Below are positions 1 to 64,000 of a stretch of 64,000 nucleotides of DNA, piece by piece. A program made the position numbers and the translations under genes. Source of the stretch: Symbiodinium sp. CCMP2592 (Eukaryota > Sar > Dinophyceae > Suessiales > Symbiodiniaceae); NCBI GenBank assembly GCA_905221615.1, contig CAJNDT010000007.1, forward strand, positions 186,001-250,000, given 5' to 3'. The notes under the pieces were generated by a model that saw nothing but the letters and a program-made list of their open reading frames with translations, was not told the origin of the DNA and searched no databases. The first letter of the stretch is position 1; each line of letters starts with the position of its first letter.

Positions 1-605
1 AAAAGACGGAGAAAAACCACAACCTCTGGTTCTCTGAGAATGGCAGCATCAAGAGTTACCTCACCTCGATCATCCCTTTGGTAAGGGACACGAAGGCGAA
101 TGTGGACAAGCTCGCGCAAAGTGCCCCCGAACAAGCCAAAGAGTGTGATGGAATCAGGCGCCGGATTGATGATCTGCCTGTTGATGCCATCATGCGCTAC
201 CTTGGCAATACGGAGCACCTCACCACAGAAGTCAAGGAGACCCTGGATCAAGTCTGGAGCTGGCTGACGGACATCTGCCGGAATGTCCAGGACGTGACGA
301 TCAGAGTCCAGGAGTTGGATGAGAAGGTGATGGAGCGGCTGCCGAAGCTTCCGGCAACGAAGCCGCCGAACCAATCTGGCGCTACTAGCACGGGTGTCAA
401 CACCGATCATGGCAGTGGCTCCACACCACCTGAGACGATCCGCCTGCAAGAGGCCGTGCCGCAGCCAGTGTACCTCGGTCCAATGAGCTCAGTTGGCCAG
501 GCAACGCCCTTTTTTGTCGCACCCCCACCGGGGCAAGGTGCACCGCTGTTGCTGACACAGCAGCAACAGGAAGCACTGCAGCGAGCGTACGTGTTTCAGA
601 GGTAG
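1..605 (+). CDS. 3' part of an unknown gene, coiled-coil-like, open at window start
   Basis: The frame beginning at base 3 is open from the window edge to a TAG at 603-605, so this is the C-terminal part of a longer protein. The first ~100 residues are charged and helix-prone (KANVDKLAQSAPEQAKE, then WSWLTDICRNVQDVTIRVQELDEKV), which suggests a coiled coil. The last ~70 residues are a low-complexity tail rich in Pro, Thr, Gly and Gln. I recognise no domain. A TTG codon at 78 could be read as a start, but the upstream codons look equally coding. It could belong to a host gene or to the gag-like part of a retroelement. Confidence 0.6.
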   Translation, partial: KTEKNHNLWFSENGSIKSYLTSIIPLVRDTKANVDKLAQSAPEQAKECDGIRRRIDDLPVDAIMRYLGNTEHLTTEVKETLDQVWSWLTDICRNVQDVTIRVQELDEKVMERLPKLPATKPPNQSGATSTGVNTDHGSGSTPPETIRLQEAVPQPVYLGPMSSVGQATPFFVAPPPGQGAPLLLTQQQQEALQRAYVFQR

Positions 606-1379
606 GGCAGCACAAAGTGATCTACCCTGCTGCTGTTCTCCCTCGGGCCCTACCCTAATACCCTAATACCTACTTGCACTACTTGTGGTCTGTTCATCAA
701 ACCAAGTGGTAGGAATATGCCCAGTGAGACAACAGCTACATTCTGCGAGCCTTTCAGCATGCGAATTTAACAGCAGCACGTGCATGTGAATGCAAAGCAT
801 GACTGCATGCTCTTGTTTCCACCGTGGTTTGCATGACTATTCGTTCTTGCACCACGAGCACCACTGTGCCGAGGGCACCACGTTGCCATACTGCTGGGCA
901 CACGACATTCTGACTGCTGTGACTGTCTTTTGCTGCATGAAACTTTGAATTTAGGCCTGTAATTTGTTTCTGAATTTCTTTGAGCTGCATGCATGCTGAT
1001 GCTCGCCGACATATTGGATGCCACCGACTCCCGGCCTCGCCGACCAAAACAAGAAGCGCGAGCGAGTGCGCGTACGCCAGTTGATGTAGGATTAGGTTTG
1101 TGACGTTCAGTCGAGAAGGTTCGTAACAGCGAACCCAGCCAAGGTCTGAGCAACATGCTGACAGTTTGCGCAATGGGCTCGAGAACAGTGGGTGATTACG
1201 TCGACATAACATGACACGGCACGGCATGACCTTTCATTCACCACTGTACTCACTGCTTTAGACTTGCTAGAGGTGGTCTCGCAGTGCAGGGCTGTAGCAG
1301 GGTTTTAGCAGAAGGCTGTGTGTGTGGAGTTTGCTGTCCTGTGTTGAGGTAACTACAAAGGGAGGGTGTGAGAGAGAGC
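606..1379. other. non-coding stretch
   Basis: No convincing gene. A short telomere-like run (CCCTAATACCCTAATACC) sits near 651-668. The open frames here are short, overlap one another on both strands and have no recognisable composition. Confidence 0.5.
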
Positions 1380-2366
1380 ATGCAGCATCGTGTGCACTTT
1401 CTTTCAGCCCCTGTCCCTGAGTCCCCATCCTGTGAAAAAGCAACAGTTGAGCATGACTCCCCACCCCATAAAAAGACCAAATCGTGTGCTACTACTGCAC
1501 TCCCTGAACCCGCTGTCGACAATCGACCCAGCAACCCATCCTCCTGCACTGACCGTCATCATAGAAGCTCCCTTGAAGCTGTCGAGTGCGCTGCGACCCA
1601 GCTCCTGAACCAAACCTGCAATCAACCCATCCTACATTCGGACATCCTCAATTTGTGGACCCTAATACCCGCCTCTAAACGACTTAGACCCCGACCCAAA
1701 CCGGTATCCTCGCGCTCAGGTGAACTCCGCGAAACATGCAACATGTCCTACATTGTTGTAGGTCAAAACCCGCGAGCCGTTGATGACATCACTTGCGTGA
1801 CCTTTGACCTCAGCAAGACCACGCTTGCACTAACACGCTTCGTCAAGTCCTGGGCCCCGAACTTTAAGTTCTCGACCATTGCTGTAGTTGCCAACGGTAA
1901 CAAAGGCCCCCACAGGGATCTCAACAACAGTGATGGACTTTCATTCCTCACATGTCTAACTAATCAAGAGGGAGGAGACCTGTGGATCCGGAACAAACAG
2001 GGCACACATGCAGTGCTGCACAACCAGCAGATCATCATGGGTCAGGTTGTACCAATCAGGCATAGCCCCATCCTGTTTCCCAGTAGGAGCGTGCTACATT
2101 GCTGTACTCCATGGAAAGGATGTACCAGAGTCATCGTCGTAGCCTTTAATCCCATTCACTCCAGAACCCTGTCGAAACCTCACCGTAACATCCTGCAGAG
2201 CGTGTGGAAGTTTCCGCTGCCGACAGAGCTTGACCTCGACAAGTGGCGACTACACTTTAACCACCAACGAAGCATCCTGGAGTTCGGACGTGAGCAGGAG
2301 AGGAGTGACGAGAGCTGCGAGAAGAACCAAAGAAAGTGTAGGGAGGTTGTCGAAGTCGTCGATTAG
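1380..2366 (+). CDS. 2-oxoglutarate/Fe(II)-oxygenase-like protein
   Basis: About 328 residues from the ATG at 1380; a GTG at 1368 is in frame but less likely. The N-terminal 120 residues are basic and Pro/Ser-rich. The C-terminal 200 resemble a double-stranded beta-helix oxygenase: an HxD pair in GPHRDLNN (about H178 and D180), then EGGDLWI, then a distal His in SVLHCCTPWKGCTR (about H240) followed by an Arg (about R250). Those are the iron and 2-oxoglutarate ligands of the superfamily. Proteins of this kind are common in dinoflagellates and several, as I recall, travel with retroelements; that link is from memory and not shown here. Substrate unknown. The gene lies alone, 6.5 kb upstream of a LINE in the same orientation. 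It could be a retrogene fragment. Confidence 0.6.
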   Translation: MQHRVHFLSAPVPESPSCEKATVEHDSPPHKKTKSCATTALPEPAVDNRPSNPSSCTDRHHRSSLEAVECAATQLLNQTCNQPILHSDILNLWTLIPASKRLRPRPKPVSSRSGELRETCNMSYIVVGQNPRAVDDITCVTFDLSKTTLALTRFVKSWAPNFKFSTIAVVANGNKGPHRDLNNSDGLSFLTCLTNQEGGDLWIRNKQGTHAVLHNQQIIMGQVVPIRHSPILFPSRSVLHCCTPWKGCTRVIVVAFNPIHSRTLSKPHRNILQSVWKFPLPTELDLDKWRLHFNHQRSILEFGREQERSDESCEKNQRKCREVVEVVD

Positions 2367-2886
2367 CGCTACGGTGTGTGCCGTCCTGTCACCTACGGAA
2401 AACCTGAAAAACCTACAAAAACACTCACCTTGCAACACACACACACCGTAGCTGTCCTGACCCTTCGTCTCCTCGCTCCTCGCCTTGACTCTGGTTGGGT
2501 GGGAACTAGGTATTTATGGGTTTTCAATCCTATACGGTTCTGCTCCCAGGAGCTATGGGCTCTAATATAGCACTGGGTACTGGACCCTACGGGGATTGAT
2601 TTTGATTTCGGTGTTTTCGGTGAATCCCATGCGCCATGGCCTGTTCCACTCAAACTTGTTTTTGGCACCATCCTGGTGATACCGTCGGTGTCATCACGAT
2701 TGCGCCAACATCTTCTGGCGACCCTGGGCATGCTGGCTCTGCTTCTGACTGACAGATGGAGGAACAATGTATGACGCTGAAGCTACTGGGCATGAGTCCC
2801 GGGCAACAGTTGCCAACTGCCTTAACTCTCCATGACTGCTGGCCAGAGGCGGACCCCTGTCGTATGGGCTTTGCTTTTCTTGACCT

Positions 2887-3410
2887 GGTTCTGGTGGTGT
2901 CGACATACTCCTGCCGGCAGCTTTGCCTGATCACCACCATGACTGTCTTCAGAATTCATGAATTCACGACGCACTTGAACGAGGCAACGGTTGGCTACGT
3001 CCTGCGATGGTGAAATCCCGAATTTGCACCGGTCGGCATTTTGCTGCAGTGGTGATTCCTTGAATTTGTGAATCCTGAATTTGAGCTGCATGTGACGAGA
3101 TACGGAATACATGGACCGATACAAGGATCGCTGCATGGGCCTTGGTTTGCGATGTTCGAATTGACGAAATGACTGCATTGACTGCATGACCTGCATGAGC
3201 TAGCGATTTGAGCTGTTTCTGGTGGCGTCGACAAACTGCTGCCGGCAGCATTGCCTGATCGTGATTCCTGAATTTGAGCCGCATGTGATGAGATACGGAA
3301 TACATGGACCGATACGTGGCTCGCTGCATAGGCCTTGGTTTGCGATGTTTGAATTGATGAAATGACTGCATTGACTGCATGACCTGCATGGGCTGGCGAC
3401 TTGAGCATGC
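2887..3410. repeat. imperfect tandem duplication, two units
   Basis: A block starting with a CTGGTGGTGTCGACA-type sequence (about 2888) and ending in GACTGCATTGACTGCATGACC (about 3190) recurs at about 3212-3390. The second unit lacks an internal ~130 bp. Both units contain the segment from GATACGGAATACATGGACC to TTGGTTTGCGATGTT. The open frames across this region on the minus strand are products of the repeat and I do not regard them as genes. Confidence 0.65.
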
Positions 3411-3784
3411 GACTGCATGAATCCTGCATAGGGACAGCCGACATGAAGATGCCCGGCGCAGAAGAACAACGGGGATGGGTGAGTGCCTGGGATCTGCAGC
3501 GTGTGGAGTGCTGAGACGAGGCTGCTGAGTGCAGCGGGACTGTGAGTTGAGGGAGCGGCCAACTAGAGGGAACCGCAGGAAGATGGGCGTGTCGACATGG
3601 GGGCGACGTGTGTAACACATGTGCCCGAGCGAATGCAGAATGCATGTAGACAAACATTACAGTTGTAGCAGAGTGCCGGACGTCCTGTAGGGATTGAATC
3701 CTTGTGCCTGCGACTTGTGTACAGTCTTGTGGTGAAGTCCAGTATCGCACCCTGCATCGTAGGTTCGTCCTAGCCAGGCGGGAG

Positions 3785-4110
3785 GCAAAAATATATACTT
3801 ATGTATGTATGCACCTATGTAAATCATGTATGTATTCCCCGACACCTCGTCTGACTTGTCGAGTGCGAGTGACAAAAACCATGTATGTACGCTCATCTTA
3901 TACATGTGCAAGTTCACATATAGGTGTACTTATACATGCCGTTATGAAGAGATGTATGTATATGTGAAATATGTGTATACATGTACCTCTTCAGTTGTAT
4001 GTATGTGTACATACATATGCATACCTACATTCATGTACACATACACACATGTCTCATGTATGTATGTATGTTGTCGGTAGGTAGGTATGTATGTATGTAT
4101 GTATGTAACG
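3785..4110. repeat. TATG/TACA-type microsatellite region
   Basis: Degenerate ATGTATGTA and TACATACA runs dominate the region, ending in an uninterrupted (GTAT)n run at about 4081-4106. No gene is supported. Confidence 0.8.
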
Positions 4111-7100
4111 GAAGTCAATGGCGAAAGGTAGAGCGCGGCTCAGCGTTTGGCAGTCAGTCTCAATTCACACCGCTTTCGTGCTAACCCCAAACCCAGGGTC
4201 TTGGCAGGAAAGCTGGAGCTTTCAACGCATGTTGCTAGGCTTTGTTAGAGCGCGACAAAACTGGAAAGCCGGAAAAAGGTCTAGAGTCTAGAGTCTGAAT
4301 CAATTTCTGGCGTGTCTCTTCGAAGACTTGACTTCTTGGCTGCAGCTCTGCGGCCCGATGCCCTTATCATGTTCTGAAGGCTGAATGCGACCGTTGCTGC
4401 TCCCAAGCTCGAGGAGGTGCTCGGCTCCGTGCTGATCTCTGCGGCTTAGCAGCATGCGGTCTTGCGCACCCGTGTGTGAACAAGTTCAATTCCGAGATAT
4501 TCCGAGTTTGACAGGACTTGCAGAAATTGGGGGTACTCTGGAGGTGGGAGCAGAAAAAAACGCCTTTCAGCATGATGCCATTCCCTCCCCTCCAAGTTTG
4601 GCAATTGGCGAATCGCACTGCGTGACCTGTTTCTGCAGGCCTTCGCCGGAAAGTGGGTGGCAGTCGACCGTTCAGCTTGCCCCAGTGGATGTGCGGAAGC
4701 CGTTCGCAGGCGGCACGCGTGCTGTGTTTCATGCCTTCCGAGTCTCTCCGTCTGCACCAATTCCCGGCCAGCCTCCATGTTCTTCTTCGTGGACTGGGAC
4801 GAGCTGCGACCGTGGCACCAGGCTCGGCAATGATGTGAGATGAAGGGCTGCAGCCGACGCACACGGTTGAAAGAGCATATGGAGTACTTAGACCTGCATG
4901 TATATAGCGGTTGTGATCAACCAGATCAGGTGATGACAGTTACGATCGACAGCTATGCGCTGCTGCGAGCCCAGGCAGCTCCGCGACAGAGTACCATTGT
5001 TCCAGGGTATGGTGCGCTTGAAGGATCTCTCAAGGATCGGTTTCGATGTGTAGCCACACTTGCGAGGGTTATCCAAAACTCGAGAAGCAGCGCAGCATGT
5101 GAAATGCTGGTCATCCGGCTATCTTTCCGGGCATCATTTAGTCCTGGAAGTTTGCATCGTAAAGGAGGTCTCCATGCAAGTAAGTACGGGTCATTGCAAT
5201 GGTCGTCCATGCGGCCCGCAGTTTCCGTCCCAACAGATTGATAGTACCCTTGTTCCTTCAGTTTATCAATCTTGAGCGAGTGAGACGAAGCGCCTGCGTT
5301 ACAAGCAGCCTCAAGCAAGAACTTCATCTCGGTTTTTCGGTTGGTGTCACAGGCCTGGGGTGAACCACAACACAATGGACACGTTTCGGCCCATCAACCT
5401 GACAGCAGTATCCATATGTCAAGGCTTCGATTCAGTGACTGCCCATGTTTGGCGCACAGCCGACACTCCCAGTGTGGCAATTTCTTAATCCGTCATTTTC
5501 TCAAGCGGTGCACTGACGCCACTGCACAGACGTCCGTGAGAAGATCTGCAATGTGGCTTTTGTTTCGTAGAGAGGTCATCTGAACTTAATCAGCTCATGA
5601 GGCATTGCTGCCACTGCAAGCTGCTCCAAAACGTGTGCTGGAACCTTGGTTGCAGGTCGTTACTCATGCGCTTGAGCAAACCTCAGCTCCAGTTCTCAGC
5701 GCCTCAGAACTGCTCTCAGGATTTGTGTGCGGGAAGTGGTGCCGGATCCCTGGCCTTCTGTCCCAGTTGTGGCATACAAAAGCTGGCCAAGCATACAGAG
5801 CACTTCGATCCTTTCGCCCGAAGCTAGATGGCAGATTTCGAGACTTTGTGCACAGCTGCTGCGGATTGAGGTCCAGGGGCTCTACGCTGCGAAGCGCTTC
5901 GCTGCTGCTGCCACACTTGTGGCCCGGGCCCCGGATACCATTGTGTTGTTACCCGGGGCATACAAGCTCCCACGCTTGAGTTCGCGGCTAGGGCTACTCG
6001 GCAATGCAATTAGAGCCGATCTTGCTTGATTTTCGGTTGGTGACCAGGACCTGAACCCGCGTGCAGTGCGCTTTGCGCAACCTGGCCACAGCAACGGCAG
6101 AGCGAATCTGCGTGTTTAGCAGGGTGGGGTTGTTTGAAAGTTGGCGATAGTTGGTGCGAATCTGAAGCTTGACTGGCCTCATGCGTCGTCACGAGATCAT
6201 TAGGCCAACAGGCTTTTGCTCATACATCCGTGGCGTGTCGGGTGTTGGCTGGACGGTCCCGAGGAAAGCGAACGTTCTGCTGAACCAGGTGTCCAAGGTG
6301 ACTCTTCATCACGGCAACCTCTTTGAGGCGCTGCTCCTCGTGGGTTTACATTCGACGCCGACAGTGGCTCGCTGCCATCTTGGGTAATGAGGGTCAACTT
6401 GCTGGATTGCAGGAATTGTTTGTTATCCCGCGTGGTGTCTTGGCATCTTAAAGTAAGGTGTTCGTCCGTAGGGTACTGGCAACTGGGCAGGCTGTGATAT
6501 CAAGAAGACCTTGTACTATCCACATCGGTAAGCGTCGCTCTCGTTCATTATCGTTCGTGATGTTTAGTGGTTTGCAAAGCAAAAGCTGACGCCAGGCATT
6601 GCCAAATCGCTGCCGGGACGAAATTGCCAGGCCGATTATTTCATCTCTCGCGCAGAGACCACTGTTGGCAGCTGTCGACTCTCCTTCTTGCAGCGACAAT
6701 GCCATGCCTGGTCTGTTCCGGCTTTCCTTGTGGAGACCGTGTGTGCGAGTTGGCTAGCCCTGCAAGGTATTCCCCAACGCTGGACTGCAGCCACGGACTA
6801 TTTGCCTGGCGCCGAGAACGGATTTCGTAAGCAGATCCTGCTGCGACAGCATCAAGGACCTGATCTTGGCGAACCCACCATACGTGCCTTCCACCGGACC
6901 TGTCCTCAGACACATTCCAGTGGAGTCTGCAAGGCTAGCTGGCTGACTACATGATGGCTGCAGTCTTGGGTACCTCTTTTGCACTTCCGTCGCAGCCACT
7001 GACGTAGCTCTTGCTGCAAGGAAGAATTTCAGCTGCAGTATGCTGCAAGTTGGCAGTAGTGTTCGCAGGTGGTGGACAAATGTTCGTTTCTGGAGGTGAT

Positions 7101-8515
7101 CGAGGAGAAGATGCTCACACCTCGGAAGTGGTAAAAGCTGGAGTAAAGAAGAAGACAACCCAGTCCAGGCAAATGTGGCAACCCTGTTCGGGTGCATGTT
7201 CGAGTTTGGTCTTGCGCATTTCTGCACTTGCTTCTTTCCTGCGACGTATGCATGTGCAGACGTGTTCCCTCTATGATTCTCTGTAGTGACTGTAGCGTTA
7301 GAAACGCAGGCAAATCACGATCTTGAAACTAGCCGAGCTTTGCCACTGCAGACTTGATGTACCCGTGGTGACCATCCCTTGTTGTGCTCTCCTAGGTGAC
7401 TGCACGAATTTTGCGCGGCGCCCCCAAGGCACGATATCTTGCAATACCTTGCAGCCCAACTATCAGCTCCAGAACCCAGGAGAACTCGAGGCCAAAGGCT
7501 CCAGCGGCTCAAGCGCAAGACCGCAAGACTTGCACCGGACCATTGTCGAAGCTGGGTGAGGCCATGCTGAGGATAGAGCGGAAGCAAGTGGAGTGGCCGA
7601 CTGGCCCGGGCTGATCGACACAATCTCGGCACAGAAAACTCTCAGAGCGGTTCCGAAGCCGTCCGCAACAGCTGGAGTACAGAAATCTGTAAGCGGCAAC
7701 GTCAACTCGGGGTGGACATCTGGCAGAAGAAAGGAAGAAAGAAGCGAGAGAGAGAAAGTAGCAGTGGCAATGGCATTACCATGACCAGTGGCAGTAGCCG
7801 CAGTAATCGCAGGGATAGCGGTATTGCATTTTGGGTGGGTGTCGAGGTCGGAACTCAGAACTGCTGTCGTCGTAGAAGCATCCTATATTCCTGATTGGAC
7901 CCGACCCGTGGGGTCTCGAAGATGCTGTTAAGCCCACGGCATCGCTTTGGTCATTGCGGGCCTCAGGCTCGTTGTCGCGTCTGTCGCTCTGCGAATTTTT
8001 GCGTTCGCGAGCAGTGTTGGCAGCGAGTGCCGTAGCGGCCCGATGAATGGCAGTAAGAAGAAAAGACATAAAACAGACGAAGCGTGGCGAGCGTGGCGAG
8101 CGAAACGGCGCCGTTTCGAGCGGAGAGGCTTTGGGTTCGGGCGGGCGACTCCTGCTCGTCGCAAACCTGGCCAACGTCGACGGCCGGGAGCTCACAGCGA
8201 AAGGACCCGAAGTGCATCAAAACACTGTCACTGTCAGTCGGATTTGATTTCAGTACATCTTTAGGCTGGAAGCCAACACCTGCCGTTCAAGCAGTTGCAA
8301 ACCCCTTACAACAACGTCGTTATGTGCCATCCGCAAAGCTGCACCGTAAGCGGCGCGGTGGGAGATGCCTGCCTCTTGGATCCTATAACTTTGCTCACAT
8401 TCCACAGCGGCACACCCAGCACTCAGCGCTATTCAGCATTGATCCCCCTGCAGATGTCGGCTGCACAGCTCAGAGCACACGCCCATTCAAGAGCAACTAA
8501 TCAGATGTGTGATTA
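4111..8515. other. long region with no supported gene
   Basis: Moderately GC-rich DNA without a frame I can defend. At 5605-6029 two plus-strand frames together give protein-like text (LLRIEVQGLYAAKRFAAAATL in one of them), which could be a frameshifted fragment of an old coding sequence, but no family is recognisable. At 8102-8119 there is a perfect 18-bp palindrome. Purine-rich GAAGAAAG runs lie near 7725-7760. Confidence 0.4.
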
Positions 8516-8525
8516 CTACATCTTG

Positions 8526-8735
8526 AGTAGCAGCAGCAGGAGAAAAGGAGGTGGAGGAGGAGGAGGAGGAGGAATAGCAGCAGTAGCAGCAGCCGGAGCA
8601 TCAGCAGTAGCGGTAGCAGTAGTCAGTAGCAGTAGTGGTAGCGGTAGCAGCAGTAGCAGTAGTAGTAACAGTCGTAGCAGTAGACGTAGTAGTACTGGTA
8701 GTAGCAGGCACTTTGTTGTTGTTGTTGTCGTTGCT
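8526..8735. repeat. GGA and AGC/AGT trinucleotide microsatellite
   Basis: A (GGA)n tract at about 8550-8572 passes into (AGC/AGT)n to about 8705 and a short (TTG)n. Translations give poly-Gly, poly-Ser or poly-Leu depending on frame. It lies just upstream of the LINE. Confidence 0.8.
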
Positions 8736-8924
8736 GCTAAGCCTCTCGGCTCAGGAAAGGTCAGGCTAGTACAGTTGCCTTTTTCCTTTCTTGCCATGGC
8801 ACTTGTCAGCGCCTGAGCAGTCCCGGTCCCAAGTCCGGGAGGGAGTATTAGATTTACAGCTCTCTAACATCTCCCAGAGGTGAGGGTTGTCGGTATTGCG
8901 AAGCCGACAGGAGCCGTACTCAAC

Positions 8925-10409
8925 ATGACTGCTTCGAAACAGCCTAGTGGTTCGACCAAGCATCAGCCCGTTCCTAAAGGGAAAGGTAAACGTAAAGCTC
9001 TGCTTGAAGGTAGTGCGGTCTACAAGGGAAGGACGATGTCGTCAACAGAGCTTGGAGTTGCTTCGGCACATGTAAAGCCCACCAATACCGGCAGAAGGAC
9101 TCGGCCTTCGAAATTTACAGAAGATAAGAACCTCAGCTATCTATCCTGGAACGCAGGATCACTCACAACAGCAGTTTGGGAAGAGTTACTCTCCGTACTG
9201 CAAAGTGCCGCATTTCAGGATGTGAAGCTGGTAGCAATTCAGGAAACACACTGGAGGGGCTCTTGGCAATTCAGCAAGTCAGGCTGGCACGTGATTAGCT
9301 CTGGTTCCACAAGGGAGAAGGGAGCCGGGGTCCTCATAATGGTGCACTCCACGCTGTGCAAGTCACAGGATCTTCGCTACAACGAGGTTGTTCCAGGAAG
9401 AGTTCTCCAGGTCCGGGTGCCGAGCAACGGCATCTCACTGGACGTCTTCAGCTGCTATCAATACGTTTGGCGCTCTAAGGAGACAGTCGCTCAGAATAAG
9501 GAAACCCGGAAGCAGACCCTTCACGCCCTAAGTAAGTCCATCCGAGCTGTTCCCAATCGCAACACTCTCCTTGTGCTAGGAGATTTTAACTCCTCGCTCA
9601 AAACCGACAACAAACACGTAGGGCCATGCACGATCCAGGCTTGCAGACTCGGGCATCGCGGATCTAAGGATCTCCAGACCCTACTGTCGGAGCACCAGCT
9701 AGTCGCAACCAACACTTGGGGAGTGCATAGACCAGCCACCCACGAACAAGGCAACTCTGTTTCACAGATTGACTTCTCGTTTGTCAGGATTGCACAGTCC
9801 CAAGGCCCTGCCAGGTTTTGCCGGCCACTAAGGACCTTCCCAGTGGCATCCTGGAGGGATGGTAGTAGGCATTTCCCCCTTCTTGGTAAACTGAGGCACA
9901 GCAGGAGATACTCCGCCCAAGCCTCAAAACCCTATGACCAGCAGGCAATGGAGGACTGCTACAGACACCGTTCCCCGAAAATACAGGCATTTGCCAGGGA
10001 GGTAGACTCCCTCCTTCAGGATCATCCCCAAACCTGGCAGAGTCTCCATCAGGCAATGAACTCAGCCCTCGCGACTCACTTTCCCAAGAGAAAGGAAGCA
10101 GCACAAAGATCAGATCTCAGCATCTGGGAAGAGCGCTCTGTGTTGCGCTCACTCCCACTAGCAGCCAAGGTCTTAGCAGAGTTCTTGCCCGAGCTGCAGG
10201 TCCGCATGGTGTTCCGATGCTGGTGCTCGTTCTCCCAGCAAAGTGCACAGGCGAGGGTAGCAAAGCGTCACAAGCAGGAGCCGTGGCGGCAGGAAATAGA
10301 TGAACAACTCCAGCAGGCAGAGCTTAAGTCCAAGCAGGACGGGAGTCCTTTACAAGGTAATCAAGCGCTTCAGGTCGGGGAGACCCCAGGAAAGAATTCA
10401 GCTTCGTGA
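8925..10409 (+). CDS. LINE endonuclease region (APE type)
   Basis: About 494 residues from the ATG at 8925; a GTG at 8880 is in frame. After a basic N-terminus of ~65 residues comes an exonuclease-endonuclease-phosphatase fold: LSWNAGS, then IQETHW with the catalytic Glu (about residue 107), LVLGDFNS with Asp and Asn, SQIDFS, and a closing SRHFPL. The usual closing motif of the family is S-D-H; here Asp is replaced by Arg, though His is kept. This enzyme nicks target DNA to prime reverse transcription. The frame ends early at 10409, in the linker before the reverse transcriptase, because of the frameshift described under findings. Confidence 0.88.
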   Translation: MTASKQPSGSTKHQPVPKGKGKRKALLEGSAVYKGRTMSSTELGVASAHVKPTNTGRRTRPSKFTEDKNLSYLSWNAGSLTTAVWEELLSVLQSAAFQDVKLVAIQETHWRGSWQFSKSGWHVISSGSTREKGAGVLIMVHSTLCKSQDLRYNEVVPGRVLQVRVPSNGISLDVFSCYQYVWRSKETVAQNKETRKQTLHALSKSIRAVPNRNTLLVLGDFNSSLKTDNKHVGPCTIQACRLGHRGSKDLQTLLSEHQLVATNTWGVHRPATHEQGNSVSQIDFSFVRIAQSQGPARFCRPLRTFPVASWRDGSRHFPLLGKLRHSRRYSAQASKPYDQQAMEDCYRHRSPKIQAFAREVDSLLQDHPQTWQSLHQAMNSALATHFPKRKEAAQRSDLSIWEERSVLRSLPLAAKVLAEFLPELQVRMVFRCWCSFSQQSAQARVAKRHKQEPWRQEIDEQLQQAELKSKQDGSPLQGNQALQVGETPGKNSAS

Positions 10410-12504
10410 TTCTGAGGGTCGCTTCCTTACTGCTAAGGAAGAAAGAAGACAATTAGAGGACTATTCCCTAGACCTGTTTGGAGCAGGGGATGACTTCCCG
10501 CTCTCAGGGATACAAGGCAGCCTGCACATCACTGAGCAAGAAGTGCAAGAACAGCTTGGAACAATAAAGCTGGGCAAGGCGGTTCCTAAAGAGAGTCCTC
10601 CCGTAGTAGCCTGGCGCTCCCTAGGTCCCCAAGCAATCCGGCTAATCTCGGACACCCTTAATAGGGAAGTCACTGCAGGAAGGCTCTCGGACAGTGTCAC
10701 CTCGTCACAGATCTCCTGGCTCCCAAAGCCTCCCAAGAAGCCAGATAAACCAACCTCACTCCGTCCGATCGGGGTGATAGCACCTGAGGGTAAGGTCCTA
10801 GCCGGACTCGTGAGGAAGAGACTCAAGTCTACCCTCCAGCTAGCAATGACCGGCGTCTCTCAGTTCGGCTTTGTCCCAGGCAGGGGCACAGAGGAGGCTA
10901 TCTGCAAGGCCCTCACACATGTGGACCAGGCCAGGTTCAGACAGGCACTCACCACTAGGGCTGCAGGAAAGGGACAACAGGGGCTCAAGCTCAGAGGCAG
11001 TCTCACCATGAGCGTGGACATGAGCAAAGCTTTTGACACTGTAAACAGGCTGCGATTAAGAGAGGCCCTGGAAGCCGAACAAGCAGATCCTCTTCTGATA
11101 GAGGTGGTAGGCCATCTCCACATCAAAGCCTTGTACAAGATGACAGCCAGCGATCAGAGCTTTGAGATAGCCACACGCAGGGGAATCAAGCAGGGATGTA
11201 AGCTAGCACCCTCTTTATTCGCCTTTGCATCAGGGCTTCTCTTTAGGAAGCTCTCTGGGAAAATCAGCCCAGCAGAACTAGTGAAGCTCCTCACAATGTA
11301 CGCTGACGATAGCTTGATCCAGTCGCATTTCGACTCTGAGGCCGGCCTCATGACAGCACTAGGGTACTGCGACCTGCTTCTGGATCAGCTGGTAGAGCTT
11401 GGGTTCAAGGTCAATCCGTCCAAGTCAGCAATACTGCTACAGCTGCAAGGGGGCTCAGCCTCGACCATTAGGAAGAAACTCTTTCGCCAGGTCGAGGGAG
11501 AGAAGTATGTTGAACTCCCTTCGGGCAGGCTGATATCGCTGCGCTATCAGGTCCCATACTTGGGGGTCATTCTTTCTTATCACGACTATGAAATGAAGAC
11601 TCTCAAACATCGGCTGTCATCCAGTAAGCTTGCAATGTCAGAAGTAGCCCATGCAGTTCGGAACCACCGAGTCTTATCAGACAGACGTCGTCTGTCGATT
11701 TGGACAATAACTGCGTGGGCCTCTGCTCTGTATGCACTTCACGTGGTGGGGATGACACAGCAGGGATTGCAAAAGCTCCATTCACACATGATGTACCAAC
11801 TCAGATTTGTCCTGCGGAGTTACTCCCAGGAAACGAAGGAATCAAACCAGGAGTTACTCCGGAGATTACGGATTCCTCACGTGAAGGAGCAGCTGCAAAA
11901 GAGAATGACCCAGTTTATAAAGAGACAGCAACACTCCGATCCCCAGCTTCTCCCACACTATAAGTTGCGTGCTGAGGCAGTTAGCCAGGCATTGGAAGGC
12001 CTCTCCACGGACTTCTCCTCGCACCATGTGGAGGATAGGCTTCTGACCTGCGGTGAATGTGGAGCATGTCTCTCTGGCACCGGAGCACTCCGTCGCCACC
12101 TGCAGAAGGCTCACCCAGATTCTCAGCAGTGCCTGAAAGGACCCAAATTTGATCCTATTTTGCATTCAATGCCAGGGTCAGCAACTTGCATCGCCTGTCG
12201 AGCAACATTCCGAACAGTGTTTTATCTGCGCAAACATGTCGAAGCATCTACCTGCCCTAGGGTAGAGCTTTTGCTTAGACAGCAGGAAGAGCTACCCTTA
12301 GAAGCACAGAACCGGATCTCACTCGTAGAGAGTCTACAATCTGATGCCCAGGACAATCCAGAAGGCGCCGCTCGAAATCCGGCGTTCCATGATTATCTGA
12401 TGGAACACTGCGCACTCTGTGGTCAGGTCCTCGTAGGCCAGAAAGGAGCCAAACAGCACTTAAATCATTGCCCTTTTGCACCGAACCAGAACCACAAGGT
12501 TTAG
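10300..12504 (+). CDS. LINE reverse transcriptase with C-terminal zinc fingers
   Basis: This frame overlaps the endonuclease frame by 110 bp and is shifted relative to it. The protein-like part begins around GVLYKVIKRFR (near 10339), so the ATG at 10300 is probably not a true start and the two frames were once one ORF. Reverse transcriptase motifs: TSLRPIGV, FGFVPGRGTEEA, motif A DMSKAFD (residues 240-246), motif B RRGIKQGCKLAPSLF (293-307), motif C YADD (334-337) and GFKVNPSKS. The C-terminal 170 residues carry three C2H2-type fingers: CGECGACLSGTGALRRHLQKAH, CIACRATF..LRKHV..C and CALCGQVL..AKQHLNHC, likely for nucleic-acid binding. The catalytic Asp residues are intact. Confidence 0.92.
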   Translation: MNNSSRQSLSPSRTGVLYKVIKRFRSGRPQERIQLRDSEGRFLTAKEERRQLEDYSLDLFGAGDDFPLSGIQGSLHITEQEVQEQLGTIKLGKAVPKESPPVVAWRSLGPQAIRLISDTLNREVTAGRLSDSVTSSQISWLPKPPKKPDKPTSLRPIGVIAPEGKVLAGLVRKRLKSTLQLAMTGVSQFGFVPGRGTEEAICKALTHVDQARFRQALTTRAAGKGQQGLKLRGSLTMSVDMSKAFDTVNRLRLREALEAEQADPLLIEVVGHLHIKALYKMTASDQSFEIATRRGIKQGCKLAPSLFAFASGLLFRKLSGKISPAELVKLLTMYADDSLIQSHFDSEAGLMTALGYCDLLLDQLVELGFKVNPSKSAILLQLQGGSASTIRKKLFRQVEGEKYVELPSGRLISLRYQVPYLGVILSYHDYEMKTLKHRLSSSKLAMSEVAHAVRNHRVLSDRRRLSIWTITAWASALYALHVVGMTQQGLQKLHSHMMYQLRFVLRSYSQETKESNQELLRRLRIPHVKEQLQKRMTQFIKRQQHSDPQLLPHYKLRAEAVSQALEGLSTDFSSHHVEDRLLTCGECGACLSGTGALRRHLQKAHPDSQQCLKGPKFDPILHSMPGSATCIACRATFRTVFYLRKHVEASTCPRVELLLRQQEELPLEAQNRISLVESLQSDAQDNPEGAARNPAFHDYLMEHCALCGQVLVGQKGAKQHLNHCPFAPNQNHKV

Positions 12505-12534
12505 ATCCACAGGGCTTTTTCGACAGAGTTGGCT

Positions 12535-12860
12535 TCTAAAGACGTTTACAGACTTTTAAAAACTTTCAAATGCAAGAAAAAACATTCTAAAAACTTTTAG
12601 AAGACTTTAAAAGACTTTTAGAAACTTTTAGAAGACTTTTGCAAACTTTAAAAGACTTTTCAAAACTTTAAAAGGCTTTTAAAATATTTAAAAGACTTTT
12701 AAAAACATTAAAATACATTTAAAAGCTTTAAAAAGACTTTAAAAGACTTTTAAACGCTTTTAAAAGCTTTTACAAACTTTAAAAAGAATTTGAAAGACTT
12801 TTAAAGACTTTAAACAACTTTTAAAATTTTTTAAAAACTTTAAAACACACAAAAAAACTA
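12535..12860. repeat. A/T-rich degenerate tail of the LINE
   Basis: Variants of AAAAGACTTTTAAA are repeated for about 320 bp directly after the LINE stop codon. A comparable T/A-rich segment accompanies the antisense LINE end at 49270-49560, so the tract is part of the element family and not chance low complexity. Confidence 0.75.
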
Positions 12861-12904
12861 CATTTTTTAATGTTTTTTCCGAGAAGACGAGGATGAAGAA
12901 GACC

Positions 12905-13825
12905 TGGCACAGGGTTTACAGTTTCAGGGTCTTTAGGGTTTGGGGTTAGAAGGCAGAGTGCCATAGTATTAGGGGTTTGAGGGTAATGAAAGGGTTAGGG
13001 TTAGAGTTTCAGGGTCTTTATTATATTTAGGGTTTGGGGTTAGAAGGCAGAGTGCCATAGTATTAGGGGTTTGAGGGTAATGAAAGGGTTAGGGTTAGAG
13101 TTTCAGGGTCTTTAGTATTTAGGGTTTGGGGTTAGAAGGCAGAGTGCCATAGTATTAGGGGTTTGAGGGTAATGAAAGGGTTAGGGTTAGAGTTTCAGGG
13201 TCTTTATTATATTTAGGGTTTGGGGTTAGAAGGCAGAGTGCAATAGTATTAGGGGTTTGAGGGTAATGAAAGGGTTAGGGTTAGAGTTTCAGGGTCTTTA
13301 TTATATTTAGGGTTTGGGGTTAGAAGGCAGAGTGCCATAGTATTAGGGGTTTGAGGGTAATGAAAGGGTTAGGGTTAGAGTTTCAGGGTCTTTAGTATTT
13401 AGGGTTTGGGGTTAGAAGGCAGAGTGCCATAGTATTAGGGGTTTGAGGGTAATGAAAGGGTTAGGGTTAGAGTTTCAGGGGCTTTAGTATATTTAGGGTT
13501 TGGGGTTAGGAGGCAGAGTGCCATAGTGTTAGGGTTTGAGGGTAATGAAAGGGTTAGGGTTAGAGTTTCAGGGTCTTTAGTATTTAGGGTTTGGGGTTAG
13601 AAGGCAGAGTGCCATAGTATTAGGGGTTTGAGGGTAATGAAAGGGTTAGGGTTGGAGTTTCAGGGTCTTTAGTATATGTAGGGTTTGGGGTTAGAAGGCA
13701 GAGTGCCATAGTGTTAGGGTTTGAGGGTAATGAAAGGGTTAGGGTTAGAGTTTCAGGGTCTTTAGTATTTAGGGTTTGGGGCTAGAAGGCAGAGTGCCAT
13801 AGTTTTAGGGTTTGATAGTATTAGG
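12905..13825. repeat. 92-94 bp satellite, about 10 units, telomere-like and carrying word A
   Basis: Each unit contains TTTAGGGTTTGGGGTTAG, then GGCAGAGTGCC (word A in reverse orientation), then ATAGTATTAGGGGTTTGAGG and AAAGGGTTAGGGTTAGAG. Word starts fall at about 12952, 13046, 13138, 13232, 13326, 13418, 13512, 13603, 13697 and 13788, giving steps of 91-94 bp. Units alternate between TTTAGTATTTAGGG and TTTATTATATTTAGGG linkers. The TTAGGG/TTTAGGG content resembles telomeric repeats, so it could derive from an interstitial telomere tract. Confidence 0.92.
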
Positions 13826-14004
13826 GATGCACAAATCGCGTGAAGTGGCTACGAACTGCTGGAGGTTGCGCTTTTCTGCGTTGACCACACTGTCAAGCGA
13901 ATCACGTGCAGGCGAAGCAGGGTACAGCTGGGTGACGCGACAACGTCTGGCACTCTGCCTTCCCAGCTGCTGGCACTCTGCCTTCCCGCCTCAAGATCCA
14001 TTAA

Positions 14005-14406
14005 TTATTGCCATTCCAACTTTGCACAAAGCTGGTCGGTCAAAGGTATTGCTCCAGCATCAAGGTCAGGAAGTTCCCCCGGACCACCGAGACGGATGGC
14101 AACAAGTGAGAGGGGTTTCATCTGAAGGACAAACTGCCGTTGTTGTTCATCTTCGTCGTTCCAAACATAAACAAAATCACAAACTAGAGAAACGCGCGGC
14201 AACTCCAGCGGTTCTTCTCCTTCACCCACCTGATAACACTTCGGGAAGGGGCCTTCGTACCGTCGAAGAAGCCTGAGGCCTCCTGTAATGCGGGAGCCAA
14301 TACGTGGCCAGTAACGCAGGTAGCGAACCATGATTTCCCAAGGCACGTCGTCATAAACTTCCTTCCATCTCTCAGCTGGTTTCCACTGGTCAGGCGCTTT
14401 GGCCAA
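14005..14406 (-). CDS. unknown protein, probable last exon
   Basis: 133 residues with normal amino-acid composition (WKPAERWKEVYDDVPWEIM, RYLRYWPRIGSRITGG). No family recognised. It is the most downstream piece of the minus-strand series. It may be the final exon of a gene whose earlier exons are at 14771-14950 and 14963-15478; the splice sites are not resolved. Confidence 0.5.
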   Translation of the reverse strand: MAKAPDQWKPAERWKEVYDDVPWEIMVRYLRYWPRIGSRITGGLRLLRRYEGPFPKCYQVGEGEEPLELPRVSLVCDFVYVWNDEDEQQRQFVLQMKPLSLVAIRLGGPGELPDLDAGAIPLTDQLCAKLEWQ

Positions 14407-14770
14407 TTTTTCGCAAGCGGTTTAGATCAAGATTGGGGAGAGCTCGCCTCTGAAGAAACACTCTCCTCGTTCGATCGGGGCGAAATGCATTGCTCTGGAC
14501 GGCTACTGTTCAGTCACAAGCACGCACGGCTTCAAACCACATGTGCTACTTTGTGCGGCTTCCGGGTTGTGGCACTCGAAATGATTGTCCATGTGCTTGC
14601 ACGTGACAAATTCCACATGTGTGAAAATGCGAACATGCTTTCGCAATTCGTCTTCCCCAAGCAGAAACACACAGTCTCTCGGACGCATTCCAATCTAGCA
14701 GGACCCGCTGCCATCAATGCAAGCACACAGACAGACACACAACTTTTCTTTGCAGCGCAGGATGAATCCT

Positions 14771-14950
14771 CTAGTTGTTGCCAGGCCCCCTGGTCGGGCC
14801 ACAACAGGGCCTATGGTCAATGACGTGTTGTCTGGCCTGCGCTTCTGTCATCTTGGAAGCCACACGTCCCCAGTGATAGGGTACGAGGTGGCTCCACTCG
14901 CCTTCAATGCCAGACACACATGGGTTCATGTAATGTGACACAACACACAG
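14771..14950 (-). CDS. possible exon of an unknown gene
   Basis: About 55 residues of protein-like sequence including GEWSHLVPYHWGRVASKM and QARQHVIDHRPCCGP. It lies between two other minus-strand coding pieces. Exon borders are uncertain and the call rests on composition and context only. Confidence 0.35.
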   Translation of the reverse strand: MCVVSHYMNPCVSGIEGEWSHLVPYHWGRVASKMTEAQARQHVIDHRPCCGPTRGPGNN

Positions 14951-14962
14951 CAGATCAGGCAA

Positions 14963-15478
14963 CTACATCGAAGCTATAACAAATGTTCCGAATCTTTCCA
15001 AGAGACCGCCGTCTGTCACACGAACTCGGAGAAACCATTTTGCTTTGTCAGTGCCACCAGGATTCGGGTCGTACTTCATATCACCAGCGATCTTGGGACA
15101 CTCCGGGCATTGAACAGGTGTCCATACCCCTTGGTAGTCAACACGGTTCGGCCGCCGCTGATGTTGGGGGCCACGGACTGCAACCTCCCGTGGCTCGAGT
15201 GCTGGGATAGGCACTGCAGGCAACTCCGGCATCTCAGCAGGAGGGGCTGGCACTCTGCCTTCCTCGGGCTCCACGTGATCATCAGGCTCTGGGACAGGGA
15301 TTGCAGCAGGCACCTCCGGCATCTCAGCAGGAGGGGCTGGCACTCTGCCTTCCGCGGCCTCCACGTGATTATCAGGCTCCGGCTCCACCGGCACCTCAGC
15401 AGGAGGTGCTGGCACTCTGCCTTCTGCTCCCTCTTGACCACTTTCATCAGGAGGCGCGGGTTGCTTCCTGGTCAACAT
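14963..15478 (-). CDS. unknown protein with word A-encoded EGRVP repeats
   Basis: 171 residues. The N-terminal ~100 are Pro/Glu/Ala-rich repeats in which AEGRVPAPPAE occurs three times; EGRVP is word A read in one phase. Word starts at 15249, 15339 and 15411 are separated by 90 and 72 bp, both multiples of three. The C-terminal part is normal sequence with a CPECPK motif and DKAKWFLRVRVTDGG. It overlaps the upstream minus-strand frame by a few bases at 15472-15478. The join could be a frameshift or an unresolved intron. Confidence 0.55.
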   Translation of the reverse strand: MLTRKQPAPPDESGQEGAEGRVPAPPAEVPVEPEPDNHVEAAEGRVPAPPAEMPEVPAAIPVPEPDDHVEPEEGRVPAPPAEMPELPAVPIPALEPREVAVRGPQHQRRPNRVDYQGVWTPVQCPECPKIAGDMKYDPNPGGTDKAKWFLRVRVTDGGLLERFGTFVIASM

Positions 15479-15945
15479 ACGTGGGCGACAAATCTTTCTC
15501 TTGGCTGTGGCTTGGCCTTTGCTTTGGTCTTTGCTTTGGCCTTGCCCTTTGCCTTGGCCTTTGCTTGCGGCGTCTTGATGGCCTGCCAGGTTTGATGCAC
15601 CCTTTTGATTCTGCGTTTTCTGACTGCGTCTGAGACCATTTTAAATTCCTGTTTGTCCTCAGCAAGCAGGTCGTCAAGAACCAGCTCATCAACAAAGTCC
15701 CCCATGATAATGTCATCCTCATCCTCATCCTCTGTTGAATCTTTGGCTGTCGAATACATAGCCTCAATTTTGCGCATTAAATCCTCATCTTCCGGAAGGT
15801 GATGAGAAGCGATCAGGCTCATGAGCTTTGGACGGCGCATTCGTTGCAGCTCCTTTCGCTTTTTTTCGTCTACGTTTCCAGTCTGGGAGATCACATGCTC
15901 GGCGAGATTCTGGCAGTCTGCGAGAGTCCGACATGCTTGTGACAT
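15472..15945 (-). CDS. unknown charged protein with a Lys/Ala-rich tail
   Basis: About 157 residues if it starts at the Met of MSQACRTLAD. It has a basic segment (KKRKELQRMRRPKL), a very acidic middle (TEDEDEDDIIMGDFVDEL) and a KAKAKGKAKAK tail that may bind nucleic acid. No known family. The frame ends at RFVAHVC; the DNA there (CAC followed by GTATGTTGACC) looks like a splice donor, so the true protein may continue in another exon. Confidence 0.5.
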   Translation of the reverse strand: MSQACRTLADCQNLAEHVISQTGNVDEKKRKELQRMRRPKLMSLIASHHLPEDEDLMRKIEAMYSTAKDSTEDEDEDDIIMGDFVDELVLDDLLAEDKQEFKMVSDAVRKRRIKRVHQTWQAIKTPQAKAKAKGKAKAKTKAKAKPQPRERFVAHVC

Positions 15946-16051
15946 TTCCCTCAGTCGAGTCAGCAAAAACAAGCACAGCAAAACTTATATAAGTTTATTG
16001 TACTATTTACTGTATGGTTCGACAGTTGACAGAATCCTAAATGAAAACATG

Positions 16052-18148
16052 TCACTTGGGATGCTGCAACATATAGGATAGAAGTGACACTGAGCTTGTA
16101 GCACAACGACGGAGGCAAATGAAGCCATTCCAGAAGACTGCCTCTGTTTCGATGACTTCCCAATACTGGGGCTCATACAAATGAAGCCAGCAGGCCTTGA
16201 CGCTGGAACCATCCGGGCACTCTGCCTTCAAAACAAAATATATCTCTCCTGTCGACTGGTCCTCATGCTGGACCACTGGCCACATGAGAGCAGCCCAGGT
16301 TTTTGCCCCAAGAGAGAGATAGCATGTCAAATCCAAGACATGGTTAAAGATCTTCAAAGGGGCTGCAAGGCTGCTAAACTTCCCAGCACGCAAGGGAACA
16401 TGCTGAGATGCCAGTCTTGCATCATTGTAGTGAATTAGCCATGACCACGCAGCTGATGCTCGTTCGAGTGTCTCTTCTGACAGGGTGTTCCATGTCTTGT
16501 CGCCGACCATCTCGGTATACTGTGACGGCAGCTTGTGGACACATCCTCTGAAGCACAACTTTTGGCGCTTCCTGTCCACATTCCAAAACTCCCTTTCAAA
16601 ATATTCCCGTTTGACTTTTGCCGGATGCCTGATTGAACGGCTTTCAAAGACGTTTGAATTCTCGATCCCAGTTTGAATCGTGGAGTATGTTTGCTTGCGG
16701 GTTTTGTTCAACAAAGAATCATTACGAATCTTGTTGTGCACATCTTCCACAATCTTGTTGTCTGGCAGCGTCTGCACCAGAACACTCAGCAGGTGGGTTG
16801 CAGGGCATGCTGGTACCGATATTGTTACAGTCCTTTGAGCTGGCACTCTGCACTCTTGCCCGTCTAACAAAATGTCACCAACTCCGGCACCGTCATCTGC
16901 TTCTTCAGGCACAGAATCCTCCATCTCCCCGTCCTGCTCTGTGTCAACATCATCCACGACAATGTCTTCTGACCCCGGAGGCTCCACTTCATATCCCTGT
17001 GCCTCCAATGTGTCCAGAAAAAGTCTCGAAGGATGGCTGATTCCAACTTGCAGGTCTGTGAAGAGTTGCCGGGCATGAACACTTGGAGTGGACCGTGCCA
17101 ATGTCGACTCCAACCTCAAGAGTGATGTGTGATGGCCCTTTGCCTTCAAAGCCGTGATCGTCCGAATTTCTGCATCAGTTGACAGCAATCCCGCATAGGC
17201 ATCTGGTGGAAGTGAAAAAAGACTGCAAGTCCAGACCCTGTTCATCAGCAAATGCAAGCTCAACATCATGATTTTTTCTGCGGGCTCGTGTAAATCAGTA
17301 TCCAGATGCTCCTTCCACAACTCGGTCTTCTGCAGGTTGGAGACAATCTGCAACAAATGTTTGTCTGCTTTCCAGGCATCATTCACTGTCATCAACTCGG
17401 CATAACCTCGACCATCCTGCGGCGATTTAACGTTTTTTACTTGTTTCCCATACCATGTCCACAACGGTTCGGTCACTTTGTACAATATCTTGGAGTGATC
17501 GAAAAGGTCTTCTGTCATGAGATAGTATGCCAACTTGAAGCCCCCCATGCTGGCTTTCAACAAGCTGAGTTCTTTCCGTGGATCAGTGGCACGACCAGCC
17601 TGTGACAGCTTTTGCAAATCACCCAGTGCATCTTCCTGCCTCTCACCATTGTCAGAGTCCGGCACTCTGCCTTCGGACTCTGGCACTCTGCCTTCGAAGA
17701 GCTCCTTGCCCGATTGTGTATTCGCCGAGTTGGAATACAGGCTGAGTCTTTCCCTTGAGCAAGGGCTGAAAGATTGATCTTCACCGAAATGATCAGCCAG
17801 CAGCATTTTGAGGACATGAAACTCATGAAGTTGCTCACAACATAGCTGGTTCCAGCTGAACCATCTGGAGGATTTCACCAAGCTGCCCTTCTTCATGAAG
17901 GATTCGACATTTGCAAGCATATGTTCAATCTCATGCTCGTCACCGGATAGCTGCCTGTCTAAGTCATAGGCAATCTTATCTCGAAAAGCGTCCCACAACA
18001 AGCTTCTGCTCGGTGATGTGCAGGAAACAAAACTCGCCAGCATTTCCTTCTTCTGCTGGTAGAAACCACCACTTCCAAAGGGTTTATAATTCAGGGCAAG
18101 ATGTAAGAGGAGTGAAGTTGTGCTTTCAGGAAGAGTCCTTTGAGGCAT
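16052..18148 (-). CDS. C-terminal part of a large unknown protein (possible transposase-like)
   Basis: 698 residues of normal composition with no domain I can name with confidence. The N-terminus contains ALNYKPFGSGGFYQQKKEML, the middle has an acidic linker with word A translations (EGRVPESEGRVPDSD at 17660-17700, 21 bp apart), and the C-terminus has AALMWPVV and EPQYWEVIETEAVFWNGF. The first ~20 residues overlap the end of the upstream frame (18091-18924), which lies in another phase. The two are most simply one protein of about 950 residues split by a frameshift near 18.12 kb. See the findings for the transposase idea. Confidence 0.6.
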   Translation of the reverse strand: MPQRTLPESTTSLLLHLALNYKPFGSGGFYQQKKEMLASFVSCTSPSRSLLWDAFRDKIAYDLDRQLSGDEHEIEHMLANVESFMKKGSLVKSSRWFSWNQLCCEQLHEFHVLKMLLADHFGEDQSFSPCSRERLSLYSNSANTQSGKELFEGRVPESEGRVPDSDNGERQEDALGDLQKLSQAGRATDPRKELSLLKASMGGFKLAYYLMTEDLFDHSKILYKVTEPLWTWYGKQVKNVKSPQDGRGYAELMTVNDAWKADKHLLQIVSNLQKTELWKEHLDTDLHEPAEKIMMLSLHLLMNRVWTCSLFSLPPDAYAGLLSTDAEIRTITALKAKGHHTSLLRLESTLARSTPSVHARQLFTDLQVGISHPSRLFLDTLEAQGYEVEPPGSEDIVVDDVDTEQDGEMEDSVPEEADDGAGVGDILLDGQECRVPAQRTVTISVPACPATHLLSVLVQTLPDNKIVEDVHNKIRNDSLLNKTRKQTYSTIQTGIENSNVFESRSIRHPAKVKREYFEREFWNVDRKRQKLCFRGCVHKLPSQYTEMVGDKTWNTLSEETLERASAAWSWLIHYNDARLASQHVPLRAGKFSSLAAPLKIFNHVLDLTCYLSLGAKTWAALMWPVVQHEDQSTGEIYFVLKAECPDGSSVKACWLHLYEPQYWEVIETEAVFWNGFICLRRCATSSVSLLSYMLQHPK

Positions 18149-18924
18149 CTCGACATGCTGTTTTTGAAATCTCGAATGGCCCTGTGAATCTTGTCACATT
18201 TCACATGAATCATGTTTTCACGCATAGCATAGGCCATGCCAGCAAGTCCGATGCTGCCCTGGTCAAGGCCCAAGACCAGCAGTGGAATGTTCAGCCACCA
18301 CTTCTCTGACTCTGGCAAGACGGGGAGCACATTTGTGATCTCTCCATCCTCAGACATTGTCTTCAGAAAGGAGACATGAGGAAAAGCTGGTGGCACTCTG
18401 CCTTCTGGCACTCTGCCTTCTGGCACTCTGCCTTCAGCCGGATCCGGATTGTCCCTCAACCACTGAAAACAGCGGTCAATGTCATTGTCTTCTTTTCCAA
18501 CTTGGAAAACCACCCTGCTTTCATATCTTTTCACAGGCCTCTGCCCAAGAGAGGGGGCGATCTTGAAAGAGCCCAAATCCATTCGCCCTCTGTGCAAAAT
18601 CCAGATTTGGTGACTGATCGCTTGAAGCTGCCTGAATGCAGCAATCCTTTCCAGCTTCTTTCGCTTTGATATGTGAAGAAGCAGGTCGTCGTCAAACCGG
18701 TCTTGTGGAGAAACTTGTCCAGTCTTCATCACTTGCATGGGTGCAAACACTGCAGCAGAAATCTCATTCGCCCAAGCCACTGTCACAAGACAATCGCTGG
18801 TGCTGTGAGTAGACCCATCGGCGATGAAGTTGATTTGTCGACAGTGCTGCATAGCAGTGATAGCTCTCTCCTGGTACAACCGATTGATTCGAAGCTGCCA
18901 CTCGTCACAGCTGGACTCAGGCAC
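18091..18924 (-). CDS. N-terminal part of the same unknown protein, with D-containing motifs
   Basis: 277 residues. Two segments look like beta strands ending in Asp: INFIADGSTHSTSDCL (Asp about 36) and IPLLVLGLDQGSIGLAGM (Asp about 221), followed by HVKCDKIHRAIRDFKNSM. This order recalls RNase H-fold transposases, but the resemblance is weak. A triple word A gives EGRVPEGRVPEGRVP (18391-18440, exact 15-bp period). The 5' end has a splice-acceptor-like CAGCTCAG just upstream of VPESSCDEW, so an earlier exon probably exists. The exon at 22045-23097 is the candidate, with the repeat-filled 18.9-22.0 kb as intron. Confidence 0.55.
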   Translation of the reverse strand: MPESSCDEWQLRINRLYQERAITAMQHCRQINFIADGSTHSTSDCLVTVAWANEISAAVFAPMQVMKTGQVSPQDRFDDDLLLHISKRKKLERIAAFRQLQAISHQIWILHRGRMDLGSFKIAPSLGQRPVKRYESRVVFQVGKEDNDIDRCFQWLRDNPDPAEGRVPEGRVPEGRVPPAFPHVSFLKTMSEDGEITNVLPVLPESEKWWLNIPLLVLGLDQGSIGLAGMAYAMRENMIHVKCDKIHRAIRDFKNSMSRCLKGLFLKAQLHSSYILP

Positions 18925-19039
18925 ACCTGAGCTGGCAAGTCAAAGAGCGATCGATTCGTTCGCTGCAATCGTTGAGATACAAAAGTACAACTTGGACTTC
19001 AACACTATGCGCAAGCAACACCATTCTTCGGCCTCCCAT

Positions 19040-19260
19040 GGAAGAGCTTGGGTCACCGAGGCTACGTCATTTTCGGGAGGGGCCACCTGGCACGTTAGCG
19101 CATGTGTCCAGATGTCATAGCCAGATGCCCGCTGGCCGTTGGCCCCAACCCCCCCCTAGACTGCGGGACCCCAGTGCCCTTGCCCTCGCTCCACACCCGG
19201 CCAACAGTGTGTCGGTAGCTGCCAAAATTGGCGGGCATGCAGCTGCCGCTTGGTAGAGCA
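19040..19260. ncRNA. structured repeat, copy 1
   Basis: Stem ACCTGG (19085-19090) with CCAGAT (19108-19113): five of six pairs are Watson-Crick, enclosing the loop CACGTTAGCGCATGTGT. GTCAT follows. A second pairing is possible between GTTGGCC (19138-19144) and GGCCAAC (19199-19205). Strand of any transcript is unknown. Confidence 0.55.
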
Positions 19261-19504
19261 ACATACACCAAACCCCATTCTGAACATGTTGGCACTCGTG
19301 ACAAACACAACCGAACAGCAAGCCGAGCAAGGTTCTCTGCTCAATAAGACAACCATGTCCCAAGAACGGACGGCCTCCCTTCTTTGTTCGGAACCTGGAA
19401 GTCTGGCCCGGACAACACGATCCGAGGTCGCAGAAAATCCAGCTAGGTAAGGCAACCTTGAGGAGGTTCGACTGACACTCTAATTACTGTACTTCTGCTC
19501 GATA

Positions 19505-19735
19505 TTTGGCCTCCCATGTTGCTGAGGTGGACACTCGGGTGCCGAGCTCGGACCCAGCCAGCACGTTGGCATATGTGTGACTGGCTGTCATCACCAGGTG
19601 TCCGCTCTGGTGGTTGGCCCCAAGTCCTCGATCGGTTCCTTCTTCCGCGGTCCGCCAGAGCGACCCCATGCCCGGCCATCGGCATGCAAGCGCGGCTGGT
19701 GAATCAAAACTGGACACACCGCGACTTGTTGGTAA
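19505..19735. ncRNA. structured repeat, copy 2
   Basis: Stem AGCCAG (19556-19561) with CTGGCT (19581-19586), six of six pairs, with a longer 19-nt loop starting CACGTTGGC. The second pairing, GTTGGCC (19613-19619) with GGCCATC (19674-19680), has one mismatch. Confidence 0.55.
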
Positions 19736-19739
19736 GGTT

Positions 19740-19798
19740 GGTGTGACAAAGAATTCACTATAATCTTAAACAACTGGCTAACAAAACAACATTCTACT
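19740..19798. repeat. 55-bp direct repeat, left copy
   Basis: From GTGTGACAAAGAATTCACTA through CTTAAACAACTGG to AACATTCTACT. The same sequence, with a two-base deletion and a C/T change, recurs at 21984-22040. The pair brackets about 2.2 kb of repeat DNA. Confidence 0.8.
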
Positions 19799-19849
19799 AT
19801 GAATGAGACGGAGGAACACACCAGCTCAACAACACAGCCATGTCCCAAG

Positions 19850-20100
19850 AACGGCCTCCCTTCTTTGTCCGGTATTGCTTCCGGTGACTTGCATGACTGC
19901 TTCGATGTCACCAGGTCACAGCCCCAGCCGGCGCATTAGCCCATGTGCCCGGCTGTCATCTACCCCCTGCCCCTGGGATAGGTTGGCCTCAAGGCTGTGA
20001 CACAGGCAAACCGAACGCCTCACACATGGCCAATGGTGTGGGGAGCAACCCTGGTGGGGCAGGGGTTTACTCCTTAGGTAAGGCAACACCGAAGAGGTTC
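19850..20100. ncRNA. structured repeat, copy 3
   Basis: Stem AGCCGG (19926-19931) with CCGGCT (19949-19954), six of six pairs; loop CGCATTAGCCCATGTGC. Second pairing GTTGGCC (19982-19988) with GGCCAAT (20028-20034), ending in a G-U wobble. Downstream are a GGGGAGCAACCC block and GAGGTTCGACTGGC, which leads into a double word A. GGTTCGACT resembles a Pol III B box, which would fit a SINE. Confidence 0.55.
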
Positions 20101-20629
20101 GACTGGCACTCTGCCTCGGCACTCTGCCTCTGTCGTCGATCCAAGAGAACAGAAAGCATGTGCTCAGCAGAAAGAGATATAGCCTAATCATGGGTTAGCG
20201 GCCTCCCCCATTTGCTGAAATCCACCCCACTCGGCCAAGGTGGGTCGCCATGCTCACAGGGAAATTAAGATGCCAGCGCTGTGCCGGATCCCGTCGCAGC
20301 TGTTGCTCAGCAGGCCATTGGCACACCTGCGATGTAACAGATCCCGGAGACTTGGTTTGCTTCGGCGTAAACATCGCCCGCAACGCGCCGATAGAAACAA
20401 ACCAGGCACAGGCTAACATCACCACCGTGAGTAGCAGGCTCAAGGCACAGCTGGCGGCTGGGGTAGTGGTAACTTACAGCAGGATGCTATGCTGCCACTA
20501 CAGTTACAGGCCATGCCAAACGATCAACGATAGACCTGATCCCAGGGCCACTTGCGCGCAAAAGTGAGCACAGGCAAGAACTGAAGAAGGCACTATCTCA
20601 CCCTTCTCTTTACAACACAACTCAAGCGG

Positions 20630-20870
20630 CCTCCCTTTTAGGATCTCACCGGGGGGGGAAGGACACACCCGCCCCCCATTTAAGCCACCCCCAGCAGGCG
20701 CATTAGCGCATCGCCCTGCTGTCATACCCCTCGGGCTGTAGGGGAGTTGGCCCCAAGGGTGGCCGCCACGAGGCCACGCAGGCGTCAGTGGCCAAGCTTT
20801 CAGCTCCGGATGGATCGCTGCCCCCAACACGGCCAACAAGATGGAACCTGGCAGGTCTCTAGGGCCCCCT
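20630..20870. ncRNA. structured repeat, copy 4
   Basis: Stem AGCAGG (20693-20698) with CCTGCT (20715-20720), six of six pairs; loop CGCATTAGCGCATCGC. Second pairing GTTGGCC (20746-20752) with GGCCAAC (20831-20837). Confidence 0.55.
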
Positions 20871-20934
20871 CGGCCAGCCCGCTGCTCAGGTTTAGGTCGG
20901 GCAAGCGAATCGACAAGGACGTTTATGATCAAAA

Positions 20935-21590
20935 GCAAGCACAGCAAACCACTAAACCCTACTAAAAAACCCTTAGAAGTTTTACTGGCACTCTGCCTTT
21001 GGCACTCTGCCTTTCATAAATTTGATCACAACCTGACACTTAATGACTACTCACTCGATTCGGCCTTCCATGTTGCGCACTCGGTCGATCAACAGTTCAA
21101 GAGCCTCCCCTGCTGCCACCGAGTGGGTCATCATCTCGCACTGACTACTGGCTAGCCAGAGCGTGCAGAGACATAAATGGGGGGCTCCCAGCAGGCACGT
21201 TAGCCCATGTGTCCTGCTGTCATAGGGATCTGGTCAGCAGATCCCCGTTGGCCTCAAGAGCCCGAAAATCCCAAACAGCGGCCCGCCACACCCGGCTAAC
21301 GGTGTGAACTACAAGCTGCCCTGCACTAGCGAACCCTCAGGGAAGTGACCCCGGCTAATGGTGTGCGACTATAAGTTGCCCTGCACTACGTTCTTCCCTC
21401 AGAGCCCTGTGCGAGACACAGCGAGTCCTGGGTAGCGGCCACACACATGCCTCCACATGCCGGCAAGCGAATCGACAAGGATTTTCTGATCAACAGCAAG
21501 CGCAGCAAACCACTAAACCCTGAACCCTTAGAAGTTTTACTGGCACTCTGCCTTTCATAAATATTAAATGCACAACCTGACTTAAGCATC
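20935..21590. repeat. two copies of a ~90-bp repeat differing by one word A
   Basis: About 20935-21040 and 21485-21580 share GCAAACCACTAAACCCT, CCCTTAGAAGTTTTACT, word A, TTTCATAAAT and CACAACCTGAC. The first has two words (20987 and 21001, 14 bp apart); the second has one (21542). Confidence 0.8.
21175..21400. ncRNA. structured repeat, copy 5
   Basis: Stem AGCAGG (21190-21195) with CCTGCT (21213-21218), six of six pairs; loop CACGTTAGCCCATGTGT. Second pairing GTTGGCC (21247-21253) with GGCTAAC (21294-21300), using one G-U pair. The tail segment CCGGCTAACGGTGTG is repeated at about 21352 as CCGGCTAATGGTGTG. Confidence 0.55.
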
Positions 21591-21983
21591 CCTTTCTGTA
21601 ACGGCCTCCCCGGCGTCTTTGCAAAGACGAACGTGCTCTGACAGTCATGCGGACCGGAGACTTAGGCCACCCCCATTCGGCCGAGATATGGGGTCACCCC
21701 GCTCTGCCATGGGGATATCAGGCGAAGGCTCTCAACGACCACTAGCAGCTGCAAGCATTTGCCCGCGCTATGCTTATGTCGCCCTCTGCTCGCAAAGAAG
21801 CAGGACGTCGTGGTCGTCGTGGTGCCATCCCAGAGTTCGCAGCGGATACTTCTGCCCCCGACATTACCTTCTGCTGGACTTGGCCAACAGCTTGGCGCAA
21901 GAGCCGAACGTCGGGTCGGCCATGGCAAGAGCGGTAGTCGAATTTAGTTCGACTGTGGCGCGGGTACGTGGCATCAAATGAAT

Positions 21984-22040
21984 GTGTGACAAAGAATTCA
22001 CTAATCTTAAACAACTGGTTAACAAAACAACATTCTACTC
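21984..22040. repeat. 55-bp direct repeat, right copy
   Basis: Partner of 19740-19798. It ends a few bases before the stop codon of the minus-strand coding piece 22045-23097. The left copy may have been captured from here, or the two may mark a duplication. Confidence 0.8.
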
Positions 22041-22044
22041 CATA

Positions 22045-23097
22045 TCAAATCACCAAGGAACCATGCAGGTCGCTGCGTTCGTCCTGGTTCTTGAGAATGA
22101 GGGCTTGTCGCAAAGAGGTCCCACTTTTTGCAGCGCCCTCTAGCAACTTCCAGATGCTTTTGATGTCCACAGTCTTTTTCAATGGAACACGCTTGCCCAG
22201 AAGTGCCCTGCGAGACGTCACAGGCACACCAGCATCATGTACACTCAAGTAGTGCCCAATGACATACACCTGGAGGCCGGCTGACAATGTCTCGGACAGA
22301 CACTCATGTATGTGCATGAAGGCATTCAAGACTGTCTTGGCAAATCCATGAGCCTGCCCCGACGGTTGAAGCGCTCTGTGTTTTTTTGCCATGGTTGCAA
22401 AGGCGATGATGTCGTAGATGCTAGTTTCAACCTCCTCCCAATCTCGTGGCACTCTGCCTTCAGATTCATCTCGGAGAGATGAAGACAGCGTCCTTGCATT
22501 GAACATAGATTCCCAAAGCTGACGCAAAGATCGGGACGTGTTGCCTGCCAGCGACTTCATCATCCAAGCGGCAAAGCCTGACACCAACCCAGCTGATTGA
22601 AGAAACCATGACACTCTGCCTTCATCCAACTGCATGACCAGAGGCTCATCACTGATAGTTTCACACACACGTACCATAGCATCCTTCAGTTTGCTCTTGT
22701 ACCATTCCCTGTGGGCGTCTGTCCTTGTGTCGAAGGATGCTTGCAACATGAATCGGGCCAAGGCTGTGGAAGATGCCACATCCTCCTGCACAGCATCAGG
22801 GTTTGGCACTCTGCCTTTTTGACTTTGCACATGTGACCCCCAGTTCGCAGCCAAGGGGGTCTTCCTGAGAAGATCACTGAAGAAGTTGTACCATTTGTGG
22901 TACTGTCGACGTTCTGAGCCGTTCCTGTTGCTCTCATCGAAAAACAAGTCCAGACGCCACCACAGTTCGCCCTGTGAGAGCCAAGCTGCTCTCGCTGGCA
23001 GTTTTGCATCATTTTCCAAGTTAAGCAATTGCCCATCACGGAGCAATAGCATGACCCACAGTTTCAGAAGCATCACCGAAATCCTCCAAAGCAACAC
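22045..23097 (-). CDS. unknown protein, probable exon
   Basis: 350 residues of normal composition, Trp- and Arg-rich (WLSQGELWWRLDLFFDE, QYHKWYNFFSDLLRKT). Word A is read as KGRVP, DEGRVSW and SEGRVPRD, all in one phase. The C-terminus has QVYVIGHYLSVHDAGVPV. No family recognised. It may be an upstream exon of the protein at 16052-18924, with which it shares strand, word content and style. The first residues (MLLWRISVMLLK) may lie upstream of the real exon start. Confidence 0.55.
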   Translation of the reverse strand: MLLWRISVMLLKLWVMLLLRDGQLLNLENDAKLPARAAWLSQGELWWRLDLFFDESNRNGSERRQYHKWYNFFSDLLRKTPLAANWGSHVQSQKGRVPNPDAVQEDVASSTALARFMLQASFDTRTDAHREWYKSKLKDAMVRVCETISDEPLVMQLDEGRVSWFLQSAGLVSGFAAWMMKSLAGNTSRSLRQLWESMFNARTLSSSLRDESEGRVPRDWEEVETSIYDIIAFATMAKKHRALQPSGQAHGFAKTVLNAFMHIHECLSETLSAGLQVYVIGHYLSVHDAGVPVTSRRALLGKRVPLKKTVDIKSIWKLLEGAAKSGTSLRQALILKNQDERSDLHGSLVI

Positions 23098-23653
23098 TGT
23101 ACTTGAATCTTACTAAATACTGACACACACCTGCACTTGTGTAACAAGCCCCAGTTCACAACACATTGAATTCTTAAGAAATCAACCCAAAGACTCACGA
23201 TGACATGTCAGCAGCCACATCATGTCACTCGAACTTGAGACAGGAAACTATCGCAGATGGCACTGAACTGACAACCACATGGAATGATTAACACAGGCCA
23301 CCGATGCCTGCAACTGGAGGTCGAGACACCAGCCAGGTCATTGCCACCTGCACGACAGCAGCATACGAACTGAGACAATACCGACAAACACATCTGATCA
23401 CGGAGTGACTGAAGCTCTCTACATTTTCATTGCACAGCTGCACCAGCTCGGATCACTCAGATCCTTCCACGAGGCGGCGAGGATTTTCCTCGGCACCTCG
23501 TGGAGGGAACGGACGGGGTCCAGGGCTCAACCCAGTCCCAACATTGGAAAGCAGAATACCAACAAGACAGAATGTCGAAAGATGAAGCAAGCTCATTTAA
23601 CTCTAGAGAATTATGGCACTCTGCCTTATTGGCACTCTGCCTTCAGCTACAAT
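23098..23653. other. gap between minus-strand genes
   Basis: No gene seen. Two word A copies at about 23614 and 23630, 16 bp apart, lie just downstream of the methyltransferase-like gene. Confidence 0.5.
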
Positions 23654-24727
23654 TCATGTTGGGACATCACTCATCATATGAAAGGCCACAGCCTTGCCGA
23701 ACTCCGGGGTGTACTCCTCTGACACCTGAAGATCTTCAGGACGACCGGTGAACTTCTCACCATCTCGATCAACGCAACCAGCACTTCCTCTGACATGGGA
23801 AGGATAGCTGCGCCGCATACCATTGATGTGCTGACAGTTGCTCCACAGTTGAAGCGGTTTCAGGATGGGCTGGCCGAAGGCACCACCATAGGTTTTGACC
23901 TTCATAGCCTGGATCATTCCCATGACACGATCGACGAGTGGAATGTCGAACAGCATGCTGGAGCAAGGCTGCTCGATCACAAACCGGTTGTCATTCAAAG
24001 CCGCGAGCAAAGTCAACAGCAGCGTCACATACATGAAACGATTGCCTTCTTGGCATGCCAGCGATCGCTCAGGTTCTCCCATCCAGTCATTGGCAATGGA
24101 CCTTCCAGTACTGTATTTACAGAGTTGGACGAAGGAAGAGCATGGAGTTCCAAACCACACCAGGCCGTGTTTGTGTGTTTGACACACAGCATTGACAGCC
24201 AGGCGAAGTCCTCTCACAGAAAGAATATCATGATCTGTGCCGTACCTGATGTCCAAGGCTAGCCCCTGCCAGCCAGCACGGAGCATCTCCCGACTGAGGT
24301 TGCCCTGCCCTGCAAAGATCTCCAGGAAGTGGAACCTGGCACTCTGCCTTATGTTCCGCTTCCAATGACAAAAGTTGATGAGGAATCTCATCTGTTTCTT
24401 CCATGGCCACGAAGTCATGATGGGAAAAGTTTCTGATAACATTTGTTGCCAGATTGATATCATCCAGGAAAACCCACTGGCTTCAAGAATCACATCATAG
24501 TTGCACTCAGGCAGAACTTCATAAGGACCTTCATTATGGAACTCCAGAAGCGACGGGTCAACTTCGCAAAGGCGCAGAACATCCTGTCCTCTCGAAATGG
24601 CCAAGAATCTCTTCTCCAGTGCGATGTTTGCATCAAACTGCCGCCGAATGTCTGCTAACAGTCTTCTTCTTGTTTCAGTCGGGTCATCTGCTGCTGCAGA
24701 CATGGCACTCGACATTGCATTGTCCAT
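23654..24727 (-). CDS. cytosine-C5 DNA methyltransferase-like protein
   Basis: About 357 residues from the ATG at 24727. A Rossmann-type SAM-binding strand, FHFLEIFAGQGNLS, matches motif I (FAGQG about residues 138-142). FGTPCSSF carries the Pro-Cys of motif IV (about 195-198), where the Cys would be the nucleophile. FVIEQPCSSML sits where motif VI (normally ENV) is expected, and EYTPEFGKAVAFHM resembles motif X. Spacing and the missing ENV make it a divergent member. Activity on DNA is not shown; it could be a related methyltransferase. An in-frame word A gives IRQSAR just before motif I. The ATG itself overlaps a word A variant (AGTGCCATGG). The upstream neighbour is the proline-rich gene. 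Confidence 0.7.
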   Translation of the reverse strand: MDNAMSSAMSAAADDPTETRRRLLADIRRQFDANIALEKRFLAISRGQDVLRLCEVDPSLLEFHNEGPYEVLPECNYDVILEASGFSWMISIWQQMLSETFPIMTSWPWKKQMRFLINFCHWKRNIRQSARFHFLEIFAGQGNLSREMLRAGWQGLALDIRYGTDHDILSVRGLRLAVNAVCQTHKHGLVWFGTPCSSFVQLCKYSTGRSIANDWMGEPERSLACQEGNRFMYVTLLLTLLAALNDNRFVIEQPCSSMLFDIPLVDRVMGMIQAMKVKTYGGAFGQPILKPLQLWSNCQHINGMRRSYPSHVRGSAGCVDRDGEKFTGRPEDLQVSEEYTPEFGKAVAFHMMSDVPT

Positions 24728-25114
24728 GGCACTCTGTCCTATCCGCAAGAAAGTGTAACACCTTAACCTCAAGGGTGTTCGAATTAACAACGTAATTGTG
24801 AACCAGCACATTCAGCAGTTGACACACTTGTGAGTCGATTGATCCATCACAACACAAGGATGAGACAGACATGATGCAATCACTCGTTGAAATTCACATG
24901 TGGCATAGTTGTTGCAGACCATGACTTCATGCTCAAGCAATCAAATACAGCACTGCCAGACCCTCACTCGATTCTCGTTTTTCTGGTACCGCACACAGCA
25001 GTCCATCCATATCACTCGACGATTGCGAGACCACCGAGGTGGCAGCCACTTGTCAGGCAGATTCTGCACTGGCACTCTGCCTTCTATGCAGTCTTTGCTG
25101 GTGAGCTAAAATAA
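24728..25114. other. intergenic stretch between minus-strand genes
   Basis: No gene seen. It contains one word A copy at about 25071 and a word-like GGCACTCTGTCC at 24729 touching the methyltransferase start codon. Confidence 0.5.
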
Positions 25115-25996
25115 TCAGTCTTCCATCTGACAAACAGCATTAGTGGAAGAAGCCTCAGAGTCGGACTCCTCACCTTCCTCCATCACATCTGAGGGGGCTC
25201 CATCATCCGCTGAGCCGCGCTGACTCCAGCCCGGGTCTTCTTCTGAGATGTGCCCATAATCAATACCCAAACGACCCCGCCCTCCAAGCTCACCAAGACG
25301 AACATCTAGAACACCTTCCTCAATCACATCTGAGTCTGAGGCGTGAATCTCACCTTCGGCACGAGCTGGCCCAGTCAACCAGGCATCCGGGCGAGATTCC
25401 AAACGAAAAAAAATTTGACCACGAACTCCACTTTCGAACTCATCTGGCACTCTGCCTTCCGGCACTCTGCCTTCTGGCACTCTGCCTTCAGTAGCTCCAC
25501 TGTTGGCATTATTGTTAGGGCCAGGATAGCCATTTTCAGGCATCGGCCTTGGCGGCACTATTGGTGGCGGCGGGTTGTCTGGAGCATTGAAACACATGGC
25601 ACAAATTCGCCGTCCCAACTGCCGACGTTGCATCTCTTCAGGGGTCAAGTTCTCAAGGGTGACCAGAACAATGCGGCCCTCCCTAACAGTAACCACATCC
25701 GGCTCGAAGTTGATCATGATCGGGGTCTCCATAATGTCCAACGCTTCTGCCACAGCTTGGGCAATCTCAAACTCATGTCGCGCAGGGGCGGGAGGTCTTG
25801 GGAAAGGTGGCTGATTCACAGGTGTTGGCGGCGGCGGACCCCTGGGTGGCCCTGGCACTCTGCCTTCCGCCCCACCGCCTTCTTCACCAATGCCATTCAC
25901 ACCGGTTGGCGGCACTCTACGAGGCCGTCGCTTCGGAGTCCTCACCCGGCCGATCCTCCCCGGTGCTGCCGGTTTGGCCTTCGGTTTCGGTGCCAT
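25115..25996 (-). CDS. proline-rich/acidic protein with EGRVP repeats
   Basis: 293 residues from the ATG at 25996 (MAPKPKAKPAAPGRIGR). The N-terminus is basic, followed by Pro-rich segments, a short ordered region (EFEIAQAVAEALDIMETP, CAMCFNAP), a triple EGRVP encoded by three word A copies at exact 15-bp spacing (25445-25490), and an acidic tail (SDVMEEGEESDSEASS). No enzyme motif. Possibly a nuclear or scaffold-like protein. Words at 25445, 25460, 25475 and 25854 are all read in the same phase. Confidence 0.6.
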   Translation of the reverse strand: MAPKPKAKPAAPGRIGRVRTPKRRPRRVPPTGVNGIGEEGGGAEGRVPGPPRGPPPPTPVNQPPFPRPPAPARHEFEIAQAVAEALDIMETPIMINFEPDVVTVREGRIVLVTLENLTPEEMQRRQLGRRICAMCFNAPDNPPPPIVPPRPMPENGYPGPNNNANSGATEGRVPEGRVPEGRVPDEFESGVRGQIFFRLESRPDAWLTGPARAEGEIHASDSDVIEEGVLDVRLGELGGRGRLGIDYGHISEEDPGWSQRGSADDGAPSDVMEEGEESDSEASSTNAVCQMED

Positions 25997-26319
25997 GGTG
26001 CTTAACTTTAAATATCTTTGATCCAACAAGCTGCAAGCAACTATATGTGTTGGATAGTACGAACAGGTACTAGAAGTTGATTGTCATGTCCGTTTCAATA
26101 CCACATGCAATAGGTTCCACTGGACGACACAAGCATTTATGCACATGATCATTAGATTAACACATATTTGAAGACAGAGTGCTATTAATAGATGATGTAG
26201 TTTAATGTTCGAAAGCAGTATGCCCAATAATAAGTGTATGCATATAATCCATACATATATCTATATGTATGTATGTATGTTATACATATACCTAGGTCTA
26301 TGTGTAAACTTACCACACA

Positions 26320-26410
26320 CAGTAACGGTTTAGGGTTTAAAAGAGCTTCAGGGTTTTAGGTTTTAAGGAGGTCCATGGTTTAAAGGTACTTCAAGGCAGA
26401 GTGCCACCTA
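26320..26410. repeat. telomere-like patch with a reverse-oriented word A
   Basis: GGTTTAGGGTTTAAAAG and CAGGGTTTTAGG precede AAGGCAGAGTGCCACC at about 26391. Apart from the satellite at 12.9-13.8 kb, this is the only place where I saw word A in this orientation. Confidence 0.6.
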
Positions 26411-26604
26411 GTTTATGCTTAATCATAAGATGTGTTACTACTCGTAGGGATTTGGTTGGGTTAGCTGGACTGTGCCGATTCAATGGGATTCGATATTGTA
26501 TAACTAGCTCCCAAGATTCAATAAGCTCCAACAAGACTTTTGGGAGGGGATGCTACATGTGTGCAATTGTCTGGTACAGGGTCGGTGTGCCTTCAAAACG
26601 TGAT

Positions 26605-27075
26605 GGCCCGAACACTAAGATTCAATAAGATTTTTTCGGGTAGTCCACAATCCTGCAAATGTCTTCTAAGATTCAATAAGATTTTTTGGGCGAGCTGGAG
26701 GCTGTGTCCCTTGTAAAACCGATAAGATTCAATAAGATTCAATAAGATTCAATAAGATTCAATAAGATTCAATAAGATTCAATAAGATTCAATAAGATTT
26801 TTTCGGGGTAGGCCACAATTGTACAAATGTCTTCTAAGATTCAATAAGATTCAATAAGATTTTTTGGGGCGATCTGGAGTCGTGTCCCTTTTAAAAATGA
26901 TGGACCAATAAGATTCAATAAGATTCAATAAGATTCAATAAGATTCAATAAGATTCAATAAGATTCAATAAGATTCAATAAGATTTTTCCGGGGCATGCC
27001 ACAAGTGTCACAAATGTCTTCTAAGATTTTGCAGGGCCTGTGGGGCGGTATGGGGATGGTGTCCCTTCAAAGGCC
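26605..27075. repeat. AATAAGATTC tandem repeat with higher-order structure
   Basis: Runs of a 10-bp unit (ATAAGATTCA) at about 26725-26795 and 26908-26985 are separated by a longer recurring spacer: a TTTTTT(C)GGG block, a CCACAA stretch, AAATGTCTTCTAAGAT, a GGAG/GGGG block and GTGTCCCTT. The spacer occurs about three times. No gene. Confidence 0.85.
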
Positions 27076-27482
27076 ATATGTTTTTTTAAACACGGATGCA
27101 CCCCATTGCAGACTTCCGTGGTCCTTTGTTGGGTCCCTCCCAACTGGTGTTCTAGGACAGGTTGGATCCTGCCTTTGGCGCGGATTTGTCCACAGGCATC
27201 TGCAGTATCCTTGTGAAATCGACAGACCGCCTGGGATTACAAAGAGACATACATTCCTGATGGCATAATGCAACACAAGGCAACACAATCATGTCAATAC
27301 ATAATGATCATGGAACACATGTTACAACCCATGGCACTCCGCCTTCAGAAACATGTCTGTGACAATGGCATTGCCACACCTCCAAAATTAATAAGACTCG
27401 AGGCCACATCACCGACAACACATACACATGAGCCAGTTATTGTGGCACTCTGCCTTGTTACCGAGCCACCTTGTCGACGCAA

Positions 27483-29130
27483 TCAGTCCACCACGGGGTC
27501 GTTGACCTCAGGAGCTTCCTCTTCACGAGTGCGGTCGTCAACGAGTTGAGCTTGTATTTCCTGAACGATTGCGTCCACATCATTAGCATCATCTTCGACA
27601 GGAACAGGGGCATTGCTTCCCGTGGACCCCCTCGGACCCAAAAAGAACCTTGCCATAGAGGCTGAGCTCGCACACTTGAGAGGGCAAGCGGTGGCCTTGT
27701 TCCGCCCGGTCGACTCACAGTATCGATTGATACATTCGCTGTGAAAGAGGTGGCCACACGATAGCGCTTCCAATGCCTGCATTCCAGGGAAGCAACAGAA
27801 AAAGACACGTCATGTGAGAGGTACTGTTCTGAGGATTAGTGGAATGTACAAGCAGGACAGGCACCACTATCAATGGTTCATTAACCAAAGGCAAACGAAA
27901 CCAGCCTGCCTGGCCCGGGTGCATCTCCGAATTGCAAATGACACAGAGGTCCTGGTTCCACCGGTTCGCAGGTCTGCTCGACTCATTCGGAGCATCCTCC
28001 TCCTCCTCCTCCTCAAAGAAGGCACTGTCGTCGGCCTCGCGCTCGACCTCGGCCTCGACCTCGGCCCCGGCCTCGACCTCGGCCCCGGCCTCGACCTCGG
28101 CCCCGGCCTCGGCCATGACCTCATCATCGACCTCGACTGCGACCTCGTCCTGCGACTCTGTGTTTGGTGCCGTCGCCCTGGCCTTGGACTTGGCCTTGGC
28201 TTTCGACTTGCCCTTGTCTTTTGCTTTGGCTTTCGACTTGGGTGTCGCAAAGGGCACAACGGCATTCACGTCAGCACCAGCTGTCGAGTCACTGTTCGTG
28301 GAGGTGTCTGGCCCTGGCAACTCAACTGTTTGGGGTGCAGTGGTCACTTCTGCAGGAGGCATGACGATCTCCTGATCGGGCCTGATCTCTGCCTCTGCCG
28401 GCGCTAGACCATCGTCATCCATGGCAGGAGCATTCCCATCAACTGGCACTCTGCCTTCCACAACCCTCGGCACTCTGTCTTGTTCCCTTCCTGCAGCCTG
28501 GCTGCCTTCGGTTGCCTGGCTTGCATTGGAACCCGGAACGGCATGAGGGGAGGCAGGCGGCTGTTGAATCGGCACTCTGCCTTGTTCCCCAGCCGGGCTG
28601 CGACCCACAGCCTGGCTTGGATTGGAACTAGGAGCAGTCGTTGGCCAAGGACCAGAACGGACCACGTCTGGCACTCTGCCTTCCGACGGCGGAACCGTTG
28701 GCGGGGCAGCTGGAGCAGGACTCGGATTGAAACTGAGACGTCCCTGCGTCTCAGTGGACTGCCTTGCTCTCGCTCTACGCCTGGCATAGGTCGTGACATC
28801 CTCGGTCATCCATGTGGACTGCCATCCACACTCCCAGGCAACCCTGTCAACAGAATGCTCAGACATATTCACCCCCATTCCCAGAACCGGTTTGGCTATG
28901 CGGTTCCAACTGCTGCTATCGCAGAGGGATTGACGCTTATGGGCATTCGCACATCGCTGACCAAGCAAGCTGTATTTGCTATCGCCCCTGAGTTCACTGA
29001 CCTTTGTGGTCGGCTTCAGATTGGTCAATATGAAGAGCAGTTGCAGCGCTGTTTGTTGTGGCAGGTCAGCCGTGACCGCAGCATCCCATGCACTATGAAC
29101 TCGCTCGATCAGAGCTTTCACCTTCACCTC
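27483..29130 (-). CDS. RING-H2 finger protein, two exons readable
   Basis: Exon A runs from about 29130 to 27910 and exon B from 27776 to 27483. Joining them reads CVICNSEMHPGQ-ALEALSCGHLFHSECINRYC...CPLKC, a RING-H2 zinc-binding pattern typical of E3 ubiquitin ligases. The intron splits the finger. Exon A has no ATG at its upper end and a splice-acceptor-like CTGACTGAG, so the gene continues upstream, perhaps into the Q-rich piece at 29188-29630. The middle is low-complexity: Pro/Ser-rich with several GRVP words, a KAKAKDKGKSKAKAK basic run, AEVEAGAEVEAGAEVE repeats and a poly-Glu stretch. The C-terminus after the finger is acidic. This is the only full copy; the duplicate at 36.9-37.7 kb lacks the finger. 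Confidence 0.75.
27777..27909 (-). other. 133-bp GC-AG intron inside the RING finger
   Basis: On the minus strand the donor is CCAG|GCAGGC and the acceptor TGCAG|GCATTG. Removing 27777-27909 restores PGQALEALSCGHLFH in frame. GC donors are common in dinoflagellates. The two splice sites share CAG|GCA, so borders could shift slightly. Confidence 0.75.
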
Positions 29131-29187
29131 AGTCAGTAAGGCTTATCTAGGCTTTGTGGGGGGAGGGTTCAGGGATCATTGCTGACC

Positions 29188-29630
29188 TTAGGGATACTCT
29201 GTTGATTGACAAGCAGCCAGAGGGATCGACCGCAATGTCGTGGCGCTTCTCGGGATTGCATCTGCATCGGTAGTGGACGTTGCCAGCCGATCAATCCCGA
29301 TCGTTGCTGCTTGCCTTGCTCTGTTCTTCTTGGTTTCCTTACGAATCCTCCTCACTTCTTGGTCTTCTGATTCCGACGAGGAGGAGTCGTTGGCACTCTG
29401 CCTTGATTCACCCCCAGCAGCCGTCTGCTGCTGTTGCTGCATTTGCTGCATCTGCTGCATTTGCTGCATTTGCTGCATCTGTTGCTGCTGCTGCATCTGT
29501 TGCTGCTGTTGCAACATGAAGGGTTCATCATGGCCAGTGGGTTGTTCATTCCCAGTGCTGGGTTCATTGCCCCCGGCATTGGGAACATCATCTGATCACT
29601 CACACGAGCGCTCTTCCTCGACTTTCCCAT
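29188..29630 (-). pseudogene. Q-rich protein, copy 1, frameshifted
   Basis: Homologue of the intact frame at 37730-38164. Near 29518 copy 1 reads ATGAAGGG where copy 2 reads ATGAAAGGG. The missing A shifts the frame just before the poly-Gln region. The downstream part (QQMQQMQQ repeats, then SRQSANDSSSSESEDQEVRR, word A read as RQSA) remains open. The start would be MGKSRKSARVSDQMMF at 29630. Confidence 0.65.
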
Positions 29631-30341
29631 TGCTCTCGGCGACTGTCTCTGGCACTCTGCCTGGAAGCACCACTGCAGCACTAAGGGAACTCGATCTTGA
29701 ACACACATATGTTGATTGCGGCCAGGTCAAGAAATTCTTGCGCATCCACTCACTAGTCACTAGAGTCCGTACACACTACGTGGCATGGTCCCATCAACGG
29801 CCAGATAGCAAGCGTTTCAGCTTCCACAACTCACAATCACTTGCATCATGCATTCCAGCCTTGCCATAGTAGCCAACCACCTTTGACGCCAGCACCTGAA
29901 AGGTTTTATGGGGCTGTCACAGGAAACCAAGGTTGAACCAATCAATTCACAGGCACAGTAATTAATCCATCGAGTTACTGCCGACATGACTGTATGCATA
30001 GGCATCGTCTTTGTTTTCCAAAACGGCAAGCTGAAATGTGCCAGATCAGACGGACCGCAAAAGTGACAACATTCAAACGCCCCAAGAAATGCGATTTCAC
30101 ATTGGCACTCTGCCTTTCCGGCACTCTGCCTAGTGACAGCGACACAAAGATGAATCTGAACAGGCCACACTGTTTGGTGGCACTCTGCCTTAGTCACACC
30201 GAGAACTCTCTGGCACTCTGCCTTGTGAAAGTCCCCAGTGCCCAAGGATGAATGGGATGAAGAAGAGGAGGTCCACTAGATGGCTTTGTTTTGGCAACAC
30301 AATTAATAAACCTACTCGTTCAGCTCAATCATTGACACTGA
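29631..30341. other. word-rich spacer
   Basis: Contains word A at about 29651, 30104, 30120, 30179 and 30210. Minus-strand frames here are Cys/His-rich text produced partly by the words and look non-coding, although an exon near 29880-30060 cannot be excluded because it is conserved in copy 2. Confidence 0.4.
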
Positions 30342-31823
30342 TCAATCCTGAAAGCCATCTGCATTTACTCCCCAATCAGGAACGAAGTTCGCAGTGGTCT
30401 GGTAAACATCCACATACTCTTCATCTTCCGATGGCGGGACATCATCACCCATCTGGCTCACCGCGTCTAGGTTTTCCCCCCTTGCCTTCTGTTCCAGCTT
30501 CTTCTAACAATACACAAGCATGGTGTAATTGTAAGCATCCCAAATCTTGCACGACAAAGGCACAATCCAGCTCTGCAGGTCTTTGGGCCTGAATTTTTCC
30601 TTTGAGATGACATCTTCCGTCGTATAAACCTCAACGAGTCTCTTTGAGGCCTCCCACCAGTGCCAGTATGTCAGATGTTTTCCCTTGACTCGATCACGGC
30701 CATGAACTGGCGGAGTGACATTGAACATGCACTGGAGAATCTGCTCAATGACCGCCACCCCAGTTTCCCTCTGAAGCCACAGGTGCCAGTCCCCAGGCTC
30801 AGAGTTGTTTGGAATCTCCTTCATGCCCTGGTCACACAACAGCTCCCAGACAACCACAGTTTTCGAGCCCTTCGACCGAAAGTCATTCCACACCATTTCC
30901 TTCTTCTCCATTGGCAAGTTATTCTTCTCGCATTCTCGGACTGTGATCTCATGGACAGCCATGAGCAGCTGGGTGATGACAGTCGCAGTCTTGCTGTTGA
31001 ACTTCCGATCGTTGTGGTGGGGGTTGAACGGCTGATCTTGTGGCACCGGTCTCGACATACGTGCCCGATTGGCGAGGCGGCCCACCTTCGAAGTCGTCAC
31101 CGCCCTGTGACTGCATGGCAGCATTCCCCGCAACGCTCTGAGAGTTTTCTCCTCCTCATTCTCTGGCTGCAAAAGCTCGGCTGGAACCTTGATCTTGTTT
31201 TGACCCCTTGGCACTCTGCCTTGGGGGTCCGTAATTCCGAGGTCCTCCTCCGCTTCCAAGAAAGGCTTCACCTCTCCAGGCACTGGCGCAGTCGCACTCT
31301 TGGGGTTTGCGGCAGCCTTCGGGCTCGGGTCCACATTCATAGCCTCCAGCTCGTTCATGACCTTGGCGCCGACGGCATCGTGCTCGCTCTCAGTCACCCG
31401 GGTCTCCGGTACAGAAGGCATCGGCTCATCTTGCTCCTCTCGGAGATGGTCCCCTAGTACCATTGTTGCTTGGCTGTCACCCTCATCCTCGTCCAAGCGA
31501 TCCGGGTGAATCGAGGCAGCCATGGCGAACGCATGCTCATCCTCCTCGGGCTCCGCCTCCATCTCAAGCGGCGGTTGCTCATCCTGCACCATAACCTCGA
31601 CAAATTCCATTTCATCGTCCGACGGATCTTGCACAGGCTCCTCCTCTTCCACCACAACATCAACCAAAGTGTCCTCCTCCTCGGCTTCCACCTCCTCCTT
31701 GGGGTCCAACCATATTCCTCCCTTCTCCGTCTTCATATGCCGCAAAAAAAGCAGGATGAGCTTCGCCTGGACGGCCCTTTCCAACAAGGTGAGTAGGGAT
31801 ATTGGGACGGCCCTTTCCAACAA
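30342..31823 (-). pseudogene. acidic protein with ordered C-terminus, copy 1
   Basis: Homologue of 38771-40642. The N-terminal half is Glu/Asp-rich (KEEVEAEEEDTLVDVVVEEEE). The C-terminal half is ordered (NRARMSRPVPQDQPFNP, MVWNDFRSKGSKTVVVWELL, HLTYWHWWEASKRLVEVY). Lesions relative to copy 2: a TAG at 30504-30506 where copy 2 has CAG; a 6-bp loss near 30418; one extra A at 31743-31749. In turn it keeps the frame at KRLVEV and EDEHAFAM, where copy 2 is broken. No domain recognised. Confidence 0.65.
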
Positions 31824-31837
31824 GTGGCACTAGGGCT

Positions 31838-32701
31838 GCCTCCCATGACAGTAATGTTATTCTCATGGAGGTCCCCCAGAAGACTCCCTTCCTGCCTAAG
31901 GGTATGCATTTGTAGCTTCAAGACAAACTTGAACAGCTTGAAGAGGATCAGCATGGTCTCTTTCTCTGGGAACTTGATTGGGTCGGAAAACCTCTGGTTG
32001 AGGAAGGCTCCCACAGTCGTCCCATCGCCTTTGGCTTCTGTGACGAGCACCGATCTCCTCATCCGCGGTGCCACTACGCCCGAGGCATGGGTGACCAAGG
32101 TTTTCAAGTCGAAAGCGAGCGGGACAGGAAACGATTGCCAGTGGGTTGTGAACGTTCGAGATTTCAGAAAACGCCAGTCATATTGGTTTCCACACTCTTT
32201 TTCATCCTTTGCGAGTTTCCTGTGCAGCTTGACACAGAGGTGCACCTGATCTGTCGGATGATCGAAGTCCAGAGCATCTTCAGGAATAGAATCCACCAGT
32301 TTCAGGGCATCTGCTGCGACTTCCGAGGCTTTGAGGACTTCGGCACTCTGCCTTTCAGACCGAGGAATCCTGAGCTCGCGCAGAAGCTTCAGAATGTCGA
32401 TGACCCACGGCTGTGGGATCTTCGCAATCATTGAGTCCCGATTCATTCCATGACCGACGTATTTCCATTCACACTTGCACTTTTTGAATCCTTGCCCGCC
32501 TCTCACGCGGAATTGCAGGCGGACCTCACCGAAGGCTGTGACATAGTATTCTAGAGGTTTTTTGTTCGGCAAGGGAAAATTCCCACCCATCTGCAAGGAT
32601 CCATCCAGCTCTTGTTCGTAAAACTCACAGGTGATGTTGCCGGCTCGCACATTGGCCCAAAACGTCTGACCAAGCGGACTCGTATGCACAGGCGCTGTCA
32701 T
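31838..32701 (-). pseudogene. kinase-fold-like protein, copy 1, cut after the catalytic loop
   Basis: Start ATG at 32701 (MTAPVHTSPLGQTFW). It matches the copy 2 protein up to LLGDLHENNITVMG and is then joined by the 1.55-kb deletion to unrelated sequence, so the metal-binding VDCSG segment is lost. Word A lies in frame as ERQSAEVLK. Presumably non-functional as a kinase. Confidence 0.7.
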
Positions 32702-32830
32702 CCTGCGGCACTCTGCCTTGTCCAGCCAGATTTCGGCACTCTGCCTTGTCCAGCCAGATGCAGGCACTCAGCCTTCTCAGTCCAGCTCAAGGCACTCTGC
32801 AAAGAATGGCGAGGCGGCACTCTGCCTTAT
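32702..32830. repeat. cluster of word A upstream of the kinase-like start, copy 1
   Basis: Five words or one-mismatch variants at about 32706, 32735, 32763, 32791 and 32814, immediately 5' of the minus-strand ATG at 32701. The same cluster precedes copy 2. It could sit in a promoter or 5' leader. Confidence 0.75.
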
Positions 32831-33847
32831 AATGTCGACATGATATACTACCTCTGACGTCAATGTGTTGTTAGATTATAGTTACTAGTATTTGACACAA
32901 TTTAAATTATATCAACTATATTTTGATATTATGCTCACATTGACATTAAATATCATGCATATGCCATCATTCAAGGACCACGACTCACTTCACTTTGAGC
33001 AACTCCATCGACAGAATAATCATGACATGACACCTTTATTGAAGCAGCAGCTACACGGAGTTTAACTTAATTGAGGGGCCAGACAGACTCAGCATGATCG
33101 GGAGCTTAGCACACGAATGAAACCTAATTCAAGGGCTGTGTTGATATTCAAATCTGCCATATGCCATGATTCAAGGACCACTGCAGCAACATTTGAAATT
33201 TGAGCAACCATCATAAGCCATAGGCAGAACAATCATGACATGACACTTCAGAAGCCCGAGAATGCTAAGTTGAATTTGGCAACGCAGAAGCAGCATGATC
33301 GGAAGCTAAGAACAGCACCGATGACCAGCAATCCTGGGGTCTGGAGACGCCAGCTGACGGCCAAACCTTGCATTGTCACTTTCATTCATACTCAGACTCT
33401 CTCAGCACAGTCGCAAACCCAACACATCCAACAGAACTCAGAAGTGCTCGGTCTTCAGAAGTCTCAGCACTCACAGTTTTGCTTCTGCAGCAAGCAATGC
33501 TCTTCTGGAGGCACTACTCTGACAGCGACGAGGCCTTCGCCAAAACACTCACAACTTTGATCATGACTTGTTGGTTTGCCTGCACCACAAACAAATAACC
33601 TGTTGCTGTGCGAAAGGCAGGCAGAAGTCCACATGAGCAGACATCGGTACTGAAAAACTTGAGAAGAGTCAGTCGACGAAGCCTGACCCACCTGGCACTC
33701 TGCCTTCCTGGCACTCTGCCTTCGTCACTGTCCTGGCCTGAAAATTAAATTGATATTGGAATTTGGGCCAACCCCCTCACTGAATGGTCCAATGGTGGGC
33801 ACTCTGCCTTTGGCACTCTGCCTTTTAAGGCACTCTGCCCTTTTTTC

Positions 33848-34189
33848 TCACGGCCTTTGGACTTCAACGAATTCGCTGTCTTCACATGTCATGGGAACTT
33901 GCTCAATCATAGGCCCTTCGAACTCGTTGTAATCCTCCTCATCTTCCACACGCTCTTCATTCCAGGCCTCCGGATCATCTTCGTCGTAAGCGCATCTCAC
34001 CATGGTCGTGGTCCACAAGATTTGGTCACCGTCGGTGACTTCCCCGTCCCACAGCGTCAAATTCTCCACCCCCCGCGCCCAGCCCTCATTACAGGCATAG
34101 AGCCATCTTTTGTCCATCATCACTTGCATGCCTGCACCGGTGAGTTCCAGCTTCAGGTCAGCTGGCGGTGCGTGTTGATCGATCCTGAA
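33848..34189 (-). CDS. small two-exon gene, exon 2, copy 1
   Basis: Reads FRIDQHAPPADLKLELTGAG, then MQVMMDKRWLYACNEGW, LTLWDGEVTDGDQILWTTTM and an acidic tail. An acceptor (TCTCAG|TTCAGG) is at 34189/34190. Exon 1 would lie beyond the N gap. The C-terminal ~30 residues differ strongly from copy 2 although the flanking DNA is nearly identical. No known family. Confidence 0.6.
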   Translation of the reverse strand, partial: FRIDQHAPPADLKLELTGAGMQVMMDKRWLYACNEGWARGVENLTLWDGEVTDGDQILWTTTMVRCAYDEDDPEAWNEERVEDEEDYNEFEGPMIEQVPMTCEDSEFVEVQRP

Positions 34190-34357
34190 CTGAGATCATG
34201 TTGAAGTTGCTACTTGATTCTAGTCAGTATTAAGATCCGTAGGTATAAGATAATAAATAAATGTAGCGTCGAAGCATTGCTTGAATCTGAGTGGCCATCT
34301 AATGCACTTTTGCCACCATTGGTAGCGTTGAAGGGCCGTCTGGGCCGTGGGGCGCAA

Positions 34358-34457
34358 NNNNNNNNNNNNNNNNNNNNNNNNNNNNNNNNNNNNNNNNNNN
34401 NNNNNNNNNNNNNNNNNNNNNNNNNNNNNNNNNNNNNNNNNNNNNNNNNNNNNNNNN
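34358..34457. other. assembly gap of 100 N
   Basis: One hundred N, a conventional scaffold gap of unknown true size. It separates duplication copy 1 from the reverse transcriptase element, so the left end of that element and its junction are not visible. Confidence 0.99.
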
Positions 34458-35640
34458 TCCGGGCGCTACTGACCGCGGCCGGCGATCCCGACAGGGACTT
34501 CCTCCTCCAGGCCGAGGAGGGGCTACCGGTGGGGGTGAGGGACCCGCTACCACGCACTCCCCACGTCTTCGAGGAACAGCTAAAGTGGCCCTTGAAGAAC
34601 GCGGGTCCCGAACTACTCCTCGGTGGAGGAGTACCGTGAGTTCGCTAGGGAGAAGTTCGAAGAGGACGTGGCGGAGGGCCTCATGGTCAAGATGACGCTA
34701 GGCGAGTTCAAAGCCCGCTATGGCGAGCATCGAGCCATCGCCGCGCTAGCTGTCATCGTTGAGGACGAAGCTAGTGGAAAGAAGAGGATGATCCACGACG
34801 CTACCCACGGGGTCCGGGTCAACCACCGCATCAAGTGCCGGGACAAGATCCGGGCCCCAGGAGCTAGGGAGAAGAAGCAGCTACTTCGGGAGCACATCGA
34901 CGCTAACGAGGTGGCCTTCTCCGTGGTGGGCGACATCGCTAAAGCTCACCGACGCTACAAACATGCCGAAGGAGAGCATGGCTACCTAGGGTGTCAGATC
35001 GACACCGAGGAAGCTACACCGGGGGACCCCGACAGCCAGACGGTTTACGTTAATCTGGTGGGACCTTCGGGCTATCATGTGCGAGCTACTGGTGGACCCG
35101 CATAGCGGCGTGTGGGCTTCGACTCACATACCACCTGCTAGGGCCATCGTTCCCGCTAGACATGCTTCTCTATGCCGACGACCTCGAGTCCTTGGGCCGA
35201 GGGGCTAGGGGACGCATGGGGATCCCGCTAAGCTATCTCTTCCTCGCTAGCCTTGGGTACCCCTTCAAGTGGGCCAAGACGAGGGGGGGATTTCGGGTGG
35301 AGTGGCTAGGCATGGAAACCGAGTACTCCACCTGGAGGCTAGGCCTGTCTCAGAAGAGAACCGACTGGCTAGTGGAATGGCTACGGAAGCTAGTCCGAGA
35401 TGGGAAGTGTGAGGCTCGGCCCTTCGCACAAGGGCTAGGGCGCCTGGGGTTCGCTTCCATGGCGCTAGACTGGGAGCGCCCCTTCCTGGGACCGCTACAC
35501 GCCTGCTCTTCGGCCGTTCAGGGGAAGCTGGGGCTCCTCACGCTACCCACGATGATTCGCGTCCTCTGTGGCTGGCTAGCAGACCGCCTGGAAGCGGGGG
35601 GGCCGTCTCCAGAAGCCGGCCTCGCTATTGGACGGGGCGG
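34458..35640 (+). pseudogene. reverse transcriptase, frameshifted
   Basis: Three frames are needed. The first gives LLTAAGDPDRDFLLQAEEG to about 34610. The second (34623-35064) gives NYSSVEEYREFAREKFEED, GKKRMIHDATHGVRVNHR and motif A-like VVGDIAKAHRR. The third (35065-35640) gives CASYWWTRIAACGLR, MLLYADDLESLG (motif C) and FRVEWLGMETEY. Shifts fall near 34610 and 35064; the latter fits a one-base loss in front of ACCTTCGGG. Within each segment the catalytic residues are kept, so decay is recent, or the bases are assembly errors. Confidence 0.75.
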
Positions 35641-36257
35641 CACCGCTCTCCTTCTACACCGACGCTAAAGCCGAGAATGGACGTGCCTGGATTGGGGGCT
35701 TCCTCGAGCTAGTGGACGGCTGCCACGGTCCCTGGTTCTCGCTAGAGGTGAAGAAGGAATGGGCCCCCTGGGCCTTCGCTAAAGGAGACCCGAACAAGGT
35801 CATAGCCGCGTTGGAGCTACTGGCTACTCTGGTTGGTGTGAGGCTCTGGGTCCCGGAAGGGGATGCTAAGAAGACCTCCAAGGTGGCCATCCGGGGCTAC
35901 ACTGACAACCAGTCCAACGAAGCGCTACTGAAGAAGGCTATGACGACGAAGTTCCCATCGACCTTGGTGTTGATGGAGCTAGCAGAGGAACTCTCCGCTA
36001 AGAACTGTGAGCGTCAGCTACAGTGGATCCGCAGGGATCTGAACCAGCTAGCGGACGACCTCACGAACGAGAACTTCGCTAGTTTCTCCCCGGACTTCAG
36101 GGTGAGCCTGGAGGGGGAGAAGCTAGAGTGGCGTGTGCTGGGCCGTCTCCTCGAACACTCGGCTAGCTACTTCCAAGAGCTAGGAGTGAGGAAGAGGACC
36201 GGAGAGGCGAAGGCTCCGAGGTTCGCTAAGAGGGCCCGTAAGCTAGGTCCCTGGTAG
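35628..36257 (+). CDS. RNase H domain of the element
   Basis: About 209 residues. RNase H acidic residues appear in order: SFYTDAKAENGRAWIGG (Asp), ALELLATLVG (Glu), RGYTDNQSNEALLKK (Asp) and RDLNQLADDLTNE (Asp). The enzyme degrades RNA in RNA-DNA hybrids during reverse transcription. It lies in another frame from the YADD segment upstream, so it was probably part of one polyprotein. The C-terminal ~70 residues are basic. Confidence 0.75.
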   Translation: MDGAAPLSFYTDAKAENGRAWIGGFLELVDGCHGPWFSLEVKKEWAPWAFAKGDPNKVIAALELLATLVGVRLWVPEGDAKKTSKVAIRGYTDNQSNEALLKKAMTTKFPSTLVLMELAEELSAKNCERQLQWIRRDLNQLADDLTNENFASFSPDFRVSLEGEKLEWRVLGRLLEHSASYFQELGVRKRTGEAKAPRFAKRARKLGPW

Positions 36258-36273
36258 CCCTACGGCTGCGCAA

Positions 36274-36459
36274 GGAGATTAGCTAGCCGAAGGCTAGAGT
36301 TCTTCTCCGGGCTAACGCGGGACTTCGCCACAACGCTAAAAAGAGAGAAGTTCGTGTTGTCCGTGCTACTGCGTGAAGCCAGCTAGCCTAAGCTAGGCTT
36401 GCTACGTACTCCCCGGAGGTGTAGAGGGAGGTGGCGGGAGGATACGCTAGCTAGTGTAC
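36274..36459. repeat. 186-bp direct repeat, first copy
   Basis: From GGAGATTAGCTAGCCGAAGG to GCTAGCTAGTGTAC. It differs from the second copy (36704-36889) at a single visible position (CTAGCCTAAG versus CTAGCTTAAG). The 244-bp spacer between the copies holds no gene. Confidence 0.95.
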
Positions 36460-36703
36460 GCACTCGTGCCGAGGGACGAGGTACGACAGTGTATGCTAGC
36501 GCCAGTATCCCTTTGGGAAACATCTAAGGTGTTTCGCTAGAAAACGTCGAAGGGGTTTTCCTCTGAAGCTAAACAGAACGAAGCTTGTCTGTTTGCTAGA
36601 GTGTCTGCACATGGCCGGTGAAGCAGTGCTACTCCGTGGCCATTGTGCTGAAAGGCCCCCAGCTATTGGGGGGCAAATTTCGAGTGCCCACCCAACCCAC
36701 CCT

Positions 36704-36889
36704 GGAGATTAGCTAGCCGAAGGCTAGAGTTCTTCTCCGGGCTAACGCGGGACTTCGCCACAACGCTAAAAAGAGAGAAGTTCGTGTTGTCCGTGCTACT
36801 GCGTGAAGCCAGCTAGCTTAAGCTAGGCTTGCTACGTACTCCCCGGAGGTGTAGAGGGAGGTGGCGGGAGGATACGCTAGCTAGTGTAC
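36704..36889. repeat. 186-bp direct repeat, second copy, at the element end
   Basis: Ends in GTGTAC at 36889, directly followed by TTCTGCAGGAGG, the first base pairs of duplication copy 2. In copy 1 the same host sequence is preceded by GGTCAC, so two bases (AC) are shared at the junction. Confidence 0.95.
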
Positions 36890-37672
36890 TTCTGCAGGAG
36901 GCATGACGATCTCCTGATCGGGCCTGATCTCTGCCTCTGCCGGCGCTAGACCATCGTCATCCATGGCAGGAGCATTCCCATCAACTGGCACTCTGCCTTC
37001 CACAACCCTCGGCACTATGTCTTGTTCACTTCCTGCAGCCTGGCTGCCTTCGGTTGCCTGGCTTGCATTGGAACCCGGAACGGCATGAGGGGAGGCAGGC
37101 GGCTGTTGAATCGGCACTCTGCCTTGTTCCCCAGCCTGGCTGCGACCCACAGCCTGGCTTGGATTGGAACTAGGAGCAGTCGTTGGCAAAGGACCAGAAC
37201 GGACCACGTCTGGCACTCTGCCTTCCGACGGCGGAACCGTTGGCGGGGCAGCTTGAGCAGGACTCGGATTGAAACTGAGACGTCCCTGCGTCTCAGTGGA
37301 CTGCCTTGCTCTCGCTCTACGCCTGGCATAGGTCGTGACATCCTCGGTCATCCATGTGGACTGCCATCCACACTCCACGGCAACCCTGTCAACAGAATGC
37401 TCAGACATATTCACCCCCATTCCCAGAACCGGTTTGGCTATGCGGTTCCAACTGCTGCTATCGCAGAGGGATTGACGCTTATGGGCATTCGCACCTCGCT
37501 GACCAAGCAAGCTGTATTTGCTATCGACCCTGAGTTCACTGACCTTTGTGGTCGGCTTCAGATTGGTCAATATGAAGAGCAGTTGCAGCGCTGTTTGTTG
37601 TGGCAGGTCAGCCGTGACCGCAGCATCCCATGCACTATGAACTCGCTCGAGCAGAGCTTTCACCTTCACCTC
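36887..37672 (-). pseudogene. RING gene duplicate, truncated, finger missing
   Basis: Same sequence as exon A of the RING gene up to EIVMPPAEV, where the reverse transcriptase element takes over and a stop follows at once. The basic, acidic and RING parts are absent. The remaining 260 residues keep their frame and the GRVP words. Confidence 0.8.
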
Positions 37673-37729
37673 AGTCAGTAAGGCGTATCTAGGCTTTGTG
37701 GGGGGAGGGTTCAGGGATCATTGCTGACC

Positions 37730-38164
37730 TTAGGGATACTCTGTTGATTGACAAGCAGCCAGAGGGATCGAACGCAATGTCGTGGCGCTTCTCGGGATTG
37801 CATCTGCATCGGTCGTGGACGTTGCCAGCCGATCAATCCCGATCGTTGCTGCTTGCCTTGCTCTGTTCTTCTTGGTTTCCTTACGAATCCTCCTCACTTC
37901 TTGGTCTTCTGATTCCGACGAGGAGGAGTCGTTGGCACTCTGCCTTGATTCACCCACAGCAGCCATCTGCTGCTGTTGCTGCATTGGCTGCATCTGCTGC
38001 ATTTGCTGCATCTGTTGCTGCTGCTGCATCTGTTGCTGCTGTTGCAACATGAAAGGGTTCATCATGGCCAGTGGGTTGTTCATTCCCATTGCTGGGTTCA
38101 TTGCCCCCGGCATTGGGAACATCATCTGATCACTCACACGGGCGCTCTTCCTCGACTTTCCCAT
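37730..38164 (-). CDS. Q-rich protein, copy 2, intact frame
   Basis: About 144 residues from the ATG at 38164 (MGKSRKSARVSDQMMF). Met/Pro/Gly-rich N-terminus (MPGAMNPAMGMNNPLAMM), then poly-Gln/Met (QQMQQMQQ), then a Ser/Glu stretch and a basic RRIRKETKKNRARQ segment. Word A is read as SRQSAND. It may be an upstream exon of the RING gene; a possible donor (CAAC|GTCCAC) occurs after DRLA. It could be a nuclear or RNA-binding low-complexity protein; this is inferred from composition only. Confidence 0.5.
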   Translation of the reverse strand: MGKSRKSARVSDQMMFPMPGAMNPAMGMNNPLAMMNPFMLQQQQQMQQQQQMQQMQQMQPMQQQQQMAAVGESRQSANDSSSSESEDQEVRRIRKETKKNRARQAATIGIDRLATSTTDADAIPRSATTLRSIPLAACQSTEYP

Positions 38165-38770
38165 TGCTCTCGGCGACTGTCTCTGGCACTCTGCCTGGAA
38201 GCACCACTGCAGCACTAAGGGACTCGATCTTGAACACACATATGTTGATTGCGGCCAGGTCAAGAAATTCTTGCGCCTCCACACTAGTCAGGTCCACACC
38301 ACCTTGGCACGCATTCAGCACCTTGCAAAGGCTTTTATGGGGCTGTCACAGGAAACCAAGGTTGAACCAATCAATTCACAGGCACAGTAATTAATCCATC
38401 GAGTTACTGCCGACATGACTGTATGCATAGGCATCGTCTTTGTTTTCCAAAACGGCAAGCTGAAATGTGCCAGATCAGACGGACTGCAAAAGTGACAACA
38501 TTCAAACGCCCCAAGAAATGCGATTTCACATTGGCACTCTGCCTTTCCGGCACTCTGCCTAGTGACAGCGACACAAAAATGAATCTGAACAGGCCACACT
38601 GTTTGGTGGCACTCTGCCTTAGTCACACCGAGAACTCTCTGGCACTCTGCCTTGTGAAAGTCCCCAGTGCCCAAGGACGAATGGGATGAAGAAGAGGAGG
38701 TCCACTAGATGGCTTTGTTTTGGCAACACAATTAATAAACCTACTCGTTCAGCTCAATCATTGACACTGA

Positions 38771-40642
38771 TCAATCCTGAAAGCCATCTGCAGTTACTCC
38801 CCAATCAGGAACGAAGTTCGCAGTGGTCTGGTAAACATCCACATAGTTATCCTCTTCATCTTCCGATGGCGGGACATCATCACCCATCTGGCTCACCGCG
38901 TTTAGGTTTTCCCCCCTTGCCTTCTGTTCCAGCTTCTTCTGACAATACACAAGCATGGTGTAATTGTAAGCATCCCAAATCTTGCACGACAAAGGCACAA
39001 TCCAGCTCTGCAGGTCTTTGGGCCTGAATTTTTCCTTTGAGATGACATCTTCCGTCGTATAAACCTCAAGGAGTCTCTTGAGGCCTCCCACCAGTGCCAG
39101 TATGTCAGCTGTTTTCCCTTGACTCGATCACGGCCATGAACTGGCGGAGTGACATTGAACATGCACTGGAGAATCTGCTCAATGACCGCCACCCCAGTTT
39201 CCCTCTGAAGCCACAGGTGCCAGTCCCCAGGCTCAGAGTTGTCTGGAATCTCCTTCATGCCCTTGTCACACAACAGCTCCCAGACAACCACAGTTTTCGA
39301 GCCCTTCGACCGAAAGTCATTCCACACCATTTCCTTCTTCTCCATTGGCAAGTTATTCTTCTCGCATTCTCGGACTGTGATCTCATGGACAGCCATGAGC
39401 AGCTGGGTCATGACAGTCGTAGTCTTGCTGTTGAACTTCCGATCGTTGTGCTGGGGGTTGAACGGCTGATCTTGTGGCACCGGTCTCGCCATACGTGCCC
39501 GATTGGCGAGGCGGCCCACCTTCGAAGTCGTCACCGCCCTGTGACTGCATGGCAGCATTCCCCGCAACGCTCTGAGAGTTTTCTCCTCCTCAGTCTCTGG
39601 CTGCAAAAGCTCGGCTGGAACCTTGATCTTGTTTTGACCCCTTGGCACTCTGCCTTGGGGGTCCGTAATTCCGAGGTCCTCCTCCGCTTCCAAGAAAGGC
39701 TTCACCTCTCCAGGCACTGGCGCAGTCGCACTCTTGGGGTTTGCGGCAGCCTTCGGGCTCGGGTCCACATTCATAGCCTCCAGCTCGTTCATGACCTTGG
39801 CGACGACGGCATCGTGCTCGCTCTCAGTCACCCGGGTCTCCGGTACAGAAGGCATCGGCTCATCTTGCTCCTCTCGGAGATGGTCCCCTAGTACCATTGT
39901 TGCTTGGCTGTCACCCTCATCCTCGTCCAAGCGATCCGGGTCGAGGCGGGTCGGGCTCCGCCTCCATCTCAAGCGGCGGTTGCTCATCCTGCACCATAAC
40001 CTCGACAAATTCCATTTCATCGTCCGACGGATCTTGCACAGGCTCCTCCTCTTCCACCACAACATCAACCAAAGTGTCCTCCTCCTCGGCTTCCACCTCC
40101 TCCTTGGGGTCCAACCATATTCCTCCCTTCTCCGTCTTCATATGCCGCAAAAAAGCAGGATGAGCTTCGCCTGGACGGCCCTTTCCAACAAGGTGAGTAG
40201 GGATATTGGGACGGCCCTTTCCAACAAGTGGCACTAGGGCTGGACGGCCCTTTCCAACAAGGTCAGTAGGGATATTGTCCTCCACTGGCACTCTGCCTTT
40301 GTGGCCCTTTCCGGCAGGCTTGCCCTTTTGGGCGAAGTAAGCTGCTTTCCCGATCGGGACGGCGTCGCCCTTGCTTTTCAAGCCCTGGGCCTTTGCCACC
40401 CAGGCCGGCTCAGCGCGTCGGCCCTGCGGAACGAAATTGGAGCCTCTTGCCGTATCGTCAGCATACTCGGCAAGTTCCTTGGCGAAATCCTGCTCGTCCA
40501 TCCTTTGCTTTTCCGTCATTTCAGCAGGAGCACTTGCCGACATAAACTGTGGCTTGGAACCAACAGGCACAGGCTGTCCGTCGCCGAATTTCCTTTTGGC
40601 AGGAGGCTGCTTTGCCGGCGGGGGACCCATCGGCTCTGGCAC
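38771..40642 (-). pseudogene. acidic protein with ordered C-terminus, copy 2
   Basis: The 5' piece (40642 to about 39955) reads PPAKRKFGDGQPVPVGSK, AEYADDTARGSNFVPQ, repeated LVGKGRP units and the acidic region. A deletion near 39945 shifts the frame. The middle piece (to about 39080) gives the ordered C-terminal half, and a lost T near 39076 shifts it again. The last piece (39091-38771) ends VPDWGVTADGFQD. Upstream it runs on from the proline-rich tail of the kinase-like protein, so the original may have been one protein of about 1300 residues. Confidence 0.6.
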
Positions 40643-41350
40643 TCTGCCTTGCTCTGCCGGCGGCTGGCACTTTTAGCACGGGATTCGGCTCGGGATCTGG
40701 CACTCTGCCTTGCTTTGCCGGCGGGGGACCCATCGGCTCTGGCACTCTTGGCGGGGGATTCGGCTCGGGATCTGGCACTCTGCCTTGCTTTGCCGGCGGG
40801 GGACCCATCGGCTCTGGCACTCTGCCTTGCTTTGCCGGCGGGGGACCCATCGGCTCTGGCACTCTTGGCCGGGAATTCGGCTCGGGATTCGGCTCATCGT
40901 CATGCCAGGCATCGTATTCGTCCTGGATGACGGGCATTCTGGCCGTTCTGCCCCAGCGATGTTGCTGCTGCTGGTGGCCAGGAGGAGGATGAGCTGGTTG
41001 CACCGGCCCCTGCCAGGAGGAGGATGATCTGGTTGCACCGGCCCCCTGCCAGGAGGAGGATGATCTGGTTGCACCCTGCCAGGAGGAAGTGGTTCCCACT
41101 CCTGCTGCCAAGGGTGATCAGGCAGAGGCCCAGCATTTCGCAGCGGTCTTGCTGGCACCTGCCACGGAGCAGGAGGCCTCGCCTTTTGCTGAGGCGGTTG
41201 ATGCAAAGGCGGGCGGGCCCCCCTGGGAGGAGTCCCATTGATGTATTGCTTCCTTTGCCTGGCACTCTGCCGTCTACTGGCACTCCTCCTTTCATCCCTT
41301 TGGCTTTTGCAGTCGCAGATCCAGGGGGATCCCAGGGAGGTGTCGAATCC
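40640..41350 (-). pseudogene. proline-rich linker with 42-bp repeats
   Basis: In the best frame it reads NGTPPRGARPPLHQPPQQK, PPGRG and QPDHPPPG repeats, VIQDEYDAWHDDEPNPEPN, then EPMGPPPAKQGRVP repeated four times (42-bp period) with DPEPNPPPRVP inserts. Frames change near 41270, next to a word A copy, and near 40670. It connects the kinase-like part to the acidic part. Minisatellite growth seems to have used word A as part of its unit. Confidence 0.5.
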
Positions 41351-42651
41351 CAACACTGAGGTGGCGGAGGATTCGGCGGCGCAAGTGCCTGCGGCTGAAT
41401 TCTGCTCATTACTGCCCTTGTTGCCTCGACCCTCATTTGCTGGCATTGTTGCATCAAGTCCAGACCATGCTGGAACTTTGCTTCCAGATTCTTGCACAAC
41501 TTGTACAGATCGGTCACCATTTCACCAGTTCTCCACTTATTCGGTCCATAGTCCGTTTTGAATTTTTCGCCAGCGGCAAGCATCTTCTTCCAGACCTCTG
41601 ACGCGTACTCGGAGACGGTGGCGCTGTGGTTTGAGGGAATGGCCCACAAGCTCAGAAAGCGGTTGAGGTGACCCTTCATCCTTTTTGCGGGAACAGCCAT
41701 AACTGGTAGGCAACCGGAGCAGTCCACCAAGGCAAACGTCAAATTCTCCGCCCCCACTGGCACTCTGCCTTTGTGGTCCGGCACTCTGCCTCCCATGACA
41801 GTAATGTTATTCTCATGGAGGTCCCCAAGAAGACTCCCTTCCTGCCTAAGGGTATGCATTTGTAGCTTCAAGACAAACTTGAACAGCTTGAAGAGGATCA
41901 GCATGGTCTCTTTCTCTGGGAACTTGATTGGGTCGGAAAACCTCTGGTTGAGGAAGGCTCCCACAGTCGTCCCTTCGCCTTTGGCTTCTGTGACGATCAC
42001 CGATTTTCTCATCCGCGGTGCCACTACGCCCGAGGCATGGGTGACCAAGGTTTTCAAGTCGAAAGCGAGCGGGACAGGAAACGATTGCCAGTGGGTTGTG
42101 AACATTCGAGATTTCAGAAAACGCCAGTCATATTGGTTTCCACACTCTTCTTCATCCTTTGCGAGTACCCTGTGCAGCTTGACACAGAGGTGCACCTGAT
42201 CTGTCGGATGATCGAAGTCCAGAGCATCTTCAGGAATAGAATCCACCAGTTTCAGGGCATCTGCTGCGACTTCCGAGTCTTTGAGGACTTCGGCACTCTG
42301 CCTTTCAGACCGAGGAATCCTGAGCTCGCGCAGAAGCTTCAGAATGTCGATGACCCACGGCTGTGGGATCTTCGCAATCATTGAGTCCCGATTCATTCCA
42401 TGACCGACGTATTTCCATTCACACTTGCACTGTTTGAATCCTTGCCCGCCTCTCACGCGGAATTGCAGGCGGACCTCACCGAAGGCTGTGACATAGTATT
42501 CTAGAGGTTTTTTGTTCGGCAAGGGAAAATTCCCACCCATCTGCAAGGATCCATCCAGCTCTTGTTCGTAAAACTCAGAGGTGATGTTGCCGGCTCGCAC
42601 ATTGGCCCAAAACGTCTGACCAAGCGGACTCGTATGCACAGGCGCTGTCAT
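40900..42651 (-). CDS. protein kinase-fold-like protein, copy 2
   Basis: Start ATG at 42651 (MTAPVHTSPLGQTFW); the open frame reaches 40900, although the part beyond about 41270 is probably out of frame. The kinase-like core lies in residues 210-320: SVIVTEAKGEG as a hinge-like strand, LLGDLHENNITVMG as a catalytic loop (Asp and Asn of the HxDxxxxN pattern), and FALVDCSGC in place of DFG. Between loop and VDCSG two in-frame word A copies encode GRVPDHKGRVP. A clear ATP-binding Gly loop and Lys are not identified, so it may be a pseudokinase or a small-molecule kinase relative. Substrate unknown. Confidence 0.6.
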   Translation of the reverse strand: MTAPVHTSPLGQTFWANVRAGNITSEFYEQELDGSLQMGGNFPLPNKKPLEYYVTAFGEVRLQFRVRGGQGFKQCKCEWKYVGHGMNRDSMIAKIPQPWVIDILKLLRELRIPRSERQSAEVLKDSEVAADALKLVDSIPEDALDFDHPTDQVHLCVKLHRVLAKDEEECGNQYDWRFLKSRMFTTHWQSFPVPLAFDLKTLVTHASGVVAPRMRKSVIVTEAKGEGTTVGAFLNQRFSDPIKFPEKETMLILFKLFKFVLKLQMHTLRQEGSLLGDLHENNITVMGGRVPDHKGRVPVGAENLTFALVDCSGCLPVMAVPAKRMKGHLNRFLSLWAIPSNHSATVSEYASEVWKKMLAAGEKFKTDYGPNKWRTGEMVTDLYKLCKNLEAKFQHGLDLMQQCQQMRVEATRAVMSRIQPQALAPPNPPPPQCWDSTPPWDPPGSATAKAKGMKGGVPVDGRVPGKGSNTSMGLLPGGPARLCINRLSKRRGLLLRGRCQQDRCEMLGLCLITLGSRSGNHFLLAGCNQIILLLAGGRCNQIILLLAGAGATSSSSSWPPAAATSLGQNGQNARHPGRIRCLA

Positions 42652-42780
42652 CCTGCGGCACTCTGCCTTGTCCAGCCAGATTGCGGCACTCTGCCTTGTC
42701 CAGCCAGATGCAGGCACTCAGCCTTCTCAGTCCAGCTCAAGGCACTCTGCAAAGAATGGCGAGGCGGCACTCTGCCTTAT
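42652..42780. repeat. cluster of word A upstream of the kinase-like start, copy 2
   Basis: Five words or close variants at about 42656, 42685, 42713, 42741 and 42764 directly 5' of the minus-strand ATG at 42651. Confidence 0.75.
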
Positions 42781-43640
42781 AATGTCGAAATGATATACTA
42801 CCTCTGACGTCAATGTGTTGTTAGATTATAGTTACTAGTATTTGACACAATTTAAATTATATCAACTATATTTTGATATTATGCTCACATTGACATTAAA
42901 TATCATGCATATGCCATCATTCAAGGACCACGACTCACTTCACTTTGAGCAACTCCATCGACAGAATAATCATGACATGACACTTTTATTGAAGCAGCAG
43001 CTACACGGAGTTTAACTTAATTGAGGGGCCAGACAGACTCAGCATGATCGGGAGCTTAGCACACGAATGAAACCTAATTCAAGGGCTGTGTTGATATTCA
43101 AATCTGCCATATGCCATGATTCAAGGACCACTGCAGCAACATTTGAAACCTGAGCAACCATCATAAGCCATAGGCAAAACAATCATGACATGACACTTCA
43201 GAAGCCCGAGAATGCTAAGTTGAATTTGGCAACGCAGAAGCAGCATGATCGGAAGCTAAGAACAGCACCGATGACCAGCAATCCTGGGGTCTGGAGACGC
43301 CAGCTGACGGCCAAACCTTGCATGGTCACTTTCATTCATACTCAGACTCTCTCAGCACAGTCGCAAACCCAACACATCCAACAGAACTCAGAAGTGCTCG
43401 GTCTTCAGAAGTCTCAGCACTCACAGTTTTGCTTCTGCAGCAAGCAATCTCTTCTGGAGGCACTACTCTGACAGCGACGAGGCCTTCTCCAAAACACTCA
43501 CAACTTTGATCATGACTTGTTGGTTTGCCTGCACCACAAACAAATAACCTGTTGCTGTGCGAAAGGCAGGCAGAAGTCCACATGAGCAGACATCGGCACT
43601 GAAAAACTTGAGAAGAGTCAGTCGACGAAGCCTGACCCAC
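42781..43640. other. spacer without recognisable gene (also 32831-33690 in copy 1)
   Basis: A/T-rich at its start, then moderately balanced. Nearly identical in both duplication copies. A ~30-bp piece around CATATGCCATGATTCAAGG occurs twice within it, near 42908 and 43109. No coding frame is convincing. Confidence 0.5.
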
Positions 43641-43796
43641 CTGGCACTCTGCCTTCCTGGCACTCTGCCTTCGTCACTGTCCTGGCCTGAAAATTAAATT
43701 GATATTGGAATTTGGGCCAACCCACTCACTGAATGGTCCAATGGTGGGCACTCTGCCTTTGGCACTCTGCCTTTTAAGGCACTCTGCCCTTTTTTC
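43640..43796. repeat. cluster of five word A copies after the small gene stop
   Basis: Words at about 43643, 43659, 43747, 43760 and 43778, with spacings 16, 88, 14 and 17 bp. They lie immediately 3' of the stop codon of the minus-strand small gene; copy 1 has the same cluster at 33692-33840. None of these short spacings is a multiple of three. Confidence 0.8.
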
Positions 43797-44765
43797 TCAC
43801 GGACACGGCAAGTGGACGACTTCAATGAATTCTCCGCCGTCTTCCATGGCAGCAGGCCTTTCTTCGAAGTCGTTGTAATCATCCTCATCTTCCACACGCT
43901 CTTCATTCCAGGCCTCCGGATCATCTTCGTCGTAAGCGAATCTCACCATGGTCGTGGTCCACAAGATTTGGTCACCGTCGGTGACTTCCCCGTCCCACAG
44001 CGTCAAATTCTCAACCCCCCGCGCCCAGCCCTCATTACAGGCATAGAGCCATCTTTTGTCCATCATCACTTGCATGCCTGCACCGGTGAGTTCCAGCTTC
44101 AGGTAAGCTGGCGGTGCGTGTGGATCGATCCTGAACTGAGATCATGTTGAAGTTGCTACTTGATTCTAGTCAGTATTAAGATCCGTAGGTATAAGATAAT
44201 AAATAAATGTAGCGTCGAAGCATTGCTTGAATCTGAGTGGCCATCTAATGCACTTTGGCCACCATTGGTAGCGTTGAAGGGCCGTCTGGGCCGTGGGGCG
44301 CAAGGACCAGTGCGGATAACCTTTGTGAGTGTTATCCTGCGTGGCACCGGGTTGCGCCCAAGCGGCGATGCCGTTCGCTTTGAAGAATTCAAAGCGAACC
44401 TGCAGGGAGACATCCAGTCAAGCAGTAAGAAACACTCACAATCAACACATGCTATGATTATCATCACATACACTGCCCACTGCCTGCCAAACGTCCTCCA
44501 CGCACATGAAGTATGTGTAAAGGATCTGGTTGGGGTCTTGCATCGGGATTTTGCCCTTCTTTCCCTTGCCCTTGCCAAGATCGCCCTTGCTCGCACTGGC
44601 ACTCTGCCCTGGCCCTGGCTTTCCTCCTCCCTTCCCGATCGCACTTCCTCCCTTCCCGACCTGACTTGTTCTTTGGGATTGACCGGCGTTGCTCAAGTTG
44701 GCCATCTGCCAACTTGAAAACTCTTGCAGCCGAGTGCGCTGGCGAACTGCGCCCGTGTTTTCCAT
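43797..44765 (-). CDS. small two-exon gene of unknown function, copy 2
   Basis: Exon 1 runs from the ATG at 44765 (MENTGAVRQRTRLQEF) to 44472, exon 2 from 44135 to 43797. The 336-bp intron (44136-44471) has a GTATGT donor and a TCTCAG acceptor. The join reads DVWQAVGS-FRIDPHAPPAYL in frame. The N-terminus is Gly/Lys/Ser-rich (KGGSAIGKGGGKPGPGQSAS, including word A as GQSAS), then an ordered ~100-residue domain (YTYFMCVEDVWQ, KRWLYACNEGW, LTLWDGEVTDGDQILWTT) and an acidic tail (DDPEAWNEERVEDEDD). No family recognised. Two CxxC-like motifs upstream of 44765 (CPCPIC) might extend the protein. Confidence 0.65.
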
Positions 44766-45283
44766 GGCGGATAATGACTTGCCCACTGCACAAATGGGAC
44801 AAGGGCACTCTGCCTTACACCGGAACCCAGACTGCTGCAACAGCACAAGTAGGCAAAAATGAGCACTCATTACAATCACCGGAGACTGACTGTTAAAGTC
44901 ACACTTGCACCCACTGAGTCGCCGGCTGGATTCACTCATCCAATCGCCCCAGCGGCCCTGATCACCATGTCGGCACAACCGACAAAGGAACTGACAGTTT
45001 CCACAACCGAGACGGGCATGATCTCACTTTCTTTTTAAGCTCAGTCAGTAACACCGGCAGCCAGGTTTAAAAGCACGAATTAAGCTGTGACTGCCAGCTG
45101 AAAGTGGGAATGTAACTATTAGTCTTATCAAGGTAAGGACTGTGTTTCACTTCCAGCCAGCAGTCCAGTGTCGGGTCCAGGACTCTCTGGCTGGGCCAGT
45201 GTCGGGACACAAATTTCGACGGCTCAGAATCATTCATTGGAGCAGAACTGTTTGACCATGGACTTCGGGTTCAGTGTCGATGA

Positions 45284-46591
45284 TCAACTGTACGTGTGCA
45301 GCTCATCCTGCATTTCCAGCAGTGCTTCAATCATGTACTCACGATCCCGGAATGGAGCATAGTAGGCTCGGTGGTTGATCCACCTGACAATGGCTTGTTC
45401 CATGGTCATCGAGGCAAAGGCCATGACTAGGACACAATAAGCAGCACAGGTCCTGTTAATGCCACCGTAGCAATGGACAAGCACACGAATTGGCCTCTTC
45501 TTGCCTCCACGCTTCCGACCACCTCCCTGAAGCTTCATCGCCTCCAACAAAGCAAGAGCATTACCGAGCTCACCAGGGAATGTCTCATCGGCCACCTTCA
45601 AGGCACTCTGCCTTCCATCGGCACTCTGCCTTCCTTCAGCGGCTCTTCCGAACAGGCTGCCCATGTCACTTCCCTTGCTGAAGCCCTTGTCATAGGAGCA
45701 GCCATAGCCAAATGAGCCCTTCGTCGATGCCTTCTGGCTTTGCATGTGATTGGAAACCTGACAGGGGCCGCTGTAGCCCTTGCTGATTGTCTTGCCCTTG
45801 CCCCTGCCGCCATTGGCCTTGCCCATCATTTTGCCCTTGATGGCACTCTGCCTTTGACTCTGGCTGAACTCCTCTGCTGAGCGCTGCCAGCACATCATAA
45901 TCTTTCTGAAATCTGAAATGAGGCGGCGCCAAATGCTCTTGAACTCATGACTTCTTTGTTCAGCATCAAAGTCATTGGCATGTGTTTGATCCCAGCCACC
46001 ATACCGAAGATGTGCAGTGCCAAACGGTCCACAATTCGCCAAATACTGATACCAGTCCCATGGCTCAAAATTCCGAGGTCTGTCATCTGCATTCATAGAG
46101 ATGACAATGTCAGGCTTGACCCGGAGCTGGTCATATCGGATCGGGCAACCAATACTGCCAACAAACAGTTGCCACTGGGGATGGTCGTAAATCAAAACAT
46201 CATCCATGGGCCACGTCTCGACATCATGCTGGCATGGCCGAGGTGGCGGGATCGACCCAGGCAGCACATCTGTCTGGCCGGTCCATGCTTTGTACAACTT
46301 CATATCCATATCTCCGAAATCTGAGATGGCCTCAACTGCCAATTTGATTCGTTGATCCAATTGTGCAGCCCTTTGGATCTTTCGGAGCCCGGTGGTATAG
46401 TCGGCAGCTGATCTGCCACAGTGTAAACAATTCCACCGAAGTTGTTGCACGGCTTCGTTCCAGTAATCACTGCCAAGGTCAATGTGATTGGCCTGATTCT
46501 GATGGTCAGCAGCAGAACTCTGGCACTCTGCCTCGGAACTCCCTGAGCACCTTGAAACGGTCGTCGGCATCACTGCTTTCATCGAGCACAC
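45284..46591 (-). CDS. dual-specificity phosphatase-like protein
   Basis: 435 residues. The C-terminus contains the cysteine phosphatase P-loop, RVLVHCYGGINRTCAAYCV (HCxxGxxRT; Cys about 374, Arg about 380), followed by helix-like sequence with EQAIVRWINHR as in DSPs. The N-terminal 250 residues are unfamiliar, with NCLHCGRSAADY, PWDWYQYLANCGPFG and RRLISDFRKIMMCW. A Gly/Lys-rich linker lies between, containing words read as RQSAIKG and GRQSADGRQSALK (18 bp apart). The usual general-acid Asp loop is not obvious, so activity is uncertain. The first residues (MCSMKAVMP) lie in a sequence that is duplicated at 47440. Confidence 0.65.
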   Translation of the reverse strand: MCSMKAVMPTTVSRCSGSSEAECQSSAADHQNQANHIDLGSDYWNEAVQQLRWNCLHCGRSAADYTTGLRKIQRAAQLDQRIKLAVEAISDFGDMDMKLYKAWTGQTDVLPGSIPPPRPCQHDVETWPMDDVLIYDHPQWQLFVGSIGCPIRYDQLRVKPDIVISMNADDRPRNFEPWDWYQYLANCGPFGTAHLRYGGWDQTHANDFDAEQRSHEFKSIWRRLISDFRKIMMCWQRSAEEFSQSQRQSAIKGKMMGKANGGRGKGKTISKGYSGPCQVSNHMQSQKASTKGSFGYGCSYDKGFSKGSDMGSLFGRAAEGRQSADGRQSALKVADETFPGELGNALALLEAMKLQGGGRKRGGKKRPIRVLVHCYGGINRTCAAYCVLVMAFASMTMEQAIVRWINHRAYYAPFRDREYMIEALLEMQDELHTYS

Positions 46592-47025
46592 AATTGTCCA
46601 ACGATTAAAACATTAACAGTGACTAATGCATCACTATACAGTACATTAACCAATGATATGTAACATTGTGTTACTACTGTTACATCAGTATGAATGAATC
46701 ACTTGATTCCCTGGCCGGCAGATGTCGATCATGTATGGTGCAAGGCAACTCACTGACAGACTATGCAGGCAGGCAGGCAGCCAGCCTCGGAGACAGCAGG
46801 GTCCTGAGGACATCACTGCCACCCGGCACTGTGTAGTCAGCATGTCATGCTGGGTAACCTTTTTGAATCCAAGTTGCGCACACTACCGCTGAGGTCTCAA
46901 ATCGGACAGTCTAGCTCTGCTGGCGAGATCGTCGAATTCAAAATCCTCTAAGCACACGCAAACCCGGCACTCTGCCTTCCCCAACATCCGTAATACGGTC
47001 TCGGAGGCTGTACAAACACGACAAA

Positions 47026-47379
47026 TCATTGATTCAGTGACGACACAAATTCGTCTGACACATTGTAATGTAAAATTCCTGGCACTCTGCCTTGCCGCAC
47101 AAATCTCGGAACGAGTACGCACAGGATCATGTCATTGATATGCCAGTCTACTTGCAAGACTTGCCCACGCTCTTCAGAATTCAGAAACATCCACAATGTC
47201 GAAAAGGACTCCTCTAGCAGCTCGTCGAAATAAATCACATAATCATCGTCGTCAAAACTGTCCGCGACCGAGCCCACAAACGAACCCCCAAACGCCGCAG
47301 TGCTTGCAAACTCGCCAACAGCCAATAAGTCCGAGACCGAGCCCAGAGACTCACTGTCACTCCACGACATCGACCACAT
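47026..47379 (-). CDS. small acidic protein, paralogue 1
   Basis: 117 residues. Ser/Asp-rich N-terminus (SMSWSDSESLGSVSD, VADSFDDDDYVIYFDEL), then a conserved core FSTLWMFLNSEERGQVLQV and a C-terminus RQGRVPGILHYNVSDEF in which word A provides GRVP. Paralogue 2 keeps the frame and most of these residues although the DNA differs by several indels of 3n, which supports real coding. No known family. Confidence 0.6.
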   Translation of the reverse strand: MWSMSWSDSESLGSVSDLLAVGEFASTAAFGGSFVGSVADSFDDDDYVIYFDELLEESFSTLWMFLNSEERGQVLQVDWHINDMILCVLVPRFVRQGRVPGILHYNVSDEFVSSLNQ

Positions 47380-47907
47380 CTGCCGGCTTGCACGGAGGCC
47401 TACTACGACTTAGACTAGAGACAGAGCAGGTCGTCGGGATCACTGCTTTCATCGAGCACACTTCAATTGTCCAAAGATTAAAACATTAACAGTGACTAAT
47501 GCATCACTATACAGTACATTAATCAATGATATGTAACATTGTGTTACTACTGTTACATCAGTATGAATGAATCACTTGATTCCCTGGCCGGCAGACAGAT
47601 GTCGATCATGTATGGTGCAAGGCAACTCACTGACAGACTATGCAGGCAGGCAGGCAGGCAGCCAGCCTCGGAGACAGCAGGGTCCTGAGGACATCACTGC
47701 CACCCGGCACTGTGTAGTCAGCATGTCATGCTGGGTAACCGTTTTGAATCCAAGTTGCGCACACTACCGCTGAGGTCTCAAATCGGACAGTCTAGCTCTG
47801 CTGGCGAGCATCGTCGAATTCAAAATCCTCTAAACACACGCAAACCCGGCACTCTGCCTTCCCCAACATCCGTAATACGGTCTCGGAGGCTGTACAAACA
47901 CGACAAA

Positions 47908-48246
47908 TCATTGAAGCAGTAACGCCAGAAATTCGTCTGACACATTGTAATATAAAATTCCTGGCACTCTGCCTTGCCGAAAATCCCGCCGAAGTCTCGG
48001 AAAGAGTGTGAACATGATCTGCTCATTGACAGACCAGGCTACTTGCAAGACTTGCCCACGCTCTTGAGAATTCAGAAACATCCAGAATGTCGTAAAGCAC
48101 TCCTCTAGCATCGTGTCGAACGGAATCACAGAATCATCGTCGTCAAAACTGTCCGCGACCGAGCCCGCAGTGCTTGCACCCTCATCGTCAACCAGAACCC
48201 AGTCCGAGCCCAGAGACTCACTGTCACTCCACGACGTCGACGACAT
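47908..48246 (-). CDS. small acidic protein, paralogue 2
   Basis: 112 residues (MSSTSWSDSESLGSDWVLVD). The core FTTFWMFLNSQERGQVLQV and the end RQGRVPGILYYNVSDEFL match paralogue 1. It lacks a ~12-residue stretch in the N-terminus and has two extra residues before RQGRVP. Function unknown. Confidence 0.6.
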   Translation of the reverse strand: MSSTSWSDSESLGSDWVLVDDEGASTAGSVADSFDDDDSVIPFDTMLEECFTTFWMFLNSQERGQVLQVAWSVNEQIMFTLFPRLRRDFRQGRVPGILYYNVSDEFLALLLQ

Positions 48247-48293
48247 CTGCCGGCTTGCAGGGGGGCCTACTACGACTTAGACTTGAGACAGAG

Positions 48294-48600
48294 CAGCTGT
48301 AACACGACTATAGTAGATTACGCAGGGCAACAGCGAGCACAACTGCTGCAGCGGCAAGTTGCGATACATGACACGCTCACTGACTATGCAAGGCAGCTTG
48401 TCCTCTGCGATGGCAGCATGTCCTCAGGATCCTCGTCATGAGCCTCGGTGCCAGGACTGTACCATAATAATGGAAGTAGCTGAAGCAAGCTGATGCTGAG
48501 ATCCCAGCAGTTGGCATCCACTTCTCGATGGGCTGGAAGCCGATGAAGACCGATGGGAGAGAAGGAAATGGAAGAGAAGGCGTTCACTAGGCTTGGATTC
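48294..48600. other. spacer
   Basis: No gene seen; mixed sequence between the tandem duplication and the next structured repeats. Confidence 0.4.
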
Positions 48601-48970
48601 AAACCGAACACTTAGACCTGGCCAACGGTGTGGGGAGCAACCCCGATGGGGCAGGGACTTAAGTAAGGCAACCTCGAGAGGCTCGACTGGCACTCTGCCT
48701 CTGTCGATCCAAGTCGCAAGGCTCCCTAACTAACGTGACAAGCATGGATGGCCTCCCCTCCTGGTTGGGAGAAAAATAAAAAAGCCACAACCACTGGACC
48801 ACCCCACCCAGCACTTTAGCCCATGTGCCCGGGTGTCATATGCCACTGCCCTGGCACGTTGGCCCCAAGGCGGTCCAGGTACCATCGACAACACCTGACA
48901 CCCGGCCAACGGTGTCCACGAACCGAGATGGGCAGTCGATCCGTGTGGGTAAGGTGGCACTCTGCCTCTG
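48600..48970. ncRNA. structured repeat, copy 6
   Basis: Starts with the tail of a preceding unit (GGCCAACGGTGTGGGGAGC, then GGCTCGACTGGCACTCTGCC). The stem is ACCCAG (48805-48810) with CCGGGT (48828-48833): five of six pairs. Loop CACTTTAGCCCATGTGC. Second pairing GTTGGCC (48857-48863) with GGCCAAC (48904-48910). Word A follows at 48957. Confidence 0.55.
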
Positions 48971-49009
48971 TCGCTCCAAGTCGCAAGGCTCACTAACGTG
49001 ACAAGCATG

Positions 49010-49262
49010 GATGGCCTCCCCTTCAGGGCTGTAAGCAGATTGCGAACAACACCCACTGGACCACCCCACCCGGCACTTTAGCCCATGTGCCCGGGTGTCA
49101 TATGCCACTGCCCTGGCACGTTGGCCCCAGGCGGTCCAGGTACCATCGACTCAACACCTGACACCGGCCAACGGTGCCCACGAACCGAGAAGGGCAGTCG
49201 ATCCGCGTGGGTAAGGGCAAGATCTCAAGGCAAGTCAACATGTCACTACGGCCTCCCTTCTT
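49010..49262. ncRNA. structured repeat, copy 7
   Basis: Stem ACCCGG (49068-49073) with CCGGGT (49091-49096), six of six pairs. Second pairing extends to GGCAC+GTTGGCC with GGCCAAC+GTGCC around one bulged G (left arm about 49115-49126, right arm 49166-49178). Flanked by GGCCTCCC at both ends. Confidence 0.55.
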
Positions 49263-49264
49263 TG

Positions 49265-49650
49265 TTCAATCACAACCCAAAACTATTTAAAAAGATTAAA
49301 TATTAAAAATTATTAACTTCAACAACAAATAAACAACAATTTTGTAGACATACAGCAGCAGGAAACCAGGTAGAACAACAGGAAGCCAATTGACTCACTC
49401 AGAAACAAAATTCACAAACATGTATTTTTTACACCAAAAATAAAATAAAAGAATTTTAACAACTGTAAAACACAAAAAAACCTATTTAAAAAACTTTTAA
49501 ATACAAAACAATACTTTTAAATACAAAAAAACACTTTTAAACACAAATAAAGCCAACCACATACAAAAATGAGATTTTGGGTTCCTTTCATATAAGCCTT
49601 GTTGATCTAAACCCTGTGGTTCTGGTTCGGCGCAAAGGGTTAAGGATTAA
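49265..49650 (-). mobile_element. 5'-truncated LINE 3' end, antisense
   Basis: The reverse complement of about 49610-49650 matches the last codons and stop of the LINE at 12.47-12.51 kb (CCGAACCAGAACCACA then GGTTTAGATC). The following A/T-rich tract corresponds to the LINE 3' tail. It abuts and probably truncates the plus-strand ORF starting at 49650. Confidence 0.8.
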
Positions 49651-50759
49651 ACAAGCAGCATCCTGAGGTGATGGCCAAGCTGGAGAAAACTCTCCAACCA
49701 AGACTCAATCAATTCAAGGTCTTCTTCCACAAAGGAGATAGCTGTCGATACTGCAAACTTCGTGTGGATGCCCCGGGTAGACATGCTCAGCAGTGCGTCC
49801 CATTACTGCAGGTGCACGTACTGCAGGAGGTAGCGCGCCAGCAGCTCAGCAAGCAGCCCCGCGAATATACTCGAGAAAAGTCCACGGCATCGGCAAAGAC
49901 AGTCACAAAGAAGCCTTCAGATTCAATGCCAGGAATTCCTCACCCCGTGTTTAGACTGGAAGGCTTTCTCCTGCTAGCCAATACTCGCAACCACTGCTAT
50001 GCCAACTCAGGTCTGCAGTGTCTCCACTGGCTATCAGATCCTTCAGAGGCGACTTTTCAAGAGGCATCCCGGATCAGTCAGCTTGCGAGAATAACCCCTG
50101 AACACAGAGTCTTCTCGGAGCTCACCATGGGCTGGCTCTTTGACGGAGGCCAGCACGACTCTGCTGAGTTCCTGCAGCAAGTGTTTCGGAATCTCTCTGC
50201 ATCAAGATTTGGACAGTGGGAAACTAGAGCCTCAGTACCGGAAGGCGTTATAGTTGACGAAGAAGGGGGCTCTCCCATTCATCTTGCCACGGCGATCAAG
50301 ACCAACCTACAGGACATGCTAGTGGCATGGTCGTTTCAGGAGCGCTCATGTGCTCTCATAGAAGCTTCACAGCAGGTGTGCTTAGCCTTGCCGAGATTCG
50401 CAGGAGAAGACAAGGATCACACTCGCATCACAATTCCACAGCAAGTCCAGATCCCTGTCTTCCTGGACCACACATCCCGAGTTTCGTTCTGTACCTACTC
50501 AGTAGAGGCAGTGATCCTTCACCTAGGAATGGAGTCCACTAGTGGCCATTACCGTGCAGCTGTACGCACAGCAGATACCTGGTATGTTGGTGATGACTCC
50601 CACCCCCCTAGTCTCTGTACCCTCGAAGATCCCCTGCTTCAAGAAAATAGCTACGTCATCTTCCTAGCTTGCAGCGCCGTCTCTCACGAGCCCCAGGACG
50701 TAGCCAATCTCCCGAGTAATGTCTCTGCAAGAGCTCTTCCAGCGAGCATCGATGGATGA
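49650..50759 (+). CDS. zinc finger plus ubiquitin-specific-protease-like domain, 5'-truncated
   Basis: Open from about 49650, with an in-frame ATG at 49671. The codons before it (LNKQHPEVMAKLEKT) look like the end of a C2H2 finger cut by the adjacent LINE fragment. A second finger follows: CRYCKLRVDAPGRHAQQC. Residues about 95-340 resemble peptidase family C19: Cys box NTRNHCYANSGLQCL (Cys about 110), QHDSAEFLQ like the family QQDAxEFL, and His box SGHYRAAV..WYVGDD (His about 294). It would cleave ubiquitin-like conjugates, if active. The fingers resemble those at the C-terminus of the LINE, so I infer a LINE polyprotein tail. Its end overlaps the next ORF by 41 bp. Confidence 0.75.
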   Translation, partial: NKQHPEVMAKLEKTLQPRLNQFKVFFHKGDSCRYCKLRVDAPGRHAQQCVPLLQVHVLQEVARQQLSKQPREYTREKSTASAKTVTKKPSDSMPGIPHPVFRLEGFLLLANTRNHCYANSGLQCLHWLSDPSEATFQEASRISQLARITPEHRVFSELTMGWLFDGGQHDSAEFLQQVFRNLSASRFGQWETRASVPEGVIVDEEGGSPIHLATAIKTNLQDMLVAWSFQERSCALIEASQQVCLALPRFAGEDKDHTRITIPQQVQIPVFLDHTSRVSFCTYSVEAVILHLGMESTSGHYRAAVRTADTWYVGDDSHPPSLCTLEDPLLQENSYVIFLACSAVSHEPQDVANLPSNVSARALPASIDG

Positions 50760-51618
50760 GAGCTCTGCCCCTAAACGGGGAGATGTAGGTCCGTCAGGTG
50801 GAGATTCTCCCCTGAAGCGACAGCGTGGCGGAGGTACTCCCCAGCAACGAGGCAGAGGACAACAGCGAGGGGGCAAAAGCAGGGGACGAGGAAGCGGAGG
50901 CCGAGGGAATGGAGCAGCCAGAAACCAAAATGGGAACAGTGGCAACACTCAGCAGGGACAAGGCAATGTATCGAAAGAGTTGATCAATGCCATAGCGCGG
51001 TTAGCACTCCGACATGACGAGCAAATTACAGCACTTGCTTCGGACGTGACGTTCGTCTCGTATGTTCGAACAGAAGATCATTCTATTCTTCCCCACCTCT
51101 ACGAAGAATCTCAGCGAGTCAAGAACAGCCCCACAGGGATCCTTCCCAGGGCAGCTCTGACCTTGAAGCTTCTCCGTGAACTTAAGGAGAGACTGGTGAC
51201 TACCAGCCGGGATAAAAGCATACAGGAGCGCCTGCAGAATGATGAGCTGATGACGCCGGACGGCGATTGGCCGTTCCTGGAGTGGAGCTCCACCGATCAG
51301 AAGATGACAGAGTCGGTGGAAGATCCTCTCACTACGGCTCAAGTTGTTTCAGGATTGGGGGACGCAATCACCCGAATCTCCTCCGATCCGGAACACATCA
51401 AGCTCTTCAAAACTTCGCGGCCATTGGCTGAGAGCATGACGGGAGGTCCAGTCCGAATCCAGATCCAGCTGTCAACCAGGGCGGCCACATCTGATTTGCA
51501 GGACACCTTGCAGTCCCTAGTTGGTAATACCGCCTTTTCGCTCATAAATGCGGATTTTCAGCGAATGGGAACTCAGCCCTCGCCGCTGGTTCGCCAGATT
51601 CGCGATTTGCTCTCCTGA
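50719..51618 (+). CDS. RGG-rich RNA-binding-like protein
   Basis: 299 residues (MSLQELFQRASMDESSAPKR). Residues 25-75 are Arg/Gly-rich (RGRGQQRGGKSRGRGSGGRG), typical of RNA binding. A helical domain follows (IARLALRHDEQITALASD, TLKLLRELKERLVTTSRD). It could serve as the nucleocapsid-like or gag-like partner of a retroelement. Word B is read near the N-terminus as GGDSPL and GGGTPQ. The start overlaps the preceding ORF in another frame, as is common in retroelements and unusual for dinoflagellate host genes. Confidence 0.65.
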   Translation: MSLQELFQRASMDESSAPKRGDVGPSGGDSPLKRQRGGGTPQQRGRGQQRGGKSRGRGSGGRGNGAARNQNGNSGNTQQGQGNVSKELINAIARLALRHDEQITALASDVTFVSYVRTEDHSILPHLYEESQRVKNSPTGILPRAALTLKLLRELKERLVTTSRDKSIQERLQNDELMTPDGDWPFLEWSSTDQKMTESVEDPLTTAQVVSGLGDAITRISSDPEHIKLFKTSRPLAESMTGGPVRIQIQLSTRAATSDLQDTLQSLVGNTAFSLINADFQRMGTQPSPLVRQIRDLLS

Positions 51619-51844
51619 TCTCTTCCTGAGGAATAGATCATTGATCGGACTTGCCCCACGAGCGGGCCGGCCTGGTGCTAAGAGCTAAGTCGAAAAGTAA
51701 CCCCCTTAGCAGAGGAGCTACTCCCACCCTGTGCACAATCGCGAGGAGGCTGTGGCATCTTTCGACGAGCTGCGAGGAGGCCCTCCCGCGGAGCACTCTG
51801 CATGATGCAGGGATCTCTGGTAGAGCATCACAGACGTTCCTCTT

Positions 51845-52375
51845 TTGGATAAAGCGTTCAGGCTGAGAAGCTTTCAGGTTCGGCAGTGCATTCCCTCCTT
51901 CTCCCAACATGTACGACCAGACGCCGACTCACTTGGCTATGCTATGATGTTGCTTCCGACGATAGCAGCCGTCCACTATCTGCACCAGAAGTCCCAAGGT
52001 TTGGAGATACTCCCCTGGGCGGTGCTCACAGAGCTGCGAGAGAGAGTGAAGGCGCTCGGGCTCATCACTAAGGACGAGATCCTAAACCTTTCCGTGGAGT
52101 TACTCCCGGAAAGCGGGGTCCGGCAGGTGATCAAGCACTTGCACGTCATCTCCGGCATAGACGAGTGGGGGCAGATCAGGTACCGACGGCGAAAAGTTCT
52201 GACCGAGCAGGGCTTAGAATATCTTACCCTAGCTCGCATCACCTCTGGGGAACTGGTGGCCCCAGAAAACATCTCCCTCCACAGATTCGACCTCGACTCT
52301 CTGGAGAGAGAGACTCACATAGTATCATACGTGAGTAAATTCTTATCGGTCGACACCAGAACAGTCTACCTGTAG
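51845..52375 (+). CDS. unknown protein of the same element
   Basis: About 176 residues with a TTG at the upper end of the frame and no clear start; RPDADSLGYAMMLLPTIAAVHYL begins the well-formed part. It is helix-rich (WAVLTELRERVKALGLITKDE) with a basic RYRRRKVLTEQGLEYLTLAR stretch. The 230 bp upstream contain protein-like text in other frames, so the 5' part may be frameshifted. No family recognised. Confidence 0.45.
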   Translation: MDKAFRLRSFQVRQCIPSFSQHVRPDADSLGYAMMLLPTIAAVHYLHQKSQGLEILPWAVLTELRERVKALGLITKDEILNLSVELLPESGVRQVIKHLHVISGIDEWGQIRYRRRKVLTEQGLEYLTLARITSGELVAPENISLHRFDLDSLERETHIVSYVSKFLSVDTRTVYL

Positions 52376-52459
52376 GAGGTGGAGGCTCTGAGGGCCACGT
52401 TCTTCGCCGAAGATCGCAAGTTGAATTTGGCTACATCAATGTGGGACGTGTCGTACAAT

Positions 52460-52665
52460 CGTCTCATGGGAGACTCTCCCCAACAATTGGAGGAGTTTCT
52501 CCCCTTGCCATGTGTGTACAGCTGGTGGAGTTTCTCCCCAGGGGTTTTTAAACAGTAGGAGAGCATCAGGTGGAGCTTCTCCCCTCGTCTTGGTGGAGTT
52601 TCTCCCCCAATGAGGGATGTACAGCTGGTGGAGGTTCTCCCCAGGGGTTTTTAACAGCTCTGAGG
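52460..52665. repeat. cluster of word B
   Basis: Six copies of the GGAG-NNN-CTCCCC type at about 52468, 52489, 52524, 52569, 52592 and 52627 in non-coding DNA. Two are embedded in longer repeats ending CCCCAGGGGTTTTTAA. Confidence 0.85.
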
Positions 52666-52846
52666 AGTGCAGACTCAAAAATGTCCCATCATCTGCCAAG
52701 TGCAACTCGGCACCTTCTGCAAAACACCTCCAATGATGCAGGTCCCTCTTTGTGGTGGGCTGGTGCTCAGACGGCCAATCACCTGTCAAGTGCCTGAAAT
52801 TCAGCTTGTGCCAACACATCGCAGGTTTCTCTCAAAAGCCAGCAAC

Positions 52847-53401
52847 ATGTCACGACCAGAGTCAACTCAAGATCCCTCGTTTCAGGATGAGTATGCGGAT
52901 TTCTGCCAGCGACGGATACGTGATCAACTTCCGCATGTCACATATAGAAATTTTTTGCGTCAGTGGAGGCGCTCCGCCCGTGCTCACGGCGAAAGTTATC
53001 CAGCACATAAAGGTGCCTCAAAAGGCACTGGTGGATTGGAAGAGCCGGGAAGTGGAAAGGGTGGAGTCACTCCCCCCCCTCCTCCTTCCAAAAAGAGAAG
53101 CACTGGGCAAAGCGAGGGTGGAGATACTCCCCCTGCAGCAAAGGCCAAGAGTGGAGATCCTCCCTCAGGGGACCCCTCTCCACAACAGGCCACCGATGAA
53201 CGAACTGAAGCGGCCCTCAAAGTACTTCAGTTTGCGGGGTATACTCCTTTCCCCAGTCTGATCACAGACTGCGCCGGCTCCATCACCGACCTGAACAACC
53301 ACAGAATCATGGTGACAGTGACCCAGCAACTCCGAGATGGCCTCGATCAGGCGGAGAGACCGACCCCGGAGATCGCCAATGCCCTTCTCGAGACCTTCTG
53401 A
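52847..53401 (+). CDS. unknown N-terminal part of the phosphotransferase polyprotein
   Basis: About 184 residues from the ATG at 52847 (MSRPESTQDPSFQDEY) to a TGA at 53399-53401. Ordered start (DFCQRRIRDQLPHVTYRNFL), then a low-complexity stretch of word B translations (GGVTPPPPPSKKRS, GGDTPPAAK), then DERTEAALKVLQFAGYTPFPS and an end NALLETF. The same frame continues without another stop into the Tpt1-like protein, so the TGA is either a mutated Trp codon or a readthrough site. Confidence 0.6.
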   Translation: MSRPESTQDPSFQDEYADFCQRRIRDQLPHVTYRNFLRQWRRSARAHGESYPAHKGASKGTGGLEEPGSGKGGVTPPPPPSKKRSTGQSEGGDTPPAAKAKSGDPPSGDPSPQQATDERTEAALKVLQFAGYTPFPSLITDCAGSITDLNNHRIMVTVTQQLRDGLDQAERPTPEIANALLETF

Positions 53402-54838
53402 GCTTCCCGCCGGGGCCTGGCCAATGAATCCCTGCAGTCGAAGCTTGGTTTCCCAACAGCGGAGGAGAAGGGATGGTTTAGATTTGAGTATTCTTCTCCG
53501 AACATACTTCCTGCCGGAGACAGCGAGGTTGCGTTCCACGGCACACACCTGGAATGTTTGCATGGGATACTAGCCACAGGAAGACTTCCACCTTCAACGC
53601 CGGATCTCTCAGGCACAAGAAGCTTCGAGGACCGCCCAGGAGTGTATCTCCACAAGCTTTCAAACAGGCATCTCGCGGCCGGATACAGTTGCCTGGTGAG
53701 GATAGGACCTCGCCACATATTCGTCCGGCCCATGATCGAGGCGGAAGCTGCTCACTCTGGATCGCAAAAACGTGGCAAGAAAACAAATCAACTTATATAC
53801 TCCTTTGACGCAGTGAAAATCCGAGCGCTGCTGCTCCAAATCTCAACAAAGGAGACTCTCTCCTTAGGCGATTATCTCCGCGAGTGGAGCGGAATGCTTG
53901 AGATTCCGCTTCGACAGGCTCGTGACTCATTCACAGCTCTGGGATATGATCTGCCTAGTGAAGCGGCCTCGTCAGATCGAGGAAAGGAAGGAGGAGTTCC
54001 TCCCCTTCCAGCTCCAGAGCCAGCGTCAGGGTCAAAGGGTGGAGTTCCTCCCCCGACTGAGATCGTAGAGATCACTGACTATAGCTCAGTCACACCAAGG
54101 AGCTCCTCTATTGTGGCATGGGAGGGTGAACCAGGTGACCTAGGCGACTATAGCACTGCCTCCACGAACCCAGAGACCAGCTTCTCGTTCGAAGTATCCA
54201 AAGCGCTGGCAGCATGCCTCAGGCACGGACATAGACCGTACATCAATGTCACTTCGGCAGGCTGGGCCAAGCTGGAGGACGTGGTGTCATGGCCACGAGT
54301 GCAGAACCAGAACGCCACGGCCGGCGACCTCATGGAGATTGTTCGTCACAACACCAAAGGCAGGTACGAGTTGGGAGACTGCCAAGGCAAGAAGTATATC
54401 AAGGCGCTGCAAGGACATTCTCGCTCGGACGTGAACTCGACAGAGGTGTTAGAGGAACTCACGGAGGAGATGCTCCCCGGAATGCTCTACCACGGCACAT
54501 TCTGGTCCTTGTACGACCCAATACGTCAACAAGGCCTTCTGCCACAAAACAAGATCTCCAAGGGCCGCGGCAAAGGAGGACGTGGCAGGGAGGGACGGCA
54601 GCATATCCATTTCGTGTCGGACAGCGACTATGGGAAACCAGGCGTCTCCGGCTTCAGAGAAAGCTCGTCCATGTTGGTGGCAGTAAACCCACGCAAGGCC
54701 TCACAGGCAGGGGTGAAGTTTTTCCGTAGCAAGAACGGCGTGATTCTCACCCCCACCGTCGTGCCTCCTTCTGTCATAGAGTACTATCAGAGCCTGAAAT
54801 CAGGCACTAAGTACGGAGGCGACAATAGGCCGCTCTGA
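53402..54838 (+). CDS. RNA 2'-phosphotransferase (Tpt1/KptA)-like protein
   Basis: Open in the same frame directly after the TGA; a TTG at 53558 is the first possible internal start. The first part reads EVAFHGTHLECLHGILATGRLPP, which looks like an ADP-ribosyltransferase-type HGT strand. After a linker with word B (GGVPPLP, GGVPPPT) comes the Tpt1 domain: FEVSKALAACLRHG, VTSAGWAKLEDVV, RYELG, YIKALQGHS, MLYHGTFWSLYDPIRQQGL, RQHIHFVS, FFRSKNGVILTPTVVPPSV. The family removes the 2'-phosphate left at tRNA splice junctions using NAD+. The core Arg (LRHG) and His (QGHS) are present; the family consensus has IRA before QGHS where this has IKA. Its association with a retroelement-like ORF array is unexpected. 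Confidence 0.8.
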   Translation, partial: ASRRGLANESLQSKLGFPTAEEKGWFRFEYSSPNILPAGDSEVAFHGTHLECLHGILATGRLPPSTPDLSGTRSFEDRPGVYLHKLSNRHLAAGYSCLVRIGPRHIFVRPMIEAEAAHSGSQKRGKKTNQLIYSFDAVKIRALLLQISTKETLSLGDYLREWSGMLEIPLRQARDSFTALGYDLPSEAASSDRGKEGGVPPLPAPEPASGSKGGVPPPTEIVEITDYSSVTPRSSSIVAWEGEPGDLGDYSTASTNPETSFSFEVSKALAACLRHGHRPYINVTSAGWAKLEDVVSWPRVQNQNATAGDLMEIVRHNTKGRYELGDCQGKKYIKALQGHSRSDVNSTEVLEELTEEMLPGMLYHGTFWSLYDPIRQQGLLPQNKISKGRGKGGRGREGRQHIHFVSDSDYGKPGVSGFRESSSMLVAVNPRKASQAGVKFFRSKNGVILTPTVVPPSVIEYYQSLKSGTKYGGDNRPL

Positions 54839-55109
54839 CTCCAGAAAGAGAGCCCCGCCAAATGGTGGAGTCGCTCCCCAAGCAGACTTTGCAGCCGCTC
54901 AGGCAATAAATCGGAGGCTAAAAGTTAAGGGTTAACTCAGCATGCATCAACTGCCAGCAACCAAGTATTCCGAGGTCAGATCCACAATTCGATGCAGAGC
55001 CTCGGGCCAAGTCTTTGCAAGTGAACTGCCAGCCAAAGGGTCACAAAAAGCAACTTTTGCATGTATCTCACACAGGCTCAATTCACCAGCTGTCTTGATT
55101 CCAGTAGCC

Positions 55110-55619
55110 ATGCCCGAAACTCCGAAGAAGAGTGGCACCAGAGCGAACTCCCGCACCCCTCCACCAGTGAGGCGTCGTCCTCACCTATCCAGGTCGCCGC
55201 CATCCAGTGATGCTATCCGGGAGTCAGACTCAGACGACGCAGTGGCACCCAAGGCTGATGCACCTAAGGGCCCGCCGCCGCCGGTGCCTGTCAATCTGTC
55301 GGGAAGTGGATCCAGCACAGATCGGGCACCAGGAGGCACAGGTAAGGCATCTGGAGTGCCAGTAAAAGGTGGAATCCCAGGAGGAGTCCCTCCCCTGGGA
55401 CCCCCACCAAAAGCTGTGACCTCCACGATTTCCCATCCGGGAACTGGAGAACTTTATGTCACGAGCACTGGTCCGGCAGGAGTTACTCCGCCATCAGCGA
55501 ACACCAACAACGAGTTGGAGATGGCGCCTGGCATGCCTCTACTGAGCGTATCATTGCCCCATCGCCTCTTTTTCAACATAGAGCTTGTGGTTCGCACTGA
55601 GCCTTCACAGCGAGTCTAG
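55110..55619 (+). CDS. low-complexity protein with word B translations
   Basis: About 169 residues from the ATG at 55110 (MPETPKKSGTRANSRTPP). Basic and Pro/Ser-rich start, a short acidic SDSDDAV segment, then KGGIPGGVPPLGPPPK and PAGVTPPSANTN from word B, ending FNIELVVRTEPSQRV. No domain. It is the last ORF of the plus-strand array, and word B is not seen beyond it. Confidence 0.5.
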   Translation: MPETPKKSGTRANSRTPPPVRRRPHLSRSPPSSDAIRESDSDDAVAPKADAPKGPPPPVPVNLSGSGSSTDRAPGGTGKASGVPVKGGIPGGVPPLGPPPKAVTSTISHPGTGELYVTSTGPAGVTPPSANTNNELEMAPGMPLLSVSLPHRLFFNIELVVRTEPSQRV

Positions 55620-57280
55620 AGTACTCCTTCGAGACAGCAACTGAGTGCAAAATGATCTGCTGCCAATCAGCCAGTGATACATCGCAACCAAGCCGGTTAG
55701 CTTTCAAGCTAGTGCCGAAATCATAACTCGCATAAGACTCTGAAGACAAATTCGCTTCCCACTTCACAGCTTGCAGCCCTGAGGGGCGGAGCGTGTGCAA
55801 GTGCAGCGCTGAGGCACGGCTTGCCGTGAAGAGTGACCGCGCAAATAGTAAGCAGGGCACTAGGTCGATCCCTCGCAAAGCGTGGACGATAAGTGTCACC
55901 ACAGACAGTCCTCCCCCGCTGCGTGTGAATGAAATGTCGTTGCTGCTTGTTGCTTGTGGTTGTGGTTGTGACTGTTGCTGTTGCTGTTGTTGCTGTTGTT
56001 GCTGATGTTGCTGCTGCTAGCTTTAGCATACAGCTCCATACACCAACTTCATGTTGATTGGGCTTTGCGCTCGGCTGGGCCTAGGCAACTACCAGGCCAA
56101 GCTGCGCAGATGGTGGAACCCACGGCAGGCCAAAACCCATTCGTCGATCGCAACGGAGCTTACTTCGACTTCTGACGGTTGCTCCGACGCTTGCATCATC
56201 TTGCCTTTGACCCTGGCGGCCTGTAGCTGCGACTTGCGCCGCAGCTGTTTCAGCATCATGGCGCCGCCCCCGCCGGCAAAGCCCAATGCAAACAGGGAAA
56301 GCCCATTCACATGGTTTCCATGCCTTGTGCTGCCCGTTTCTGTGGTAACTTGAGCGCACAGTAGCATCGAGAATCAGGGCCATCTAATCTTTGGAGCAGA
56401 ACCCTTGCATGCTGTCATCGGGCTCCGGTCCTTGTGCAGGTTCTCGCTTCAAAATTCTGCAGACTATTAGCTAGCGAAGGATCGAACCAGAGCTGTTGTT
56501 TGGGAAGCCGAGGTTGCGGTTCAGATTGCCACCGCCCGTTTCTCCATCCTCATCTTGGTATCTCAGCTGAGAGCCTACAGTTGATTGCGGGACTGATATG
56601 GCATCCACGAAGATTATTCGCGCCGTAGGCTTTGCAAGCACCTGGCCGAACTCATGCTTCCACGCCGAGATAGCCCAAAAAGGAAAATAATGAATTGGCG
56701 CCTGCTGGTCGCGGCCACCAGGGAAATGCTGAAGGTTTCGGTTCCAGACGAACATTGTCTCTGATGTCTGATGTCGGAGAGTTTCGGAACTTTGAAGGAA
56801 TGCTTCGAAACGAATGCCAAGTTCGCATCCCAGGGCTTGGCGGTAGCATTGGCTTTGGCTCTTGCTGTGGCGGTGCCCAAGGCACATGACCGGCTCTGTG
56901 ATCCTGGGATGTTGTAGGCGGTGGGTTAACAGAATTCCTTGCTCCTGTTGCGAAACTTCTGTCCATACACGTCTGTGTGAGCGGCAACAAGAGTGCCTGT
57001 TCATAAGGAGCCGTCTCACGCCTGCCTCAGGGCCTGCTGAATGTCATCACGTCCTTGCTGGCCACAGTGCTGCTACTGAGCGCTTCCTATGTTGATGTGC
57101 CGGAGCGTGCTTTGTGTGTCATGGAGTCCAGTCGTTATATGGACCATATGGAATGTCAGTCCAATGCGCTGTTGGGCGGTACACGTGTCGGAGGAAGATG
57201 GAGGAAGGTGACCAGCAAGTGCCAAGGTCAAGCGTTAGCGAAGCTTCCGTGAGAGCAGTAATTAGACTTGTCAATTGGTC
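55620..57280. other. region with no firm gene; possible minus-strand exon at 56178-56355
   Basis: A (TTGCTG)n run lies at about 55938-56020. On the minus strand 56355-56178 reads NGLSLFALGFAGGGGAMML then KQLRRKSQLQAARVKGKMMQ, bounded by an acceptor-like CCACAG and a donor-like GTAAGC, which could be one exon with a membrane segment. Another minus-strand stretch near 56480-56700 looks partly coding. No family is recognisable. Confidence 0.3.
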
Positions 57281-57321
57281 TAGGGCAGAGTGACCTCCCT
57301 CCCTGCCTGCCTCCCTCCCTC

Positions 57322-57545
<224 letters not shown>

Positions 57546-58394
57546 ACGGCTTTGCTTCCCGGGCGCAGGACGAGGGTGGACCACTGCAGTGGGAGACTAA
57601 GTGGAAGCCTGCCGAGCGAGGCCCCCACAAAGACGTGGCAGAGCCGGCCGAGGCCGAAACCTCTTAGAACATTTAATCAATCTAACCGAAGCTGGTCATG
57701 ACTCTTCATCGTGTAAGGCTGCTTTGACAGACTTGCGATTCAGCAGGCAAGCCGAGCATGGATTGGCGAAACGCTCTCGGTCGTCCTGCCCTGCGCATAT
57801 GCGCCCAGATCGCAAACCAGCCAGGGTGCTTTATCTTCACGTTCAATGTTCTTCCCAAGCTCGTAGTGCAGGGGACCTTAAGCGTCGGTGGGATAATGAA
57901 GTGGCAAGAAGGGATCGGTCTTGCTGCAGTGACGGAAGGATAAGCCTGATTGTTCTGTTGATGGAGGCTCTGGTTTTTGTGCTTAGAAACCGGTGCTGCG
58001 AGGATGCAGGCTGGGATCGTTCTTGACCTTCCACTCTAGAGTCTAGGCTCCGTCGAGTACCGTTAACCTGCATCCTGCATCCGCTGAGACCGAGGAGGGG
58101 GCTTATGCTTCAAGGACCGTGGAATCTGTACCTCAGCTAGCAGTGTGAGAAGGTGGCTGTTCACTGGTTTGCATTCTGTGCTCCTGTTTGAGCTTTTTTC
58201 GGAGATCTGAGAGGTGCTTAGTGCTGCTAGTGATGTCTGAAGAATCGGAAGCCTTGCACCGGCCATGCCACGCACTCGGCTGAGATCTGGTCGCACACGG
58301 CCAAGAACCGTTTGCGGGAGATCATTGTTGTGGACGCTACTTGGCCGCTGTCGATACATGTCGATACCACCACCACTTGGATCGGTTTAGGTGA

Positions 58395-59110
58395 GCAGAG
58401 CCCAGATTGAGCTTTCCCATGTAAATTTTGCAAACACCGTGGACAGAGGATGGTAGCATCCCCAAGCTGGAACTGACGCTGCCATCGCCTCTCCGAGTGT
58501 CCCCGGAGGCACGTGACATAGTCTCAGAACCCGCAAGGTTAGCTCTTTGGGCAGATCCTTTCCTTCGCTTGGTAAGCAGCTTCGATAGCACAACGGCGAG
58601 AATGCAATTCAATTTTTGCGCCATTTCTAAAACTGCGAGGGTGCCGAATAGGTTGAGGCATTGTGGAGGGAACTCTGAGGTCTCTAACACTGTCCGCGAA
58701 GTCCCAAACAACATCGGCAATCTACCTGTCCTGACCCTTTCTGATCTCGGCCAGCCCAAGCCCCGACCACAAGCGGCAGCGAAGGAGCGGAGCCTTTTTC
58801 CTCTACAGCTGTTTGCAAACTGTTTGTACTTGGCAGACCCCGGGTCTCCGCGGCCAGAGCTCGCCCACTCCGACGATTCGGCTGCTGAGGCCTTGTCGCA
58901 GAGTGTTTGGAAGCTTCGGATTCCCCGGACAATGTCTTCGACCCGAACCATGTTCCCGGGGTCTGACTTCACACGGCCCTCTTCGGTGGTCCCAGCACTG
59001 TCGTCAGCTGTCAGGCACGAGAAGACCTTGGGCCTCATCGCTGCCAAAAAAACTGGTGGCGATGCCGCGCTCGGTGATGCCACTGGTCTTGCCACGGAAA
59101 GTGCAAGGGA
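58395..59110. other. open in both directions; uncertain coding
   Basis: Both strands have long frames. The minus-strand reading (DPGNMVRVEDIVRGIRSFQ, RGKRLRSFAAACGRG) looks slightly more protein-like than the plus-strand one. Neither shows a known domain. I do not assign a gene. Confidence 0.25.
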
Positions 59111-59379
59111 ATGGACGGCACTATGTGGAGTATATGATGTACATGTGCTAGATTGAAATTCCAGCTGAGTGTAGCCAGCATTTGCAGACGTCACTTGGAG
59201 TGTCGTTTGCAGTGGGTGCTTTGTGGTAACTTCTTCGGTTGCTCTTTCATCAACTGCTATTCGTGACACGAAAGTCGAGGTCATTGTCTTCTTCGATTGC
59301 CATGTGAAGCCCAGAGATGGTTGGGAGGCCAGCAGTCCGGACGAAAAGCCAGTCCTCATTTGTTCGCAGCAGCCGCAGT

Positions 59380-59808
59380 GGTAGTGGTAGTGGTGCTGGT
59401 GCTGGTGCTGCAAAGAGGTGGTAGATGGCAGTGGCTGGAAGTAGATGGCAGTGGATGGTAGTAGATGGTGGTTCCAGTTGCGAGTGATGGCCGTGGTACT
59501 ATGTGGTAGTCGTACAAGCACTAGTATTAGTAGCCGTAGTGGTGGTAGTCGTCGTCGTAGTCGTAGTCGTAGTGGTGGTCGTAGTGGTAGTGGTAGTGAT
59601 AGTGGTAGCGTTAGCAGCAGTAGCAGGAGCAGTAGCAGTAGCATTGCTACTACCACTACCACTACCACTACTACTACTGAAACCGCTGCTGCTGCTCCTG
59701 GTACTAGTACTAGCACTACTACTACCACTACTACTACTACTACTACTACCACTACCACTACCACTACCACTACCACTACTACTGCTACTACTGCTACTAC
59801 TACTACTA

Positions 59809-59852
<44 letters not shown>

Positions 59853-59913
59853 GCTACTACTAGGTGTGTGACAAAAACTACTACTACTACTACTCCTCCT
59901 CCTCCTCCTCCTC

Positions 59914-59944
<31 letters not shown>

Positions 59945-59986
59945 CACAACAACAACTACTACTACGAGGACTACAACTAGTAGAAA

Positions 59987-60073
<87 letters not shown>

Positions 60074-60075
60074 GT
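59380..60075. repeat. long trinucleotide microsatellite with opposite halves
   Basis: From GTGGTAGTGG-type sequence it passes through (GTAGTC)n and (GTAGTG)n to about 59650, then (ACTACC/ACT)n to about 59965 and finally pure (AGT)n at about 59985-60073. The ACT and AGT tracts are complementary and could fold back. Homopolymer-like frames (poly-Thr, Ser, Val, Leu) across it are not genes. Confidence 0.95.
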
Positions 60076-60679
60076 GGTGACGGCTGCGATGGGAGGCCTC
60101 CATAAGTTCGTACCAAGAAAAACGATCCACAAGGCCCCCGCAGAGGCTTATGCTAAGGAGCGCTTGGCAGTTTGCATGTTAATATGCTTTCATGCCAGGT
60201 CTTGAACTCAGGTCGGAAATGTTTGTTGGAAGCTGCAGGAAGGGATATGTGTGATCTCGGATCCTTGCAGGAATGGGGCAGATGGGATCCTGAAGTCAAG
60301 TTGGCAAAACCAGGGACTTGTAAGAAATTATATCTCGGAACCTTTGAAATATTAGACCTGACTTCCTCGATGCCGCGCGTGCGAACTCAGAGGCAGAAAA
60401 GCAACTGGCATAAACTTATATGATTGAATATAGAGCGGCTATGGCTTGCAAGGTGCACGACTTGGAATCGACCCCCCCCCCCAAATCTCCCGTGTTTACA
60501 AGAAAGTCCAGCATCGTGTTGAGGACGTATTGCAGCTCAAATGGAAAACAGAGGTGCAGCAGCAGCAGGAAGCTTCAGAGCATACTTGCCTTGGAAATGA
60601 GTTCATGAGTCTGGTAGCGTGGCTGAATCCCAGCGAATTGGTTTCAAACTTGCACCCTGCTTCTTGCTATTGATTGTGT

Positions 60680-60895
60680 GACGGCAGCGGCGGCGGCGGC
60701 GGCGGCGGCGGTGGTGGTGTCGTTGTGCTGCTGAGATGTTTAGATTCTGATGTGGTTGCAGGATTGCTTTCGCAGCAGTGCCGGTGGTGGTGGTGGTGGT
60801 GGTGGGAGTCGGTGGGTGGCAACCATAGTCGCGGTACAGGTAGTGGTGGCGTGCTGTGGCGGTGGAGGTGGTGGTGCTGGTGACATAGTTGTGGG
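60680..60895. repeat. GGC/GGT trinucleotide microsatellite
   Basis: (GGC)n at about 60690-60712 followed by GGT/GTT-rich sequence to about 60890, probably intronic to the gene starting downstream. Confidence 0.85.
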
Positions 60896-61122
60896 GCGAC
60901 TATGGGAGTGGCTGTCGATATTGCACTTGTTGCTGTGGTTGCTGCTGTCGTGGTTGTTCACTAATTACTGCGTGGCTATTCGGGACAGAGGTAGCGAGTC
61001 CGGGAATGTAAGCAACAGGTTTATCTAAGTAGGAGCACACATCCAGAAGCTCCAGTTCTTCGGGTGCTTGCGTAAATCGATGCCGCGGTAGACCAGGTCA
61101 AGCCTTCCCCCTCTGCTTGCAG

Positions 61123-61840
61123 GAGGCATTTTTGAAGCAGATGCACCGGGCAGGGGATCATCGAACACTGGTAGTGCCCACGATCACGGCTCTTGACCCG
61201 GACACGTGGGAAGAAAATGCAGCTTCGTCCAGCCAAGCATGCTACATGACCTGGAATGCCGACTTTACTTGGCTGCAAAGCCCTGGACGGGATGTGCCTG
61301 TGATGAGTGGAGGACTGCTGGCAATCAGCAAGTTATGGTGGGAAGAAACTGGTGGATATGATGATCACATGATTGCATGGGGAGGCGAGAACATAGACCA
61401 GTCACTCCGCAGCTGGCTTTGTGGCGGTCGCATTGAGGTGGCAGACGGGGCTTTCGTGGCGCACATGTGGCGTGACCCGAACAACCCCAAGACGCAGCTC
61501 AAGTACACCATGCGCACAGAAGATGTCATGCGAAATAAAGCTCGAGCAGTTTCCGGCTGGCTTGGACCATACGCAAACAAGACCTTTACGTTTCCAGAGT
61601 ATAATGCTTTTTTCAACGGGGAAAACAGCATTGGCGACTTAAATAATTTCGAGCAGCTGCGGCAGAAGTTGAAGTGTGCCCCATTCTCTGCGTACTTGCA
61701 TCGCTTCTCTTACATCTACGTGGATGGTGGATTGATCCCCCAAAGAGTCTTCCAGATCCAAGAGGTATCCTCTGGCCTGTGCTTGGAGAGGGAGGCGAAG
61801 GAAGGCCGAAGTCATGGAATCGTTCTGAGCCCGTGTGTGG
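61123..61840 (+). CDS. polypeptide N-acetylgalactosaminyltransferase-like, internal exon(s)
   Basis: An exon starts after a good acceptor (CCTTCCCCCTCTGCTTGCAG) at 61123 with EAFLKQMHRAGDHRTLVVP. The GT27-type catalytic half is clear: RDVPVMSGGLLAISKLWWEE, TGGYDDHMIAWGGENIDQS, LRSWLCGGRIEVADGAFVAH and MWRDPNNP. WGGEN and the following strand match the family acceptor-site region. YIYVDGGLIPQRVFQIQEVS and GLCLE look like the start of the C-terminal ricin-B-type lectin domain. The enzyme would start O-glycosylation in the Golgi. The N-terminal half with the DxH motif must lie in upstream exons that I could not find. The exon end is uncertain, perhaps near the GTGTGG at 61840. Confidence 0.8.
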
Positions 61841-62004
61841 GTGTGGATGGGATCCATGGCAGAAGACGTAGCAAGCGTTCTCGAGGTCGGCCATGCGCAG
61901 ACTCATTCTCATGTGCTTGTGGCAGTAAGAAGATGCCACGGATGCGGGAAGTGTAGATCGTCTAGTAGGCAGTTTTGCAAGCCTTGACAAAGCTGCTCTG
62001 CTCA

Positions 62005-62150
62005 CATATTAGGAACCAGGGTGTGCTGGATACCCAGCTCTGGCATCCGGGCAATCGGGACCGCAAGAAAGAAGGAGGCCCTTGCTGTGGCGGCCTGCTG
62101 AACTGGAATTTCCTGCCACTTGTTCCAGAGACTAGGGTCGAGGACGATCG
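62005..62150 (+). CDS. probable next exon of the GalNAc-transferase-like gene
   Basis: After an acceptor-like CACATATTAG the frame reads NQGVLDTQLWHPGNRDRKK, EGGPCCGGLLNWNFL. Composition and position fit the lectin-domain part of the upstream gene. The exon end is not determined. Confidence 0.45.
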
Positions 62151-62949
62151 GGTGCAACTTCAAAACAGCCTTCAGGAATACTGTGAAACTGTTGTGTTGC
62201 CTGCCCTTGCCCAAGGCAATGTTTGGCTTCGCATGGTTTTCACAGCGAGCTTTTCACGGAAGAGTGTGTCATCTCTGGTCACAGTCTCTTGGCGGTCATT
62301 TTATCTGACAGACTTTCTGTATGAGCTGTGGCCATATGCCGTCGTACCAACCTCTAGGTTCCAGACATCTGATCCAGCCTCCCAGTGTCACGCTTGGTGC
62401 CTGAGGTGTGCACCAGGAGTTCCATGTACCCGAGGATCGGCAGTCCGTGAATTCTTTGCCTGCGCTCATAGATCAGGGCTGTTTGCGCGTGTCCTTCGTC
62501 GCCCCATAGAGCCCATTCATCTGTTGAGGAGTACTGTAGAAAGGAGCAGCAGCAAAGGCAGCAGGGGTGGTGAAGGTGTGCGCGTTTGGAACTTGCTGTG
62601 TGGTGAAAGTCGCGCAACTCCACATGCTCAGTTGTTATCACGGGCTGCAGCGTTTCTTGGCATCAGTGTGTCGCGGCTCTGGCCTTCTAGTGGGTCTAGT
62701 AATCTAGTATGATCTAGTAGTTCACGCCGTTGCTGTTGCGATGCAAACTTGCGAAGTGACGCAACGGCATGGAGTGGTTTAGCAGCGGCCGACAATTCCA
62801 GACTGTACGGGGCTGAGGGGCAATGGTATTGTGGATGCTGCTGAGTGTGTTAAACATGGGCCTTACGAAACGGGGGTGGGACCTGAATCTATGTGCAGAT
62901 CGAGAAGCGTCCGGAGATCAATAAGCATTTCCTGGCATCTGTTGATATG

Positions 62950-63404
62950 TGCTGAAGCCCTGAGGATGGCGAAGGGCCACTGACTTGGCGCGAAGAGATG
63001 TGCGCCCTGCCAGAGGTCAAGAGCCAGGCAAGGCTTTGCTGCAATGGTTTTTGTCCCAGGCAGTTGAAGAACTTGGAGGAATTTGCTGCCTGCTGCCAGG
63101 AACAGACACCAGCAGAGCTGGCACTTCAATCGTGTGCTGTGCGGGTGCAACAGCGAGCGACCGGCGGCTTGGATGAAATTGAAGTGCACTAGCAGGACCC
63201 GTGGGGTCAGCTGGAATGAGCTGTTGCGTGCCTGTGATGGCCAAGGATTCACTTTACAGGTTGAGCGCGAAGGTGGACATGCGTGCGTTACGGCGAAGGT
63301 AGCTACAAGCAGCACTGAGTGGCGCATGGAGCTGGCTCCCTGCCGTGACCCCTCCTCAGACTTAGAAGCCGAACGATGCTTTCGGTATTTTGCCTGGCAC
63401 ATCT
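62950..63404 (+). CDS. possible last exons of the same gene
   Basis: Two plus-strand stretches look coding: about 62998-63170 (ALPEVKSQARLCCNGFC, EEFAACCQEQTPAELALQ) and, in another frame, about 63195-63404 (GVSWNELLRACDGQGFTLQ, STEWRMELAPCRDPSS, CFRYFAWHI then stop). A short intron between them near 63180 would explain the frame change. No domain is recognisable. Confidence 0.4.
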
Positions 63405-64000
63405 GACGCTGAACCACTCCCAGCCTGCTGTTGGCCAAAGGTTTCAAGCTTGTTTCCGCAGGCTACGTTAAAGCACGAGGAGCACTACCGCTCCTAAACT
63501 TGCAACTCTGCACCTCTTTTGGGTGCGGACGATGGGAAACCGGCGATTGCTAAGCTTGCGGCCTATACCAGGTCACTGTATCTACCACGTCCTCAGTTTC
63601 GAAAACTAGTCAGATGCCTGCCCGGACTCGCGCATGACTCGAAGCCGTCCTCGTGCGCACTATGCTTCTCGGCCATTTCGGCGGCAATTAGGGATGGCTT
63701 CCAATGCACCTCGCTTGGTCAAGTCGATCGCGCAAAACCAGCCACATAACACAGACACTGCTTGACGTGAGTGGTTTAAAGTCTGCCATTCCTCTGTTTG
63801 TCGGGATCTCATGGCTTGGCTTAAGTGGCCACGGCACGTGTTTGTATGTGGCTTAGCTCCCCCACCTCAAGTCGGAGACCTGATCCCAGAATGCCGATGT
63901 TGACGGTTCACGTGACGACTTTGTAAATAGTCATACAAAAAATATATAGGTATTTAATATATGATACACATACATGCTTGTGCCTGGTGATGTGTGGTTT
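63405..64000. other. 3' flank
   Basis: No gene seen. The last 100 bp are A/T-rich with TATATAGGTATTTAATATATG. Confidence 0.5.

Follow-up and report, generated by a model that had tools for sequence, protein, structure and literature searches.

The DNA tract that is crowded with the 11-bp inverted-repeat word GGCACTCTGCC in the window (the whole 64-kb stretch of DNA analysed here) corresponds to a single inserted copy of a giant terminal inverted repeat (TIR) DNA transposon that is abundant in the genome. On comparison of the sequences, and with a probability of about one half, we consider the word to be an element-wide putative recognition site, of which both the word and its factor would change by lineage. 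If the word does serve self-recognition, a selfish element inscribes its own protein genes with a recognition code, every copy of which it renews in each lineage. The escape of dinoflagellate selfish DNA from control would then become testable via whatever binds the word, and the GRVP, RQSA and KAEC repeats of predicted dinoflagellate proteins would count as transposon marks rather than protein motifs.

A giant hAT-like transposon inside a LINE

The element spans 37,182 bp (12,465..49,646, no strand assigned), as delimited by comparison with a copy on contig C1 and by its target-site duplications and TIRs. It is flanked by TTAAA duplications (12,460..12,464 and 49,647..49,651, both on the plus strand), and its left TIR (12,465..12,517, plus) is identical at 45 of 53 positions to the imperfect 53-bp right TIR (49,594..49,646, minus). 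The flanks rejoin a single LINE reading frame. The left part (8868..12,459, plus) covers the endonuclease/reverse transcriptase region (RVT_1, E 2.7e-22; the endonuclease match lies below its cut-off), and the right part (49,652..50,759, plus) runs into a UCH (ubiquitin hydrolase) domain. What the initial annotation took for two LINEs bounding the territory is therefore one LINE, split by the insertion. Its suggestion of a self-propagating micro-element or local conversion survives in part: a short unit is indeed dispersed in unrelated contexts, but the territory is not the product of local spread or conversion, because its boundaries coincide with the termini of a TIR transposon that duplicated 5 bp of target. 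A host territory or local gene conversion is likewise ruled out by the absence of exact words from the 26,818 flanking bases of the window, as had been claimed, and from a nested retroelement stretch (34,358–36,887). This DIRS-like stretch (annotated at 34,458..36,889, plus) holds RT/RNase H-like ORFs and a 186-bp sequence in direct repetition (36,274 and 36,704); its RT/DIRS identity is presumed from motifs, the RVT_3 match being weak (E 0.17).

On the minus strand, the element has a gene for a Hermes-like (hAT-like) DDE transposase. The C-terminal exon (16,052..18,939), with six words, is represented in the window copy by two overlapping ORFs, so the transposase frame is broken here; elsewhere, among the matches listed, open frames of 950–962 aa occur. 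A probable intron with five words (18,940..22,044) separates it from the N-terminal exon (22,045..23,109), which contains two words and matches P0020 at 22% identity (E 2e-12 when computed for one comparison). The protein has a Hermes-like RNase H/DDE transposase fold, and the candidate catalytic residues D3 (23/24), D164 (26/26) and E665 (18/19) are conserved, at alignment ranges that fit the Hermes D, D and E. None of 27 transposase relatives matches a Pfam hAT domain, and the target duplication is 5 bp (TTAAA in the window), not the 8 bp of hAT. Sequence searches of solved structures returned nothing useful, and a first AF2 model from 9 sequences was too poor for use (pLDDT 42.9).

The second gene family of the element is a conserved 605-aa ORF (40,903..42,717, minus), in which words are read as GRVP, RQSA and AEC; a second, partly deleted copy lies at 31,736–32,767. 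A search of viral contigs confirmed no relatives of this gene, Pfam scans of eight element ORFs gave no PolB, retroviral-type integrase, protease, ATPase or capsid match, and no known RNA or tRNA family was found at the thresholds applied.

Distribution of the word in the window and the genome

Exact GGCACTCTGCC occurs 95 times in the window (85 on the plus and 10 on the minus strand), always between 12,952 and 48,966, against a mean of 0.09 and a maximum of 1 in dinucleotide shuffles. The initial annotation's figures of about 90 copies between 12.95 and 48.97 kb, and of a chance expectation far below one per window, thus hold for the 11-mer; the count fails for the 15-mer TGGCACTCTGCCTTC, which has only 23 exact copies on the plus and 8 on the minus strand. 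One-mismatch forms are few (9 plus, 3 minus). Two of them lie outside the territory, namely the one already reported near 57283 (at 57,284), which had been thought single, and a second at 3,667. The near-uniform orientation is also borne out: from 13,816 onward, 85 plus words (13,949..48,966) stand against a single minus word at 26,395, and the remaining nine minus words all fall within one 94-bp tandem array of TTTAGGG-like units at the left end (12,932..13,815, minus).

Fifty-four contexts among the 85 plus words are unique on both sides. The dispersed unit is at most about 16 bp long, with unrelated flanks and uniform orientation, and when the window's highest-ranking k-mers of 9–12 nt are compared, simple repeats aside, such context diversity is found only for GGCACTCTGCC and its overlaps. 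The 95 words are not all independent, because segments inside the territory are duplicated (28.3–34.4 kb relative to 36.9–44.3 kb, 46.6–47.4 kb relative to 47.4–48.3 kb, and smaller ones). Minus-strand ORFs of at least 150 aa, some of which are conserved proteins while others may be spurious, make up 54% of the span and contain 52 of the 85 plus words, read according to frame as GRVP (27), RQSA (12) or AEC (13).

In the 1.1-Gb genome there are 20,442 copies of GGCACTCTGCC versus 244 of the reversed pattern, and the TIR core recurs 610 times versus 0 for its control; the element has hundreds of copies, some complete and others partial. The copy on C1 carries at least 100 words among the matches listed, all on the forward strand, from 1,148,045 over 39.5 kb; its target duplication reads as ATATA from its ends, which is ambiguous because it lies inside an AT repeat. 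Words are also present in the other element copies examined. Uniform genome-wide density, which the initial annotation held would overturn its reading, has thus been checked in part, through the excess over the reversed pattern and the clustering on C1. In the sequence sampled, the word goes with this element only, where it occupies exons in all frames, the region between the transposase exons, and spacers.

Repeated peptides in related transposases

In related transposases the repeated peptides are different, among them GVVP, QGVLP and LAPAQG, and most lie in disordered loops or insertions; at least 12 of the 27 relatives have no repeated motif. In some other lineages, other motifs recur in the same loops; the motif places of P0024, P0025 and P0029 mostly differ from those in P0009–P0014. 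P0007 has eight frame-shifted readings of the motif, six of them compatible with the word itself; shuffles average 2.5, and 0 of 100 reached as many. The same comparison gave no clear excess for P0013, P0014, P0024 and P0025, where 8, 74, 19 and 77 of 100 shuffles had as many, or for P0018 and P0029 (42 and 100 of 100). Because shuffles are not clearly exceeded, words outside the GRVP group might be peptide motifs. P0024 has SPCASAGQ twice, which is compatible with the same DNA as LAPAQG, and the DNA-word case for this protein rests on these. For the lineage of the window, and for that lineage alone, a peptide-level motif (an EGRVP linker) is ruled out by the three-frame reading and by the words outside ORFs. 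Searches of viral contigs for GGCACTCTGCC and for the word deduced from P0024 yielded 48 and 58 stretches, respectively, each with one match, which we read as chance.

Possible roles of the word and comparison with known systems

In the mechanism that we favour, an element-specific factor, either encoded by the element or acting via its transcripts, would recognize full-length elements by their densely spaced, uniformly oriented words, and this recognition would keep those elements expressed or unsilenced. In Breviolum minutum, repeats are enriched in the modified base 5hmU (PMC11071213). Word and factor would change jointly in each dinoflagellate lineage, so that the words of related elements would differ, though often occupying the same permissive loops. 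More tentatively, the sequences suggest that a giant hAT-like dinoflagellate family labels its whole length, coding regions included, with a one-orientation inverted-repeat word as a putative password, the set being replaced per lineage, with many of its positions in introns, spacers and permissive loops of the proteins being kept.

The word may instead be a functionless 13–16-bp micro-repeat that spreads neutrally in the element by slippage, tandem duplication or template switching in repair, its purity reflecting recent amplification. Local tandem gain and loss of units is seen: among aligned element copies, a 15-bp unit at 18,392 is absent from 2 of 31 rows, an extra 14-bp unit at 21,540 is present in 2 of 31, and a 262-bp tandem duplication begins at a word. 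The 40 element loci that were scored are nearly identical to each other, and word columns show no constraint among recent copies (1/88 variable vs 51/3566 other columns, p 1.0; in a second comparison 1/99 vs 158/4724, p 0.38). Among 60 loci compared across copies, no clean empty site of a single word was found. At site 19,291 the word is complete in 11 of 31 rows and broken (GGCACTCGTG) in 20, including the window, which may represent a partial loss. However, neutral spread has to contend with the 54 contexts with unrelated flanks, the shared orientation of 85 of 86 words, the reuse of the same loops for other motifs in some other lineages, and the 21 of 21 paralogous word pairs that match the exact word at 1–5% divergence, and we regard it as rather unlikely.

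Less probable still is an RNA-level signal, in which GGCA-GAG-UGCC hairpins in sense transcripts would bind a processing, export or translation factor. Such a role would agree with the orientation that the words share with the conserved genes across 35 kb, and an isolated word does fold into a 4-bp stem with a 3-base loop, but this fold has little stability (−2.9 to −4.4 kcal/mol), 33 of the 85 words lie outside long ORFs, and the strand bias fits DNA-level sites as well, since VANC motifs also share one orientation (PMC5735166). Internal transposase-binding sites, that is, expanded hAT subterminal repeats required for mobility, would be in keeping with the binding of short subterminal repeats by Hermes BED domains (PMC10368747) and with words that approach both ends to 0.5–0.7 kb, in opposite orientation at the left, but are very improbable given words across all 35 kb without concentration near the ends and a 5-kb element with matching TIRs (terminal 335 bp 91.5% alike; a size shared by 10 of 33 TIR pairs, one of which was read) that has no exact or one-mismatch word in the 2.6 kb, about half, that was read.

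Literature searches with GGCACTCTGCC in both orientations gave no related paper, judging by the listings, and those on dinoflagellate repeats, introners, giant transposons, hAT elements and recognition motifs gave no description of the element or the word in titles and opening parts of abstracts, a scope that excludes most subscription papers and bioRxiv preprints. The closest parallel to a self-recognition word is the VANC system of VANDAL transposons, Arabidopsis MULEs. The VANC21 motif of VANDAL21 is 9 bp long and lies mainly in non-coding regions (PMC5735166). The word is likewise dense, same-oriented and, in what was sampled, element-specific. In contrast, it is an 11-bp inverted repeat, its element is hAT-like, and its copies, spread over 35 kb, traverse coding sequence in every reading frame instead of lying mainly in non-coding DNA. 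The element-encoded binder there removes methylation, whereas the factor here is only putative. The transposase fold, TIR and 5-bp target duplication recall hAT/Hermes elements and the hAT5 group, for which a 5-bp duplication is described (PMC10368747, PMC12730594); the present element differs in its size of about 37 kb, its several genes, its long imperfect TIR and its lack of relatives with a Pfam hAT match. With Polintons/Mavericks and other giant transposons (PMC6431247) it shares TIR boundaries, a length of tens of kilobases and several genes, but it has a Hermes-like transposase, and its scanned ORFs lack a polymerase, protease or capsid match. Finally, dinoflagellate introners are also many short insertions in genes; however, they create introns over host genes (PMC11453091), whereas the word is 11–16 bp long, is translated in exons and was found, in what was sampled, in one element family.

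Word copies and the inserted element

The 11-mer GGCACTCTGCC occurs 95 times exactly in the window (85 forward and 10 reverse copies), always between 12,952 and 48,966, against a mean of 0.09 in shuffled window sequence. The initial annotation's estimate of about 90 copies in one 36-kb territory is thus borne out, as is its claim that none lies outside (0 exact copies in the 26,818 flanking bases). One-mismatch forms are scarce in the window (9 forward, 3 reverse) and, simple repeats aside, none of its other top-ranked 9- to 12-mers shows comparable dispersal. For 54 of the 85 forward copies the context is unique on both sides; their consensus, cT-GGCACTCTGCC-TTc, has a core that is invariant by construction and graded edges, with T in 40/54 and C in 10/54 at the 5' edge and T in 51/54, then 46/54, at the 3' edge. 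The single orientation described earlier for nearly all copies also holds: from 13,816 onward, 85 forward words stand against one reverse word at 26,395, and the remaining reverse words are limited to a 94-bp array near the element's left end.

The territory had been placed between two separate LINEs, a view that is not upheld. Homology with an element copy on contig C1 of the same genome (stretches L087 and L088) starts at 12,465 and stops at 49,646, give or take flanking A/T. The element ends are inverted repeats identical at 45 of 53 positions, and TTAAA borders the window element on both sides; the duplication of the C1 copy, read from its ends as ATATA, lies inside an AT repeat and is hence ambiguous. 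When the flanks are rejoined via a single TTAAA (3 kb joined), an 870-aa open frame of a LINE protein (RVT_1 match) runs across the junction, so the flanking LINEs are two parts of a single LINE, split by the 37,182-bp insertion that makes up the territory. The interrupted frame (49,652-50,759) continues into a UCH domain (ubiquitin hydrolase) and so represents a fusion of LINE and peptidase, and a long ORF at 53,402-54,838 carries a KptA/Tpt1 RNA 2'-phosphotransferase domain.

Distribution within the element and across the genome

The ORFs of 150 aa or more on the minus strand, not all necessarily genes, hold 52 of the 85 forward words, read as GRVP (27), RQSA (12) and AEC (13). The minus-strand transposase gene has 6 and 2 words in its two exons (16,052-18,939 and 22,045-23,109) and 5 in the intervening 3.1 kb. 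Two other element ORFs, 45,284-46,612 and 23,654-24,811 (minus strand), neither with a Pfam match, carry motifs reminiscent of a dual-specificity phosphatase (HCYGGINR) and of a cytosine methyltransferase (GTPCSS). No word occurs in the nested retroelement stretch at 34,358-36,887. Leaving aside its 100-base assembly gap, 2,430 bases can be read, for which the expectation is about 5.8 words (P 0.003; 0.018 if clusters are counted). The retroelement piece (34,458-36,889), with 186-bp direct repeats 99.5% identical and adjoining the 100-N gap, we take to be DIRS-like from its motifs.

One 5.0-kb element with the same TIR and terminal 335 bp has no words in the 2.6 kb read. Repeats of ATAAGATTCA (26,613-27,038) match, inverted and at up to 99% identity (253 bp), positions 1066-1400 of L178 (G000:C102:812591-813990), the interior of the short TIR element on contig C102; a nested short element might have caused the lone reverse word at 26,395. 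A less strict repeat, resembling GGACACCCCTTGCG, is also present in L178; it reads as GHPLR in three places and may be another word.

Genome-wide (1,098,105,373 bp), 20,442 exact copies of GGCACTCTGCC (10,552 forward, 9,890 reverse) were counted against 244 of a control (126 and 118); the TIR core occurs 269 times forward and 341 reverse, its control never. A 651-bp internal segment gave 284 first-look candidates, and the 40 scored were each 100% identical (rounded). Among the first 100 TIR places, 33 adjacent forward/reverse pairs were found (10 of 4.1-6.7 kb, 4 of 11-17 kb, 19 of 24-59 kb). All 11 testable places of the transposase lie inside a TIR pair, as do all 11 of the second gene (a conserved 605-aa ORF, 40,903-42,717, minus strand); 2 and 3 more, respectively, are on those contigs without a pair among the pairs listed. 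Uniform density was checked in part: among the 100 forward-strand matches listed on C1, none falls in the first 1,148,044 bases, where even density would predict about 11 (assuming matches run in contig order, as appears), and 100 then follow within 39.5 kb.

Constraint, reading frame and peptides of relatives

In duplicated segments diverged by 1-5%, both members of 21 word pairs are exact, with 0/231 word columns differing against 120/6,447 elsewhere (p 0.022). Across element copies, the apparent constraint depends on comparison depth: variable word columns number 1/88 against 332/3,569 others when diverged copies are included (L071 excluded; p 0.004), 1/88 against 51/3,566 in close copies only (six rows excluded; p 1.0) and, for a second region with L094 excluded, 1/99 against 158/4,724 (p 0.38). 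Tandem word units have been both gained and lost between copies, and one site varies between an intact and a broken word.

On sequence grounds, the reading in three frames shows the motif of the window's lineage to be DNA-level. P0007, a protein of this lineage, has 8 frame-shifted readings (shuffle mean 2.5; 0/100 shuffles as high), and 6 of these fit GGCACTCTGCC. Transposase relatives did not clearly exceed shuffles in this test (as high in 8/100 for P0013, 74/100 for P0014, 19/100 for P0024, 77/100 for P0025, 42/100 for P0018 and 100/100 for P0029). Their repeated peptides include GVVP (P0013 three times, P0018 five), QGVLP (P0014, five), HGTVP/HGIVP (P0016), LAATQG (P0025, three) and, in P0024, LAPAQG (four), LAPAQS (one) and PCASAG (two); many relatives have none. 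By hand deduction from codons, LAPAQG and SPCASAGQ (twice) of P0024 would fit a single DNA string, CCTTGCGCCAGCGCAGGG, and this deduced string is a near inverted repeat.

Motifs of P0013, P0014 and P0016 lie mostly in the loops occupied by EGRVP in P0009-P0011, and those of P0024, P0025 and P0029 mostly elsewhere. Nine proteins contribute 39 motif positions, 12 of the 39 from three near-alike GRVP proteins; 25 fall in loops that the P0014 model predicts with low confidence (18% of its residues; margin 3 residues) and 5 more in insertions. In a tree built from 23 relatives, with four fragments excluded, six motif labels require 5 changes, the minimum, which 0/200 shuffles equalled, near-copies favouring such clustering; neither GVVP alone nor LAATQ alone forms a clade. 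Of the genome's own matches to P0014 that were scored, the best reaches 49% identity.

A putative recognition word

The most likely reading, to which we give about even odds, is that GGCACTCTGCC is a recognition word. It would serve full-length elements, in expression and protection, and the cut-and-paste step would not need it; the word-free half read of the short TIR-sharing element (one element) argues for this division. In PMC5735166, VANC motifs in VANDAL transposons are described as bound by an element protein that lifts silencing, and as lying mainly in non-coding DNA. Unlike these, GGCACTCTGCC runs through ORFs too. It resembles them (PMC5735166) in its strict core, graded edges, single orientation and high density, and in being element-specific in the places sampled and apparently lineage-specific.
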